Source: Heterotrichella gracilis
Taxonomy: Eukaryota; Sar; Xanthophyceae; Tribonematales; Xanthonemataceae
Reading direction: 5' to 3'
DNA length: 64,000 bases
Assembly: GCA_032358255.1 (NCBI GenBank)
Contig: JAULBX010016637.1
Span: forward strand, 248,001 to 312,000
The position numbers were made by a program, and so were the translations under genes. Each line of letters starts with the position of its first letter. Position 1 is the stretch's first letter. The notes below the pieces were generated by a model. The model searched no databases, was not told the DNA's origin, and was given only the letters and a program-made list of their open reading frames with translations. Below are positions 1-64,000 of this stretch, piece by piece.

Positions 1-1302
1 GAAGGGGCGTTCAAAACACGGGCCGGTCATGGATCTGGATCTGCTGTGGTTAGGGTTTAGGGTTTCTTGCTGACATGGAAGCTCGGTCGTCCAATCACCG
101 CGCTGCCTCCCGTGCCCGCTGCGGCCATGTGTTTCGCCTTGTGTTTCACCTTCCGGCTGACGTGTTCCCCCTGCCAAAACGGTGCTGACGAGACAGCCGA
201 GCACTACTTGTGTCGGCTCTTGTGACTAACCTGTCACGAAACCTCCTTGACGCCAATTGCCCAGGTAGCCCAGCCGCCCTCGCACTTCCGTGTGCCCATT
301 CCCTGCTTCTGTCAGCTGGCGCAGCTCGGTGTGCTTCCCAGTACTCGGTCCTGCATCCGGCAGTTTTGAAACCCCGCCTAGTCGAAAGCCCTGGTGCTCG
401 GAGGAGTCATACTCGCCAGCTCCCACTGACTCCTGTCGTGACCTGTCCAGGTAGGCTTGTGACTAGCTTTGGGCTGATTGCCTTACCTAAAAACTTGGTG
501 CATTATCCCTGGCACACACGGTTGCAACACAAACGGTGGGTGGGGCCCCATGTGGGTTACTGTCGTGGCCCTCGATAGCTAGCGATTCCACGGCAGTCTG
601 CCTTCGGTCTATTAGTTTGGTTACCAGCTAGTGCGTAATCGGTGTTAATAGTGTGTCTAGTGAAGTTTTCTATCGAAGTCAGCACCCCTGTCCCGTGCGA
701 ACGATGCTGTCGTGTGTCATAGCAACCCCATCATCCATCGCATCATCCCGCACCGCCACTGTTGTTCCGTGACTGTGATAAGTGTCATGCGGCAGACGTT
801 GCAAGAATACGCTAGTTGCGTGCTTTTGTGGGGTGGAAACCGGCAACAGGAGGCCGTACTCAAGCAGCTGTGTTCCACCGACAGTGTTTGAGCTGTCGTT
901 GATTGATGGTGGATAAGGTGCTAGTTGCAGCTGCATTAAGCGTGGACGTTGCAGAAAAGCATCTACTGAATATCACACGGTGTTAGTGCATAGTGTAGTC
1001 TGGCGTCAATTGCCTACTGCCTTTGATGGGGCTCTCCCCACAGCTTCGGTCGGTGGGCAGTGACTAGGTTCAGTCATCAAACTCAGTCATGGCTTGTCAG
1101 TTTGTGGGTCTGAACAGCATGTGCTTGCTTTGGGCTCCTGTGGCTTGCCACCAAGTTCCTGTCTTTTTGGTGTTTGCAGGTCTTTTCAGTTGCCCGTAGC
1201 AAAGCTGCTGCAGCTTTGCTGACGTATGTTGTGGTGGAGCCCCTAAGCCACGAACTGGATTCCAGCTCGTTTGAGCGAGGCAACAATACCTTTGACGACA
1301 TC
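1..1302. other. 5' flank of the bZIP gene
   Basis: No coding exon could be supported here. A short telomere-like tract (TTAGGGTTTAGGGTTT) lies at about 50-65. A possible acceptor (TTTGCAG) ends at 1179, and the reading frame is open from 1180 into the bZIP exon, so one or more upstream exons cannot be excluded. The rest may hold promoter and 5' UTR, but no specific element is recognisable. Confidence 0.5.
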
Positions 1303-2910
1303 ATGTTGGAGTCCCTCCATCTCAACACGCAGCAGCTGCCGATGGCGCCACCAGGGCACCACCAGTTCCTCCTCTACCCTGGCCCACCGCAGTTCCACTT
1401 TGACACAATGCCAAGCGGTGCGCAGGACATGCTGAGCCACGTGCAGCCATCCAAGAGGCCGCGGATGTCTCCCCACGACCATCCCAACCTTCTGGACAAC
1501 GTCCTGCTCCCTGGGTCCGACGTGATGGTCTCAAGCGGCATGGGGATGGGCCACCAGGTACGCCGTTGCTTTTTAACTAGGGGTTAAAGAGCCACGGCAT
1601 TGCTCCTCCCGCTTGCAAGATCCTGCTGCAACCTGACGCCTGGGGTTGCTGCCGTGTAGATGGGGTCCAAGCTGCTGCCTATGGCGCCCCCTCCCCCAGT
1701 GCCCCCTGGACAGCGGTCTGGGCTCAAGCCTGCAGATAACCCCTCCCACACCGGCGCCCTGAAGAAGAACAGGCAGCTGTCTAGTGCCACGCTGAGCGCC
1801 CTGGAGTCCCTGCAGAAGCTGGCTGCCTCGCACAGCGACGACAACACCGCCTCTGAGTACGAGGAGGAGGAGGAGGAGGAGCGGTTTGACACCTTCCCCA
1901 CGCGAGTCCCCAAGGGGATCAGGAGCCAGCGCCAGCACACCAACAGCCCCAAGCTGTCCCACACCCCCAAGGTGCGTGTGGAAGCAAATGGCGTGGACTA
2001 TTTTAGGGTGAAGGTATCTCTTACTGAGAACTATTCCCTTACTTGACTATGGTGTCAGGGTGGCAGCACTGGGGAAAGGCCGTGTGCTCACCCACCTCTG
2101 ACCTTCTGCAGGCTCAGCACGGCCTCTCCAGGGATGCCTTCCAGCCGTCAAACACTGGCAGCCCCACCGCAAGCGACGAGTCGCCTAGGTACGTGCTTTA
2201 TTATCACGCCCGCTCACTGGTGGCCAACATATCGGACCTCCAAACATGTCCATTTCTTGCTGTATTTTACTGTCGCTGCGTTCTGTGGTTGCCTTCATTC
2301 ATCGTGTTCTTTTGTGGCTGCTCACAATTGCCTGGTGCACAGGATTGTGAGGGAGGGCAGGCGCCGCGCGGCAGCAGACCTGTCCCAGCACAGCAGCCTG
2401 CACCAGCTGCCAGTGGTGGAGGAGGCGGTGGTGGGCAAGGAGGCGATGCGCGAGCGCAACCGCGAGGCGCAGCGCCGCTTCAGGGAGCGCCAAAAGGTGT
2501 GTGCGCTGGCTCAGCCCCCTATTGGTTCTACCATCACTTGGGTGCCATCATCGCTCTGTTGGTGCTTGTGGCGCGTGTTCCTTCCATGTGACGCGAGGTG
2601 CACACCAGCTGTCCTGGTGGACTGCTTCTCAAGCACCCTGCTGTGTATCACCTGGGGCCCCTGCTGTGTCCAACGCTGTTGCTCGCTGCTGCAGGGGACC
2701 ATCAACCAGCTGCAAGCCGAGGTGGCCCAGCTCAAGCTGGAGAAGATGATCCTGGAGGCGCGGCTGCAGCACTCTGAGGTGCTGCGGCGCAAGCTGCAGA
2801 CCGAGATGGACGGCATCAAGGGGACCACCTCCCCCCCCTCGCCGCCGCTGAGCATGCCGCCAAGCGGCAAGCCGCCAGCCAAAGCGCGGGCGCGTAAAGC
2901 TGACAAGTGA
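1303..2910 (+). CDS. bZIP transcription factor
   Basis: Five exons: 1303-1557, 1660-1971, 2112-2188, 2343-2496 and 2695-2910, giving 337 residues. All introns are GT-AG and the phases agree. The basic region has the bZIP signature N-x7-R (NREAQRRFR, residues 254-262). It is followed across a phase-0 intron by a heptad leucine zipper beginning INQLQAEVAQLKLEKMIL. The protein should therefore bind DNA as a dimer in the nucleus. The N-terminal half is Pro/Gly/Met-rich with an acidic Glu run near residue 154, typical of activation regions; the C-terminus is Pro- and Lys-rich. The start is the first ATG in the open first exon (MLESLHLN). The frame stays open 41 codons upstream to a possible acceptor, so the true N-terminus may be longer. 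Target genes cannot be inferred. Confidence 0.85.
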
Positions 2911-4876
2911 ACGGCGGCGGTGGCCGCGAGGGTGTGGCCAGGGTACAGGTCCTAATTGCGCCTGCGTGGCAGGCTGGTTTACCATTCCCTACGCTGATAG
3001 AGCACACGCTGGGGTTTTGTTTGCTAGCCACCTAGCAAAAGTATTTTCCTTGATATTTCAGACGTATCTTGCCTATCTGTTTCCCCGTATTGTGTCTCCA
3101 ATTTTGAAAGTTGTCTGGCCTTGAGTGGGGCCTTACGTGACCAATACACACACCCTTCTCTTTTGCTGAGGATGAGTGCTTGGTGTAACACTGTTTATTT
3201 GCCACCCAAAGTTGCTCCTGTGAAATAGGCAGCCACTTTGTATCTGCTTCAATTGCTCAAGAGAGCTGGGTTGTATTTTGAGTTCCTGTCCTTGTGTACA
3301 GTAACCGTGCAGTAGGATTTTTAATACGGTATTCACAGCACTGCTTTTCACCAAATTTTGAAATCACTGTCTTGATGGGCTTTCAAATTGGTAGCGGGAA
3401 AGAGTGGTTTTGGTGACAGTGACATGAGTGATGGTATTACAGTACTTGCCAGAGAAGAGTGCAACCCAAAGTCGTAGGTTGACAAGATAGGTGATATTTG
3501 ACACTGCTGTGTATTGGTGTTGATTTAGCAGTACGGAACTTTTATACCTGTGCTAATTGTTTTTGGCTCCTGCTCACGTCTACAAAAAGCGGCGGTCAGG
3601 TCCCAGGTCAGTCTGGGGAACAGTGTTTTCCCCAAGTAGTTTGTGCTCAAGTTGAACGCCTGCATTGCAATTTTCAGACAAAACGCCACTGTGGTTGTTT
3701 TGTCGCTGGTTCCTGAACCACAATTTTCCCAATCGTTTTTGTGACAACCCCTCTGGCACATGGCCCACCAGGTTGCTCACTTTTTCTCACAGTGCAAGCT
3801 GCTGCACATACCTGTGCATGCACGCAGAACCCATTGCACCTTGAAATTTGTTTCTGCTCGCTGCTGTGTGCTGAGCAATTGCTACTGACCAGCACCTGAG
3901 TACAGTACAGCCAGTTGCGTGGGACAACTCGGGCCCCATGGGTCTTTTATTATGGGGCTGCAGCTCCACAGTCCCGTGCTTGGACCAAAACTCCAATTTT
4001 GCTACACTGAATAGTCTTTCCTGTGCTTTGGGCTCACAGTTTCTAATAGTATTTTACAGCTTGGCGTGATAGGGCACTTGGCTATTGGCAAGCATACGTA
4101 GTGTGCTGTGCTCACTGTCATTTTTCCGGTCCTGCGGCACATCCTGCTGCAAAGCGAGGGCGTCAGGGTTCACACAACATGGTCCAATATGTTCAATTCA
4201 CGTTGTAATGCTCGATGTATTGTAGTCAAGTGTGTTCACCTTTGTGGCTGGTCTTTGCTGCATTCGCAGAGGACTGAGCATAGTACTGCCGTGAACCCAC
4301 AAGTGAGCCTTGGCACTGCCTGAGGATTGCAAGCGTTTCACGAGGGTTTTCTAAGGGTTATCTCTCAAACAGCATGTCATGGTGAGTCACTCGGTTTCGC
4401 ACCCACTGGGCAGGCACAGTATGATAGCAGACACCGTAGGCAAGAACCCAGTTTTTCGCCAGCAAAGACAACACTGCTGCCTCATAATTGCCTCCAACAC
4501 AGAGAATAGCTAATCTCGTCAGTGCATGCAATTTGGATGTGGATCACAACTATAGACACATGCACATTGGTGAACCAAGCATGCCCTGTACCATCTTATG
4601 TTCGAAAAGCTTTTTGCAGTGACTGTGGTACCAAAGCAACAAACAAGAGTGTACCTATTGGTTCGATGCTCAGTTGCCCCATATGCATGCACGCATCACC
4701 TTGTGATGATACAGTTGGTTCAGTAGTGTAGGGCGTCTGTTCTCCCCTCCTGTTCTTTGGAGCAACGTAGGTGAATAGGTGGGGCAACATAACCCACTCG
4801 CTAAAATATTTGATGGACTGTCTGAGTGCAAAAAGTTTGAACCAATAGCTGGCATCTGCTTCATGCTCCAAGCCCC
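2911..4876. other. Intergenic region, bZIP to HEMK2
   Basis: This 2 kb region contains the bZIP 3' UTR and the promoter side of the methyltransferase gene. It is relatively AT-rich and has only short unsupported reading frames on either strand. A TGTAA motif, the usual green-algal polyadenylation signal, occurs near 3183, about 270 bases after the bZIP stop. I see no gene or structured repeat in it. Confidence 0.45.
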
Positions 4877-6181
4877 ATGCCAGCCACAGCCAAAATAGCG
4901 CTGACGTGCTTCCACCCAGATGTGTATGAGCCTTCCGATGACAGCTTCACACTCATAGACGCGCTAGTGCCCTACGCAGCAGGTGTGCTCACAGGCCTGC
5001 CCTGCACCTTCCCTCCCACCTGCCCATAACCCACTGGCACCAACCATGGATACCAGCACTGCAGCAAGAAAGTAGCAGACAGCTTGTGCCACTCAACTCC
5101 ATTAAGGCACTGTACCTTGCACCATGTGCTGGCACCACCCATATTGGGCGCCACCTGTTCCAGTCGGGCCCTCACAATCGTAGGCAAGACCAAGGGCGAG
5201 GCATGCACCTTCCTGGAGGTTGGGTGTGGGTCTGGCTACGTGAGCGCGTCAGTTGCCCTGCTACTCCGGGGGGCAGGAGTGGTGGGCCATGGGTGGGCAG
5301 TGGACGTCAACCCAGCGGCAGCAGCAGCCACCGCACAGACTCTTGCAGCGCACTCGGTGAGCCAGGGAACACCTGGCCTGCATGCCAGCGCAGCCAGGGC
5401 TCTTTATTGCCACTTTACAATGCTGCCTTTACAATGCCGCCATACACCGCATCGGCAATGCCACCTTTACAACGCCACCTTTACAATTCCTGTGCACCCA
5501 TTCATGCACCTTTCAAGGCAAAATGCAAGATGGGGATCTAAGTGCAGTCAGCCCCCGCCCGTCCACCTGCCGCCACCCTCACTTTAACATCAAGTATTGC
5601 CCCTGGACTCAGGTGTGCAACGTGGGCATCGTGCTGTCAGACCTGGCCTCAGGGCTGCTCCCACGCCTGCGCCACACTGTCGACCTCCTTGTGTTCAACC
5701 CACCCTACGTGCCCACCCCTGACCATGAGGTGGGGGTGGCAGGCATCACCGCCAGCTGGGCGGGGGGAGATTTAGGGAGGCGCGTCATCGACAGGTTTCT
5801 ACCACTGGTACGAATCCCTGACCCTTGACGATGCATCACGATGCCCAATGGCATGGATGCGATTTCGCCTCCCACCGGCGAGCTGTTTTAGGGGACGGTG
5901 CATATTAATTTCTGGTGGCTTGGTGGGAGCCGTTGGCGCTAAATCCACCTCCGTGCTTTTGCTTTTCTTTCTTTACATGATTGGTGTTTGATGTGTATCC
6001 CCAGGTGGATGACTTTCTGTCCCCCAGTGGTGAGCTGTTCCTGGTGACTGTGCACGACAACCAGCCGCACGCCATTCTGGACCACATGCGTGGCCGCGGG
6101 TTTGATGGGGAGGCGGCGCTGACCAGGCGGGCAGATGAGGAGACACTCACCATACTGCGCATGTGGCGATCAGCTGGGTGA
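4877..6181 (+). CDS. HEMK2/N6AMT1-type methyltransferase
   Basis: Four exons: 4877-4982, 5184-5356, 5613-5807 and 6005-6181, giving 216 residues, close to the 214 of human HEMK2. The N-terminal motif DVYEPSDDSFTLIDAL matches the family. AdoMet motif I is LEVGCGSG (residues 46-53), and the catalytic NPPY, which holds the glutamine amide, is at 122-125 (LLVFNPPYV). The C-terminal part (SPSGELFLVTVHDN) also follows the family. The known role is N5-methylation of the GGQ glutamine of eukaryotic release factor eRF1, acting with a TRM112 partner; histone lysine methylation has also been reported for the animal enzyme. The start ATG at 4877 places the conserved DVYEP at the usual distance. The gene converges on the RING ligase gene downstream. 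Confidence 0.93.
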
Positions 6182-6788
6182 CCATCTGCGCGTGGTGCAC
6201 TCACTGCGCGCAGGTGCTGTGGTGGCATCTGTGCATGCTGCTGGCACACGGCCATGTGGAGTAAATGGGCCCGCCCTGTCACATGGGCAACGCATGGATC
6301 CCCACAGTGGCAGGTATTGTACCATATACATGTGTACTTGGCATGCGCGGGGGATATGTCACGAGGGGATCAGTGGCACTTGTTGCTGGGAGTTACATAG
6401 GTGGAGGTTGACTGGAAACACATCAACTCCTGGACCAATGGTGTTGCTCAACTTGGCACAGCATCGCACATTGCACAACTGATGCACTGCACCAGACCAC
6501 TCCTTGCCAATTAAAGCAGCTCTGTCTTCAACAAATACATATACAAATCAGCACAACTGTATACCCGGCCCTGCAGCTGCAGTCATCGCCTGGTTGCGCC
6601 AATGTGGCACACCACCAAATACCCTCCCCATCCCTTGCTGCAGGGCGGCAGCTCATGCCGCAACCAGACAACCTCCTGCCAACACCCTGCGCCAGTCACT
6701 GCATGCCCTCCCCCACATGCCCTGCCAGCGCCACACCAGTCACCACATGCCGCCCGCAATGCAGCACATGCCAGTCAGCGCCCCGCTG
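6182..6788. other. Convergent intergenic region
   Basis: The region lies between the stop codons of two genes facing each other, so it should hold both 3' UTRs. It contains C-rich short repeats (CACACCA, CATGCC types) and no supported gene. Confidence 0.5.
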
Positions 6789-8982
6789 TCAGCTGTTCAT
6801 TGCCCGCGCCCCAGGCACCGCCGGCGCAGCCTTCTGATCCGAGGTCGCTGGTCCTTTGACCTCCACGCTGCATATGGGGCACACCTGCGCAGCACCAATT
6901 CACACCCTCAGCCTCTGGCGGATGCACTCTCTACAGAATAAAGTGATGATTATCTCTGCCCTGCAGCTGGTGAAATGTGGGCGTATGCAGGTGATTACCC
7001 CGCCCACCCTGCCCAAGACCTAGCGCCCTGCTTGATGGCCTGACCAGTGCGCGCCTGCATGCACGCCATGCACGCCCTGTAACTACCTCCCCTGTGCGGT
7101 ACTGTTACCTTCGAATCAAGAGCATTTTGTCACTTTGCCTTGCAACCCATGCACACCTTTCACTGCTGCAAAACGTCATTGCGCTTGCTCATCAAACCCT
7201 CGCGCCCATGTATCAACACCACACGCAATCATCTTAGTGCAAATGCACCCTCCCCCAAACCCTCCTTACTCACCCCCCTGTGCAATTTGGTTGGTAATGT
7301 TGCATGCGCATGGCAGCAGCTTGCTTTCCTCCTCCCCCTTCCTCATCAGATTCCATGCGGCAGGTGGTGCAACCCCCCCCACCTCCCTGCAAACCCTTCA
7401 CTTTCACACCGCCCCCGCCCCCGCACCCTCCCCACCTTGTTGATCTTGAGCCACTCCCCTATGCAGTCGGGGTGGTAGTTGTGGCTGCAGGGCAGCACCT
7501 TGACCTCCTCACCCTCGCAGAACTCCATGCGGCAGATGGTGCACTGCTCGCCGCCGCCGCACCCCTCCCGCTGGCACCCCTCGCTGCCGCTGCCCGACTC
7601 GTAGCGGTGCAGCTTGAAGGAGCCGATCAGCTCCTCGCTCACGCCGCGGCTCACCACGCCCACCGCCTCGCCCAAGGCGGTCAGCTCCTGTGGGTGGAGT
7701 GGGGGTGAAGGTGGTGGGAAGTGTGCGTCAGGATGGGATGTGGTGGTGGTGGCGGGAAGTCAATGGCTGTTTCCCTGGCGCAAATTCACATATTATGAAT
7801 GCACTTTATGATTGCGGGTTAAAAGAGATAATGGTGGTGATGTCACCCTGTTGTGGCGGTGATGGAGTGCTGTTGAACGGATGGACGTGGCCTTCATGGC
7901 CTAGGCTAGACTGGTGGACATGGACCCTAGCCTAGGGTCTAGGTGATGATGGTGCGTTCAAAATCGTTGCTGTAACGTCAATGCTACAGCCCTATTGCTC
8001 AGGTTGGGCGTCTCCCTGGCTTGGCGTGTATGCAGTCAGGGAGTTTGCATCAAGTGGGAGTGGTTGTTGAGCACTGGCGCTGTACCTCGTAGGACATTGT
8101 GTCTGGGTCTATCGAGTCCTCGGATGCGTACCCCTCCTCCCCGTTGCCATCCCCATCAGGAGCTGCACCAGACCACACAGGCAAGCTTATTAGCCACAAT
8201 AATTGGATCTCTAAGGCACAACTCTCTGATTAGCACAGCAGTTGCGCTAGTGTACCGTCTATGCTGGCGTGCAACACTGTCAGCTCTCCTGTCAAGGCTG
8301 CGTGCATCTTACTGTTGTGTCATACAGTATGCTATCTGCATGTGGGGACCAAGAAGCAGCAGGTTTACGGGGTGTGGGTGTGGCGCACCAAAGCCTGCCA
8401 GAGCCAGCATGCGTTGGTAGTGCGCAGCCTCCTCCTCCTGCTGGAACCTCCAGGCCAGCTGCTCATCGTCAAGGTCCTCGTCATCGTCTGCCTCTGGGGC
8501 ATCTGCGGGTCTCCCCTCGCCACTCCTGTGTGTGCGGAGCAAAACAGTTTGGTGTTGGTTGTTGGCTGGGGAACAGCCCAACTGCAAATCCTGCACTATT
8601 AATATGCCCAGGCCTTGTGTGCCGAGGGACAGGAAAAAGCAGCGTTTATATATGAAAACATGAGGTGTGGGTGTGCACTTATACTGTGCCTGAGTGAGGA
8701 AGTAGCGTGGTGCATGTACCTTGAGTCCACTCCCGCCAGTAACATGAATGCCCGCTCCTGCTCTGCCATCGCCTTGGCAAGAGCCATATCGTCCTCCTGT
8801 TCCAAAAACACCCGTCAGAAAGGATTTGGAAACTGGCGGAAGTGTTTACTGATCACGCTGTGTTGCCCCTCAAATGCACGGCCAAACCGTTCCCAACTTC
8901 CGCCCAGTCCACTCACAAACTTCATGGGCTGCTCAGGCTGCGTCGGTGCCTCCATCGTCTCTGAGCTTTCCTGGAACCGCAT
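6789..8982 (-). CDS. RING-H2 E3 ubiquitin ligase, BIG BROTHER-like
   Basis: Six exons read on the minus strand: 8982-8917, 8796-8720, 8525-8389, 8162-8086, 7687-7436 and 6884-6789, giving 234 residues with exact phases. The C-terminal RING-H2 has CTIC (168-171), CSHNYHPDC and, across the last intron, VCPIC; this supplies the C3H2C3 zinc ligands. The preceding segment (DPDTMSYE then ELTALGEAVGVVSRGVS) matches the block before the RING in plant BIG BROTHER/DA-type ligases, as does the WLKINKVCP ending. An acidic LDDEQLAW helix lies upstream. In plants this family restricts organ growth by ubiquitylating growth regulators; the algal substrate is unknown. The intron before the last exon contains a partial copy of the RING exon (7338-7375). 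Confidence 0.9.
7338..7375 (-). repeat. Partial copy of RING exon in its own intron
   Basis: The stretch CCATGCGGCAGGTGGTGCA on the plus strand is a one-mismatch copy of CCATGCGGCAGATGGTGCA in the RING exon near 7527-7550, which encodes part of CTICRMEF. It lies in the intron following that exon and is short and non-coding here. Confidence 0.6.
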
Positions 8983-10057
8983 TGTTTATTTTGCAAGGCA
9001 CATCCAGTTTTTTACGCGGCCGATTTTCTCAGCAAGCCAAAGCTTGATAGGTTTGTGGCAAGTGTTATGTGTTCTGTGTCCAACCGACAAGTGACTGCAC
9101 ATGCGCACAGACACCACCTCTTGACTCCACGAAAATAGATACAACAACAGCAAGAACAGCAGAGTGCAACAACCCTGTTCACTATGCGTTTATGTACGAT
9201 CAAGGCCTTTGACCAGATGCAACCGCCGCAAACGGCGGCGGCGGACCGGTGAAAACGGCGGCGAGCCTAGGGTTTCCAGACGACCAGGGTCTGAAGGATT
9301 GTGACGGTGCAAGCACTATCTTCACCAAAACCCCTGCTCATGAACTGGGTTTGTGCCAGGGTGGAACCTTGTCTGCCCATGCCATATGGTTGCCTGCCAT
9401 GCGTGCCCACTGGAAGCCCAACTTGGCCTTGAAGGCTATTTAGCGAACACCCAGTGCGTTACAGACCCATCGCAGAAGCAAACACTGCAGACATATAAGA
9501 ATCGTATGCATGCCCTGCATGGGTTCATTGCAGCAATGGCGTTTGCTTTCAAGCGTATTGGTCCCAGCAGTGCTTCAAGCATTGCCAACCCACCAAATGT
9601 TGAATACCTGCCTGCAGATTGGCATGTCACCCACCACTCTTCACCTACTAGTGTCTCCTATGGTAATATACAGCTGCCCTTAAACCATTACAAAAAACTC
9701 AAATTATAAGCATAAAACCGCAATGCCAAGTACCCAATTCCTTGTAGTCAACAAAATAAACACCCCCACATACTTCTCCCACCGCTATATTACACTATAC
9801 ACTCCGCTACATGCATCGTCGCCACCAAAGGCAGTTATAGCCTGAGTAGGACCTCATATTGTACACTAATGCAGCCTACGCCCTGCTTCTACCATTCCAG
9901 CTTGTTCACTACCTACTCACATTATTACCGCCAGCACCACCTTCAGCTCTAGACCCTCCACCCCAGCTACCACTCCCTGCAAAACCCCAGCATACCCTTT
10001 TCCCTAACCCTAAACCCCAGGTCCTTACCCTAATCCCCAAAACCCCCAAAACCCCAG
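8983..10057. other. Intergenic region with 3' telomere-like tract
   Basis: The region separates the ligase start from the 3' end of the next minus-strand gene. From about 9955 it becomes C-rich, and 10002-10055 is a degenerate telomere-like tract (CCCTAACCCTAAACCCC) just past the stop codon of the downstream gene. No supported gene is present. Confidence 0.5.
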
Positions 10058-12878
10058 CTACCGCTCCTTGCTCAGCTCCAGCGTGACCTTGACAGCTATG
10101 TGGTCGCTAGGGTACAGCGTAGGGTCATGGGGGCTGGGCTGGTCCCCCCTCAGCTCCACAGCCAGCGGGCGGCAGCGGTACCCCGGCGCCTGCCACACGT
10201 ACACGTAGTCAAGGCACTCAAACTCGCCGTGCTCCGCCAGCGGCGCCTGGATGCCGGACGGCCACGTGCCCTGCATTGAGGAATTGAGGGTTAGGGTTAG
10301 GGTTTAGGGTTTGCACAGGCACAGCGGCACTTGCACGCATCACAGACGCCGAGCTGTCATGTGTCCTGGTTCGTGAGGGTAGGGCGGTATGGTCAGGGTT
10401 TAGGGTTTGCGTACATGCGTGAAAGAGCTCATCACGCTGCGCACATGCAGGTGGGAGGGGGAGCAAATCCTGCCCGTGATCCCAAGTTAGGACAATCATA
10501 AACAGAACTGTGCCTGCTCAAAGGTCCCTCTGCCACGAATCCATTGTAGTTCTCACTACTAATCCTCGTCACCCCACCTGCGGCTCGCTCCCCTTGAGCG
10601 CCCTGTGCGCAGACACGTAGCCCTGGGCGGCCAGCGCGCGGTGGAAGGGCTCGCTGGGACCCCCGTTGAGGTCCCCACACAGCACAATGGCAGCACACCC
10701 CTGCGTGGGGTGGGGATGATGATGGTGGGGATGAGGATGGGGATGCAGCTGTGAGGATGCACATGGCTGGTAGGGATTTATGTCCTCAAGCGGCACGAGC
10801 AGCATACGCGTGTGGTTGTGGATGTGGTTTGGGTCATGTTGTGATCTGGATGGTGATGGTGCTTTGAATAGTGCGGGGTTGCATTCGTGGATGTGTACGT
10901 GAAATTTAATGTGGGCGGTGTTGTGGAACAAACGACGACGTGTGTGGTGCAGCTCCCACCTTTTTCTCCGCCTCCATCCACCCGCACACCTCCAGCGCCT
11001 GGCGTTGGCGGTTGTCTGTGTGGTCGTGGTCCAGGTGGGTGTTCACCATCCACACGTTGTACTGGTCGGGGCCGTGGGGGATCTGGGGGAGTGGTGGGTG
11101 CGTAGTGGGGCGGCAAGGTTGCATGTGGCAGGGACAGGGGGTAGGGAGGATGCATGGTGGACCGGGGAACATGGAGGCAATGTGTATACCCAGCTAACCC
11201 TCAGTTGAGGGACCCTGCAGCCTGTAGTTGGCCACGCCCCCATCGCTCGCCGCACCATGTGATCATCCAAGCAAATGGGCTGCGCTTCCCCTAAACCCCA
11301 ACCCTGAACCCTAAACAGCTGGCCGTACCGTGACGCATATGCGTTGCGCTGCCCTGAAGTCCCCCAGCTCCAGCACCTCGTGGCGGAACTCGCGCGTGGC
11401 GTGCAGGCGGCTGGCAAGGGAGTTGCCGAAGAAGGGAACAATGCTCACATCCCTGGATAAGAAATAGAGGATTTGAAAAGGGGGAACAAGATGGCGCACA
11501 GCGCAGCATATATATTAATCCTGTTTAACATTTTGCCGCTGCATATGTTGTGGAAAGCTAACATGAAACTCATCATGGAAGCAGAAAGGTTCATCCGAGC
11601 CAGGAAATGCATTTTGTTATTTTACTTCTGTGTGCAGATTTTTGCAATAAAAACACTTGAACCCATGCACCAGCGGCAATGCACCCACCACCGATCCCGC
11701 TGAAACTCACCTGCACAAGCGCACAAAGCTGTTCTGTAACCGGTACCGCTCCCGGAAGGATTCAATCCAGACTGGCATCCTGATGGCCATGTACTGCGTG
11801 GCGCTGAAAAATAACACAAGCCTGTTAACGACAATTTGCAGACACATGGATATTTCATCAGATAAATGGAATATTTAAAATGTGCGGGCAACACACAGGA
11901 TGCATAAGACAAGGGCACAAGTGCCATGCCCCGCGGCGATAAAAAGCCACTCCCCAGATGTGGAGGAGTTAACAAACTACAGTTTCCGGTACATCTTGAG
12001 CCATCAACACTGCAGTCAGACACATATGCGGTGGGTTCCCCACCTGAATGATGCAGCTGTGAGGCAGGATTTGGCAAACCATGCCTTGGCGCCCCCCTCC
12101 TTAATGAGGTTGGCAATGGCTGCTCGGCAGGGGTGTATGTGGTACTCCTTACCCAGAAGCTGCCTGTCTTGACCGAATTCCCCTGTAGTTGAATCAGGGC
12201 AAACCTCAGTTGCTAGCTGTACACAGGCCAAGGTTACGGGTTTGCCATGCATGACTTGGGCAACATGTTCTCATAATTTGGCGGGAGAAGTTTCATTCCA
12301 GATCACACCGTAACCGTGCAGTTTCAGTGAAGTCGTGCGCGTTTAGCCACTAGCAACACGAAAGCTTATGCATGCATAGTGTAACATAGCCTAGCAGTGG
12401 TCCTCTTGGCAGGCCCCTCACCCGTCATGCACTCTTGAAAGAAGAAGACATCTGCGTCCATCTCCCCCACGCACTGCTTCAGCACCGGCGCCCGCTCGCT
12501 CCACCGGTCCATGATCGCCCGTATGTTGAACGTGGCCACAGAAAACGTGACCGCTGGCTTGACACCCATCGCTGTGCGTGGCTCGGTAGCCAGGCGCTTT
12601 GAACGCTTCCTCACATTGCCCCTCCACACCGAGAACGCAGTCAAGGCTGTCAACAGCAGCTGCTGGGAGAGGACAGACAGTGCGCTGAGCAGGTTGGTGG
12701 GGTGTTCATCAGGCAAGGCGATTGATAAGCTGCCTTGTAACGCCTTCCGGCTGGTTCGAGCTCTGTTGCTGACTGGGTTCCGCAGCGCCCTCGGTGCTTT
12801 GGTGCAGGGGACCCTCTTGGCCACCCGTGGTGCGCAATCGCTCGACCAGTCCACAGCAACGCCCCCAGGTAGGGGCAT
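10058..12878 (-). CDS. Endonuclease/exonuclease/phosphatase family protein
   Basis: Seven exons on the minus strand: 12878-12422, 12182-12044, 11803-11711, 11452-11329, 11082-10960, 10700-10578 and 10270-10058, giving 423 residues. All EEP (DNase I-like fold) catalytic elements are visible: VATFNIR (N118), FFFQE (E149), NTHLDHDHTD (N285, H287, H290), CGDLNGGP (D322, N324) and PSDHIAV (D409, H410). These bind a divalent metal and cleave phosphodiester or phosphomonoester bonds. The substrate is not evident; relatives include deadenylases, inositol phosphatases and AP endonucleases. The first 105 residues are basic with a hydrophobic stretch (LLLTALTAFSVW) before RKRSKR, which could be an organelle signal or membrane anchor. 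The ATG at 12878 is the first in the open exon; an internal start at M104 is possible. Confidence 0.85.
10283..10410. repeat. Telomere-like tract before an acceptor site
   Basis: GAGGGTTAGGGTTAGGGTTT and a second GGGTTTAGGGTTT near 10397-10408 lie in the last intron of the EEP gene. In the sense of the gene these read CCCTAAA/CCCTAA immediately before the acceptor at 10271. A matching TTTAGGG-sense tract (about 11290-11318) follows the donor of the exon ending at 11329. Confidence 0.75.
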
Positions 12879-14094
12879 TGCCGGAAGGTTGGGTGCCTTG
12901 TCGGCCGATCGTGCCCCGTGTGTGGTGCCTAGGCGAGTTTCTTGCGGTTGCTGTGGCTGGAATATTGTGGCATGTTGGGCACAAGTTTAGTAAGCATGCG
13001 GGGGGTTTCCAACGTTGATGTCAAGGGCTGATCGCTGTCCTGTACCACCGCCCAATAGAAATAGAGGTCCAGTTTCATGTCACCTGGACTACCTAGCACT
13101 CCGGTGAACGCTTTGCTATCCCCTTCTGCATCGGCATCTCGCCATTTATTCTCTCGGTGCATTTTGAAATGGGCCACATTTATGTGAACCCTCTCTAAGG
13201 GTTTTTGTTTTATTGCAAAATCTTCGAATGCACAGACAGCAGGGAAAGTGGATTTTGCAAAGCACGTAAAACCTTTTACTAAAGGTCGCATGTCAGTGCA
13301 ATTGAGTTGGTGCAAGCCCATACGAAGTAGTAGACAGGAGGGGCATCATCATGCCTTCATGAGTCATCTTTGCAACACCAGTCAGCCTCAAGCAGTCAGT
13401 GCAATGTTGCACTGGCAAGACGGAAACTTTGGCGATAAGAAAGAATATGAAAAGCTGTTGTCAACGGAGGAATGTACAAATAAATTGGTATTACCAGTTG
13501 GGCAGTGGGTAGTAATCACACCCAACAGATTGGAAAGAAAACAACACAAACGCCAACAGCAACTTGGCACTGAGGAGCTGATTTGCTGTCCCTGTAGCAA
13601 TCCCTCCGGTCACCAGGGGAGTGTGCAATCCCACCACCTGGAGTATCTCAGGCTACGCGGTGCGCTTTTCTTGGGCTGGTGCCGGGTGGGACCCAGGGGT
13701 GAAATGTGGTGGCATTACGACCTGCAGCACCATTGGCCATCATTTAGTCACCACCAGTAACCTCCATGCATTCCATGCATTCAAAGTATAACATGGATTT
13801 TAATAAATTAAAAACCAAGAGGAAAGCATTTTATAAGACTTTAAATTTTAATTTTCGATCACGATTTATTGTTTGTTGTTCAGTGTCATAATTATACTAT
13901 TAAAAAATGTGCACGATATGCATACTATGGAAGTGCTGCAGACAGTATGGTTAGTCTCACATGCATCCCAGAGTGCGCAGAGTCACTACCAAGCATCGAG
14001 GGTGGATGAAAATGCCCGAGAGTGGATCAAATGCCAATACCCTCACTGCAAGCAGAGGTTGAACCTACCGAAGTGTGCCGGCCGCCTGTGCACC
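12879..14094. other. Intergenic region between two minus-strand genes
   Basis: The region holds the promoter side of the EEP gene and the 3' side of the coiled-coil gene. It becomes AT-rich near 13780-13900. Open frames at 13248-13760 are unsupported by splice context or any recognised motif. No gene is called. Confidence 0.45.
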
Positions 14095-17000
14095 CTAAAC
14101 CTTAAAACAGTTGGACCCACCAGGGTGTGGCTGTGCGCCGCTCACCGGCGCATTCTCCTTGTCATTCCTGGCGCCTGTATCCCGGTGGCCTGCCGGCACA
14201 ACCTGCACGCTCTTGGGCTTGGGCTGCATCACTGTCACCGCCGGCCTGCGTGGCACCGGATGGCCTTGGTGAGGCTGGCCAAAGCGCTTCTTAGGAGGCT
14301 GCTGCTGGCTGCAACTGAGCTTTGCTTCCGTGACGGGCAAGGCGGTGCTGCGGGGCTCCTCCACCTCCTACAATGGAATGAAATCAGTCAATATGAGTGA
14401 ATATGAAAATAAATTAGACTGAATAATATATTAATAAATAAAAAAATGAAATTGACGAGTAATAATGTGTTTCTTTGCACGCAATTGCGTTGGTTGAAAG
14501 AGTGGCAGGTGGAAAGAAACCCAGCCTCAGAGGATTGCTATTTCCCTTCATGAATCCCTACCTCAACAGTCTGCATTGTTGGCAAGCCACAGCCTATGTT
14601 GTAACTAGTGATCTGACCCATCAGGCCTGCATTTTCAACTGGGTAGCCCATACAGGTGGTGGCAGAGTTCTGCCAGGGCTGCTGCGCGCTTGTGGGACAG
14701 CTGCTGCATTGCCACTGCGCCAATGCTGGTGCGGGTGGGTACTGGTACGTAGGGGCTGCGAGGAGTGCTGGTGGGTGCACGCTGAGCTGGCCGCTCTGCT
14801 CCGCCTGTGCTGCTCCAGAGCTCTCAACGGGGGAATGCCATGAGTCATGAGGCTCCATTGCTGGGCGGCCTTCTGCAAGCATTACCATCAATGGATTAGG
14901 GGCAAGCAAGCGTGCACCAAGGGTGACTTCATTGACAGAGGTTTGGGCATGTGGCACCTGGAGGAGGATGAAGTAATGGAATGTGTGCGATTGGTCTCTG
15001 TGGGTGAACCCTAATCGGGCTTGATGGTACTTTTACCAGAATGCTTGTGGCTGAAGTTGAATAGCAGGGCAAAATTGCGCAATGCAGTGCATCAAAAGAT
15101 AACTTATAAGTACCCTTAAACCCTACCTGGATGGTCTGGCAAAGCACGATCAATGCAAGCCTTGCGCTGCATGCTTTGCAGCCGCCACGTCAGCCACACG
15201 CGCTCAACCATGCGCCTGTCAGCCCACCGGTTGGTCCAGGCAGTCACGGCTGATGTGAAGTGTTCCCTACTGGCCTTCCCTTGCCGGGGCGGTGCCTACA
15301 GCCATGCAGCGTGGGTCACTTTTGCCACTGACCTACAACTACAACTACAACACTGTTGAACGCTTCCAAGCCAAGCACCGGCTGATGAGCGTCACATACT
15401 CCTTTGAGGGCATGGCGCGTGCATATCATCCACTGGGTACTCTGCGCCTACATGAAATGATGCTACTATTCATTATCACACTAAACTCGCCTATTTTAAT
15501 TGTTATCATTTTATTGTAGTAAAATAAACCGTGATTAGGGGTTGTAAGCAAAAATGGTTTTGTCTGCATATTATTTAGCAACTGCACCGTGCTACCTGCC
15601 TGCAGCTCACCTGCCTACCCAGCTCAGCACTGGCATGGCGCCACGCACCAAAGGCCGCACGCAGGGTCCTGACATCATCCCAACCGGCGCCCACCATCCA
15701 AACCAGCTGCATTGCCAACCGCCTTTGTCGCACTTTCGCTGCCAAGGTGCTTGGCGTGCGGCGCAATGCCCACAGCTGCGCTTTGAGCACAATGACTGCC
15801 CACCGAGCAGGAGCAGCACTGTCCAGTGCGGCTGCCCTCCAACACAGCATGCAACACCTGCAAAGGTGGCAAACCCCTGCATCTGAGGAGGTGGCAAACC
15901 CTAAACCGTAACTGGAACATCTGAGGAAATAATATGTTATAAGCAAAACAGCATGGATCACCTGTGACGACGGCAAACCCTACACCCTAAACGGCAGCAG
16001 GAACATCTGACCAGATGATAAACCCTCGATGCTGTAGTTGAGATTCTTGTGCTACAGCTGATTACGGGCATTGAGCACCTGAGGAGATGGCCATCCGCCC
16101 TGTGCGCCATCCTCCCCACCACCCCACCAGCTGCCATTGCCCTGGAGCGCTGTGCCAACACATCATCGCCATCACTGTCACCAGCGAGCTGAGTTTGCAG
16201 GGCAAATATCCTCCAATGGCTGAAGTGCTTGCTGAGGAGGTGGAGGGTGTGGTGGGCAACCCTGTGGCTGAGCACTCGGTCAATATAGATGTTCCTGGCC
16301 TCGGTCCACAGGTCGTACTGCTCGTGGAAAGCCTCCTTGGCCTTTCGGGCCTGCGCTTTGCAGTAGGTCTGTGCAAGCAGTGCTTGGCGATCCTGCAAAA
16401 TGGAGTGGATGATTTTGGGGTGGCGCAGATTCACTGCAGGTGTCCATGGACCAAAAGGTGGCATGGCCCTGCACAATTCAACTGTGGCGCCACTTGCCAA
16501 ATGATTATCTCAGAACTACAAAAATTGCATGTTACCAGCACATGTTCGTATGACATCAAGACCTCGTTTGAGAGTAGAATTTTGAGCATTACCTGCAGCT
16601 GCTGCCTCTGCACGTCAGCTACCAATCGCAATGCTTCGTCTAGCTCTGCATAGTTCACTGCCTTCAGCTGCTCAACATGATGCTTCAACTCATCCCTGTT
16701 GACATCCACGCAATTTTGTACTAAATTACAGCAGAATTGAATCATGAACAGAGAACTTGCGATTTCTGAGATCTCGGAATCAGTGGTTCAATGTGATTTT
16801 ACAGTGACCCTGCAATTTTGGCTGTATAATACGGTGCCCTGGGATTGTGAAACAGGTGCTTCACTGTGCAACAGAATTTTTAGGTTATATAAGCATACCT
16901 TGTAGCCCGCAGCGCAGCAGCGTCATGCCTCAGCTGCTGCACTTTTTCCTTTTCCTGGCCCAGCTGGTGCTTGTCTTGCTGCAACTGCGCCACCAGCTGC

Positions 17001-19059
17001 GATTGCTCATTCAGCCTACACCCAGTAATAATTTGATCAATAGATAAACATGCATGCCACCTGCCTTTAACAGCATCTGCAGGAAGAAAAGGGGTTTACC
17101 CTCCTTGTTTACTATGTCCCCTAGTCACGCAGCATGTAGGTGGGGACTGGCAAGTAAGCAGTCGTTGCCGTAGTCACAACAACCTGTGTGCTCCGCTGGG
17201 ATGAATGCACCAGCAATGGCCAAGCGCTGTGCACTCCTGTCCTAGACAAGCCGCTGCCAAGTACAGCCCCCTAGGTAGTTGACCCAGTACCGCACCTTGA
17301 TTGCAGGAACTCGACCTCATCTTTCAGTGACGAGACCACTGTGTCTGTTCGAGAGCAGTGGAAGAATGCGCTCCCAGACGTGTCACCTCCATTCAGGGCC
17401 TGGAGCTCCATGTTTTGCAACGAGACTGCCCTGTGGCCAGCCTGAGCTTTTTGGAAGTCATCAACCAAGGTCGCAACCTGAACAATATTTGCGCTTATTT
17501 TTTAATAATATATTTATGTATTTATTTTTCTGATGCATCCTGTGCCTATTGGTCCGAGCATGCATCCTCCCTTTTTGTATGTCAATCACCATCAAGCCTT
17601 AACTGAAGCTTAAGGTAGCTACAGCAGTCCTTGCCTGCAAGCAGTTGTAGAGCCTGAAAAGAGGCAAGCGCACATCACCACGACAAAACGCTGCAAAACA
17701 AGCACAGTACCTGTGCCTCCCTCGCAGCAAGTATGCCAGCCAGCTCGCTCTGCTTCTTCAGCGTCGCATCCTTGTCTGCTTCAGAGCGCTGCAGGGACTG
17801 TTTCAGCTGGCTCAGCCTGCCCTCCCAGGCTGCACACGCCTCCTTGTGCGTGTGGCTGGTCAGCGTGGCATGCTCCTTTGCAGCTGCAACCTGTGCCCCC
17901 AGAAAGGTTGCCTTCTCCTGCAGTGGGCGTGGTGCCGCTATGGGTCTTGCTGTTTAGGGTTTTGGAAGGCCGGATTGGGGTTTCAGGGGTTTAGGGTTTG
18001 CCTTCTTCTCGAGTGTGTGTAGTACCCCTGTTCTTAGAGTATACGGTATATCACTGGGCTTGCGCGCAGTGTAAAGAAGGGTTCCTCAGCAAAACAGTTC
18101 TGCGGTGCGCACTGGGTGGACACTTACGAATAAACCCTAAACCCTTCTCACACCTGCCACTTCACGCTGACACTGTGCAGGCTGTCCACCCGCTGGCGCA
18201 GCTTGCCGCACTCCTTCTCCCTGATGTGCAGCTGGGATGCCAGCCGTTCTGCGTTGTACTTCAGGGCGCTGTGCTTGTCTTGCAGCTGGGAGAGGCTCCC
18301 TTGGCAGGCCCGCATCGCCTCCTGGAGCTGGCGAGCCTGGCGGACGAAGCCAGCCTGCGGAAGGGTATTCTTGCTAGGGTATGGCAGGGCACTGGCAGGT
18401 GAAGTTGGACTATTGGATGGCAAAGCCTTATAGGTGGGTTGAGGAGCACTAGAAAGGGATGGGCACTGGTGGAATGGCAAGAGTGGATGCCAGAGCACAA
18501 GCACTGGTGTTCGCAAAGCTTTTAGGGATAGTAGGCATTTTTTTAGGACAGAGCCTTTGTGGTTTAAAGGGAATAAAAGGGTGGTAGGACACTAGTGGAA
18601 CGGTACCAGTGGGGAATGCAGGTGACAGTGCATGCATATCGGTCTGTTCGAGAACTGCAGCCGACAGGTTCCGCTTCCAAACCACAAATAATACCTTCAT
18701 CTGCAGTTGCCTCCATCTGTGAAAACTCGAGGCAGTTGAGAGGATAATCTGCAGGGTTTCCTGCGCAGTCAACGCGGGAAGCGGGAGTGAGGATGGCAGC
18801 ACAGCTAGACATGCACAAGGTCTCTGTGCTTATGTAAGACTCTGCAAGCGATTAAACAGCACCTAGTACGGGTTCGCTGCATCTGGTGTACGGTGATTCA
18901 GTACAAACCCTATACCTGACCCTGCCCGGCATGGAGTGGAATGCCCTGTCGAGCAGGGTCCAGGCCAGTGCACACCTGTTCTTGCGTCAGCGTAGAGCAA
19001 GCTGTATATGAGCTGGGCGTGCAGCAGGCTGCTCCATCGTCTACTGAACCTTCTACCAT
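14095..19059 (-). CDS. Coiled-coil protein with Sfi1-like Trp repeats
   Basis: Exons on the minus strand: 19059-18976, 18760-18695, 18354-18154, 17917-17711, 17477-17296, 17015-16899, 16695-16593, 16392-16079, 15857-15611, 15295-15127, 14872-14562 and 14367-14095. They sum to about 757 residues with consistent phases. After a short N-terminus come long heptad regions (RQARQLQEAM, LSQLKQSLQRSEAD, LVAQLQQDKHQLGQEKEKV). The C-terminal half has spaced tryptophan modules (HFSHWRIFALQ, AFGAWRHAS, VWLTWRLQSMQRKA), resembling the centrin-binding repeats of Sfi1. One such module (FHRWRQLQ) is near the N-terminus. A centrosome, basal-body or cytoskeletal linker is the likely role, by inference. Uncertain points: whether exon 2 reads on into FVVWKRNLSAAV, a possible tiny exon near 17600-17655, and whether the last exon splices at 14150 instead of ending at TAG. 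Confidence 0.7.
15858..16090 (-). repeat. Exon-end copies with telomere-like spacers
   Basis: The exon ending at 16079 has the plus-strand sequence GCACCTGAGGAGATGG. Degenerate copies (CATCTGAGGAGGTGG, CATCTGAGGA, CATCTGACCAGATG) recur at about 15879, 15919 and 16003 in the following intron. They are separated by CAAACCCTAAACC and CAAACCCTACACCCTAAAC. Confidence 0.6.
17945..18148. repeat. Intron with inverted telomere-like ends
   Basis: The intron 18153-17918 of the coiled-coil gene has TTTAGGG (sense) 11 bases after its donor, read from the plus-strand AAACCCTAAACCC at about 18132-18145. Before its acceptor it has CCCTAAACCCC and AAAACCCTAAAC (plus-strand 17951-17998). It is the clearest single intron carrying both tracts in opposite orientation. 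Confidence 0.75.
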
Positions 19060-20033
19060 TCCGAAGTCGGCGGTTCCTGACATCACGTTGCTAGCACTAC
19101 TGACAACTAGCTACATCCAGTGTGTCGATCAACCGCTGCCATGGCCAGAAGATTAGGTTCGTCAACTGCCCCGTTGACGCTTTGATGCATATATACTTGC
19201 TGGTATGTTACATATTGAGCTTTGGATGGCTGAAAACTGGCCAGTGTTAATATTATTGCAATTGCTAACCGTCCGGAAGGCTGAGCCTTGGCCTCATAAT
19301 AATTGTCACCCCTTGCCTTGTTGGGCCTTCGTGCGCCACATTGCCTCCAATTACTCCAACCACCTGTGTGACCCTAGTACTGAAGCGAACTACGTTAGCA
19401 AAATCTATGAAAGGAACACCCCAGTGCCATACAACACGCTCTGGACTTTCAAGGACCAGAGGACAAAAAACGCACTAAGCAAGGGGGAATGGGAGTGGGA
19501 GTGGAGGAAACAGCCCCGCGTCAACCGCTCAAGTTCTAGTATACACATATGTCCAAGTGCCATGTCATACAGTTGTTCTTGGGAAGTAAGAAAACCAAAA
19601 TAGACTAGAATTTATGGACATCGATGGAACGTAGGACACTAAAATGAGATCACACACCACAGTAATTTAGTCGTACAACCGTTGGGCAACTAAATAGCGC
19701 TAGTAAATACAGGCAGCAGTACCCACTTGGAACTTATCTAATGAACAACCCCCCATATTCAACACCCTTAGAGCGTTCAATAGCCCTCCATGAGGATGGT
19801 AGACATATCCCTCGGCAATAGCTGGTTTGACCATGAAGCCATGTCAACAACACTAATGGCCTTGGCAATGCGCAATTACTGCACAACTTATTGTCAGAAA
19901 AACAGTCCAGACTGTACTTAGTCCACTTTAAAACACGCCCATTACTGTCATCCGCGGCAGCATTGGTGGCCAATCGCTTTCATCACCATGTGTTTATACA
20001 TCCATGTAGTAGAAGAACAGACGGGACTGCCAC
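19060..20033. other. Intergenic region
   Basis: The region is the promoter side of the coiled-coil gene and the 3' side of the kinase gene. Moderately AT-rich; short frames at 19205-19603 have no recognised motif. No gene is supported. Confidence 0.45.
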
Positions 20034-23000
20034 CTACTCTTCCGGTCCCCCGCGCAGCGCCACTGCCTCCATAGATAGATCAATGCGCCTGAGGACATGT
20101 GGCGAGCCCAGGTCCACCACGCGCAAAGGGTGCACCCTGTCCTTCTTGCCACGTGCGGCGCTGACCTCTGGCGGCAGGGTGAGCGCCTCGCCAATCACCT
20201 CCTCGATGGCCTGGCTGCGCTGCTTCAGCAGATTCTGCAGGCCAGGGGATCAAACATATTCTCTCATATTATTCTAAATTATATTTTACTTTATTATATG
20301 ATATTCAAATGATAGTTTGTTAATCTCACCCAGACGGTAGGTGTGCCTGGGAGTTGCGCACACAGGGCTGGGCGCAGCCTGGCATGGCCACGTTGTGAAT
20401 GCAGGGGGTCAAATGCACGCAGCAGCAGGAAACTCAGCTGTGCAAATGTGTTTCGACAGGGTCTAATATGCAGTAATGTTTGCAGATTATAACAGATTTT
20501 CATCCAACCAACCTGCCAGCCAAAACACCAGCGCAGCATTTTCTTGCGCCACAACACAACCCCCTGGCTGAAAGGCGAGAGCCCAAACCCCGGCCACCTG
20601 CTGTGCCCCCCCACCCCCACACATCCTCACCGTATCCACCCGGATGGCATTCGCCTTCTTCTCCAGCGCCGCCTGCTCCCGCTGGATGTCGTTGAGCGCC
20701 TGCTGGTGGCGCGCAGACAGGGGCAGGTTGTACCATGGGTGCTCCATGATCTGGCGGATGGTGATGCGCTGCTTGGGGTCGACCACAAAGATGCGGTCAA
20801 GGAGGTCGCGGCACTCGGGGGACAGCTGGGGACAATGGGGAAGCGCTCAATTGGGTAAACACCTACACCCTAAAACCCTAAAGTCCAACCCTAAACCCTA
20901 ATACAGGGTGACAAGTTTGAATGCTGGCAGGGCGACTGCAAAATGCCAATCACTCCATTGAGATCAACAGGTTTGGCATCGCCTGACCCACTTTTGCACA
21001 AGGGCACTAGATGTCAATGCTGCAACGCAAGGGGTCGGCTCAACCCAGTTGCAGCACATGTTGTGAGACATCAATAATTAGCCAAGAATACATGCATGCA
21101 CAAAAACTCCACTCCAATTATTTTATTGCACTGTGCATGGTGTTGGGTATGGTGCCTCACCCTGCCCACATTTTTCTTCATGTCTGGGCTCTCAAACCAC
21201 CTGCGCTCCATCTCCTGCATCCTGCACAGGGCACAAGGCAGACGGGGGTCACAAAACTGGGAGCAACACTAAAATCACGTGTACGTGCGCTTCAATGACA
21301 AGGTTTTGGTTAAGGAAGAGGGCAGAGTGAGAGCGATCCTGCCCCAGCCAACCTTGGACGGGGTCACTCCCCTTGAATAGGGTCACATTCGACACGTGCT
21401 GTAAGGGGGGTCCCGGACATGGATCTGTCACCAATTGGTGAATTGCACCAACGTGCCAATCTTTTGTATTTTCTTCAAGGACTTGCATAGAGATGAAAAT
21501 CAATTATGTGTCTGGGCTGGCACCGACAGATGCACGCGGTTTTGACTATTTATGTAGAATTTCGTGACCCAATAGCAGGCACTGGGTCTATTGAAACTCT
21601 GAATGACATCACACTGCCAGGACGGATTCAATTACAGTCCTTTGTAATTACAACAAATTTGTACAACCCCATCCAATCAAATTTCCTACCAAACTACACA
21701 ACTCACCACACTGACATCTCTGGCTCGTTTTCATAGCAGTACTTTGCGTCACATGTCTGATCGTCAAAGGGGAACGAGCCAAGCAGCATGACGCACAGCA
21801 GCACCCCGCTGGCCCACACATCCACCTCAGCGGGGTCGTATGCGCCATGATCGCCATTGCCCTTGATCAATTCCGGGGACATGTACACGGGGGTGCTGCG
21901 GCAAGGTAGGTGGTCAGCGGTGAGGGGAAGAAAAGGGACAAGTGAATTTGCCCATAAGCAGCAGTATTGGTGGACACACAGGGACTTAAGTGATTGTGAT
22001 AGTGATAGTCGCTCTAATGTATAATGATTGTAGAAGCCCGCGCAGTCTACAATTGTTGACTATTTAGATCAGTACACAAGCCCGGATAAAAGATCGGTTT
22101 TACAAAACACCAACAAGCAATTGCAATTGAACATCTGCTTGTTTTGATATTCAGACACAGCAAGCGTTGAATCAATTGTGAGTTGGTGCTGCGTTCTCAG
22201 GTGGCTTTGTAATGTATGGCACACAACACAAGCCACCAAGGGACGCATCTACCACCTCACAAATTATTTAACACTTGCTGTGGCAGACCATTATTTGAGG
22301 GATAAATCCAAACTTGCGTACTGATCTCACAAATGCAGACTGCGTAGGTTCAAGAAGTTCTGACATTGCTGATGGAGGGCATACAATAGCGTGTGGAGGA
22401 GAAAAGAGCGGCCCCAGAAACTAACAAGGCAATGAATGGTGAGCAATGTGCTGAGCTAAGCAAGTGCACTGGGGTATCTCTGGGTTAAACTGCTTGAAAT
22501 ATTAGTCAGCAGTTTACCAAAGCATGCATTTTAGTGTTCAATGAGATTTTGTGCAGCTTGCACCCCAGGTGCTGTCCGACTTGGTATCATGTAGTTACAA
22601 ACACCATGCATTGCTCACCCTTGCACCAGAAGCGACCCCCGGGACAGCTGCTTAGGGTCCCACGTCTTTGCAAACCCAAAGTCGCAGATCTTGATGCGGG
22701 GCGGGTCCGAGGTGTCAAGCAGTGTGTTGTCCAGCTTGAGGTCGCGGTGCGCCACAAAGTGCTGGTGGCAGTAGGCCACGGCAGGGATGAATTGCTGCAG
22801 CAGGAAAATGGTGTAAACCCTGGCAAAGGGTAAATTTATGGAACGACGTATTGCGACGCCAAGAGGCACATGCACAATCAATGATGCCGCATGTTCAATG
22901 ATATTTTGCTGTGGCACAGTCACACGGTGGCTGCCCTGTCAGCATACCGCAGCCACTGGCCAGGAGCAATCATGGTGCACTCCATGTTAACGCTGCTGCC

Positions 23001-24042
23001 ACTCAAATGTGTTGTTGTTTGCAATTTTGCATTGCAGATTTGCTGTGCGGCACAGTATACTATGTAGTCCACCGCTGCTCAAAGTCCATCACTGTACGTA
23101 CACATGTGCTGCAGCATGCGGCAAATCTACGTACAAAAAGTGCATCTCTTACCTTGTAGAAATATCTCGCTTCATCCTCTGTCAGGAACAGCCCTGTCTT
23201 CTGCGCGTGGTTGTACTGGTTGGCCACGTAGCTGGTGAGGTTGCCGCCCCCAGCAAACTCCATGACCAGCGCCAGGTGCGTGGGTGTCAGCAGCAGCTCA
23301 TCCACCCGCACCAGGCTCACTTGGGCCTCTGCAAGGCTGGACTGGATCTGCAATGGGTAGAAAACGGCGTCAACATCTTTCCAAGAATTCATGGAAGTCA
23401 AATGAGGAGATCGGTTCCGCCTCCAAAACCACTGGAGCTGGTAATGCGCATGTGTGCACCTGGAGAATAAATTATCAGCGTTGACCCCAACACAATGTAT
23501 TGCCAGGTGCATAAAGTAGACTGCATGGTAAGGCTGCAAGCCCATGGCCTGTGAAAAAGCGTAGCCCCAGTGCACGTGCTGTTAATACTTCCGCAGCTTG
23601 ATCCCACGGCATGTATGTGTGCGCCCAAACCATGAGCACCGTTGGGAATCGCAGCTAAACCATGCAGGGCCTGTTCTGCAAAATCTACCTGCACCTCCCG
23701 AATGAGGGAACTCCGGAAATCCTGGGGAATAGGGCGCGGAATGAGCTTGACTGCAAAGTTCTTGTCTGTCTTCAGTTCTCTGAACATCCACACCTCGCCA
23801 ACCAACCCCTTTCCCATCAGCTTTACTGCCTGGTGTGTGCCCTTGAGCTCAATCAGGGCCTCAGGAGTATTTTTCCTGGACGTGGCCAGATCTTTTGCCA
23901 CCTGCTGATTGAACCCGTACTCCTGTGCCACCATTTTTGCTTCCTTGTCACTTGTCTGAACTTTGGTTGCTGTACCATCCTGGGCTGCACCATGGGGGCC
24001 TGTATCTTGGCCTCTGTGGCAAACGCTGGAGCAGGCACCCAT
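20034..24042 (-). CDS. SnRK2-like Ser/Thr protein kinase
   Basis: Seven exons on the minus strand: 24042-23689, 23347-23153, 22794-22619, 21895-21707, 21221-21161, 20825-20631 and 20234-20034, giving 456 residues. The kinase domain is complete: glycine loop GKGLVG (77-82), AVKL with catalytic K99, HRDLKLDN (199-206), CDFG (D221), GTPVYMSPE (242-250) and [21 protein letters not shown]. The HEPWY-like end ([11 protein letters not shown]) and the overall pattern match plant SnRK2 kinases of osmotic and ABA signalling. The protein begins MGACSS, a myristoylation plus palmitoylation consensus, ahead of a 70-residue N-terminal extension; SnRK2s normally lack this, so membrane attachment is inferred. 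The tail is helical and Gln/Lys/Glu-rich and lacks an obvious acidic SnRK2 box. A CDPK- or CaMK-related assignment is the alternative. Confidence 0.88.
20862..20903. repeat. Telomere-like tract in kinase intron
   Basis: ACCCTAAAACCCTAAAG and AACCCTAAACCCTAA lie about 40 bases before the acceptor of the exon 20825-20631. Here the sense orientation is TTTAGGG, opposite to most acceptor-side tracts in this window. Confidence 0.7.
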
Positions 24043-26904
24043 TGTGACCATCCAAGGTGGCAAAGCTCAGGTGAGAGTCAGCTGACACTGACGGGAGTCC
24101 CCACCAACCCAGCTGCAGGAGGGCTGATCCACGAGAGGTCCAGGAAGAGGTGTAGCCCTGTGAAGATATTATTAAAATCTTCAGTGAGGCAGGCATGACC
24201 CTCAGTACCAAAACAGATTATGACACAGTGTGTTCCCTGCAGGCAGCTCTGGTTGCATACCCTTGCAGGACTGCCCTCTGTTGCAGTTGTCAACCCCACA
24301 AGACCTTCTTTCCAAGGCCTTGCCTGTACACTGTACAGGTGACCTCAAGAGTGCCCACCTTGGCTTTCTCCGTCACTGCTTAGCCCAGAATACCTGCGTT
24401 ACGTAGAGGCACAGCTGGATGGCCTTGGTCGTCAACTTCTTCGTCAACTTCCAATGGGCAGTGATAACGCGCAAGCCTTATGCTGAAGGCAAGTGGGGCA
24501 TATGGTTGTTGGGATGGAGGGAAATACATCCACCACACGAGCTCTGTTTCCTGTTTCTGCTTGTCGGAGTGCGGCACTCGGAGGGCTGCGCTGTTCGACA
24601 GAACGGCAACAAGGTTCCTTCCTGCCTTGTCAAGGATTCTTTTGACAAGAGTTGGCGTGCAGCTGTTGACGTATTCGTGCAGGTGCCTTCCAGTTGCGCA
24701 GCATGAGGATCACATGGCCAATTCGAAACCCTAGAGGGATTTGCCAATTTGTGCGAAAACCCTATTTGGAAATTCAAGTTTGTCAGGTTCTCCACAAGTC
24801 GCAAGCAGTTTTCGCCGACAGCCAAACGTTGTAGCCGGCGTTGATAGCCACACACGGTTGGTGCACTACATTCTTGTGGGTTGAGGCACCAGTCCAGGCA
24901 TCGAACTGCTTGGTACCATACTAGGCTGTCACAAGTATACTGACGTAGTCCTTGGCAGTTCTATTGAGAGGGCTGGGCAGAAACGTACAGTCACAAGCTC
25001 AACACAAGCACCATGAGGGCCCTTCCATGTGCATCTATCGTTGGCAGACTGAGTCTGATTGCAGCCACCATGCTGGTGATGACAGAGTCTAGCGGACTAT
25101 GCAGCAAAGAGGCACACCAATCACCCCCTGCAGCCCAGGTTTAATTTACGCCACTCACCAACCTTGAGGACACCAGGTCCTGTTGCAGTGTCTCAGATGG
25201 CAGTCCTGACAGTGTGCCACAAAGCACTTGATTGCATCAAACAACAGCTGCTGGGTATGCAGAGAATATGTTTTATATTGCATGGTGCTGCTTAATTTAT
25301 TAAATAGGCACACTCTGCCAGGCAGGAGACCCTCATGTGAAGCTCTGTGCAGAGCGTTCACCACGAGCCTTATATAACGCAGCACCGCCATTCAATTAAC
25401 TCAGCACCTGCGCCCTTGGGCGAGCCATGATACGCACGTGCGCAAAAAACGCCTGCGGGGCAATGACGACAGTGTCTGATCACACTGTGCCGATGATGTG
25501 TCACACTGTGCTGATGATGATCCAATAAGTTGTAGAGAAAGGAAAGTAAAGTCCAACAGGGGTAGTCCAAGTGGAACAAAGCGCACAAGAACCAAGTAAA
25601 TCAGCTGGCTATGCACCACCTGTATGCCATGACTCGGGAGAGGGAAAAGAAGTGGAATGAAATAATGGTAAGAACATTATTGTATTACCACATGCTGCTG
25701 TGCTGACAACATTGCTTCAGCGCTATCCCTCAGAGTCTGCATGCTACCTGGTCCAGTGCCTGTAGCACATGTCAAGGAGAGCAATCCCGGGGAGTCCCGC
25801 CGGGTCGGACCTGCTGCTGGTCTCACCCATCTGTAAAAATAGCCAACCTAGTAAGCATCCTCCAATACCCCTGGGGGTCACAATGTTAGAATTTAGGGTT
25901 CGGCTACAACCTACACCCTCGTTTGGAGCCAAAGTCAAAAGTCTTATTAAGTTAATATCCCCCGAACCGAGTTCAAGGATATCTGTCCAGAATGATTTGA
26001 AGACTCCTATTGCTTTCTCCAAGTTGGTAGGATAATTCTTGCGTTTCTGAATGGATCGGCGATATTACAGTACTTATAAATAAGGGTCATAAAGTATGTG
26101 CACGTGATGCCCTAACTGTTACAGCATTCAATTGATGCTTACAGCGCTAAATTTTGAACTCAAAAATAAAAAATAACCTGATTCAATCTGTTTGCATTGT
26201 GAAAACAAGTGAAATTTTCTACGCATGTGTAAATGCACGGTATCAGCAGGTTGCAGCCATGCATATAATTAGCATGATGGACAGCAGCATGACCGATGAC
26301 TAAAGTTGATTGCCTAAATGACAGTGTGCACATGGGCACATCCAAAGCCGATCAATCAATGACTTTCATAATGATCGCGCGATAAAACATCAATTGCAAG
26401 CATAGATAAACCTATACAGCATTGTGCTCAGCTGTATGTCATTGGCTAATGCTTGATGCGGCATGAACTGAATACCTGAATAACTGTGTACATAGTTTAC
26501 ATCTATCCCCCACGAAGCGCAGCTTGCCATTGGTCTGTAGCCACTCATGCCCTGCCGTGCGGTGGATTACCCTCACGAGGATATTGCATTGCCAATCATT
26601 GGTTGCTGACCCAGCCATTTGCTGCGCCCGGCCACTGTAGCAGGCGCCAGCGTCTTCAATTCAGTGCTTCAATAGGAAGCAAATGTAATCATCCATTGTA
26701 GTGCAGCAATGGCGCCTCATGCACCTCCTTGCTCCCAACAGGCGCTGACATGGGCTGGCATTGAGAACACACCGCAGGGGGAGAACACACCACAGTGAGG
26801 GACACCAGCAGGTGCCCTGCCTTCAGGCAATGCCCTAGACTCTCAAATTGTGCCTAAGCCACTCCAGCAACTGCCCCGCCGTCAGGCCAAGCTCTGGAAT
26901 TAGC
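24043..26904. other. Long gene-poor region with candidate exons
   Basis: This 2.9 kb stretch has no gene I can name. On the minus strand, two pieces look protein-coding. About 24715-24575 reads RHLHEYVNSCTPTLVKRIL and continues AALRVPHSDKQ. About 24475-24393 reads VITAHWKLTKKLTTKAIQLC before a CAG/GTATTC donor. I could not chain them into a gene, and they could belong to an unrecognised 5' neighbour or a relic. The rest (25.0-26.9 kb) is low in coding signal and AT-rich near 26050-26480. Confidence 0.35.
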
Positions 26905-29900
26905 CTAGGCCACCCCAGCAGGCTCCATCGCCTTTTCTAGCATGGCCAGCAGCTCCTCGGCCGCCTCCCCAGGCACCCCCTTGTACTTCCGCAGCTCGGG
27001 GGTCATGCCCGCCAGCGACTTGTGCAGCGTGGCGGTGGCCTCGGGCCCGATGTCAGTCATGGGCTCCAGCAGCGTCTTGATGGTGAAGAGGATGTATTGG
27101 GACTCCGGCAGGCGCCGCAGGGTCTGGTACTCGGTCTTGAGCCACAGGTCCTCGGCCGCGGGGCGCGTGGCGATGCCGCTGCCTGTGGCGAGCTCGGTGA
27201 GGGCTGCTCCGGGACCGCCCACATTGTAGCTGGGCTCGGTGATGTCGCCAGTGAAGGCGGCGGCCCAGTTGTTGCGCCAGATGGGCTTGTCAGCCTGCAC
27301 GTGTAGGCGGAATGGGTGGGATTTGTGTACACCAGGGGAAATTGCCTATAGTGAAGTTCAAGGAGCAGGAGGGTTTGGGTTTTGGTGGTGAGGATTTGAT
27401 GCTGGTTGGGTGGATTGAGTGGTGCAGGTGCAATTAGCAAAGTGTGTGCTTGCGATTTGACAGCTGGTGCTGAAGGAGCTTATGATCCATCATGACAAAG
27501 CGTGGATATACCCGCTGCTTGCCAAAGCGGTACATGCAGCCCACCCATGCAGCGCACAGGGCGATATGCATGCGGCTTACAAAACAAAATTACATTTTAA
27601 TAATGCAATTGCAACTTGGATCCATCCGTCACCCGTGTTGCGTGATCTTGCATTGGGCCGACCACTGCAAACACATGCATGTAACTAATCAAGTAGCTAA
27701 CTACAGAGGTCTCACACCCACCTTGATGCTGGTGAAGGTCCTGTTGAGCAGCGTAGACAGCTAATCTGGCATTTATGCTGGAATGGCTGTAAATAATGCA
27801 ACTAAGCTTTTTCTGAAGTGAAATATGGATGTCAATTTGTTTAACCATCATTTGTACAACTGCTGACTTTTTTTATTACAGGAGCTAGCTACAAAGGCCC
27901 CCCACCCACCTTGATGCTGGTGAAGGTCCTGTTGAGCAGCACAGACAGCTGCTCCTCGTAGCCTGGCACCGGCATGTGGATGTCAAGCAGCGTGGTGCCA
28001 AGCTTCTCCGCAAGGCCATGGAATGAGAACACCACACAGGCTGCGCTCATCACGTGCTTGGCGCCCTTGGGGTCATCGCCGGGGTCGTCGGAGATGCGCA
28101 ACAGCGCGTGGTCCTCCTGCGCAACATGAGGCGGTGGGGTACATCAGTACGTGCATGATCGGTGCATGCATGGTCAATACATGAGACGGTGCAACATATC
28201 AGTACATGCATGGTCAGTACATGAGGCCGTGTAGTGCAGCAGCGCATGGTCAGTGCACGAGGGCGGTGGGATACATCAGTATACGCAAGGTGAGTACGTG
28301 AGGCGGTGCAACATATCAGTACATGAGGCCGTGTAGTGCAGCAGCGCATGGGCCTCCTGCACAACATGAGGCGGTATGGTACATCAGCACATGCATGGTC
28401 AGTGCATGCATGGTGAGTACATGAGGCGGTGTAGTGCATCAGCGTGTGGTCAGCGCATGAGGGCGGTGGGATACATCAGTGCATGCGTGGTGAGTACATG
28501 AGGCGCTGCAATGCATCAGTACAATCCTGAGACCCCGACCCTGCCTGAACATAGGTAGCAAATCACATGGGGGCACAGGGTTGGGCCAACGGCATGCATG
28601 CATGGCCAATACCCTAAACCCTACACCCACCTGCGTCAGGCGCCCGCACAGCTCCAGGGGGCAGCCCTCAAAGTCCGCCAGCTTGTACACCCGGTCCACC
28701 TCCCCGGGGATGGTGAGCGTGACCACGCGTCCCCTGCCCTCGCCCACCACTGTGTACATGTCTGGGTAGTAGGTGGGCAGCACCTGCAGGAACAGCTCCA
28801 GGCACTCCTGCGGGCGGGAGTAGGGTTTAGGGATGCGTGTAGGGTCTAGGGTCTAAGGTGAAGGGCTTAGGGAGTAGATCGGGAGCACCTGCAGGAACAG
28901 CTCAAGGCACTCCTGACGGGCGGGAACAGTGTGTAGGGTTTAGTGTAGGGTTTAAAGGGTAGGGCGTAGACCTTAAGGTGCAAGATCCAGGCGCTCCTAA
29001 GCGCGACAGGGGTGCATGTGGAGTGTGCAAGGGCTGCTGGGACCAGGTTGGTGGGGCTAGGTTCCAAGCGAGGGTGGTGCAAGCAGAGAAACACAGCAGG
29101 CAGGTGCACAAGGCTTGCATACTACTTGTTAACTACAAAGCCTTTGGGCAGGCACTGCCAACCGCTCGCCATAGCCAGCGGATGGCACGGAAGCACCTGG
29201 TTTTAACAACAGACATGAGCAAGGGAAGTGGTTAGGGTTTGCACAAGGGTCGCCCCTACCTGCTGGGCTGGGATGGAGCGTGGCTCAGCTGCAAACACCA
29301 CGTTCCTCTTGGTTGCCAAGGCCTCCTCCTTGAGGGCCAGCTCCTTGCCCATGTTTTTTGGGTCCTCGAGGAGGAAGTGACCTTGCTGCAGGGACAAGCA
29401 CACGGTTTTCAGGTGGGTGTGCGGTTGTTTGGTCAGAGGTCACCAAATGAGAACTCCAAACAACAAATATTGACCACCCGGCTTACTGCGCAAACCAAAG
29501 TGGTTGAAAGCAAACGGTTAGCAGGCAAACAGCTTGAGAACGAGGTGTTGCCATTCACCCGGGTGGCCACATGGAACCCCACTGCGTCACAGGGCACGTT
29601 CCACCTGGGGCACGTGCTGGGCAGGTGGGTGCAGATAGCAACCATGGCAACGCTTCTGCAAGCCCTAGACGCAACCTGTCCAGACAATGTGCAACATAGT
29701 ACAAGAAGAAGGGCCCCAAACCACACTCCAATTCTGCCGTGACGGGTTTGCAACACCACGCCGGCATGCAGCCACACCCAAGTGGGCAGGAGAGTGGGAT
29801 GACTGATATCACAATGCGAGTGCGGGCGACCCACCTCGTACAACCTATGGAGCCCAGAGACAAGCTTGCCAGGCACGTCTTGCCCAGGCTTGCCCGCAGC

Positions 29901-30128
29901 CAACCAAAAGTTGGCCCCCGCTGCGTAGGGCACCTCGGTCTTGTCCAGTGGGGAGGGCTTGATCTTGCCCGTGGCTGGAGAGATGCTGAAGTTGGCAAAG
30001 GGGCACTTGGCCACGCTCTGGGGTACGGCCTCGGCAGCGCGGCAGACGGTGGCTTGCTTGCGCTGGCGGGGAGCGGTGGGGCGAGCGCATGGGGCGAGGC
30101 CACGCCCGGGGATGGTGAAACTTGCCAT
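26905..30128 (-). CDS. DUF3445/HDOD heme-dependent N-demethylase-like protein
   Basis: Five exons on the minus strand, all phase 0: 30128-29835, 29385-29260, 28807-28631, 28116-27910 and 27294-26905, giving 397 residues. The last exon has the family signature PIWRNNWAAAF and TEYQTLRRLPESQYILFTIK, as in PF11927 proteins, where a conserved (R/K)xERQTLRRLP-type block binds heme. Characterised bacterial members oxidatively demethylate dimethylamine with a heme/flavin system; the eukaryotic substrate is unknown. The N-terminus (MASFTIPGRGLAPCARPTAP, then RQRKQATVCRAAEA) is rich in Ala, Ser and Arg with few acidic residues and looks like a chloroplast transit peptide with a VCRAA-type cleavage site. 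Introns carry exon-derived repeats, including a minisatellite before exon 4. Confidence 0.82.
27692..27765 (-). repeat. Copy of exon-4 end in the next intron
   Basis: Plus-strand 27719-27760 (CACCTTGATGCTGGTGAAGG and the following bases) duplicates the donor end of exon 4 at 27907-27950 almost exactly. Homology extends into the intron (AGCTAACTACAGAGGTC versus AGCTAGCTACAAAGGCC). The copy retains the splice-donor context but diverges where the exon would continue. Confidence 0.8.
28117..28545. repeat. Minisatellite grown from an exon boundary
   Basis: About 430 bases of imperfect repeats, 20-50 bases each, built from TACATCAGTACATGCATGGT, GAGGCGGTG and GCAGCAGCGCATGG elements. The block starts exactly at the acceptor of exon 4, and repeats near 28230, 28340 and 28440 contain diverged copies of that exon's first bases (compare AACAGCGCGTGGTCCTCCTG with GCAGCGCATGGGCCTCCTGC). 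Confidence 0.8.
28820..29010. repeat. Exon-3 start copies with telomere-like spacers
   Basis: The start of exon 3 on the plus strand (CACCTGCAGGAACAGCTCCA, 28781-28800, plus acceptor) recurs at 28886-28925 with three changes. A shorter third copy is at about 28986-29010. The spacers are degenerate TTTAGGG (GTAGGGTTTAGGGATG, GTAGGGTTTAGTGTAGGG), reading CCCTAAA toward the acceptor in gene sense. Confidence 0.8.
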
Positions 30129-31188
30129 GATCACTGGTGTAGCGGTGCAAGTTGGAAGGCACTGGATCCACGTCGATGTGTACAGAGGACAACTGGGTCA
30201 GTACGAAGAGGTTGTGGACTGTCTGTTGCATGCAACTGTCGCTGTGTCGGTTATGTAGCAGCCCTCCAGTTTGTAGCGTGCACAAGTTACGTAGACAACG
30301 CCCACGAAGGTTTTGGTTCTTACGTGGTTTACGCAAAAACGTAAAAGGTCACGGGGCCCCACGGGACACATGTTTTGGCGGGAAACTGCTTGAAAAATAA
30401 AGGTTTGAAGATTTTAAAAATCTTTCAATTTTGGGGTTTCCATTTATTCTCATTCCCAGCCCACATTATGAGTCACCCACGGGACTGTTGCCAGCTCCCA
30501 GTGTTACAAACAACAGGGAGGAGTGCCCCCCGAGACAGGGTTTGATATGGCAGTTCGCGTACAAGCTCATGACACTACATGCGTGCCGCTGGCAAGCTGT
30601 GCGTGCCTGTTCTGTCCAAAGACCCCACCAAACTGCAACGCAGGATCATGCCAAACACTACCATGTACCCTAGACCCCAAGTAGTTCGTACTCCAAAAAT
30701 CGGTGCACAATCTGATATGCAAACCACGAAGACTCAGTGAAGTGCGGTGCGATACCTAGAGAAAAGAAACAAAAACAAACGCCAAAGGCGTAAACTAGGC
30801 GGCATAGCAACGACGCATAGCCCCCATGGAAACCTAATTGCATTGCAAGTAAGGCAGAGAGGGAAGATATGCATCTACAAAAAATTGCAGCAGAGGCCGG
30901 CGTACCACCTTGGCGGTCGGTACAGTCTTCAAGCCTCTCAAAACACAAAAGTGCAAGAGCCCCACAGCCACATGTGACATGTCACTGTACAGGCCATCCT
31001 TCCCCCCCTTCATCAATAAACATACGAGCAGGGTTCCAAAAACTGCGATGGCCACACGAAATGTAGTTCCAGCACACCCCAAACGTCAAAACCCTAAACC
31101 CTCCGGCAAAACCCTGCACACCAAACCCTAACGCCCCCACCTGCCGCCGGTAGTCCCGCACACACCTTCAACCCTAAACCCTAACGGG
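30129..31188. other. Intergenic region between heme protein and ABC1 kinase
   Basis: Promoter side of the heme-protein gene followed by the 3' side of the kinase gene. From about 31090 it is telomere-like (CAAAACCCTAAACCCTCC, CAAACCCTAACGCCCCC). No gene is supported. Confidence 0.5.
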
Positions 31189-31320
31189 CCCTCAGGTGTA
31201 CATCCCGTACGCCATCTGCGGCCAGTACTCCAGCACGCACCCTGAACCCTGAACCCTAAACCCTAACACCCCCCTCAGGTGTACACCCCGTACGCCATCT
31301 GCGGCCAGTACTCCAGCATG
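31189..31320 (-). repeat. 83-bp tandem copy of the kinase gene 3' end
   Basis: The last 45 coding bases plus the stop of the ABC1 kinase gene (31271-31320) are repeated at 31189-31237, offset exactly 83 bases. The spacer is CCCTGAACCCTGAACCCTAA-type sequence. The copy also retains TGA at the same place, so the tandem unit is coding end plus telomere-like tail. Confidence 0.85.
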
Positions 31321-34300
31321 ACCCAGTCTGCAAACGCGTTCATCTGGCCAAGAATCCCGTGGCGCTCGGGTGCCAGCATCGACTGCAGCTCCTCCATGAC
31401 AGAGTGGCGGGGGTCCAGCTGGCCGCTCCAGCCCTCCAGCACCAGCGTGGTCACCACCACTGCGCAGATGTGGCCGGGCATGGACACCTGTGGGGGGTGG
31501 GTGGGTGGGCGTTGGTGGGTGGAGAAGAGGAGGAGCGAATACATAGCGGTCAACTGCCGGCGTAGACGTTACATGCGTTGCATACCGTAGACATTGCACA
31601 CCCTAGGCACCCTTGAAGGAATTTGCGCTGCCGTGCACTGGTGGACAGAATAGCCGTATCAAGCACTAAAATGTTTGCCACCCGTGGTTGTTTAATACAA
31701 CCACATGCAAGTCCATGGCGGTACTTGAGGGCTACATCCCTATTGCACACCCACTTTCCCCCCAATATCCCCCTCCTCCTCGCCACCTGTCCACCCTCCC
31801 CTCCCCTTTCCCCACCGTCCCTCTTCCCCACCTGGTGTTTGCGCACATACTCCAGCGATGCCGACATAGCCTCTGCTGTGTTCCCAAACTCGGTGTCATC
31901 CCAGGTGGCAGCCTCCCGGATGGGCGTGAAGTAGCGGTCGAGGTCGTCCATGAAGGCCTGGGGAACGGTGGGAAAACTCAAATTAGTTTATCCCATTTTT
32001 ATACCCAATAGTCAATCTCTCCCTCACTGTAGCAAGTACAACTCAGTATTTCCATGCATTCCTGCTCCTCAGCACAGTGAGCAGCCAGCCTTGCACACAC
32101 ATGACGCCATTAGGACCAAACCATGCAATTCCTGTCCTCCTAACCACACCGTAGCATTACTTTATCCTTTAACGCGGCGCTACTTTCAAGCCTATGGACT
32201 TCGCCAGGACTGCTCAGCAACAGAAAACTCACTAGCTACCACACGAAAAACAACATACCTGGGGATCGGGGCAGGACTGCTCGGGGCCCGAGAACTCCAG
32301 CGTCCACCTGGCCAGCTCCCTCCCATCCAGGTGTGCCAGTGCCTTGAACACCTTGAGCATGATGCCCTGCTCACGCGGGGTGAGGTGGGTGGCCATGCCC
32401 ACGTCAAGCAGCACGATCTTGGGCTGCAACCACTGCTCGGGGACCTGTGGGAAGGAGGGCGGGATGGGAGGTGAGGAGGGTAGCGTGACGGGGATTTCAA
32501 AGACCAGGGAGACCTTAGTGGAGGGTTTTTGCGGTGAGTGTGGGGCAAAAAAACCTGCTGAAGGGTTTAGGAATTTTGAAAGTTTGGGGAAGACTCTCAG
32601 GTCTGCGAGACCTGAAACCACACCTTCCACCGCATTGGTTGCGTCAGTAGCCTGCCACAACCAGTACCCCTGTACCCTACATCGCATCCGCCACCCCCGG
32701 GCTGTGCCACAGTGTGATCCCTAATCCACATCCCAAACCAGCCACATCCTCTACCTCAAACCCCTACACCCGGTACCCTGCAGCGCACCTTCCAGCCCAT
32801 TGGCCTTGCCAGCGCCTGCCACACCCTGTACCCAGCCTGCAGCAGCGGGTTTGAGGGCGGCTCCAGCCGCACCAGGATGTTGCCCGGGTGCAGGTCGGAG
32901 TGGATGAGGTTGTCCACAAGCATCATCTGCAGAGGAGGGTGAGGGAAGGGTTGAGTGGGGCGTGCAAGCGGGGATGGTGACGGGGTGCTAGTGCTTGTAA
33001 CAAAAGCATGTGTGTGTGTGTGGTGGTGGTGGTGGGGTATTTGCATGCACATCTGCAGGTGACTCCTCATGCATGAGGCCACACCCACCACCACAAACCG
33101 CACGCACAGCCCCGCCTGTGCTCCTCCTCCCAACCACCACCCTCTCAGCACCCCAAACTGCAAAACAGTCTAAACCCCTTGACCTTCCTGATACCTCAAA
33201 ACCAAAGTCCCAGACTCTGATCCCCGACCCGCACCTGCAGCATGGCCCTGGACCCCAGCTTGCTATTGTATCCTAAACCCTAACTCTAATACCTAAATCC
33301 TTCTAGTCTGCCCCTTACCTGCAGCATGGTCCTGGACCCCAGCTTGGCCAGTTTGCTGTTGTACCTCCCCTCCTTCCCCTGCGCCACGTATTTCGTAATG
33401 AGCTCCCCTGGCTCAAAGGACTCCACCAGCACCTCCTGGGACACCAGCGGGTAGATGGGGACTGGGAACCGCACGTTGCGCGCCTTGCGGAAGTTGTAGT
33501 TGAACTGCCACAGGTGCCGGGCCTCAAGGGACAGGTCAACCTGCGAGGATGAGTGTGTTAAGGACATATGCAGGGGGGTACCATGTCTTCCCCAATATTA
33601 CAGCATGCGCGCTCTGGGTGACTGCAGTTTGCTCATGGCGCCCAATCCAGTGAGGTGTGCACATTTACCCCCACAGCTATCCCTCATATGGACAGTTATT
33701 CCCACAGCACAACAGGCCCCGCATCCAACCCGATGCCAACCAAACCTTTCCGCCACCCCACACCCACCTGCTCCCTGAGTGGCGCCGCAAACTGCCTGAG
33801 CGACTCCTCCAGCCGCATGCCAGCCAGCAGCGGACCAATTGCAGCCGCGCGAGCCAGTGCCAGCATGAGTGCAAAGTCGCGCTCGATGCTTGCGGTCACG
33901 CCTGGGTGGCGCACCTTGATGGCCACAACGGTGCCTGGTGGGGGAGCGGGGGGTGAGGAGGGGTGGGAAAGGGGGTGGGTGGTGCACGTGGTACGTGGGT
34001 GGCAGGTTAAACACGTATGCGTATGGACAATGGCAAACGCAGTAGACAAGCCTGGTCCATTGTGGGTACTGAAACGCACATATGGGTGCGGCATGGTGCT
34101 GAAAAAGCATAGATATGGACAAGGAAACAGAGACTGGCATTGAGCACAGCCTCCAACCACTACAGATAACATGGAACTGAAATAGGCATGGATATGGACA
34201 CAGACACAGACTGGCATCGCGCAGAGTCTCCAAGCATCTCGCCCCTTACCCAATCCCCTCCCACCACGAACACCGTTCACCCCCCTAACACCCACCTGGC

Positions 34301-36259
34301 TTCATGCGCGTGACCGCGCCCCCCTCCTCACTCAGCACAGCCCGATGCACCTGCCCAATGCTCCCACTGGCCACAGGGTGCACCCCAAACTCGGAAAACA
34401 GCTCCCCCACAGGCCGCCCAAAGGCGCGCTCCACCGCCCGGCAGGTGTGGCGGGGGCTGTGTGCGGGTGCTGAGGTGTGGAGCTTCTCCAGTGCTGAGCA
34501 CATGTCCCGTGGGAACATGTCGTGGCGGGTGGCGGCCCACTGGCCCCACTTGATGAAGGCGGGGCCGCCCATCTCCAGCGTAACCCTGGTAGGGGTTGGG
34601 GTGGGCGTTGAGTTGACACAGTTGACAAGGTGTCTTTTCCTAATAAATTTGTAGTAAATTCTTCTGACCCATTTTGTGTAATAAGCTAAACTGATAAATT
34701 GAACTGAGGTGCAATGGGGCGACACTGGGGTGTAATGGGGAAAATAGGTCTAGGGAGAAACGTCCCCCCCTCAAACCTCGCGAAGACACTTCCTGCCGGC
34801 ACATCCAACCCTGCCAACCCTGCGCACCCACCTCAGCAGGTGCATCCACTGATCGCGCATGACGTTGAAGTTGAACACCAGCGGCGCAGACAGCATGAGC
34901 GGGCTGAACAGGACCAGGAGCACCAGCAGCCGCACCGCGCTCCTGGCGCCCGACAGGAACGAGCGCAGGGGGAGGGTCCATGCCGCGGGCCCGGAGAGTG
35001 TTATGTCGTAGTAGGAGGGGACCTCGGGGACGCTGGCGGTGGCGGACCAGCAGTAGGCGAAGGGCTGGTGGAACACGGCCTGCGGGAGGGGAGGATGTGT
35101 GTGTGGGTGGATGCTGAGGGTCATAAGGGGAGGGCCGAGGGCGTTTGCTTGGCCTGGTGCGTGCGTCAAGGCTACACGTGAGTTCACTGTTACGGATCCA
35201 CACACATGCATTGTGCATTATGAAAGTGAATGAAATAAATCTGTTGAGAATCCACTGTCATGGATGGTCCACTGCCGATTGGTCAGGATGGCCATGCAAG
35301 CATCCACCACCACCACCACCACCACCACCGCACGAATACCCACCTGTGCCATGAAGTAGGGTAGCATGCGCTGCACACTGCCCCCCACGGTGTAGAGCGC
35401 GTTGAGTATGGCCACACGCGCATCCATGCCCTGACGGGCCATGGCCCACTCAAGGGAGGAGATGCGGGAGAAGCAGTACCGCAGGGCTGCATAGCATACA
35501 AGATGTGCGGGTGGGTGGGTTTGGATGGGGCATGGAGGAAAGGGTGAAGGTGCGGGGCTCATCAGACGCTGTTGAGGGCGGGTGCATTGTGGTGGACGAG
35601 TGGTGGTGCTGCCCAGATATTGATACTGTGATCAGTGAAGTGGTTTGAATGCTGGCATTGGCAATCGGCAGGCTTGCGCAGAAGATAAGGGTGCGTCCCT
35701 CCATGGTGCGTAGGAGGGAAACCCTAAGGGAGGTTTACAGCATCACCAGCGCACCTGGCATGTCCGGCACATGCGTACGCATCCACTGGTACTGTTGCAG
35801 CACGTTGTGGTACAGCTGCTGGGGCTGGCTGTGATACCCACGCGTGCCATGCCTGGCGGCGACCAGCAGCGCCTCGCCCACCCCCCCTCGCCCGCTGGTG
35901 CTGCATCCCCCTTGGCTCACCGTTCGGGAAGCAAAGCTGCCCCCCCGAAAGGGCAAGGCTTGTTTAGGGTTTAGGGTTTGTGCGCTGCTGCGGAGGGCGG
36001 TGGCAGCGCTTGTTGCAAATTGCCTGGCTAATAGGGCTGCCGCCCCGCCGATGGATGCATGGCGATGCGCCGATTGGTGCATGATCGCTGCGCCAAGGCG
36101 GCAGGGAGTAGGCTGAAAGGCTGCGCTGGTGGAGGGCCCTGTGGCTGTGCCCTGGAGGGGGTTTCCAGGGTGTATTTGGTAGGGTTTTTGTCTGCTGAGC
36201 ACCTTGAGGCAGGCCTGGTGGTTCCGCCTGGCCTGCTGGAGCAGCATGTGGGTGGTCAT
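31275..36259 (-). CDS. ABC1/UbiB-family atypical kinase, ADCK2-like
   Basis: Ten exons on the minus strand: 36259-35755, 35486-35344, 35079-34832, 34585-34296, 33934-33768, 33540-33319, 32926-32789, 32444-32259, 31957-31832 and 31487-31275, giving 745 residues with all phases closing. Family motifs are complete: KxGQ as FIKWGQWAATR (311-314), the Ala-rich-type loop ASGSIGQVHRA, VAIKV (K402), ESFEPGE, HSDLHPGN (534-541) and LLDVGM (D585). A hydrophobic stretch (LLVLLVLFSPLMLSAPLVF) precedes the kinase core. ABC1 kinases act in mitochondria or plastids on coenzyme Q and other prenyl-lipid metabolism. The Arg/Ser/Ala-rich, acid-poor N-terminus suggests an organelle signal. Part of it (QTLNPKQ) is encoded by a telomere-like tract. 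Three introns or flanks carry copies of adjacent exon ends. Confidence 0.92.
32621..32690 (-). repeat. Copy of exon-7 end in the next intron
   Basis: CACCTTCCACCGCATTGG and following bases (32621-32668) match the donor end of exon 7 (32786-32836, CACCTTCCAGCCCATTGG) with about one difference in five. A second shorter piece (TGTACCCTACATCGCATCC, 32671-32689) resembles the intron start. Confidence 0.65.
33010..33035. repeat. GT/GGT microsatellite
   Basis: A TGTGTGTGTGTG run passes into GGTGGTGGTGGTGG within an ABC1-kinase intron. A second triplet run (CACCACCACCACCACCACC) is at 35305-35328 in another intron of the same gene. Both are simple slippage repeats. Confidence 0.85.
33232..33290 (-). 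repeat. Copy of exon-6 end plus telomere-like tract
   Basis: 33232-33272 repeats the donor end of exon 6 (33316-33362), offset 84 bases, with one substitution and an internal seven-base deletion. It is followed by CCTAAACCCTAACTC, which reads TTTAGG-type in gene sense after the real donor. Confidence 0.8.
35962..35990. repeat. Telomere-like tract inside coding exon
   Basis: TTTAGGGTTTAGGGTTTG on the plus strand lies inside exon 1 of the ABC1 kinase gene and encodes TLNPK on the minus strand. No splice sites were found that would remove it, and the frame stays open. Confidence 0.75.
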
Positions 36260-37385
36260 GGCTCACCCGCCAGCGACATTCTGCAGAAACTGTCCTGAGA
36301 TCGTGGCGGTGCCACTGGTGGTGCAACTCGCTTGCTGCCAATGCCGTACAACACTACAGGGGCAGGCTGGTGAAGGCTACCTGCAGATAAGGGTTGGGGG
36401 TGAGGGTGCTGGAAGTTGCAAGTTTTGACCTGCACGCGAGCCCTCTGACGCATGTTGCGAGGCCCCTCATTTCCTTCTGTGTGATAGTCACAACCCACTA
36501 GGTGCACCCCTGTTGCACCATGGAGGAGGAACCAGCATGCAGAGTTGTGAGTCTACTGCAAGATATTCCTAAACGTGGAGGCAGGAGTAACACAAGTGTG
36601 GATGAACGGCAATGCCACTGGGTAGCTGCAGGATATGACTGCCCATTAGTAACAATGCATGGCCATACTGTGCCACACAAGCCAGGCGATTCAAGCAAGG
36701 AGAGGCTCCATCCCGGTGCAAAAATACTAGTTCTCAGGCCACACCAGCTTCAACTGCTTACCAGTCTGTTTCCACCCTTGGCGAATATTCTGTAGGAGTG
36801 TTTCACCGTTTGGGCTTATAAAGTCCCCTCTTGTTTCGTGCAGTTGGTCCAACTCAACTTCAAATAGCAGGGGTCCAATACCGGGCTCCACTCAAGGCTT
36901 CAGCCGGTGTTAGAACGGCAAGAAGTCAAGATGCAGTTGTCAACACACTGCATGCAATACATGCAATGTTTACTAAATCTGCCCCAACACACTCTTTATG
37001 CGACCAGTTGCCAAATGCATCACAGTGTCGACCAGGAACAGGTTTATTACTGCTAAGACGGACTTACGGACTGTGTCCACCGCGATAAATACGGCGCAAA
37101 GAGCTGCTTTGCCGTGTTAAAAGTGCCGTGGACTGTGACGGCTGTGGGTATGTGGCGCGTATGTGGGGCCAGCAGGTGGCCACCTGGCAGTGGAGGGATT
37201 TTGAGCTGCCAGGTGTCACTCCTGGGCGCATTGCAGGCTTCGGGGTGCTGTGAAAAGGAGCTGGAACGAACGAAGAGTGTGCGTTTATTCCCACAGACAA
37301 ACCCCAACAACTCCCACAATCTTACTCTTTGCACTGCCGTGCAACATCGCGTGCGCTGTGCTTGATATTGCAAGGACCAACAGCC
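36260..37385. other. Divergent intergenic region
   Basis: Shared upstream region of the ABC1 kinase (-) and the ferredoxin (+). It contains no supported gene. It may hold both promoters, but no specific element is recognisable. Confidence 0.5.
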
Positions 37386-38769
37386 ATGGCCATGCAGCAC
37401 CCCCTAGCACGCCCTACGAGCTGCACCACAGCCACGTTCAGAGTCCCCACCCAACGGTGCCGGCAGCCCGTCAGAACGCAGAGCACCTGTGCACACACCG
37501 TGACGCTGCTGCTCCCCAAGGGAAAGGTCGTCACGTTCAAGGCTGATAGCGGTGGGTCACGTGAACGGGGCACGTCTCCCTATGGACACGATGCAGCTCA
37601 ACACGCACTTGTGGCACGCCATGACCCCTGTATGTCTCGCTTGTAACCGCACATCCTCAACAACTACAGTGATACCGCTGTAGATCTGTTGCTGGCGATG
37701 CTGGTGCTTGTAACCAGCGTTGCCCCCGTGCCTGTGCTGCATGCTCGTCTAGACCTTAGGAAGAGGCTCTAGGGAACGGGTTCAGGGTATTACAAACGCG
37801 GTGCATGTTTTTAGTGCACCTCTCAGTGGTTTTCACACCGCAGCTAACCAGATTCAAAGCACGAGACTTTGGTATGTGGTCTGCGGCATTTCTCGGAATC
37901 CTCTGAGCACTGCACATCCATAGCGGGACTCTCCTGTCGTATTATCTCAAACCTTGACGCACCGTGTTGTATGCCACTGCAGCCCACAGCATCTACGAGT
38001 ACGCCACCTACAACAACGTGTCACTGCCAGCCTGCTGCCTACAGGGCTCTTGTACCTCATGTGTGGGAAGGGTTGTCAAGGGTAAGCAACCACAACAACA
38101 GCCGCTACCACGCCCCTAGAACTTGTCTCACGGTCTGTATACCCTAAACACTTGAAACATTATGCACAGTAGGCAGTAGGCATCCGCACCTTGCTTTGGA
38201 AAATGGCATGCATACGGTAGTCGGCAAAGGGCAAAGGCGTGCGCAGTAGACAGGCGTGGCATGCAAATTACGCACGTGTAATGCCAGAAAGGAAGCGGGC
38301 GATGGCATACACAGTAGGAGGTAGCCACCCAAGGCTGGCATTGGTGCGGCAATGGCGTTCACAATTGTCATTCGATGCCGGGCGTTACCCATGCTACGTG
38401 GACTGTGGGCAATGGCATCCATTGGGCATCATGCCTCTATGCTGTGACATGCATGCTGCTTTGCTACACCAGCTATCCTTTTGTGCATGCCTGGAGACCG
38501 GCCAGGCATGCACGCCTAAGTTGCTCCGGGGCATGCGCAGCTGTCCCGCCCACCCACACCCCCACTCCTGACCCCGCACCCGCTCCCACCCTGCATATGC
38601 AGGCAAGGTTGACCAGCACAGCCAGTGCTGCCTCAACGCGCACCTGCAGGGCGACGGCTACGTGGCACTGTGCTGCGCAGTGCCTCTGTCTGATGTCACC
38701 ATAGAGACGCACCAGGGTCCCACGGTCAGGAAGATCAAGCACGAGCTGGCGGAGGCCGGCGGTGTATAG
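37386..38769 (+). CDS. Plant-type [2Fe-2S] ferredoxin, plastid
   Basis: Three exons: 37386-37551, 37983-38081 and 38603-38769, giving 143 residues. The four cluster cysteines fit the plant ferredoxin spacing exactly: C74, C79, C82 (ACCLQGSCTSC) and C112, thirty residues after the third. The flanks HSIYEYATYNNVSLPAC and SDVTIETH are typical. The first 40 residues (MAMQHPLARPTSCTTATF onward) are Ser/Thr/Arg-rich, as in a chloroplast transit peptide. Such ferredoxins carry electrons from photosystem I to FNR and other acceptors. It differs from photosynthetic ferredoxin in having extra cysteines beside the ligands (C73, C113, and C97-C98) and a basic C-terminal tail ending AEAGGV, features closer to the minor FdC-type proteins. 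The start was chosen at the double ATG at 37386. Confidence 0.9.
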
Positions 38770-39675
38770 GGCCAGCGTTGGGGCTACTTGCCAGATGGAT
38801 TAAGTCCTCCTGATGGGTGGGGGTTTACTCGGGGATGCATAGGCAGCAGGCTTTATTTTATTCTTGTTTTCCCTCTCCACATGTGAGCATGAGGCGCGCC
38901 ACGCTGAGGCTGGCGGTGCATAGCGGGTGGGGTAAGCAGGCGGGCAGGCGGGATCCAATGCACTCAGTATATGTAGCGACATGGGGTTGCTGAAAATTTA
39001 GGGAACATTATTGGAAGAGCCTTTGATATTTTGCAAGGAAAATGTTGTGCTGAAAAGTATGGTGACGTTTTTGCCGAGCTCTAGATTTATTGTCACACAG
39101 TGCTTTTTCCGTGTTGGTTGCATCGATTAAAAAAGGGATGGTAACGCACTGGTTTGAGGAGCCCGCCTAGTAATTCCTGTGAAATGAATAGAATGCATGG
39201 GATATCATTATTTTTATACTGTCAGGGCCACATCCTGGTATCCTGCCGGACACAATGTGTACTCTTTGACGACCATAATGCATGTCTTTTTTCCATTCCA
39301 ATACCACCAGCCATAAGGCAATTGCACACCGCTGGGCCACTGCCTATGGTGCCGATGTTTATCCCATGCACATTGAGAACTGTAATTTCTGCAGATGTTA
39401 ATTTGCCTGCGTGGTGCCCTTTACAGGGCTTGTAATCTCGCCCAGCGAGGGTTTGCTTGCACAAAAACTGGCGCAGATTATGTGGTAATATCCCATGTGA
39501 TGATCACATCCACATGTCCATTACAGGCAGGGTGTAAAACATTCAACCTTAGGCCCAAAAGAAGGAAGGAAAAGCGCGCAGTTATGTAACCACAGGTTTA
39601 AGCCAAGGGCCCACTGCTGCCCCACAACCAGTGGCGTGCCCTCCATCGAGCTACTATTACTACTCTACCCCATGC
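38770..39675. other. Convergent intergenic region
   Basis: Between the ferredoxin stop and the stop of the minus-strand hydrolase. It is AT-rich near 38985-39130 and likely holds both 3' UTRs. No gene is supported. Confidence 0.5.
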
Positions 39676-41569
39676 TCACATGGCCAGCAGCTGGTCTGCC
39701 AAGTCCTCAAAGGAGGTGGCGGTGACATCAGGCGCGTCATAATAGTCTGGATACTCCTCCCCTGCTCGCTTCACAAACGCTGTTTTTAGCCCCGCCCGCT
39801 TGGCCCCGTGCAGGTCCCAGGGATGGACTGCAACCATCATGACATCCCCGCCCTGCAGGCCCAGCTGCTCAGCCGCGTGGTGGTACACCCTAGGGGAGGG
39901 TTTCCAGGCCCCGGCGTCCGCCACCTGTGCGCATGACAATGGTGGGGAATTTTTTACGTCCTATTGAATTATCTTGCAGTCTATGTGTATGCACTGTGAC
40001 AGGGGTAATGCGGCGTGCCAGAGCAAATTGAGATGCAACCCAATGGAAGAGACTTTTTGTGGAGGAATTGTACACCAGACATCACGAGGCGCATGGAGCT
40101 GCCTTGTGCTAGTGCACTCATGCAATTAAGTGACTTGACCATAGGTGTTGCGAGCAACCATTGCACAGCGACCAGCAATCCACGTCGGGCCTGCAAGGCC
40201 CTGGCACATTCATGTGTGCGCGTGCATTGTGGCCCAAGGGCCATGCGTGTGTGCATGGATAGTGGCAGCTTCAGCACGTGCATGGCCTTTCATGGCCCAG
40301 GCACATGCAATCCATTAGATGCATGTGCCAGGGCCCAATTACCAGGCCCCATGCGTGCGTGCATGCGGTGGCAGTATGTGCATGCAGCGGCAGCTGGCAG
40401 TACAACCAAGGACACCACCAAAGGGTTGAATGACACAAAATGTTGCACAGCCGCGCACCCAACACTCTAAACTAGGGTATGGTTCCCACCTGCATGCATG
40501 GTCCCACCACGTCAGCCAGCCCCGCCCTGTCCAGCGCCCCCTGGGTGACCTCGCTGCTGCCGTTGGTCATGGTGCACACCCTGCGAGGGTTTAGGGTCTG
40601 GGGTTTTGGGTCTGGGACAACCGGAGCCAAACATTGGTGCAGGGTGCTGCGGGGAGCAAAACTAAGGATGTTGAAATACACCAACGTACTCTGATGCTAC
40701 CTACCCCCTTGCCTTGGCTTGGGACATTTCATGTAAATGTAGTTAGTGTGGGTGCGCTTGGTTGCTAGTACATAACAGCATGAATCTTGAGTGCAGCAAA
40801 AGAGAAACGATGAACACGTTGCCGTGTCGATAAGACCTCCCGAGAAGAGCAATTCCCAAATCCAATATCCCATATTCCAACTCCCAGCGGGGCATCTAAG
40901 CGCAACACCAGCCCCCACCCCCACCTGATTCCCCCCTCCATCAGCCGCGGCACCCCCTTCACCACATCAGGGAACAGCTGCACCTCCCCCATACCCCCCA
41001 GGATATGGTCCACCGCCTGTGTTACGTCCCCCTTGTCCCCCTCGCCACCCCGGCGCTGCAGCAGCATCGCCCGCAGGTGGTGGCGCGCAATGGGCGCAAA
41101 GGGTGTGAACCCGCCTGCCGCGGCGGTTGCAAAGCCGTCGCGCTGCACTTGGGCGAACCACAGCTGCATGGGGAAGGGGGGAAGCACGGTGAGTGGAGTG
41201 TAAGTTAGGGTTCACAGGGTAGGGATTAGGGTTTAGGGTTTCAGGGGGAGCTGCCTGGGCGCAACCCAGATGGAGACTGACCCTCAGGAGACTGACCCCT
41301 AGGGGTTGGGAAGTGGCTGCGGTGGGTGCAGCCAAGGGGTTAGGCTCAGGGATCAGACTCCAAGCTTTCGGCTCTGCAGGGAAAGGGGGGAAATGTGCGG
41401 CCGCCCTGTGTGTGTGGACTTCCAAGGTACATTGAGCTCAGCTTCCGCCTACCTGCGCATCCACTTCCGACAGCCCATGCTGCTCCATGCGCCTGACGAT
41501 GGGGTCGAACGGGAATATTGTTTGCAGCACATCACACACGATGGCCTTGGGCCGGCTGGCAGTGGCCAT
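39676..41569 (-). CDS. Haloacid dehalogenase-like hydrolase, type II
   Basis: Four exons on the minus strand: 41569-41453, 41163-40925, 40580-40490 and 39924-39676, giving 231 residues, the usual length for the family. HAD motif I is CDVLQTIF (nucleophile D13; the usual YGT is replaced by LQT), motif II is TMTNGS (122-127), motif III is AWKPSPRVY (K157), and motif IV is VAVHPWDLHGAKRAGL. The long cap region between motifs I and II fits 2-haloacid dehalogenase-type members. Plant and algal homologues exist, but their natural substrate is unclear and may be a phosphate ester or 2-halo acid. No signal peptide is obvious. Introns before exons 2 and 3 end in CCCTAAA-type tracts. Confidence 0.9.
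40583..40612. repeat. Telomere-like tracts before acceptor sites
   Basis: GAGGGTTTAGGGTCTGGGG sits directly against the acceptor of exon 3 of the hydrolase gene; a longer tract (GGGATTAGGGTTTAGGGTTT, about 41222-41241) precedes exon 2. In gene sense both read CCCTAAA just before the AG. Confidence 0.8.
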
Positions 41570-41904
41570 TGGACGCTACCCTAAACCCTAAAGCCTGCTC
41601 CTGAAGCTCTGCGACAGTGCACACCAGTGTGCGGCCGTAAAATCTGTGAGTGTTAATCGACCGTTAGTTGCTTAGACTTTATATCCGTGGAGAATAGAGT
41701 TGGTGGGACTGGGCCAAGCGCGGTGGGTTGTGCTGGGTGAGGGTCACAAAGCTGACAGTACGGCATGCGCGATTTAGCGGCTGGAAGTGGCTGCGGCAAC
41801 CGTGCTTGGTGACATTAAGACGACTACAGTCCCAAAAATGATCTAGATACGTTCAGGGTAGATTTCAGGGGCTGACCTAGGAAAACAGTGGGGAGTAGGT
41901 GAGG

Positions 41905-42370
41905 TGGGTCACATGCATGCATGCAGAACCGAAGTCTGGAACAAGTTTTAGACAGGCACTTTGGGTTCAAGTTGCGCGTACACAAAATGCCGATGAAACT
42001 CTATCTCAAACACGATCGTTAACCACGGCATCCAGTAGTATACAGCCCACCCAACCCTTCTGCAGCATGCATGCATTTGCAAGGGACGTGGGGATTCTGG
42101 AGTTTGTACGGGGAGGTGAACCTTCACAGTGCATGCATATAGCGCAACCATTGGCACACACGACAGTTTTAAACCCCCACTTTAGCTCGTTACTGCACAC
42201 ACCGGACGCACAGCTGGCGATCTTTATATGGCCCTTCGCACTCTCGTTCTTCACATAGAGGGTTGTGGTAAAAACGTGTGTACGCCCCCCCGATTAGTCC
42301 TTTGTTCCGAAACGTGCCAACGCCACTGCCGTTCCTTCCACCCGCTGCCACCTACTGTAGCAGGTGCACC
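41905..42370. repeat. Dispersed TGCATGCA block, copy 1
   Basis: The block begins CACATGCATGCATGCAGAAC and contains TGCATGCATTTGCAAGGGAC, TAAACCCCCACTTTAGC and TATATGGCCCTTCGCACTC. It ends in CGCCACTGCCG and CCCGCTGCCACC. All of these recur in the same order at 47.2, 58.4 and 61.5 kb. It lies between the divergent HAD hydrolase and Mpo1-like genes. No reading frame is conserved, so it is not called coding. Confidence 0.7.
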
Positions 42371-42609
42371 AAACCCTTTAAATAAAACCCACTTGTTCAA
42401 AGTACCCCTTGTATCGAACCGGAGCAGGAAGGGTTCCCCGCAGGGCCTGGCGTCACCCTTGACCTAAGGTGCGCACTACCTCCGAAAGAAGCAACAAACC
42501 CACCACCCAACCATACCCCCAAACCGCCGCCTCAAAACCTCCACATACCCCACTTCGCGATTCCACCCCCAACCCCCAACGCCCCTCCCCTCCCGCCCCC
42601 ACAGCAACC

Positions 42610-44607
42610 ATGGCGCCCCCACCACCCTCCACCCACCCCACCACCGCCACAGCCACCGCCCCACGCAAGCATGCCGGCTTCCTTGGCTTCAATTTCAACC
42701 TGCTCGACCAGCTCACCTTCTACGGTAGCTACCACAACAACAAGTGGAACCAGCTGATCCACTTTGTGTTTGTTCCCGCCATCCTGTGGACCGTAGTGGT
42801 GTGGCTGTCCTACACACCCGCCGTGCAGCAGGTGGCGGTGGCGAGCCACCTGCCCCCCCTCCTGCAGCATCTGTTCAGGTGGATGGGGGCTCGAACCTGT
42901 TGAGGCGGTACTGGAGCGGGGTTTGGGGAGGATGTAACCTACTTGGGGTTTCTAAACCCTAAACCCTACACAAAATGATGTATATGTGTCCTTGTTGCTG
43001 ATACATCTGCTTTACTTGGGAACTGCGTCCTGTTTTAGCTCCCACCTGTGCGGCATACCTGGTGTCGAATAGTGGTTACCAGCGCTTCTGCGTTGGGGCT
43101 CCTTAAAGTACTCCACAGATCCCCGCGTCAGCACCCAACTGCAAACATATTTGGCGTGAAACTACGTGGTCCCCAAGCATCCTGCGATCTACACCTTGCA
43201 CTTATCTCGCCAAAATAAGCTGGGGCATGCTGCTGCTGGGTAGCTGGGTGAGGCACAGGGTTTAAACTCCATGGATTTGCAAGGGCTAGGGTTTACAGTT
43301 TAGGGTGTCTATGTCTTGCAAGATCAATGTTACAGGCTCGTTTGGCCAAGCAGGTAGAAAGCGTACCTGCCTGACTAATTGTCTGAAAGAGCCAATGCGG
43401 TAGCCTGCGATGCTGCCTGTGGAGTTGCAACACCAGTGCAATCGCCAAAAGGAGCTGAGACATCCTGCTGCTAGGTAGCAGGATGCTCCAGAATTGATGG
43501 TGGAACACACGCCTGAGCTGCATTGCTTTCCCCTCCCCCCCCCCCTCCTCTCCTGACACCCCCGTCCCTCCCCTCTCCCCCCCTTGCAGGTACATGGTCC
43601 TCAACGGGGCACCATTTTTGCTGGCATTCTACTCGGTGTATTATCCCTCCCTCCACATAATCGCAGCGCTCGCGTGGGTAGTATGTGCGCCTACGTGCAG
43701 GGGTTTGGGCTGAAAGAACCCCCCAGCAACCCTTCCTGACCCCCTCCCCCTATCCCCTTGCAGGTACATGGTCCTCAACGGGGGCACCATTCTCCTGGCC
43801 TTCTACTCGGTGTACTATCTCTCCCTTGACATCTTCGCGGCGCTCACCTGGGCAGCGTGCGTGGCCCTGCCGGGCTGGGTTGCAGCCAACGCATTTGTGG
43901 CCCTGGTGCCCAAGGCGTGGGCGTGGGCGCTGGGCCTGCATGTGTTCTCCTGGTACATGCAGATCCACCCTGGGCACCTGGTGCTGGAGGGGCGCAGGCC
44001 GGCGCTCATGGACTCGTTCTTCCAGGTGGGTGTGGTAGGGGGAAAGGGAGGCGGCGGGGGAGCATTGGCAGGGTTGTGTGGTGGGTGTGCAATAGGGGAG
44101 GGCAGGGTGGTGCACCTGTTCTTGTGGTGGCATGTAGATCGATCCTCAGGCCAATTTGGTCCTGGCGGTGATGGACTCAATCTTCCAGTTGGGGCTGGGT
44201 GAGAATCAAACAATGATTATGTGGATGATTTCATCCGTCATGGGATCTTGTGAATGAATATGTGTTGCTGGGCGTCATGCCAGAATGAGCATGGATGGTG
44301 CTTGGGCGTGCATCACAGCCACACCCATCCCATGCACCCCCAGCACCCCTCGCCCTTGCGCTGCCTCACCCACTGCGCCCTTCAAAACACCTCAACCCAC
44401 CCACTTACTCCCTTCCACTTGCAGAGCCTGGTCCTTGCCCCGCTGTTTGTGTGGTTTGAGCTGCTGTTCCTGCTGGGCTACCGCCCGCAGCTGCAGCGCC
44501 AGCTGGCGCAGCGCGTGGCCGCCAGCCTGGCACTGTTTGCCACCCAGTCGCAGCCGCTGCTGAGCGACGAGCAGCGCAAGCAGGTGGCGGCATCTGACGC
44601 GCAGTGA
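42610..44607 (+). CDS. Mpo1/DUF962-type ER membrane protein
   Basis: Three exons: 42610-42878, 43764-44025 and 44425-44607, giving 237 residues. The family signature is clear: LLDQLTFYGSYHNNKWNQLI at the start, WYMQIHPGHLVLEGRRPALM in the middle, then FFQSLVLAPLFVWFELLFLL across the last intron. Four to five hydrophobic segments (FVPAILWTVVVWL, ILLAFYSVYYL, VAANAFVALVPKAWAWAL, LVLAPLFVWFELLFLL) predict an ER membrane protein. Yeast Mpo1 is an Fe(II)-dependent dioxygenase that alpha-oxidises 2-hydroxy fatty acids from phytosphingosine breakdown; the histidines of SYHNN and QIHPGH are its likely metal ligands. A second, truncated copy of exon 2 lies upstream in intron 1, and copies of the exon 2 and exon 3 ends follow their originals. 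Confidence 0.9.
43584..43680 (+). repeat. Duplicated exon 2 of the Mpo1-like gene
   Basis: From the acceptor (CCCTTGCAG) this copies the first 90 bases of exon 2 and encodes YMVLNGAPFLLAFYSVYYPS, then LHIIAALAW in the open frame. It ends TGG followed by GTAGTA, a possible donor. Compensating indels near AACGGGG keep the frame. It may be a decoy, an alternative or a dead exon; spliced to exon 2 or 3 it would not keep phase. Confidence 0.75.
44148..44200 (+). repeat. Copy of exon-2 donor end
   Basis: GTGATGGACTCAATCTTCCAG followed by TTGGGGCTGGG resembles the exon 2 end (CTCATGGACTCGTTCTTCCAG followed by GTGGGTGTGG at 44004-44035). The donor GT has become TT, so the copy cannot splice. Confidence 0.65.
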
Positions 44608-44766
44608 AGATGTGGAGAGATGCGGCGTGCCCGGTGCAGCTTGAAAGAATCCACAGTTCAGACCCTGTGCACCTCAGATGGATTTTTAGCAAACAGAGGG
44701 GAAACGATGGCGCTCAGCCGTGATGGTGGTGGGTGCAGAGGATAGCTGGGCATCGGAGGGGGCGAT

Positions 44767-44850
44767 TGCACCAACCTGGGGCTGTTTGCAACCCAGTCGC
44801 AGCCGCTGCTGTGCGGCAAGCAGGGGACGGCGGCGTACTGCCAATGAAGC
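44767..44850 (+). repeat. Copy of the Mpo1-like gene 3' end
   Basis: CTGTTTGCAACCCAGTCGCA and the following bases copy the last 80 coding bases of exon 3 (44527-44610), stop region included, 245 bases downstream of the original. About a quarter of positions differ and the frame is not kept. Confidence 0.8.
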
Positions 44851-46600
44851 ATGGCGCGCATGCGGGGGGAGCTGGGGCGACGAGGTGTCGCGTACGCTGG
44901 CAGACCTTGAAGCTTGGAGAGCTTGCCATGGGGGTGGTGTAATGGGAGTTGTCACGTGTGGTCTGTAGGGACAGCGCCACACAAATGACGCCATTATATT
45001 CAGGCAATGATAAATATCTCACATGTTTTTTAAGGGCGCGTTTTTGAAGCGCGCGCATGCGGCTTTTGCGTAAGTAGGGCAAGTGCCTCATCGGTTCGGT
45101 CAAAGTGTTCTGTGTAGAGGCCAGCTGGATCTTTGTTAGGATTTAGGGTTTATGGTTGTTGATAATTACGTAGGGTCCAGAGGGATCCTATTAGACACTT
45201 GCATGTTTTACAGCTGCTGTAATGTGTGTACGGCGTAAGGCCACACACGTGTACAAGGGACTTCTCCGTAGGGTTGTGAGGTCGATCAGTTTTTGCAGTG
45301 TCTGGGATTTAGCCAGCAGCAGCAGGACAGGGGCTAGATCCCCACGCCGAATTGGTTGAGGGAGAGTAACAGGGGTATGGCAGGCGGGAATGGGGGCATA
45401 GGTATCACCATACTCATTATGGAGGTCAGGGAGCCTGATGATCAGGCACTTTCATACCGTAACCTTGACAGTTTTGTGTGTTCTGTTTGTTTGTTTGTAA
45501 CCTTGTCAGTTGGCCACATCGGGCACTTTCACACAGTTGTTTCGCGGGCGATCTGAAAAATCAAGATCTGGAGGGTTGCCAGTCTCCAGATCGCAAAATA
45601 AACATTTTTTGGCAAAGTGGGTCCCAAATTTGACAAACTGATATCAGGGGTATTGATTACTATGTTTGTTATCCCTGTAACATAGTTACATGCTGATGCC
45701 AAGACGTACAACTAGACTAGCGTACAAGGCATACACACTGTGAAATCCTGCGTCTAAGAAAATGGTCTGATCCAGGGTACTGAGTTGCTCACTCAGATTC
45801 ACCTGCAATCACCGTATGTATGAACCACGTCACAGCGTACTCACGCTGCAAGATGGGAAACCTCTGTGGCGTCAGCCACCTCCAGGTATGCCAGGTCTAC
45901 TGTTTGTCCAACAGATCACCAGTGTCTGGATCCTACTACGGCTTGTAGCCGGAGTCCCAGTGTCACTGTGCGAGCCGATGCTCAGCGCAAGTCACCAAGG
46001 AGGGTCAACGATGTATGTGTGTTACAGAAAGCTCAGCTCTCGGCTGTAAGTATGTAACTACACATACTTAGTAGTGTATACCAGTCTATATACACTGTTG
46101 CTTAGCCGCAACACAAAGGATGGACCAGCAGGCAGGCTGGTCGCTGTCTTATACTTTTCGGTCTTGCAAATCAGCAAACAGAAATCAGTAGTATTAATAG
46201 TCCTCAAACGAGGTAGGAAAACCCCAGTAGGGTAACAGGCATACAAACTAGCCTGAATACGCCTAAGTCCCATGAAAGGCGAAACATGTCTGTATGCGAA
46301 GCCAGTGCGCTATGACACTGATTCAAACTAATTGCATGTTATCAATTGAGAGGGCTGGGACCCCCAAAAAGGCCATGGCAAAAAAAAAGCTGATCTTGAC
46401 GTGGGCATGTGGATAAGATTCGCCGGGTCACACAAGTGGGAGCGCAAGCAAAACGGCCACACAAGTGCCGACTGGCGAGCGCCCAACCCTTCAGTGCACC
46501 CTAGCTGGCCACAGGCAGCAACACCAATGCTCTGATAAGTGCCACCCTTGCCCCCACCAGGAACCTCACCGCCACCTGCGCCAGTGCCCCCGCGCACCCA
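44851..46600. other. Gene-free stretch
   Basis: After the Mpo1-like gene there is 1.7 kb with no coding signal on either strand. Apart from a short TTTAGGGTTTATGG at 45141-45154, no repeat or structure was recognised. Confidence 0.5.
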
Positions 46601-46603
46601 TGT

Positions 46604-46750
46604 GTGCCTCACAAACCCTAAGCCCTAAGCCCTACAGCGCACCACCCTGGACCCTAAACCCTGAACAACCCTGAACCCTCCAGCGCACCACCCTCAACCC
46701 TGAACCCTCAATAACCCGGTTAGGCTAAACCCCAGACCCTACAGCGCACC
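46604..46750. repeat. Telomere-like repeats with exon-boundary units
   Basis: Repeats of CTACAGCGCACCACCCTGG alternate with CCCTAAACCCTGAACAACC. The same compound unit occurs at 52916-53090, beside the homologous exon of the MYND gene. So the compound array was duplicated along with the exon. Confidence 0.8.
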
Positions 46751-47025
46751 CCACCTGGCAACATGCGGCGAATCCCCCTCTGCCGTGCGCGCCACCCTAG
46801 CCCCCACCAGCAGCTCCGCCATCTGTGCCAGAGACCCCAGCGCACCAGGGTTGCTAACGTGGCACACCATCATCTTGGTCCATATGAGGGCTAGGCAGTG
46901 TGCCTCAACCCCATAGGGCGCCTGGCACAATAGGCCGCAGTCAGACCCTCCTAGGGTTTTCAGGTGCACCTCCAGCGTGGCCCACCGGCGATGTGGCCCA
47001 GGAGCTGGGAGGCGGCTGCGGTAAA
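46745..47025 (-). pseudogene. Single-exon relic of the MYND-finger gene
   Basis: On the minus strand this matches exon 10 of the MYND gene at 53358-53092. Conserved stretches include LTWTKMVVCHVGNPGALG (relic: LIWTKMMVCHVSNPGALG) and EPLVGARVERAAEVGSPHVA (relic: ELLVGARVARTAEGDSPHVA). The start of the exon is diverged, no neighbouring exons follow, and the frame is only partly kept. It marks an older duplication of the family reaching 3 kb beyond the main gene's 3' end. Confidence 0.85.
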
Positions 47026-47230
47026 GGGTTTGGGTTAGGGTTTGGGTGAGATTCGGGATCACCTAAGTTAGGGTGTTAGGGGTTTAGGATTTCCAGAAGG
47101 AAGGACGTGGCGTTGGGGGATGTGCTGCGGGCCAAGGGGGAAAGTTAGGGTGAAGGATTTATATTCCGGGGACACGGTGCAGCAAAGGGAGGGAGGTGCG
47201 GTGAGGTTCAGGGTTTGAAGTTTAGGGTCG

Positions 47231-47660
47231 AGACATGCATGCATGCTAGTGGCAATGCATGCAAAAGAAGAAGGGTACATAACACTAACAGTGCATATCT
47301 GTCTTTCCAGCAACCTGCTACCCACTATAGCGAGTAAAAGACAGCCCTTCAACCGGTTGAAACCCTTTGAAGGCAAAGAATGCATGCATGCAAGGGATTC
47401 TGGGGATTGTGAGGCCGCCCCGGAAGTGCGGAAATTTTTACATATGCATGCATGCATAGAGAGCAAACGTTTTCGAGACTTAAACCCCCACTTTATCCCG
47501 CTACTGCACTCACAGGACGCACCAGCTGGTGACATGTACACTGCGCTTCGCACCGCCCTTGTGCAAACCAACGTTTTTGGTGCAAGCGTGTGCCCGGACC
47601 CGAGCTCGAGCCCAGCCACTGTACTATAGTGGTGCCACCGCCACTGCCGTGTAGTGTGCT
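47231..47660. repeat. Dispersed TGCATGCA block, copy 2
   Basis: Near-identical to copy 3 over some 290 bases: CAATGCATGCAAAAGAAGAA, GGGTACATAACACTAACAG, CAGCCCTTCAACCGGTTGAA, GAATGCATGCATGCAAGGGA, and GAGACTTAAACCCCCACTTT. It sits upstream of the minus-strand exon relic, as copies 3 and 4 sit upstream of the full and partial MYND genes. Confidence 0.85.
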
Positions 47661-47792
47661 GCTATCACCCGTTCAGGGATAACGCAACACCTTGCTGTGG
47701 ACAGCAACCAGCACACAACAATGCACGCTACTCTGGCGTCCCCCTGCAGGGCGACCGGCCTCTTGCAGGCTAGGCCAGTAATCTGTTTGCAG

Positions 47793-49017
47793 GAGAAGAA
47801 GCAGAAAGAGCTTGAGGAGCTTGCCGCTGTGCTGGCTGAGCTTGGGATAGACACCAAGGAGAACAGCAGGCAAACCCAGAGAAGAAAAAGAAGAAGGAGA
47901 AGAAGAAGGTGGAGGGGGCAGCCAACGGGACTGCCAGCAATGGGGAGCAATCACAACCCACTGAGCAGCCGAGTAGGATGACTCCTGCCAAGGAGACTGC
48001 AGTCCCCTCGGTCAGTGGCTTGTATATTCAAAATATCGCACCTTGTTTCGTTACTGGCTGCCCCTGTACAGTAGCTGGTTCTGCCCCTTCTTGCTGCGAC
48101 TTTGGTTTTCACTTGCTGTCTTTTTGCAGGGCTGCCACAACCAGGCTGGTAACAAGGGCACGAGCTTGGTCTGCAAACAACAGGAGAATCAGGCAGTCAG
48201 GAAACACGCTGACACTTTGTGCCGTGGCTATCGTCGCCACATTCCTGCTTGTTGTTTCGCCTGCATTGGATCGCTCTATCAAACTACTGGAGGCAAGCAC
48301 CGAAGGACTCGAAGCCGCTTCGCGCAGCCTTGAGGAGGGGTGGGCGAGGGATGACGCGCTTCGGCAGGCGAGGGATGACGCGCTCCGGCAGTCATCGTTT
48401 ACTGTCGAGACGGCTCAGGTGGGGCTTGCAGTACACATGCGTGCGTTGATCATGCATATGCGCTTTGGTAAGTTGTGTGTGTACCAAGACTTTTGTGTCT
48501 TGACTGCTGTTGTGACCCGTAGGAGAAAACCCTTGAGGAGCTGTGTGCACCGCTGATGACAGGCAGACAGTAAACGACAAGGTGAACCATAGGAGACACA
48601 CACCGTTGAGGAGCTGTGTGCGCATAGATGACACTCCGCAGATGCTCGACGATGAGGTGAGGCCGCTTGAACTGGTCTCTTTCAACTGCCCTGTCTTCCT
48701 GTCCTGCTATTTGCCAAGGCCTTGCTAGCTAGCCAGACAGAGCAGTGGATTGGCAGTGTCAACTGCATTCTTTTGCCCTGTGAAGATTACTTTGACCGTC
48801 AAGCGACTATGCATTGTTGCCCTTCCACACTTCTGTTGTGCCCAGCTGCACCTAGGCGTTGTCTCCTATTTTGCAGGGGATTTGAGGTGGGCAGCCCTGC
48901 AAGTCGCTCATCACTTGACACCGGTATAATCGTGTTGCAGACACTGCTGCTTGAGGGACTAGCGGGACTCGACGAGGTGGAGTTGAAGCAGCGAAGCACT
49001 CGTGGGGGAGATGCCTA
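47793..49017 (+). pseudogene. Broken locus, coiled-coil and membrane segment
   Basis: I do not recognise this gene. After an acceptor at 47792 it reads KKQKELEELAAVLAELGI; then the natural continuation (a KKKKKEKKKVEGAANG stretch, 47860-47930) is in another frame, so a one-base shift lies near 47850-47860. A possible exon 48130-48418 encodes a single hydrophobic segment (TLTLCAVAIVATFLLVVSPA) and a duplicated WARDDALRQ/ARDDALRQ helix. Two near-copies of the next exon start (GTTGAGGAGCTGTGTGCG, 48523-48640) both soon hit stops. The last open piece ends LLLEGLAGLDEVELKQRSTR at 49017. A functional gene with unrecognised splicing is possible. Confidence 0.4.
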
Positions 49018-49763
49018 GAGTCGCCATGCAGTCTTTCCCGCTGTGCGTCCATGTCAGTAACTAGTGGACAGTGCACACCACTCAGCTTAGCCTGTGGCAG
49101 GGTTTGGCCAGGTTGGCCATTTTCGTCGACAGCAGGATGCTTTTGGTCAATGGCAGGATGTTTCTGGGCACTAGGGGGTACAGCTGAGGTGGCTCGGGTT
49201 TACGCTTGGTCAGCTGAGTGTGCATGGCACCACGCAAGTTCAAACAACTCATTGTATTATTGTTCACTAGAGCCGGGCTTTTCCAGCTTGTTGAGAAAGA
49301 TCGACTCGCACTACTTTGGATTGCAAGCTTCAGCACCGGACACAATCTGGCCAGTGTACCAGTACACAGGTGATCGTCTCCATTGTTACCATGTTCATGA
49401 GCATAACAGGGTTTATCCTCGCAGCAGGGAGTGCATCAGGGTAAATATGAATGATACACCAGTTGTTTGAGAAGCGCTGTGCCTAAATGGCAGTTTTTCA
49501 GCTCTGGGCAATGCTCAATCCACTATACTTTTCCATCATAGCGTCTGCTCAAGCACTCATGAAATGTTGTCGCTCAGCGACGCATCTGGTATGCCTCAAA
49601 ATAACTTCTGCGCATATCCCCCCACGTGCTCCCTTCTTAGCCGCTGCACCGCCTCCTCATGGAACAAGCCCGCCCACAGCGCCCCCACCTTGAACCCCCT
49701 GCAAGCGTGTCTTCCCGCCTGTGTAGGGTTTAGTGTTTGGGGCACCCTACACCCTAAACATGG
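49018..49763. other. Intergenic region
   Basis: Between the broken plus-strand locus and the 3' end of the MYND gene. A telomere-like GTAGGGTTTAGTGTTTGGGG with CCCTACACCCTAAAC (49722-49759) abuts the MYND stop codon. No gene is supported. Confidence 0.5.
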
Positions 49764-52700
49764 TCAATCCACCTCCATGAGCCCACTGGGCCTCGCCCCA
49801 GGCCACCCCTCAGGCGTGGGTGGTGGCTGCGGGTGCCCAGCCTTGAGCTGAGCATCCAACGCCTGCTTCAAGGCTTCCTCCTGGGGCTTGCCCTCCCACA
49901 GAGCCACCTTGTACCGCTGCACAAAGTCCAGACCCTTGAGGGGCAGGCGGGGCCCGGCGGAGTCCTGCAAGGGGGGCAAAAGGGGGGAGGTGTAAAGAGT
50001 GCTCGGATCAAGCGGAAAAAAGAGCTGCGCTCACTTGCAAAGGAGGATGTTTTCTGAAATGTAAACCTGATTTTCAGAGGAGGCTATGGGGAGGGGAGGC
50101 GGGTGAAAGGGAAGAGGAGGGGAGGGAGAGGCGGCGGCGAGAGGGGGGTTTACCACGTCCAGACCCTAAACTCCAAACCCTACACCCTCCCACAGCGGTG
50201 CCTTGAAGCGCTGCATAGGGTCTAGCTATGCAGAGGGGCAGGATGCATATCTCCCGGGGTGTGGACAGGGGAAGGTGTGCATAGGTGTGGGGAGGGTCAC
50301 TCACGTGCACACACACCACATGACCGATGTGCCATTGACAAACCGTACACAGGGTTTTATGGCAATGAACTGACCCTCCCCAGGGCTTTGTGGCTATAAA
50401 TGAATCCTAGTAAAGGTATTAAGCGCACCTGCACCAGCACTGGTGGGCTCTGCTTCTTTTCCTTGATTGCTGCGCAGCCCCCCTTGTGCCTCCTCCACGC
50501 CTTGGTCTGGCACTCCTTGCTGCAGTAGGACGCCACGTGGCAGCGCGAGCACTTGGACAGGGGGAGAGAGGACTCGCTGGGGCCTGCGGGAAGGGAGGGA
50601 AGAGGCAAGGGTTTAACTAGGGTATTGACGCACCACTTGGCTTGGCTGTGTGAGAATGAAGTAAGGTTTGGTATAGCAATAGTAATAGTTATGATGCTGG
50701 TGATTTTGGTTATGACACCCACCCCTCCCTGCAGCGCCAAGCAAGTTGGGTCTGAACACAGACCCCACCCCGCCCCCCACCCAAAACCGCTCCCTTACCC
50801 TGCAGGTTGGAACAGTACGCGTAGCAGCAGCCCATGCACGAGGTCTCCACCCGCATCACCTCCACCTCCCCGTCTGAGGCGGGAATGGCTGTCTCCCCTT
50901 GGCGCTGGGCCACTGCCACGTTGGCCGCCAGGGCCTGCATAGGGGGGAAAGGAGGGGGCTGGCAAACATAGTTGGTTAATAGTTGCATGCATTCCAGCAA
51001 TACAGCCAGATGTGCAGCGAGTCTTGCACATGCGGCCCCAAGCACATCTGTCTTCGCAATGTTTGAACCACCGCGACTAGCAAACACGCAGATGCTTGAC
51101 TTGCTACCAACGTGCACGTCTCCAATGTATCAAAATCGCCCCTGCTGGGTAAGGAGGAGAGGAAATCTAAGAAACGCCATTGGGGAGGGATCCCGCCCTT
51201 TCCACCAGCGCCTCCACCCTCCCACCCCTCCACCCCAACCACCCACCATGTGCTGTCTCGCCAGCCCCTCCCACACCCCCGCCTCCTCCAGCGCCTCCAA
51301 CACCGCCAGCGCACTGCCCTCATCCACCGCAACCAGGCGGGACAGCGCACGGGCAAACTGGGAAGAAAACGACGGGCCCTGGGGAGAGGGTGGTTCCGCT
51401 TGCAAAATGATTATCATCATATTCATAGCAATCATCACATTCATAGCAATCATGACCTCATCCGCAGCAACCAGGCGGGACAGGCCCAGCTGGAATCGAT
51501 AAGAAAACGACGGGCCCTGGGAAAACCCAGTCTCGCGTTCAGGTACAGTCGACATGGGCACTTGAAGCTTTCCCACGCACACAAGCAGCATACGCAGTAT
51601 GATGGACATGGGCTTCCGCATGAGTGCAAGCGGTACATGCAGTAATGGCACAAGTGGAATTTGGGTTATGTTTCAAGGTTTAGGGTTTACGGTTTAGGTT
51701 TTAGGGTTTAGGTGGAGCCAGGTACTGCAGTAGTGGTACAGGTGAATTTGGTTAGGGTCAAGGATGGGTATATGTGCTGCAGTGCCAGTGCAAACAAAGT
51801 CATGTGTATGCAGTATCTGCAGGTGGAGCCAGGGGGGAGCAAGGTGGAGCAAACATGCCGCATGCCAGCCCCAAGCACGACTCCACATACACCAACCGCA
51901 TCGATATCCACACCAACCCCCCATCCCCCATCCCCACAAAGCACACCAGGCCCTGCACGCCACCCCCCCCCCCCACACAAACACCGCACCTCCCCATCCC
52001 CGTTTCCCTCCCCCAGCAGCTGCACTGCTGTTGCCAGCATGCGAGGCGTCCCCGCCCCACACAGCGCGCCATTGGAGCCAGGATCTAGCTGCAGCGACCA
52101 CAGGCAGCACAGCGACAGGCTGCGTACAAGCTGCAGGTTGGGGTTTAGGGTTAGGGTTTAGGGTTTAGGGTCAAGCAGCAGGGCTGGCATGCAGGACAGC
52201 AACAGGCTGCGCACAAGCTGCAGAAAAGATTGATTCCTGGTTAGGTTTGCTGTAGCTTTCTGGTTAGCCTCCAGGTGTTTCGTTGGTGTAGGCTCTTGCT
52301 TTGTAATCGTTGTGGCTGTTGTAGGGTTTTGTGGGGTTAGGTTTAGGGTTCACCGCCAGGCTGCGCACCAGCTGCAGGAGGGGTCCATAGGTCTAAATTG
52401 CAACAAAAATCTTCAGAGATATATGCTAAACAATTCACACGTGCGGACCAGGCGCACCAAGAGCAAAGCACACCACTTGGTGTGGGTGGCCCCCTTCCCC
52501 CCGCCTTCAACACACGCCACATCCCCACCTGTAGCTGCGCAGCCCGAGTCTTGCGGTCCCTGTCGCCCTCCCCTCGCGCACCCCCATTCTTCCCCCCCTT
52601 GGTCCCCCCGCTTGCCTCCAGGTGGAGCGACAACTGGCTCAGCACAGGCAGCAGGCGCAGCGTGAGGCCAATCAGTGCCCTGCCAACGGCCAGGCCAATC

Positions 52701-55700
52701 AGTGCTCTGCTCAGGGCCAGGCTAATTACTGTATGACCCATCACTGCTCAGGTACAGGAGCAGGCGCTGGGACAGGCCAATCAGTGCACAGCGTAGCGCC
52801 AGGCCAATCAAGCCGCAAGTAGCAGGCGCAGGGGCAGACCAATCAGTGTCCTGCACAGCGCCAGGCAAACCATTGTCCTGCCAACCAGCGGCTCAGGGCA
52901 ATCAGCTCCCGAAATCCCAAACCCTAAACCCTACAGCGCACCACCCTGAATCCTAAACCCTGAACAACCCTAAACCCTGCAGCGCACAAACCTGAACCCC
53001 AAACCCTTGATAACCTGAAACCCTGCAGCGCATCACCCTGAAGTCTGAACCCTCCAGTCCCCTCCATTCTAGACCCTACAGCGCACCCCACCTCGCCACG
53101 TGCGGCGACCCCACCTCTGCCGCGCGTTCCACTCTTGCCCCCACCAGAGGCTCCGCCATCTCTGCCAGTGCCCCCAACGCACCAGGGTTGCCCACGTGGC
53201 ACACCACCATCTTGGTCCATGTGAGTGCTAGGCTGTGCGCCTGGACCCCGTAGGGCGCCTGGCACAGGAGGCCGGGACCAGACCCTCGTAGGGTTTCCAT
53301 GTGCGCTACCAGCGTGGCGATGTGGTTTAGGAGCTGGGAGGCGGCTTCAGGGGACATGCTGCGGCAAGGGGTGGTGTGTGGGTGAGGTTGAGGGTTCAGG
53401 GATCAGAGTTTTAGGGTTTAGTGTTTCCATAAGGAGGGAGACGCTTACCAAACGCAACCACATAGCCCGCCTCCGGCCACCGACGCCACTAGGCATAGCC
53501 CCCCCCAAGATGCCCACCTACCCCCCACACGGTGCTGTCATCCGCATGCCCCCCACACACCTCTCTGTCATGCGCATGCACGCCTCCAGAGCTTCCAGCA
53601 AGCCCCCCCGCAGGGCCGCCCGCGCAGCGTCCTCTGGACGAATGGACTGCGCAACCCCAGCGTGGGTGTTGGGTGCAGTGAACAGGGCCAGCAGGGTGGC
53701 CAGCATGTGTGCCATGTGCTCACTGATCCGGCCCAGGACGGTGGGCAGGTTGAGGGCCTGCGGGTTGGGGTGTTAGGGTCAAGGTGAGGATGTTTAGGGT
53801 CTATATTAGGGTGTTTAAGGTCTAGGTTAAGCGAGCTTGGTGTTGTGCGGCCCTCGGTGGCTTGGTGGGTGGGTGACCAAGGTGATGCACCGCGCATTGT
53901 GATAGCTGAGGCCTTGCTGGGAGACCCACCTGGGTCTTCAATGCATGAGCATGGTGACCCAGCCAAGGGTTTAGGGTTTAGGAATCCAGCCGTGCACGAT
54001 GTTTCAGCCGAGGTTGAACCAAACCCAAAGGGCTCAATTTTGAGCATTGGCACTTCCGGTCCCATGCACACGCATCCCAGGTGGCAGAATTCCTCAGGCG
54101 AGTCACACTCACAGCCACCCCGGCCCAACCCTGATCCCAAACCCTAAACCCTACCTCTTTAGGGTCTCCTTGGGCCTGCTTGATGTACTTGTCGGCCACC
54201 TGGTGCAGCTGGAACAGCAGCGCGGGCAGGGCGCAATGCCAGGGGTAGCTGCAATGCGAGGGAATTAACACCGTGGGGACCCCTGGGCACACTGAAAAGG
54301 GCGTGGGCAGGGTAGGGCACAGTGCTAGGGGTACCTGCAATTTGGGCGATTTGCCGGACCTGTACAGAGACCCTGGTGGCAGCACAGAGGACCCCTCCTA
54401 CGCCATTAAAAGGCACAATTACAATAACATTCATTACGATTAAAATTACAGTTGCAATTGCAATTGTAATCACCTGCGCCAGCATCCCACCCCCCACCCC
54501 CCACCTCCACCCCCCACCGTCTCCACCCCCACCTGGCATTCACGCTCCTGGTCTGTGTCAGCAGCGCAGGCCCTGCTGTAGGGTTCTGCACCAGCTGCGC
54601 CATGATGTCACCCAAGTGGGGCGCCGTGCCCTCGGGGCGATTCACAGACCCCGCCAGGGCAACCAGAAACCCTAGGGCGTCGGCCAGGTCGGGGTGGGTC
54701 CAGTGGCGGCTGCAGGGGTGGGGGGTGGGGGATGAGGTGTGGGGGGTTGTGGGTATGATGGGCGGGGGCACAACGCCAGGGCGTGGGGTGTGTGTGGGGG
54801 GTTTCAGAGGCGGCTGCGGTGGGGGTGTGGGGGTCTGGGTACGAGCTTGCAGGGGCATAAAAAATGCAGCTGGCAAGTATTGGAAAACATTCCCCACTGC
54901 TTTGGCTCATGACTGTGACCCCTTCTCTCCCTCTCCCCTCCCCCACTGCCCCAGCGCCACCCTAAACCCTTAACCCTACACCCACCAGTTGTCGGGGTGG
55001 TCCTGCAGCAGCTGATCGCACAGCGACACCAGCGGCATCAGCTGCAGCGCACCATCCTGCCCCCCCTCAAGCTCCAGGTGGCGGGAGAAGGAGACAAGCC
55101 AGCTGATGGCCGCATCCTGCGCACACAGGGTGTAGGATTTAGGGTTTTGAGTGTAGGGAGAAGGATACAAGCCATTTCATGGCCGCCTCCTGCGCGCATA
55201 GAGTGTAGGGTTTAGGGGATTTGGGGGTTTTTGGGGCCCTAGGGTTCTGAATGTACGGAGAAGGAGGCAAGCCATGATGGAGATCCTGCACTTGTGTGTG
55301 GACACCCCCACCCATCCACCCACCCACCTGCAGCTCCCTCCACACCGGCTTCAACCGCTTCAGCACCGCCCTGTTCTCAAGCCCGCCGATGCGATCCTGC
55401 CCCCCCCCCTTGCGCCCCAGCGCCGCCGCCACCGCCTCCATCCTCACCACATGCTTGTAGTTGAGGAACACGGTGCGCAGGCCGCGCAGCTCCACTGCGC
55501 TCCCCTGGGTTGCTGGTGGCAGGGAGGGAGAGGGGGGGTAATCAAAGGGGAGGTAGAGAGGAAGAGGGGAGGAAATGGGGTAGGGGGGGTGGAGAGGGAA
55601 CGAGGCACCCCAGGCTGGCCTTGTTTGGGGTTTGAGCGAACGGGGTTTTGTATTTGCATGGCGGGCGGATGCGTTTTGTCCCAGGGGTGGGCCATGCGCC

Positions 55701-58060
55701 ACAGAGCAAGGATCACAGGAGGGGCCCTCTCGGATCAGCACCCACCCACCCCTCCCCTCCCCACTACCCTTAATCCCCTCCCACACCACTCACCTACAGC
55801 TACCCTGACCGCTAACCCTAGACAAACCCTACAACCCAAATCCGTACCCCCTCCTCCCCACTCACCGACGGCCACCCTGAACAGCGCACCCCAGGCCACT
55901 ACACCCTAAACCCTAAACTCCTCACCCTACTCACCTACGGCCACCCTGGACAGCGTGCCCATGGCCGCTCCATCCTAAACCATAGACAAACCCTAAGGCC
56001 TAAACCCCAACCCCTACTCACCTACTCACCTACAGCCACCCTGAACAGGGTGCCCATGGCTAAGTGGAAGTCGCTGTCGCCCACTGCAGCCCTGGCCACA
56101 GGTGCGGACCAATCCAGGGCGCCAGCGCCTCCCTTGGAGGGGTGTGGGGCGGAATCTATCTGGCCCACCGCCACCATGACCACCATGACGTTCAGGCGCA
56201 GCAGCCACACCAGCATCTGCACGCACAAAACAGCAGAAATGTTTCAAAGCTTGGAGTAAACAAATGGCGTACATGGATTACCTGAAATAAACATTGAAAA
56301 ACATCAAAGCTTGACTTGAATACGTAGGGTCGTATGTTTTCTACTTTTTTTCTGAATTTTATTTACAGTATTGCGCAGCGGCTGCGTAGAGAAGGGCAGC
56401 GCTCTCTGCTGGACTTTGGGGCTTAGCAGCTGCGCATGCGTACCTGTGTTTAGGGTTTGGAACCTAAGGTTTGGGGATTTGTGCCTCGTGGCTGTGCGTA
56501 TGTACCTGTTTGGGTGCAGAAGGGGCCCCCACGTGGTCCATGAGGGCCATCTCCCCCGCTGCCTCCCCTTCACCCAGCCTGTGCAGGACCAGCAGCGCCT
56601 CCACTATCCCCGACACAAAGCAATAGAACTTGCCTGCAAATAGCTGCCTGCGGCAAGAGGTAGGTGAGGTGGCGTTAAGCTTTGGCAAGGCAGGGGTACG
56701 TAGGCATGATGGCCGTTGTTTGGTGCCTGAAATGCCCAACCATCCTACCCACCCAACCCCTACCCATAGGTGCATGAAGAAACCCTAAAACCTAGACCCC
56801 TGCCCATAGGTGGATGAAGAAGCAACAAGACACCCACAGGTGGATGCTATAGTACACATATGATACATTAAAATAATAGACGATGCAGTGTTGAATAACA
56901 CCCACACCACAAACCCCTGGTCAATGGCAGGTTGGGGCACAAGACCCCCGAGATCAAACAGAACCCCAGCAGAAATAAGACTTTACAAGCCTTTTTCGAT
57001 TAACACCAGAAGGCTGCGCGCAGTGGCCACCCAAGCCCCTCCACTCACTTTGCAAAGGCAGCGTGCTGCTCCTGCTTGGCAATGCCCACGGGCTCCAGCT
57101 TCCCATACTTGGCAAAGGCAGCTCTAATGGAAAAAACCCTAAAACCCTAGACCCTTATTCCACTCACTTTGCAAAGGCAGCGTGCTGCTCCTGCTTGGCA
57201 ATGCCCACGGGCTCCAGCTTCCCGATGGCTGTTTGCCGGGTAGCAAAGGGCAGGCACGCGAGGAGCGCCACCTGGTTGAGGGCCCTGACCAGCGCTGGGC
57301 GGGCCTGTGGGTCCCTCTCAAGCTGCTTCGTCAGGGATTCCCAGTCCATGCGGTTCAGCAGGCCACACAGCCTGGTGAGGCTCTTGTCCCTGGAGGACAC
57401 CCACTGTGTTTAGAGGGCACCACAGGCTTATGATGCAACAACAACGTGTTTAGAGGGTGCCACAGGCTCACCAGGTGTGTGGGTTTAGAGGGTGCCACCG
57501 GCTTCTGAACCACAAGGTATGATGCAACACAGTATTTAGAGGCAAACCACAGCCGTATGATGCACCAACAGCTTGTGGGTTTAGAGGGACCCATTGCCCC
57601 GCAGAGGCCGCTCACAGCCCACCAAGATGACACCACAGGGCATGGGCTGGTGTTCCACAGGCTTCACGACAGAAGGCAAGCAGCAACGCACTTGGTGCGA
57701 GATTCCAAAGCTATAACTGAATACCCATCCCGTATAATATCCGCAACAGGGGCACGTTGGTGCAGAGGGCAAGGACCAGGGTGCGTACTTGGCCATGGTG
57801 TCCATGAGCTGGTAGGCTTCGGCCTCGGTGGCGTGCAGGACGAGCCTGTCGTCGGCTTTCTTGATGAGCGGCACGGCCACATCTTGGAACTGGTTTAGCT
57901 GGGCCACCAGGTGGGGTTTGCTGGTGATGGAGAGGAACGAGACCCCCCCTTTGGGACTAGTGCCTTCCGGGAAGGCTTTGTCAAGGAGCTGAGTGGTACT
58001 CACGATGGCCGTGTGAAGCCCCGCCAAAGCCAGAGGTTCACTAGGGGGTGAGGGCTTCAT
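49764..58060 (-). CDS. Large helical protein with C-terminal MYND zinc finger, full copy
   Basis: Sixteen exons on the minus strand: 58060-57789, 57389-57168, 56647-56506, 56216-56034, 55504-55328, 55116-54986, 54709-54533, 54248-54155, 53757-53561, 53358-53092, 52679-52529, 52130-51990, 51357-51247, 50934-50799, 50583-50429 and 49964-49764, giving 918 residues with phases closing. The MYND finger spans the intron between exons 14 and 15: CMGC (788-791), CSRC (812-815), YCSKEC (821, 825) and HKGGC (H833, C837). MYND fingers bind proline-rich partners. The remainder is Leu/Ala-rich helix without a recognised domain, so the function is unknown. The start MKPS is conserved in the neighbouring copy. 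At 56034 the GTAGGT donor was preferred over GTGAGT four bases on because only it keeps phase. Introns carry many exon-boundary copies. Confidence 0.82.
51456..51520 (-). repeat. Copy of exon-13 acceptor end
   Basis: GCAACCAGGCGGGACAGGCCC and AAGAAAACGACGGGCCCTGG reproduce the exon 13 start with its intron border at 51328-51382. The gap between matching blocks is filled by a duplicated ATTCATAGCAATCATCACAT-type stretch (51410-51455). Confidence 0.75.
51668..51715. repeat. Telomere-like tract
   Basis: AGGTTTAGGGTTTACGG, TTTAGGTTTTAGGGTTTAGG: seven-base telomere-type units in the intron between exons 12 and 13 of the MYND gene, reading CCCTAAA in gene sense. Confidence 0.8.
52131..52390 (-). 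repeat. Exon-12 acceptor copies with telomere-like tract
   Basis: Directly before exon 12 is GGGTTTAGGGTTAGGGTTTA (plus strand). Beyond it, two diverged copies of the exon start and acceptor (CAGGCTGCGCACAAGCTGCAG at about 52205 and CAGGCTGCGCACCAGCTGCAG at about 52357) compare with CAGGCTGCGTACAAGCTGCAG at the real exon. Confidence 0.85.
52655..52910 (-). repeat. Tandem copies of exon-11 start
   Basis: The plus-strand unit AGGCCAATCAGTGC(C/T)CTGC occurs seven or more times at 25-45 base spacing (about 52666, 52690, 52715, 52773, 52801, 52837, 52864). The first belongs to the acceptor side of exon 11; the rest fill the intron. Confidence 0.85.
52912..53095 (-). repeat. Exon-10 donor copies with telomere-like spacers
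   Basis: The donor border of exon 10 (CTACAGCGCACCCCACCT) is repeated four times (about 52931, 52978, 53025 and 53077), separated by CCTGAATCCTAAACCC, CCTAAACCCTGCAG and similar. Sense orientation is TTTAGGG downstream of the donor. Confidence 0.85.
53380..53425. repeat. Telomere-like tract before exon 10
   Basis: GAGGGTTCAGGGATCAGAG and TTTTAGGGTTTAGTG follow the acceptor of exon 10 in plus coordinates, i.e. CCCTAAA before the acceptor in sense. Confidence 0.7.
54136..54345 (-). repeat. Telomeric donor and exon-8 start copy
   Basis: The donor of exon 8 is itself within a telomere-like run: sense GTAGGGTTTAGGGTTTGGG starting at 54154. On the other side, the exon 8 start with its acceptor (GCCAGGGGTAGCTGCAATGC, 54238-54257) has a copy at 54325-54345 (GCTAGGGGTACCTGCAATTT). 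Confidence 0.8.
55079..55290 (-). repeat. Three copies of the exon-6 start
   Basis: GAGAAGGAGACAAGCCAGCTG (real exon, 55086) recurs as GAGAAGGATACAAGCCATTTC (55160) and GAGAAGGAGGCAAGCCATGAT (55258), each with its acceptor region (CATCCTGC, CCTCCTGC, GATCCTGC). Spacers are telomere-like (GTGTAGGATTTAGGGTTTTG, GTGTAGGGTTTAGGGG). Confidence 0.9.
55787..56062 (-). repeat. Four copies of the exon-4 end
   Basis: CACCTACAGCCACCCTGAACAG (real exon border, about 56028, allowing 20 of 22 bases) recurs diverged at about 55790, 55864 and 55930. Spacers include TAAACCCTAAACTCC and AAACCCTAAGGCCTAAACCCC, reading TTTAGGG after the donor. Confidence 0.9.
56428..56470 (-). repeat. Copy of exon-3 donor
   Basis: GCATGCG/TACCTGTGTTT with TTTAGGGTTTGG copies the exon 3 donor border (GTGCGTATGTACCTGTTTGG, 56494-56513). 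Here the telomere-like unit reads CCCTAAA in sense, an exception to the usual orientation. Confidence 0.55.
57041..57155 (-). repeat. Copy of exon-2 end plus telomere-like spacer
   Basis: 57041-57104 repeats 57160-57223 (exon 2 donor end) without a change over more than 60 bases, offset 119. The spacer contains AAAACCCTAAAACCCTAG. Perfect identity means this duplication is recent. Confidence 0.92.
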
Positions 58061-58439
58061 CTGGGGTCGCTGATTAGTGCAACCTCAGGCTGTCCTTGGC
58101 CCGTTCGGCCACCTTGTTGCTCCAAGGGATGACGGGTCAGCAAACCGACAAGGTTCGTTCCTCACATATTTGCCTGCAGCTGGAGTGACTGTGAAGAACG
58201 CGGAGATGGTCAAGTGGCACCGGGCGGAACGCGAGAGTCCTGCTGGCGTATCGTGGGTGATACAAGGGAGCCGAATGGTGGATGCCTGGACTGGCACTAC
58301 CCCATGCCACCCGGGACCTAGCGCATGGAAGGGGCAGCTTCAACCGCTAGGTGCACCCTGAGTGTGATCAAAACCCTCTGTCGAACTCACACTGCGTTGA
58401 GGGCTGGTCTAGGGGAAACCAACGGAGTAGGGGTGATTG
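58061..58439. other. Promoter side of the full MYND gene
   Basis: Directly upstream of the MKPS start. It resembles the region upstream of the second copy (both have CACTGCGT(T/C)GAGGGCTGGTC and CTAGGGGAA near their distal end: 58389-58419 and 61407-61436). So the 5' flank was duplicated with the gene. Confidence 0.6.
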
Positions 58440-58745
58440 GTTCACATGCATGCATGCAAGTGGCAATGCAAAAGAAGAAGGGTACATAACACTAACAGTG
58501 CATATCTATCTTTCCAACAACCTGCTACCCACTACAGCGAGTAAAAGACAGCCCTTCAACTGGTTGAAACCCTTTTAGGGCAAAGAATGCATGCATGCAA
58601 CGGACGAAGTGGGGACTGTGAGGCCGCCCGGGGAAGTGCGGAAATTTCACATATGCATGCATGCATAGAGCGCAAACGTTTTCGAGACTTAAACCCCCAC
58701 TTTATCCCGCTACTGCACTCACAGGACGCACCAGCTGGTACAGGG
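58440..58745. repeat. Dispersed TGCATGCA block, copy 3
   Basis: Runs from CACATGCATGCATGCAAGTG to CACAGGACGCACCAGCTGGT. It is the closest relative of copy 2, with only a few differences over about 290 bases. It lies upstream of the full MYND gene and directly 3' of the partial gene's last exon. Confidence 0.85.
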
Positions 58746-59161
58746 TGTCGTGCATGAGGTGGAAGCAAATCAGTCCACAGCGAGATCTGCACGCAACGTG
58801 CACGGCAGGAATTGCTCGCACAGGGTACACAGGGCCCTGTTTAGGTTGTGGGTTTTGGGTTTAAGGGTTTAGGGGCAGGCGCGATCTGCACGCATCCCAC
58901 ATTGAAGGCTGGTACACAGGGTGTGCGGGGCAGGTGCGGGGGTCGGGCGCGGCGCCACCCACCGCGCATGTGCGTGCGGGGTGTGTGGCGTGTGTGCTAG
59001 CTGGCTGCTCATCTGTCTGGCGGGGCACTACTCACTGGCGCAAAGCGGTGCATGCCGGGAAGTTTCACCAGTGCAACTGACGTACCCTACATTAGGGTGT
59101 GGGGTTCATGGTTTAGGTTTCATTGGCGCTTGTGAGCACACAAACCAGTACGGCTGACGCG

Positions 59162-59210
59162 CGCACAGCCGTCTGCCAAGGGTTTAGGGTTTAGGGTTTA
59201 GGGTTCATCA
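59162..59210. repeat. Telomere-like tract
   Basis: AGGGTTTAGGGTTTAGGGTT is the cleanest run in the window, about four perfect units, ending 17 bases beyond the donor of the partial gene's exon 3. Sense orientation is CCCTAAA, against the usual pattern. Confidence 0.9.
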
Positions 59211-59835
59211 GCTGAGCGCGGTACCTGCTTGTGTGTGTGGAGGGGCTGCACGTGGACCAGCAGCCCCCCCTCCCCCACCCCTTCCTTGTACCCCAGCTTG
59301 AGCAGTGCCAACAGCACATCCACAATGCCCGCCACGTGGCAGTAGAACCTGGCCTGGAACATGACCCTGTGGCAGGCAGTCCCAGTGTCAGTGCGACACA
59401 ATGCTACCAACCCTGTACCCAGCAAGGGCGTGTCATGCAATATGAAGTGACCTGCGTTGTCATGTGATTAGTCCAATTACTACATGGCCTTGACAAGGGG
59501 ACTGCCCATTTACTCCTGCATACTGCATACCTGCAGTTCAACCCTATTTGCCTAGGGCGAAACTCCTGAGATGGCGTGCCCAATCCACCGTGACAGGCTT
59601 GTGACACTACATGCTAAGACTTGTACCCAACAGGGCGTGTGACACTACATGCTAAGGGACCTTGTACCCAACGGGGGTGTATCGAAGGGACACCGCCGCG
59701 ACGCCCTGTTGGGTGGCAGTTGGTGTGCGATAACCACGCAAAAAGGGCCCATCACCTAGTGGTTGGGTGCCGAAGCAGTTCTCCCCATCACCACCTTTAC
59801 AACCCTGGCCAGGCCAACCAAGAGGCGCTCCTGGG

Positions 59836-60110
59836 TCACCCTAAACCCTTAACCTTAAACCCTGAACCCAAACCCTACCTGTTCAGTCCAGCGAGCTGCT
59901 CCTGGATCACTCTAAACCCTAATCTCTAAACCCCAAACCCTACCTGCTCAGTCCAGCGACCGGCTCCTGCCGCGCAACCTCCACCTTAAACCCTACGTAA
60001 TCAGTACAGCGAGCTGCTCCCGCTGCCCCACGATAAACCCTAAACCCTTCCCCCATAACCCTACCTGACCAGTCCAGCGACCGGCTCCTTGTGCGCAACT
60101 TCCACCGTGT
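59836..60110 (-). repeat. Four copies of partial gene's exon-2 end
   Basis: The border CTGACCAGTCCAGCGACCGG (60065 onward) recurs as CTGTTCAGTCCAGCGAGCTG (59879), CTGCTCAGTCCAGCGACCGG (59944) and AATCAGTACAGCGAGCTG (59999). Spacers are telomere-like (CCCTAATCTCTAAACCCC, CGATAAACCCTAAACCC), TTTAGGG in sense after the donor. Confidence 0.92.
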
Positions 60111-60317
60111 TGGCCTTCCCGTAGGCTGTGTGGTGGGCCGCAAAGGGCAAGCATGCCATGAGCGCCACCTGGTTGAAGGTCCTCACCAGTCCCGGGCGGG
60201 CCTTGGGGTCCCTCTCGAGCTCCCTCACCAGGCCAGGCCAGTCCACGCGGTTCAGCAGGGCACGCAGCCGGGACAGAGTTCCATCCCTGGGAGGTAGGGA
60301 ACAAAAGCATGGTTAGG

Positions 60318-60362
60318 ACAGTTTAGGGTTTTGGTTTAGGGTTTAGGGTTTAGAGTTTAGGG
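60318..60362. repeat. Telomere-like tract before exon 2
   Basis: AGTTTAGGGTTTTGG, GGTTTAGGGTTTAGGGTTTA: reads CCCTAAA ahead of the acceptor at 60287 in sense. Confidence 0.85.
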
Positions 60363-61454
60363 TACACAGGCCAATGCAAAACGGGGTTTTGTCACCACAG
60401 GCCAAAAAGGCGCTTACAGGACTTTCAACCCTGACCAACCACGACCAATCATGCCCAACCATGCCATGGTGTCTGGTTTTGGCGGGTTCCCAAAAACATG
60501 GCGAGCAGCAACGCGGGAGATGCAAGCATTTGGTTCAGATTGTTGTCCCGTAAACGAAAGCCCATCTGTGCCTCGGGACCTCGGAGCTTTTTGGCAATTG
60601 CAATTGGGCACCATGCATGTGCATATGTATACCATGGTCAGGCAATGGGAGGGGACCTACTTGAGCATGGCGTCCATGAACTGGCTCGCTTCGGCCTCCG
60701 TGGCGTGGAGGTGGATATGATACTCTGTCTTCTTGGTGAGAGGAGTTGCCACGTCCTGTAGCTGCGTCAGCTTGAGAGCCACGTTGGGCTTGCTGTTGAT
60801 GGCGGGGAGGGGGATCTTCCCGTCGCTGGGCTTGGCCCCGAAGGTCTTCTCGAGCAGCTGGAGGGTACCCACCATGGCGCTGTGCAGCCCCGCCAAAGCC
60901 TGGGGTTGCTGGGAACTTGAGGGCTTCATAGGGGCTCGGTTCGATCGCACACCTCTCGTTTTCTTGGCCCTTCCGAGGAAGGGACAATGGGCTTGCAACC
61001 GACACGCTCCCTTCACGAATTGGAGGCAACGTGAAGAATGTAGAGTGCTCCAAATGGGTTTGTTGCTGTGGACTACAGTAGGCACCACCGGGTCGTCAAT
61101 GGACCACTCTACGGCATCCCTTGTGCATGCATGTAATTTGGGCGAGGGGCGCCAAGCTTCGTAGACAGTAAGCCAGTTTACTACCCCTTAAAAGCAGTCT
61201 GTGTGACACATAGTCTGGTATGCGGGACTAGGCAAAGCACGAGCGCCTTACCGGTGTATCACTGGTGATACAAGGGCGCAAACGAGGGAGCCTGCCTAGA
61301 CTGTGGATGGACTGGCACAGTGCCCAACTGCGACCTAGCGCTGGAAAAGGGCAGTTTCAACCACTTGGTAAACCTGAGTATGATTACGCAATCCTTTGTC
61401 GTGCTCACACTGCGTCGAGGGCTGGTCTAGGGGAAGACAGCGGAGTAGGGTGCG

Positions 61455-62095
61455 GTCCACATGCATGCATGCACATGGGCAATGCCAAAAGGTGAAGGGT
61501 GCAAAACACTGCCAGTGAATATCTTCCTTTCCAGCAGACCTTCTACCCAATGTAGCCAGTAATGTACGGTCTTTCAAAAGGAACCCTGCGAAGTCAAAGA
61601 ATGCATGCATGCAAGGGACGAAATGGGGTTGGTTTGCGGGGAGGTTGAGATGGGTCCACTTGTCAATGCAGGCAATGTTGTCACAAAGAGGTTCTCGAAC
61701 CCCATTTCAAAGAGCTACTGCGCCTACCAGACAAACCAGCTGACAACTTGATCCAGCCGGAGGATGCGGTGGTAAAGGTTACATGGCGCCTCGCACCGCC
61801 GTTGTTCACACAAACACATTTGGTGCCTTGGCTATGGCGCTGCCGCCCCTGAAAAATAGCTAGTCTGTTCCTTTCTGTTGCAAGCATGTGTAATAACAGG
61901 AGCCTATCATAATAAATGACGGAAAGCCTTCCGCACCGTGTCACAAAGCAGGAGGAGTCCATGCCTGTTCTGAGGTTTAGGGTTCTACAGTTACCCTTAA
62001 CCCTAAACCCTAAAACAGCCCAGCGGTCCAGAAGGTGCGAACACGTAAGCCGCTGCCGTGCCTCCCACCCGCTGCCACCCAGTATATTCCTCCCT
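61455..62095. repeat. Dispersed TGCATGCA block, copy 4
   Basis: Starts CACATGCATGCATGCACATG and keeps AAGAATGCATGCATGCAAGG and GCGCCTCGCACCGCCGTTG, but is more diverged than copies 2 and 3. Its end (CCCGCTGCCACCCAGTATAT, 62069 on) matches copy 1 (CCCGCTGCCACCTACTGTAG). An extra stretch with ACCCTAAACCCTAAAAC (62002-62018) is inserted. Confidence 0.7.
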
Positions 62096-62208
62096 GACAC
62101 GGGGCGCATGCCAAAACTCCACGGCTCAGCAGAATACCCACTCCCAGGGAGGAGTCCTATTCTCCGCCCGCGGCCCCCGGGACCCTACAACACCCCTCCC
62201 CTCCCCTC

Positions 62209-63636
62209 TCAATCCACCTCCAACAACCCGTTGGGCCTGCCCCTGGGCCACCCGTCAGGCGTGGGTGGCGGCTGCGGGGGTCCCCCGCCCCCCTCAACCC
62301 CCCACCGCGACCCCCCACCCCTGGCCCCGGCACCCGTTTCCCGCATCAGCTTGTCCACAGCTTCCTCGTGGGTCATACCCGCCCAGATCGACACTTTCAG
62401 GTTCTCCAGCGGGGGCAGCTTGAGGGGCAGGCGGGGGCCGGTGGCGTCCTGCAGGGGGTGGTGGGGGTGGGTGGGGATGGGGGTGGGAGGGGAGGGGAGG
62501 AGGGGCGGGGGGAGTGGTGGGGAATCCCAAGTGGTTCGGGGGGTAATGGGGTGCATGGTCTCAACAAAGTGCCGTGCATGTGTTGCAGCCTAAAAGGGTG
62601 GTCCAATTCTGCAGCTGGGAAAACGTTTTCCGGCATTATTTTCATTTCATTTGGATTGAATTTATCTCTGAGTCTGTACCCGCATGCCTTATGTTTGTGG
62701 TGCTGTACTGGTTAGGGTTTAGGGTTTCAGGTTGCGCACACGTGTACACTCCATGAGCCCTTGTGGACGGGGCATTGAAAAAACAAGGTTTGGTAGGATG
62801 ACCACACCCTAACCGAGGGTATTGCGGCACACCTGTAACAGCAACAGTGGGCTTTGCGCTGCGTCCTTCATTGCTGCGCAGCCCCCCTTATGCCTCTTCC
62901 ACGCCTTGGTCTGGCACTCCTTGCTGCAGTAGGACGCCACACCGCAGCGCGAACACTTGGACAGGGGGAGGGAGGACTCGCTGGGGCCTACTGGAGGGGA
63001 GGGGAGGGGTCAAGGGTTTGGCTAGGGTATTGGCTGCAGCACATGGCAGGGGGAGAGAGGGTTTCCCGGTCGTCTGCCGGTGTGTTGGCATTCAAATGCA
63101 ACAACGGCATGCAGGGATCCCCACGATCCCAATCCGTGTCGTTTTCCGCCATCTCCCTTCATAGCTACGGGCTCATACAGCGCCAAGTAGGTGCACCACA
63201 CTGGCAGTCATCACCACTGCCACAGCCATCCATTGCGGCCCCCCATCAACCCACCCATCCTCCACAGATTTGCGGCATTCCGTGCCGCCACACCTTCTCT
63301 CATTCAACGCGATTTCATATACCTTCGCTTATGAAAATCCTACTTCAAAGCCTATTTGGGCCTTAAAGAGCAGCGTGGCTCAGGAGAAGCCCTCTAGGGT
63401 TTTGAAAAGACACAAAGCATGAGTTGGCAAACACCGGCCCCAACTCCCCCTTTGCCCCCCTCCCTTGCAGCGCAAACACCCCATCCCACCCCCCACCTAC
63501 CTTGCAGCGCTGAGCAGTACGTGTAGCAGCATCCCATGCATGAGCTCCCCACCCGCATCACCTCCACCTCCCCGTCTGAGGCGGGAATGGCCATCGCCCC
63601 CTGGCGCTGGGCCACTGCCACGTTGGCCGCCAGGGC
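62209..63636 (-). CDS. MYND-finger gene, third copy, 5' part outside window
   Basis: Three exons on the minus strand, 63636-63501, 62987-62833 and 62448-62209, correspond to exons 14-16 of the full copy; the first two have identical lengths (136 and 155 bases). MYND ligands are complete: CMGC, CSRC, YCSKEC and HKGGC. The last exon differs from the full copy: it has a Gly-rich insertion (GARGGGSRWGVEGGGG) before the shared end PPPTPDGWPRGRPNGLLEVD. The acceptor of the middle exon is TAG rather than CAG. No exon 13 equivalent (FARALSRLVAVDEG) is found up to the window end, so the gene continues beyond 64000. Confidence 0.82.
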
Positions 63637-64000
63637 CTGCACATAGGGGGAAAGGGAGGGTATGAATGTAGGAGGAACAGTTTGCCCAGCTTGTCTTTAC
63701 AAAAGGGTGACAATAGTTTTTGTGGAGAGGGTGTCCTTTGAAATTGGGTTAGGGAGAAGAGACAAAGGGTGACAGAATGCCGGGGGAAGGGGATGCGCCA
63801 CCATAAATGTGATGAACAAATACACACACCTACGGTAGTGTCCCAATTGTGTGCCCTTCAAGGGCACACAAGGCAATAATTCGATGCCGGTTGGGAACCT
63901 CTTTCTGTGTGTTTCTTTCTCACAGATTACTTAGCAAGCGGGGTTCAGCTTTTCAAGCGCCCCCAACAGTCTTGTGAGACCGGTTTGGCTCCCTGAATGT
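63637..64000. other. Intron of the third MYND copy, to window end
   Basis: No exon is visible here. It is presumably intron sequence between exons 13 and 14 of the third copy. Confidence 0.45.

Follow-up and report, generated by a model that had tools for sequence, protein, structure and literature searches.

Telomere-repeat tracts at intron ends of the alga Heterotrichella gracilis: direction, flanking duplications and a probable origin in break repair

The stretch of DNA analysed here (hereafter the window) comprises 64 kb of the H. gracilis genome (contig JAULBX010016637.1, positions 248,001 to 312,000) and contains introns on both strands with tracts of TTTAGGG or its complement CCCTAAA close to their splice sites. 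A sequence-only reading of the window had listed such tracts, reading mostly TTTAGGG in gene sense at donors and CCCTAAA at acceptors. The splice sites it relied on were recovered almost completely by an independently trained gene model: 14 of the 15 listed donors are exact model donors, the remaining one (56033) is 4 bases away from its closest model counterpart (56029), and all 11 listed acceptors match, each being one base off by numbering convention (first exon versus last intron base). Because introns of plus-strand genes also carry TTTAGGG after the donor, the rule tracks the gene and not the genome strand. Several tracts are enclosed by two direct copies of neighbouring sequence, an arrangement called a sandwich below. 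The duplications and tract-bearing introns of the window are as follows.

9960..10090, minus strand: donor-side sandwich; copies of 40 bp, 77.5% identical (10051-10090 and 9960-9999), around a degenerate TTTAGGG/TTAGGG tract (10000-10050)
28765..28998, minus strand: duplicated exon edge; copies 28765-28890 and 28870-28998 (129 bp, 76% identical), both exonic in the model; a CCCTAAA tract precedes the acceptor at 28807/28808
32621..32833, minus strand: donor-side duplication with telomere-like spacer; 49 bp, 77.6% identical; exon copy 32786-32833, intronic copy 32621-32669
33228..33346, minus strand: donor-side sandwich; copies of 35 bp, 91.4% identical; exon edge with donor (33318) at 33312-33346, tract of units reading TTTAGGG in gene sense at 33263-33311, diverged intronic copy 33228-33262
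52101..52223, minus strand: acceptor-side sandwich; copies of 36 bp, 88.9% identical; intronic copy 52188-52223, CCCTAAA tract 52137-52187, acceptor and exon edge 52101-52136
55140..55275, minus strand: acceptor-proximal duplication, CCCTAAA tract between two intronic copies; 36 bp, 86% identical
57029..57223, minus strand: donor-side sandwich; copies of 80 bp, 92.5% identical; exon edge with donor 57144-57223, tract with adjoining bases 57105-57143, intronic copy 57029-57104
1972..2111, plus strand: intron of a plus-strand gene, TTTAGGG at +31
5730..6004, plus strand: intron of a plus-strand gene, TTTAGGG at +42
8971..10061, minus strand: intron, TTTAGGG +48 from donor
10271..10577, minus strand: intron, CCCTAAA 39 bases 5' of acceptor
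11083..11328, minus strand: intron, TTTAGGG +14 and +34 from donor
12929..14120, minus strand: intron, TTTAGGG +22 from donor
17918..18153, minus strand: intron with tracts at both ends, TTTAGGG +13, CCCTAAA -79 and -42
28117..28630, minus strand: intron, TTTAGGG +13 from donor
28808..28888, minus strand: predicted intron, CCCTAAA 25 bases 5' of acceptor
30063..31286, minus strand: intron, TTTAGGG +27 from donor
35901..36023, minus strand: intron, CCCTAAA -76 and -69
40581..40924, minus strand: intron, CCCTAAA 16 bases 5' of acceptor
41164..41452, minus strand: intron, CCCTAAA 75 bases 5' of acceptor
49719..49772, minus strand: predicted short intron, TTTAGGG +15
49965..50183, minus strand: intron, TTTAGGG +14 from donor
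52131..52353, minus strand: intron, CCCTAAA -40, -33 and -20
53359..53560, minus strand: intron, CCCTAAA 58 bases 5' of acceptor
53758..54154, minus strand: intron with tracts at both ends, TTTAGGG +7, CCCTAAA -42
54710..54985, minus strand: intron, TTTAGGG +20 from donor
55117..55327, minus strand: intron, CCCTAAA 28 bases 5' of acceptor
56648..57167, minus strand: intron, TTTAGGG +25 from donor
59367..60064, minus strand: intron, TTTAGGG +21, then tandem copies of exon edge and tract (59870-60106)
60287..60660, minus strand: intron, CCCTAAA -76, -62, -55 and -42

Intron counts were taken from a self-trained gene model applied to a sample of 440 introns (234 kb); contig C100 (GC 0.36) was excluded from training and counting, and genes with fewer than 300 coding bases were dropped beforehand. 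For the counts of direction, base skew and exonic-copy direction, 42 micro-exons of less than 15 nt were merged, leaving 397 introns. In the 440-intron sample, TTTAGGG reached 1.76/kb after donors and CCCTAAA 1.71/kb before acceptors, where TTTAGGG was found at only 0.11/kb, and the mid-intron densities were 0.29/kb for TTTAGGG and 0.35/kb for CCCTAAA. The 66 kb of sampled exons held no TTTAGGG and a single CCCTAAA, and four 7-mers taken as controls, of which two were the reversed motif, stayed between 0 and 0.22/kb in every sequence class. Density was also low in intergenic DNA, with 4+2 motifs in a small sample of 27.8 kb, so the strand bias near splice sites is not matched by a comparable intergenic density.

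Among the introns of at least 120 bases (346 of 397), the ratio of TTTAGGG to CCCTAAA was 37:20 in the first 60 bases and 4:35 in the last 60, as compared with 19:24 in the middles of introns of at least 220 bases; the corresponding ratios outside the window alone were 23:13, 0:24 and 6:14. The pattern at intron ends is therefore real and extends beyond the window. The orientation claimed in the sequence-only reading as fixed is strict before acceptors, where sample counts in the wrong and the right direction were 2 and 31, and holds about 2:1 at donors, consistent with the exceptions already listed there. Scrambling the telomere-word motif and retraining the model hardly altered the distribution. 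The distance between tract and splice site varies across introns, and the donor consensus is similar in tract-bearing and tract-free introns.

A second, blind set of 40 loci was chosen without reference to genes. It consists of the first 48 distinct tracts in the genome list of exact three-unit places, minus eight: one known beforehand (C2:4499), two in the sample contig C3, one near a tract already chosen (C2:441466), and C7:1989, C26:130114, C26:131834 and C28:10938. Coding sequence lay on the side that the tract points away from at 27 of these loci, on the opposite side at 6, and was undecided at 7 (p=3e-4). With the nearest exon within 100 bp, 14 tracts followed a donor, 11 preceded an acceptor and 3+3 pointed the wrong way. 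Outward tracts are in five- to sixfold excess near exon edges, for which a uniform insertion rate fails to account.

The repeat is this genome's own telomere repeat: (TTTAGGG)5 arrays in telomere orientation begin 4-7 bases from the contig start in C70, C140, C526, C609, C717, C770 and C824, and the tracts of the genome list consist of exact units of the same terminal repeat. A TERT RNA-binding domain is encoded in the genome (E 4.8e-13). The assembly contained no match to rbcL, sought as a taxonomic marker. Two-unit places (TTTAGGG)2 number 2845+2784 genome-wide versus 2+3 for the reversed pattern (5,629 places of exact units, overlapping registers counted), and exact three-unit places 834 versus 0 (overlapping registers and terminal arrays included). 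Close motif pairs share their orientation in 106 of 113 cases. Perfect runs end unevenly (118 runs of >=14), with the last base in the T block in 88 and the first base in 48, which fits directional synthesis, although variant repeats may partly account for it. Double-ended telomere healing followed by fusion was rejected as a candidate, since TTAGGG followed by CCCTAA within 60 bp occurred three times and the reverse order four times.

Direct repeats of 27-120 bp flank 18 of the 40 blind tracts, as compared with 0.3% of shuffled flank pairs. A score of at least 18 was the cut-off for blind-set flanks, exon copies and donor/acceptor contexts. In 11 of these 18 sandwiches a predicted exon edge with its splice site falls within the copies; four of the 18 have no predicted gene nearby. 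Flanking repeats were likewise found at 65 of 225 sample tracts, versus 23 of 206 random intron positions, 66 of 656 tract-free splice ends and 2 of 225 shuffled flanks. Six of the 440 introns lay near a sample end (within 100 bp) and were removed; of the remaining 434, 57 contained copies of the upstream exon and 56 copies of the downstream exon, with 0 and 0 in the controls. An exon copy and a tract coincide at the same intron end with odds ratios of 3.3 (p=3e-4, upstream exon) and 3.0 (p=1e-3, downstream exon), and at opposite ends with 2.0-2.1 (p=0.03-0.04). Donor and acceptor contexts were alike in 20 of 434 introns versus one in the control, a likeness that intron gain by tandem duplication would produce, the intron then being as long as the duplication shift and splicing restoring the former exon; several of these cases hinge on predicted micro-exons or on duplicates that were called exonic.

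For local duplications in general, pairs shorter than 25 bp, with more than 25% telomere words or of low complexity were dropped (333 raw pairs to 247), and the spacer analysis kept the 100 of these 247 pairs that had a spacer of 8-150 bp and no overlap with a better pair. Inverted local matches were collected as well, numbering 328. The 100 spacers contain 25 telomere 7-mers, as against a mean of 8.7 and a maximum of 24 in 2000 random intron placements, and TTAGGG is their top-ranked 6-mer. Of 18 pairs with a single exonic copy, 16 have a tract directed away from that copy. Other local duplications are somewhat edge-biased too, 46% lying within 60 bp as compared with 33% of random intron bases. 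Two paralogue comparisons (80-86% identity) differ by a tract or by a tract plus copy: the neighbouring paralogue lacks the tract and copy of 57029..57223 in its homologous intron (donor 60064), where different tracts are present. A candidate insertion of TTAGGG at 58574, within a repeated element, was ruled out by comparison with its relative at 47.2-47.5 kb.

We consider it probable that the tracts are short interstitial telomere insertions formed during the repair of broken DNA together with a tandem duplication, the survivors being spliced out. The order of events might also be the reverse, if a telomere tract near a splice site were fragile and slippage-prone and the exon edge and tract were duplicated in tandem only later. 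In line with this, 10 of the 18 blind sandwiches have another tract beyond the copies, no more than 40 bp away; by eye it sits at a matching offset in 7 of the 10, and L052, L066 and L067 show a third copy. At such loci the tract may have come first. Minisatellite-like arrays containing telomere words occur in the window at 46623-46717, 52920-53053 and 59870-60106, and copy identity is uncorrelated with tract purity (rho -0.04, n=34). Against it, the tract lies solely between the copies in 24 of the 28 telomere-spaced sample pairs, only four of which have an outer tract, and at 8 of the 18 blind loci, and the outer flanks are not enriched (11 telomere 7-mers in double the spacer length). It would also leave the source of the tract to be explained. 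We regard this order as unlikely in general.

Another explanation invokes splicing signals only, with TTTAGGG acting as a G-run enhancer by donors and CCCTAAA as a pyrimidine- or branch-type element by acceptors, both selected without any insertion. Sequences after donors are indeed G-rich in general (GGGGGG 57 versus 7.1 expected, GGGTGG 72 versus 12.2) and those before acceptors C-rich (CCCACC 105 versus 16.6), making the telomere words one of several classes, and the near lack of wrongly directed motifs before acceptors would suit such selection. Against it stand the tandem multi-unit arrays, such as the exact three-unit places, the similar donor consensus with or without a tract, and the direct repeats that often enclose tracts; selection on a single motif predicts no duplications. 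We judge it improbable as the sole cause.

The sequence-only reading had further proposed that introns with both tracts form inverted repeats, either as the scar of an intron-inserting element or to fold donor and acceptor together. A scar is right in kind; an intron-creating, non-autonomous DNA transposon bearing telomere-like inverted repeats at its termini is very improbable. TTTAGGG and CCCTAAA do occur at opposite ends in five of 397 introns, but this is near the chance expectation of 3.3 (6 versus 6.6 with 6-mers), so that tracts at both ends do not stand out as a feature in themselves. The 434 sample introns contain no sequence families; of nine intron-intron matches, three reflect one repeat common to three window introns, five are neighbouring or paralogous and one joins two contigs. 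The tracts have no fixed position at intron termini, terminal inverted repeats at intron ends are not supported in the sample, and target-site duplications of 3-9 bp, as described for introners that bear transposon signatures (in the part of PMC9860276 considered), were not found, the blind-set copies being 27-120 bp long and variable. An intron-making element was thus rejected on the missing families and the chance count.

Pairing of the two ends in the pre-mRNA is equally hard to believe as a general explanation: the structure predicted for 17918-18153 joins the whole donor TTTAGGG, seven bases in all, to a CCCTAAA further downstream, but in that of 53758-54154 five of the seven donor-tract bases pair near the 3' end without a CCCTAAA partner, the predicted energies are weakly better than those of shuffles (z -1.1, 29 of 200 as good; z -2.2, 3 of 100), tracts at the two ends are independent and most tract-bearing introns have just one.

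According to the favoured origin by break repair, a staggered break would open near an exon-intron boundary, and telomerase or another process using telomere sequence would extend a 3' end by a few units of TTTAGGG. Filling in and joining of both ends would yield copy, tract and copy, placing the tract inside a tandem duplication (blind-set range 27-120 bp). In coding DNA, the survivors would mainly be events across a splice site, because the outer splice site remains in use and the tract leaves with one copy as intron. The intronic copy would then decay, and some sandwiches may grow into small tandem arrays. We infer the staggered break, telomerase as the maker, the order of events and the respective weights of seeding and selection in setting the direction. 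The direction of the tracts, away from the exon that is retained, may stem from seeding on the outward strand, which is G-rich at both intron ends, and/or from damage to splicing by tracts in the opposite orientation, TTTAG resembling an acceptor and CCCTAAA suiting the C-rich acceptor region.

Tract-free introns (n=184) have a G-C skew of +0.114 after donors and -0.165 before acceptors, and G-richness is higher in the 30 bp on the 5' side of TTTAGGG than in the 30 bp on its 3' side, also more than 120 bp from exons (0.162 versus 0.041, p=0.001, n=39). Away from exons, this difference is gone in the nearest 5 bp (0.067 versus 0.087; p=0.14 for 10 bp) and the base preceding the tract is G in just 5 of 39 cases; G seeding is thus not apparent right at the junction. 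Tract and copy directly abut at five loci, in three of which the tract run overlaps copy A in register (3 of the 18 blind loci). A broader reading makes telomere-repeat insertion at breaks a leading source of new intron sequence and telomerase an engine of intron evolution, comprising intron enlargement from the edges, choice of the duplicated splice site and sometimes the making of a splice site itself, as at blind locus L045, where the predicted donor lies at the tract edge outside the copied exon stretch. We regard this extension as doubtful.

If the proposed origin is true, splicing has funnelled telomere-repeat break repair into intron ends in this genome, perhaps thousands of times, each event leaving a directional marker. 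One organism would then make testable both a role of telomerase in ordinary double-strand-break repair and the effect of interstitial telomere repeats on splicing, and would exhibit a concrete route of intron growth distinct from introners. Introners share the recurrent insertion of one kind of sequence tied to introns, algae included (PMC9860276, in whose available text "telomer" does not occur), whereas the sampled algal introns lack families and fixed termini, their duplications are long and variable and the insert is the telomere repeat. A study of direct repeats near splice sites (PMC11782384, available part) sets the borders of the same intron against each other, within 40 bp and by intron class, whereas the repeats described here flank a telomere tract at one border; "telomer" occurs twice in that text, the passage concerned being a reference on telomerase. 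Intron gain by tandem duplication in Drosophila likewise duplicates exonic sequence around a (proto-)splice site and turns one copy intronic, as far as described in the part of PMC2891723 considered, but the algal copies are split by telomere repeats and the events observed mostly enlarge pre-existing introns.

Plant telo boxes are also telomere units dispersed in the genome, and they have been proposed to arise from telomerase action at free 3' ends. According to the available part of PMC3022908, which mentions neither "splic" nor "orientation", they are enriched in the 5' UTR and not in introns overall in Arabidopsis and rice (Arabidopsis introns 150.7/Mb versus 155.2/Mb genome-wide), being commoner in the first two introns. 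The closest likeness is to mammals, in which, from the parts of PMC7215372 and PMC2246262 considered, short runs of the organism's own telomere repeat were inserted internally at double-strand breaks, some with a direct target duplication (in the horse at 3 of 66 loci, ascribed to staggered breaks; in rodents at 6 of 130; in primates at 4 of 25), and human interstitial telomeric sequences lie in introns at the randomly expected frequency. Duplications accompany about 5-16% of mammalian insertions versus 18 of 40 three-unit tracts in the alga, and the algal tracts crowd exon edges with a direction that follows the exon. Primer microhomology was reported for 75-77% in rat and mouse (PMC2246262); a possible counterpart here is the in-register overlap with copy A at 3 of 18 blind loci. 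The horse paper remarks, in the part considered, that an effect of intronic telomeric repeats on splicing would be worth testing (PMC7215372). On the best reading, the algal tracts belong with the short interstitial telomeric insertions of mammals, as an extreme form sorted by splicing.

The window is C167:248001-312000 in an assembly of 68.5 Mb and 903 contigs. A further 190 kb, some adjoining the window and some from other contigs, were added for gene modelling. A hidden-Markov gene finder written for this work was self-trained on 234 kb, with the low-GC contig C100 excluded, and predicted 27 genes and 440 introns with the splice consensus CAG/GTGGGT at donors and TGCAG/G at acceptors. The splice sites named in the sequence-only reading agreed with this model at 14 of 15 donors and all 11 acceptors. 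Six of the seven window proteins joined across introns matched Pfam families, as listed below, while a search with the seventh gave no Pfam match.

Pfam matches of the joined window proteins
ABC1, E 1.5e-45
HODM-like, E 4.8e-50 (two duplicated peptides removed by hand beforehand)
MYND finger
2Fe-2S
HAD
Mpo1-like

The excluded contig C100 (L027 and L028, positions 20001-40000) has a GC content of 0.36, compared to 0.55-0.57 in the other sampled contigs, and might be organellar or foreign. A psaD gene was found on contig C17 alongside (TTTAGGG)3 tracts, and we regard C17 as nuclear because these tracts are present. The photosystem I entries matched by the psaD product are headed by 9vfj_D, a chain of 698 residues in which three stretches match, followed by 6igz_D and 6zzx_D, which we take to be from the green algae Bryopsis and Chlorella. 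These matches were read as a sign of a green-algal source.

The pattern first noticed by eye, with TTTAGGG after donors and CCCTAAA before acceptors, is present in the sample, as densities, counts outside the window and a retrained model all agree. Four control 7-mers reached 0 to 0.22 per kb across the sequence classes.

Motif density per kb by sequence class (TTTAGGG/CCCTAAA)
Exons (66 kb): 0.00/0.02
Intergenic DNA (28 kb): 0.14/0.07
Intron middles: 0.29/0.35
First 60 bases of introns of at least 200 bases: 1.76/0.88
Last 60 bases of introns of at least 200 bases: 0.11/1.71

Outside the window, TTTAGGG and CCCTAAA were counted 23:13 times near donors, 0:24 times near acceptors and 6:14 times in intron middles. 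As a control for circularity, all telomere words were scrambled, the model was retrained from its seed, and the original motifs were then counted. This yielded TTTAGGG/CCCTAAA counts of 33/17 at donors, 3/35 at acceptors and 18/26 in middles, compared to 32/16, 2/31 and 18/22 before scrambling, with 360 introns (of 440 and 435) remaining unchanged. Near exon edges, outward tracts are in five- to sixfold excess, which insertion at a uniform rate does not account for.

Genome-wide, (TTTAGGG)3 occurs at 406 + 428 places and a control pattern at 0. A blind set was assembled from 40 one-kb stretches around such places, taken in list order with genes disregarded and with 8 of the first 48 passed over. 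With the tract oriented as TTTAGGG, coding sequence lay mostly to the left, the tract pointing away from it, at 27 of the 40 loci, to the right at 6 and on neither side at 7 (p=3e-4). Where the nearest exon was at most 100 bp away, 14 tracts followed a donor, 11 preceded an acceptor, and 3 + 3 were the wrong way round. A single, simpler rule therefore replaces that of donor and acceptor: tracts face away from the exon.

In many cases, a tract and two direct copies of nearby sequence form a sandwich with the tract in the middle, a feature absent from the list of the sequence-only reading. Flanking direct repeats were detected at 18 of the 40 blind loci (0.3% with shuffled flanks), most cleanly at L040 and L044, where copies of 27-29 bp with 90-93% identity abut 22-24 bp of telomere repeat. 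Judged by eye, the copies in 11 of these 18 sandwiches take in the edge of a predicted exon together with the splice site, and 4 sandwiches are without a predicted gene nearby. In the sample, flanking repeats accompany 65 of 225 tracts. The corresponding figures are 23 of 206 for intron positions drawn at random, 66 of 656 for splice ends lacking a tract, and 2 of 225 for flank pairs after shuffling. Among 434 introns, 57 contain a copy of the upstream exon and 56 a copy of the downstream exon, against none in either control, and such a copy is associated with a tract at that end by an odds ratio of about three. The spacers between copies contain 25 telomere 7-mers in 7.7 kb (8.7 expected; maximum of 24 over 2000 random placements), and the flanks outside the copies of the sample duplications, compared with these spacers, show no tract enrichment. 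Where one copy is exonic (18 pairs in the sample), the tract is directed away from that copy in 16, and in two paralogue comparisons the difference consists of a tract or a tract plus copy.

Two paralogous copies of one gene region lie in tandem at window positions ~56500-58100 and ~59200-61200, and the model places a MYND finger just upstream; their homologous introns (donors 57167 and 60064) carry different tract-plus-duplication events. Local direct duplications of at least 25 bp are very common, with 247 pairs in the 234-kb sample. Duplications other than those with tracts also favour exon edges, but more weakly (46% within 60 bp, random 33%). The spacer lacks a telomere word in 81 of 109 non-overlapping duplications; therefore, repair of breaks by tandem duplication plus filler may be a general habit of this alga.

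TTTAGGG is the true telomere repeat of this genome, and a TERT domain was detected. Together with the long, variable duplications, these features match an insertion of telomere repeats during staggered-break repair. A staggered break under repair would receive telomere repeats, with duplication of the flanking stretch. In coding DNA, the event would persist only where splicing removes the tract and the extra copy, as should hold where the duplicated stretch contains a splice site. Copy identity and tract purity were not correlated, and no clean de novo intron was demonstrated among the sample introns. Ten of the 18 blind sandwiches have an additional tract beyond the copies; by eye, its offset matches in 7 of them, and a third copy is visible in three. 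Existing units are therefore also duplicated, and at those loci the tract may predate the duplication. Such outer tracts are absent in 24 of 28 sample sandwiches.

Irrespective of tracts, introns are strongly enriched in G after the donor (consensus GTGGGT) and in C before the acceptor. The G-C skew of tract-free introns is +0.114 after donors and -0.165 before acceptors, and because the G-rich strand is sense at the former and antisense at the latter, both ends have a G-rich outward 3' strand. Seeding and selection are two candidate explanations of the tract direction, and both fit. Such a G-rich 3' strand pointing outward may seed outward TTTAGGG, and G is indeed more abundant in the 30 bp on the 5' side of TTTAGGG than in the 30 bp on its 3' side, also at a distance from exons; however, far from exons the difference is lost in the nearest 5 bp, and the remaining flank skew could stem from decayed repeats. 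Alternatively, inward tracts may be disfavoured by impaired splicing, since TTTAGGG contains the acceptor-like TTTAG/GG and is nearly missing before acceptors, while CCCTAAA is free of both AG and GT. Young three-unit tracts (27:6) and all 7-mers near intron ends (63:18) show about the same bias; the direction was therefore set at or soon after insertion.

Folding of donor and acceptor together, as proposed earlier, fared unevenly in the two window introns with tracts at both ends. In intron 17918-18153, the donor tract is predicted to pair with a downstream CCCTAAA, but the fold energy is ordinary, whereas intron 53758-54154 folds somewhat better than its shuffles but is predicted without a TTTAGGG/CCCTAAA pair. 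Donor-acceptor pairing is not supported as the general explanation, as tracts at the two ends co-occur at chance frequency. The suggested intron-inserting element with telomere-like terminal inverted repeats was rejected, as the sample introns form no sequence families and carry tracts at both ends only at chance frequency.

Other repeats lie in and beside the window:
Window ~47233-47530, 58230-58737 and 61239-61627, same genomic orientation: one element common to three introns (300-400 bp, 74-91% identity), probably a transposable element
Window 46623-46717 and 52920-53053: 46-bp minisatellites of CCCTAAACCCT and GCGCACCACC pieces at both places; telomere-like words are therefore also carried by other tandem repeats
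C167:312112-312408 (~112-408 of the adjoining stretch L009), just beyond the window: a ~103-bp unit repeated to the contig end with 98-99% identity, probably the reason why the contig ends there

Among the matches listed, judged by titles and the beginnings of abstracts and with most subscription journals outside the scope, no description of telomere repeats oriented at splice sites was found. In Arabidopsis and rice, it is the 5' UTRs that are enriched in telo boxes, introns as a whole showing no enrichment (PMC3022908), in contrast to the enrichment at intron ends in H. gracilis. In mammals, insertion of telomere repeats at the repair of staggered breaks, the origin proposed here, has likewise been inferred (PMC7215372, PMC2246262).
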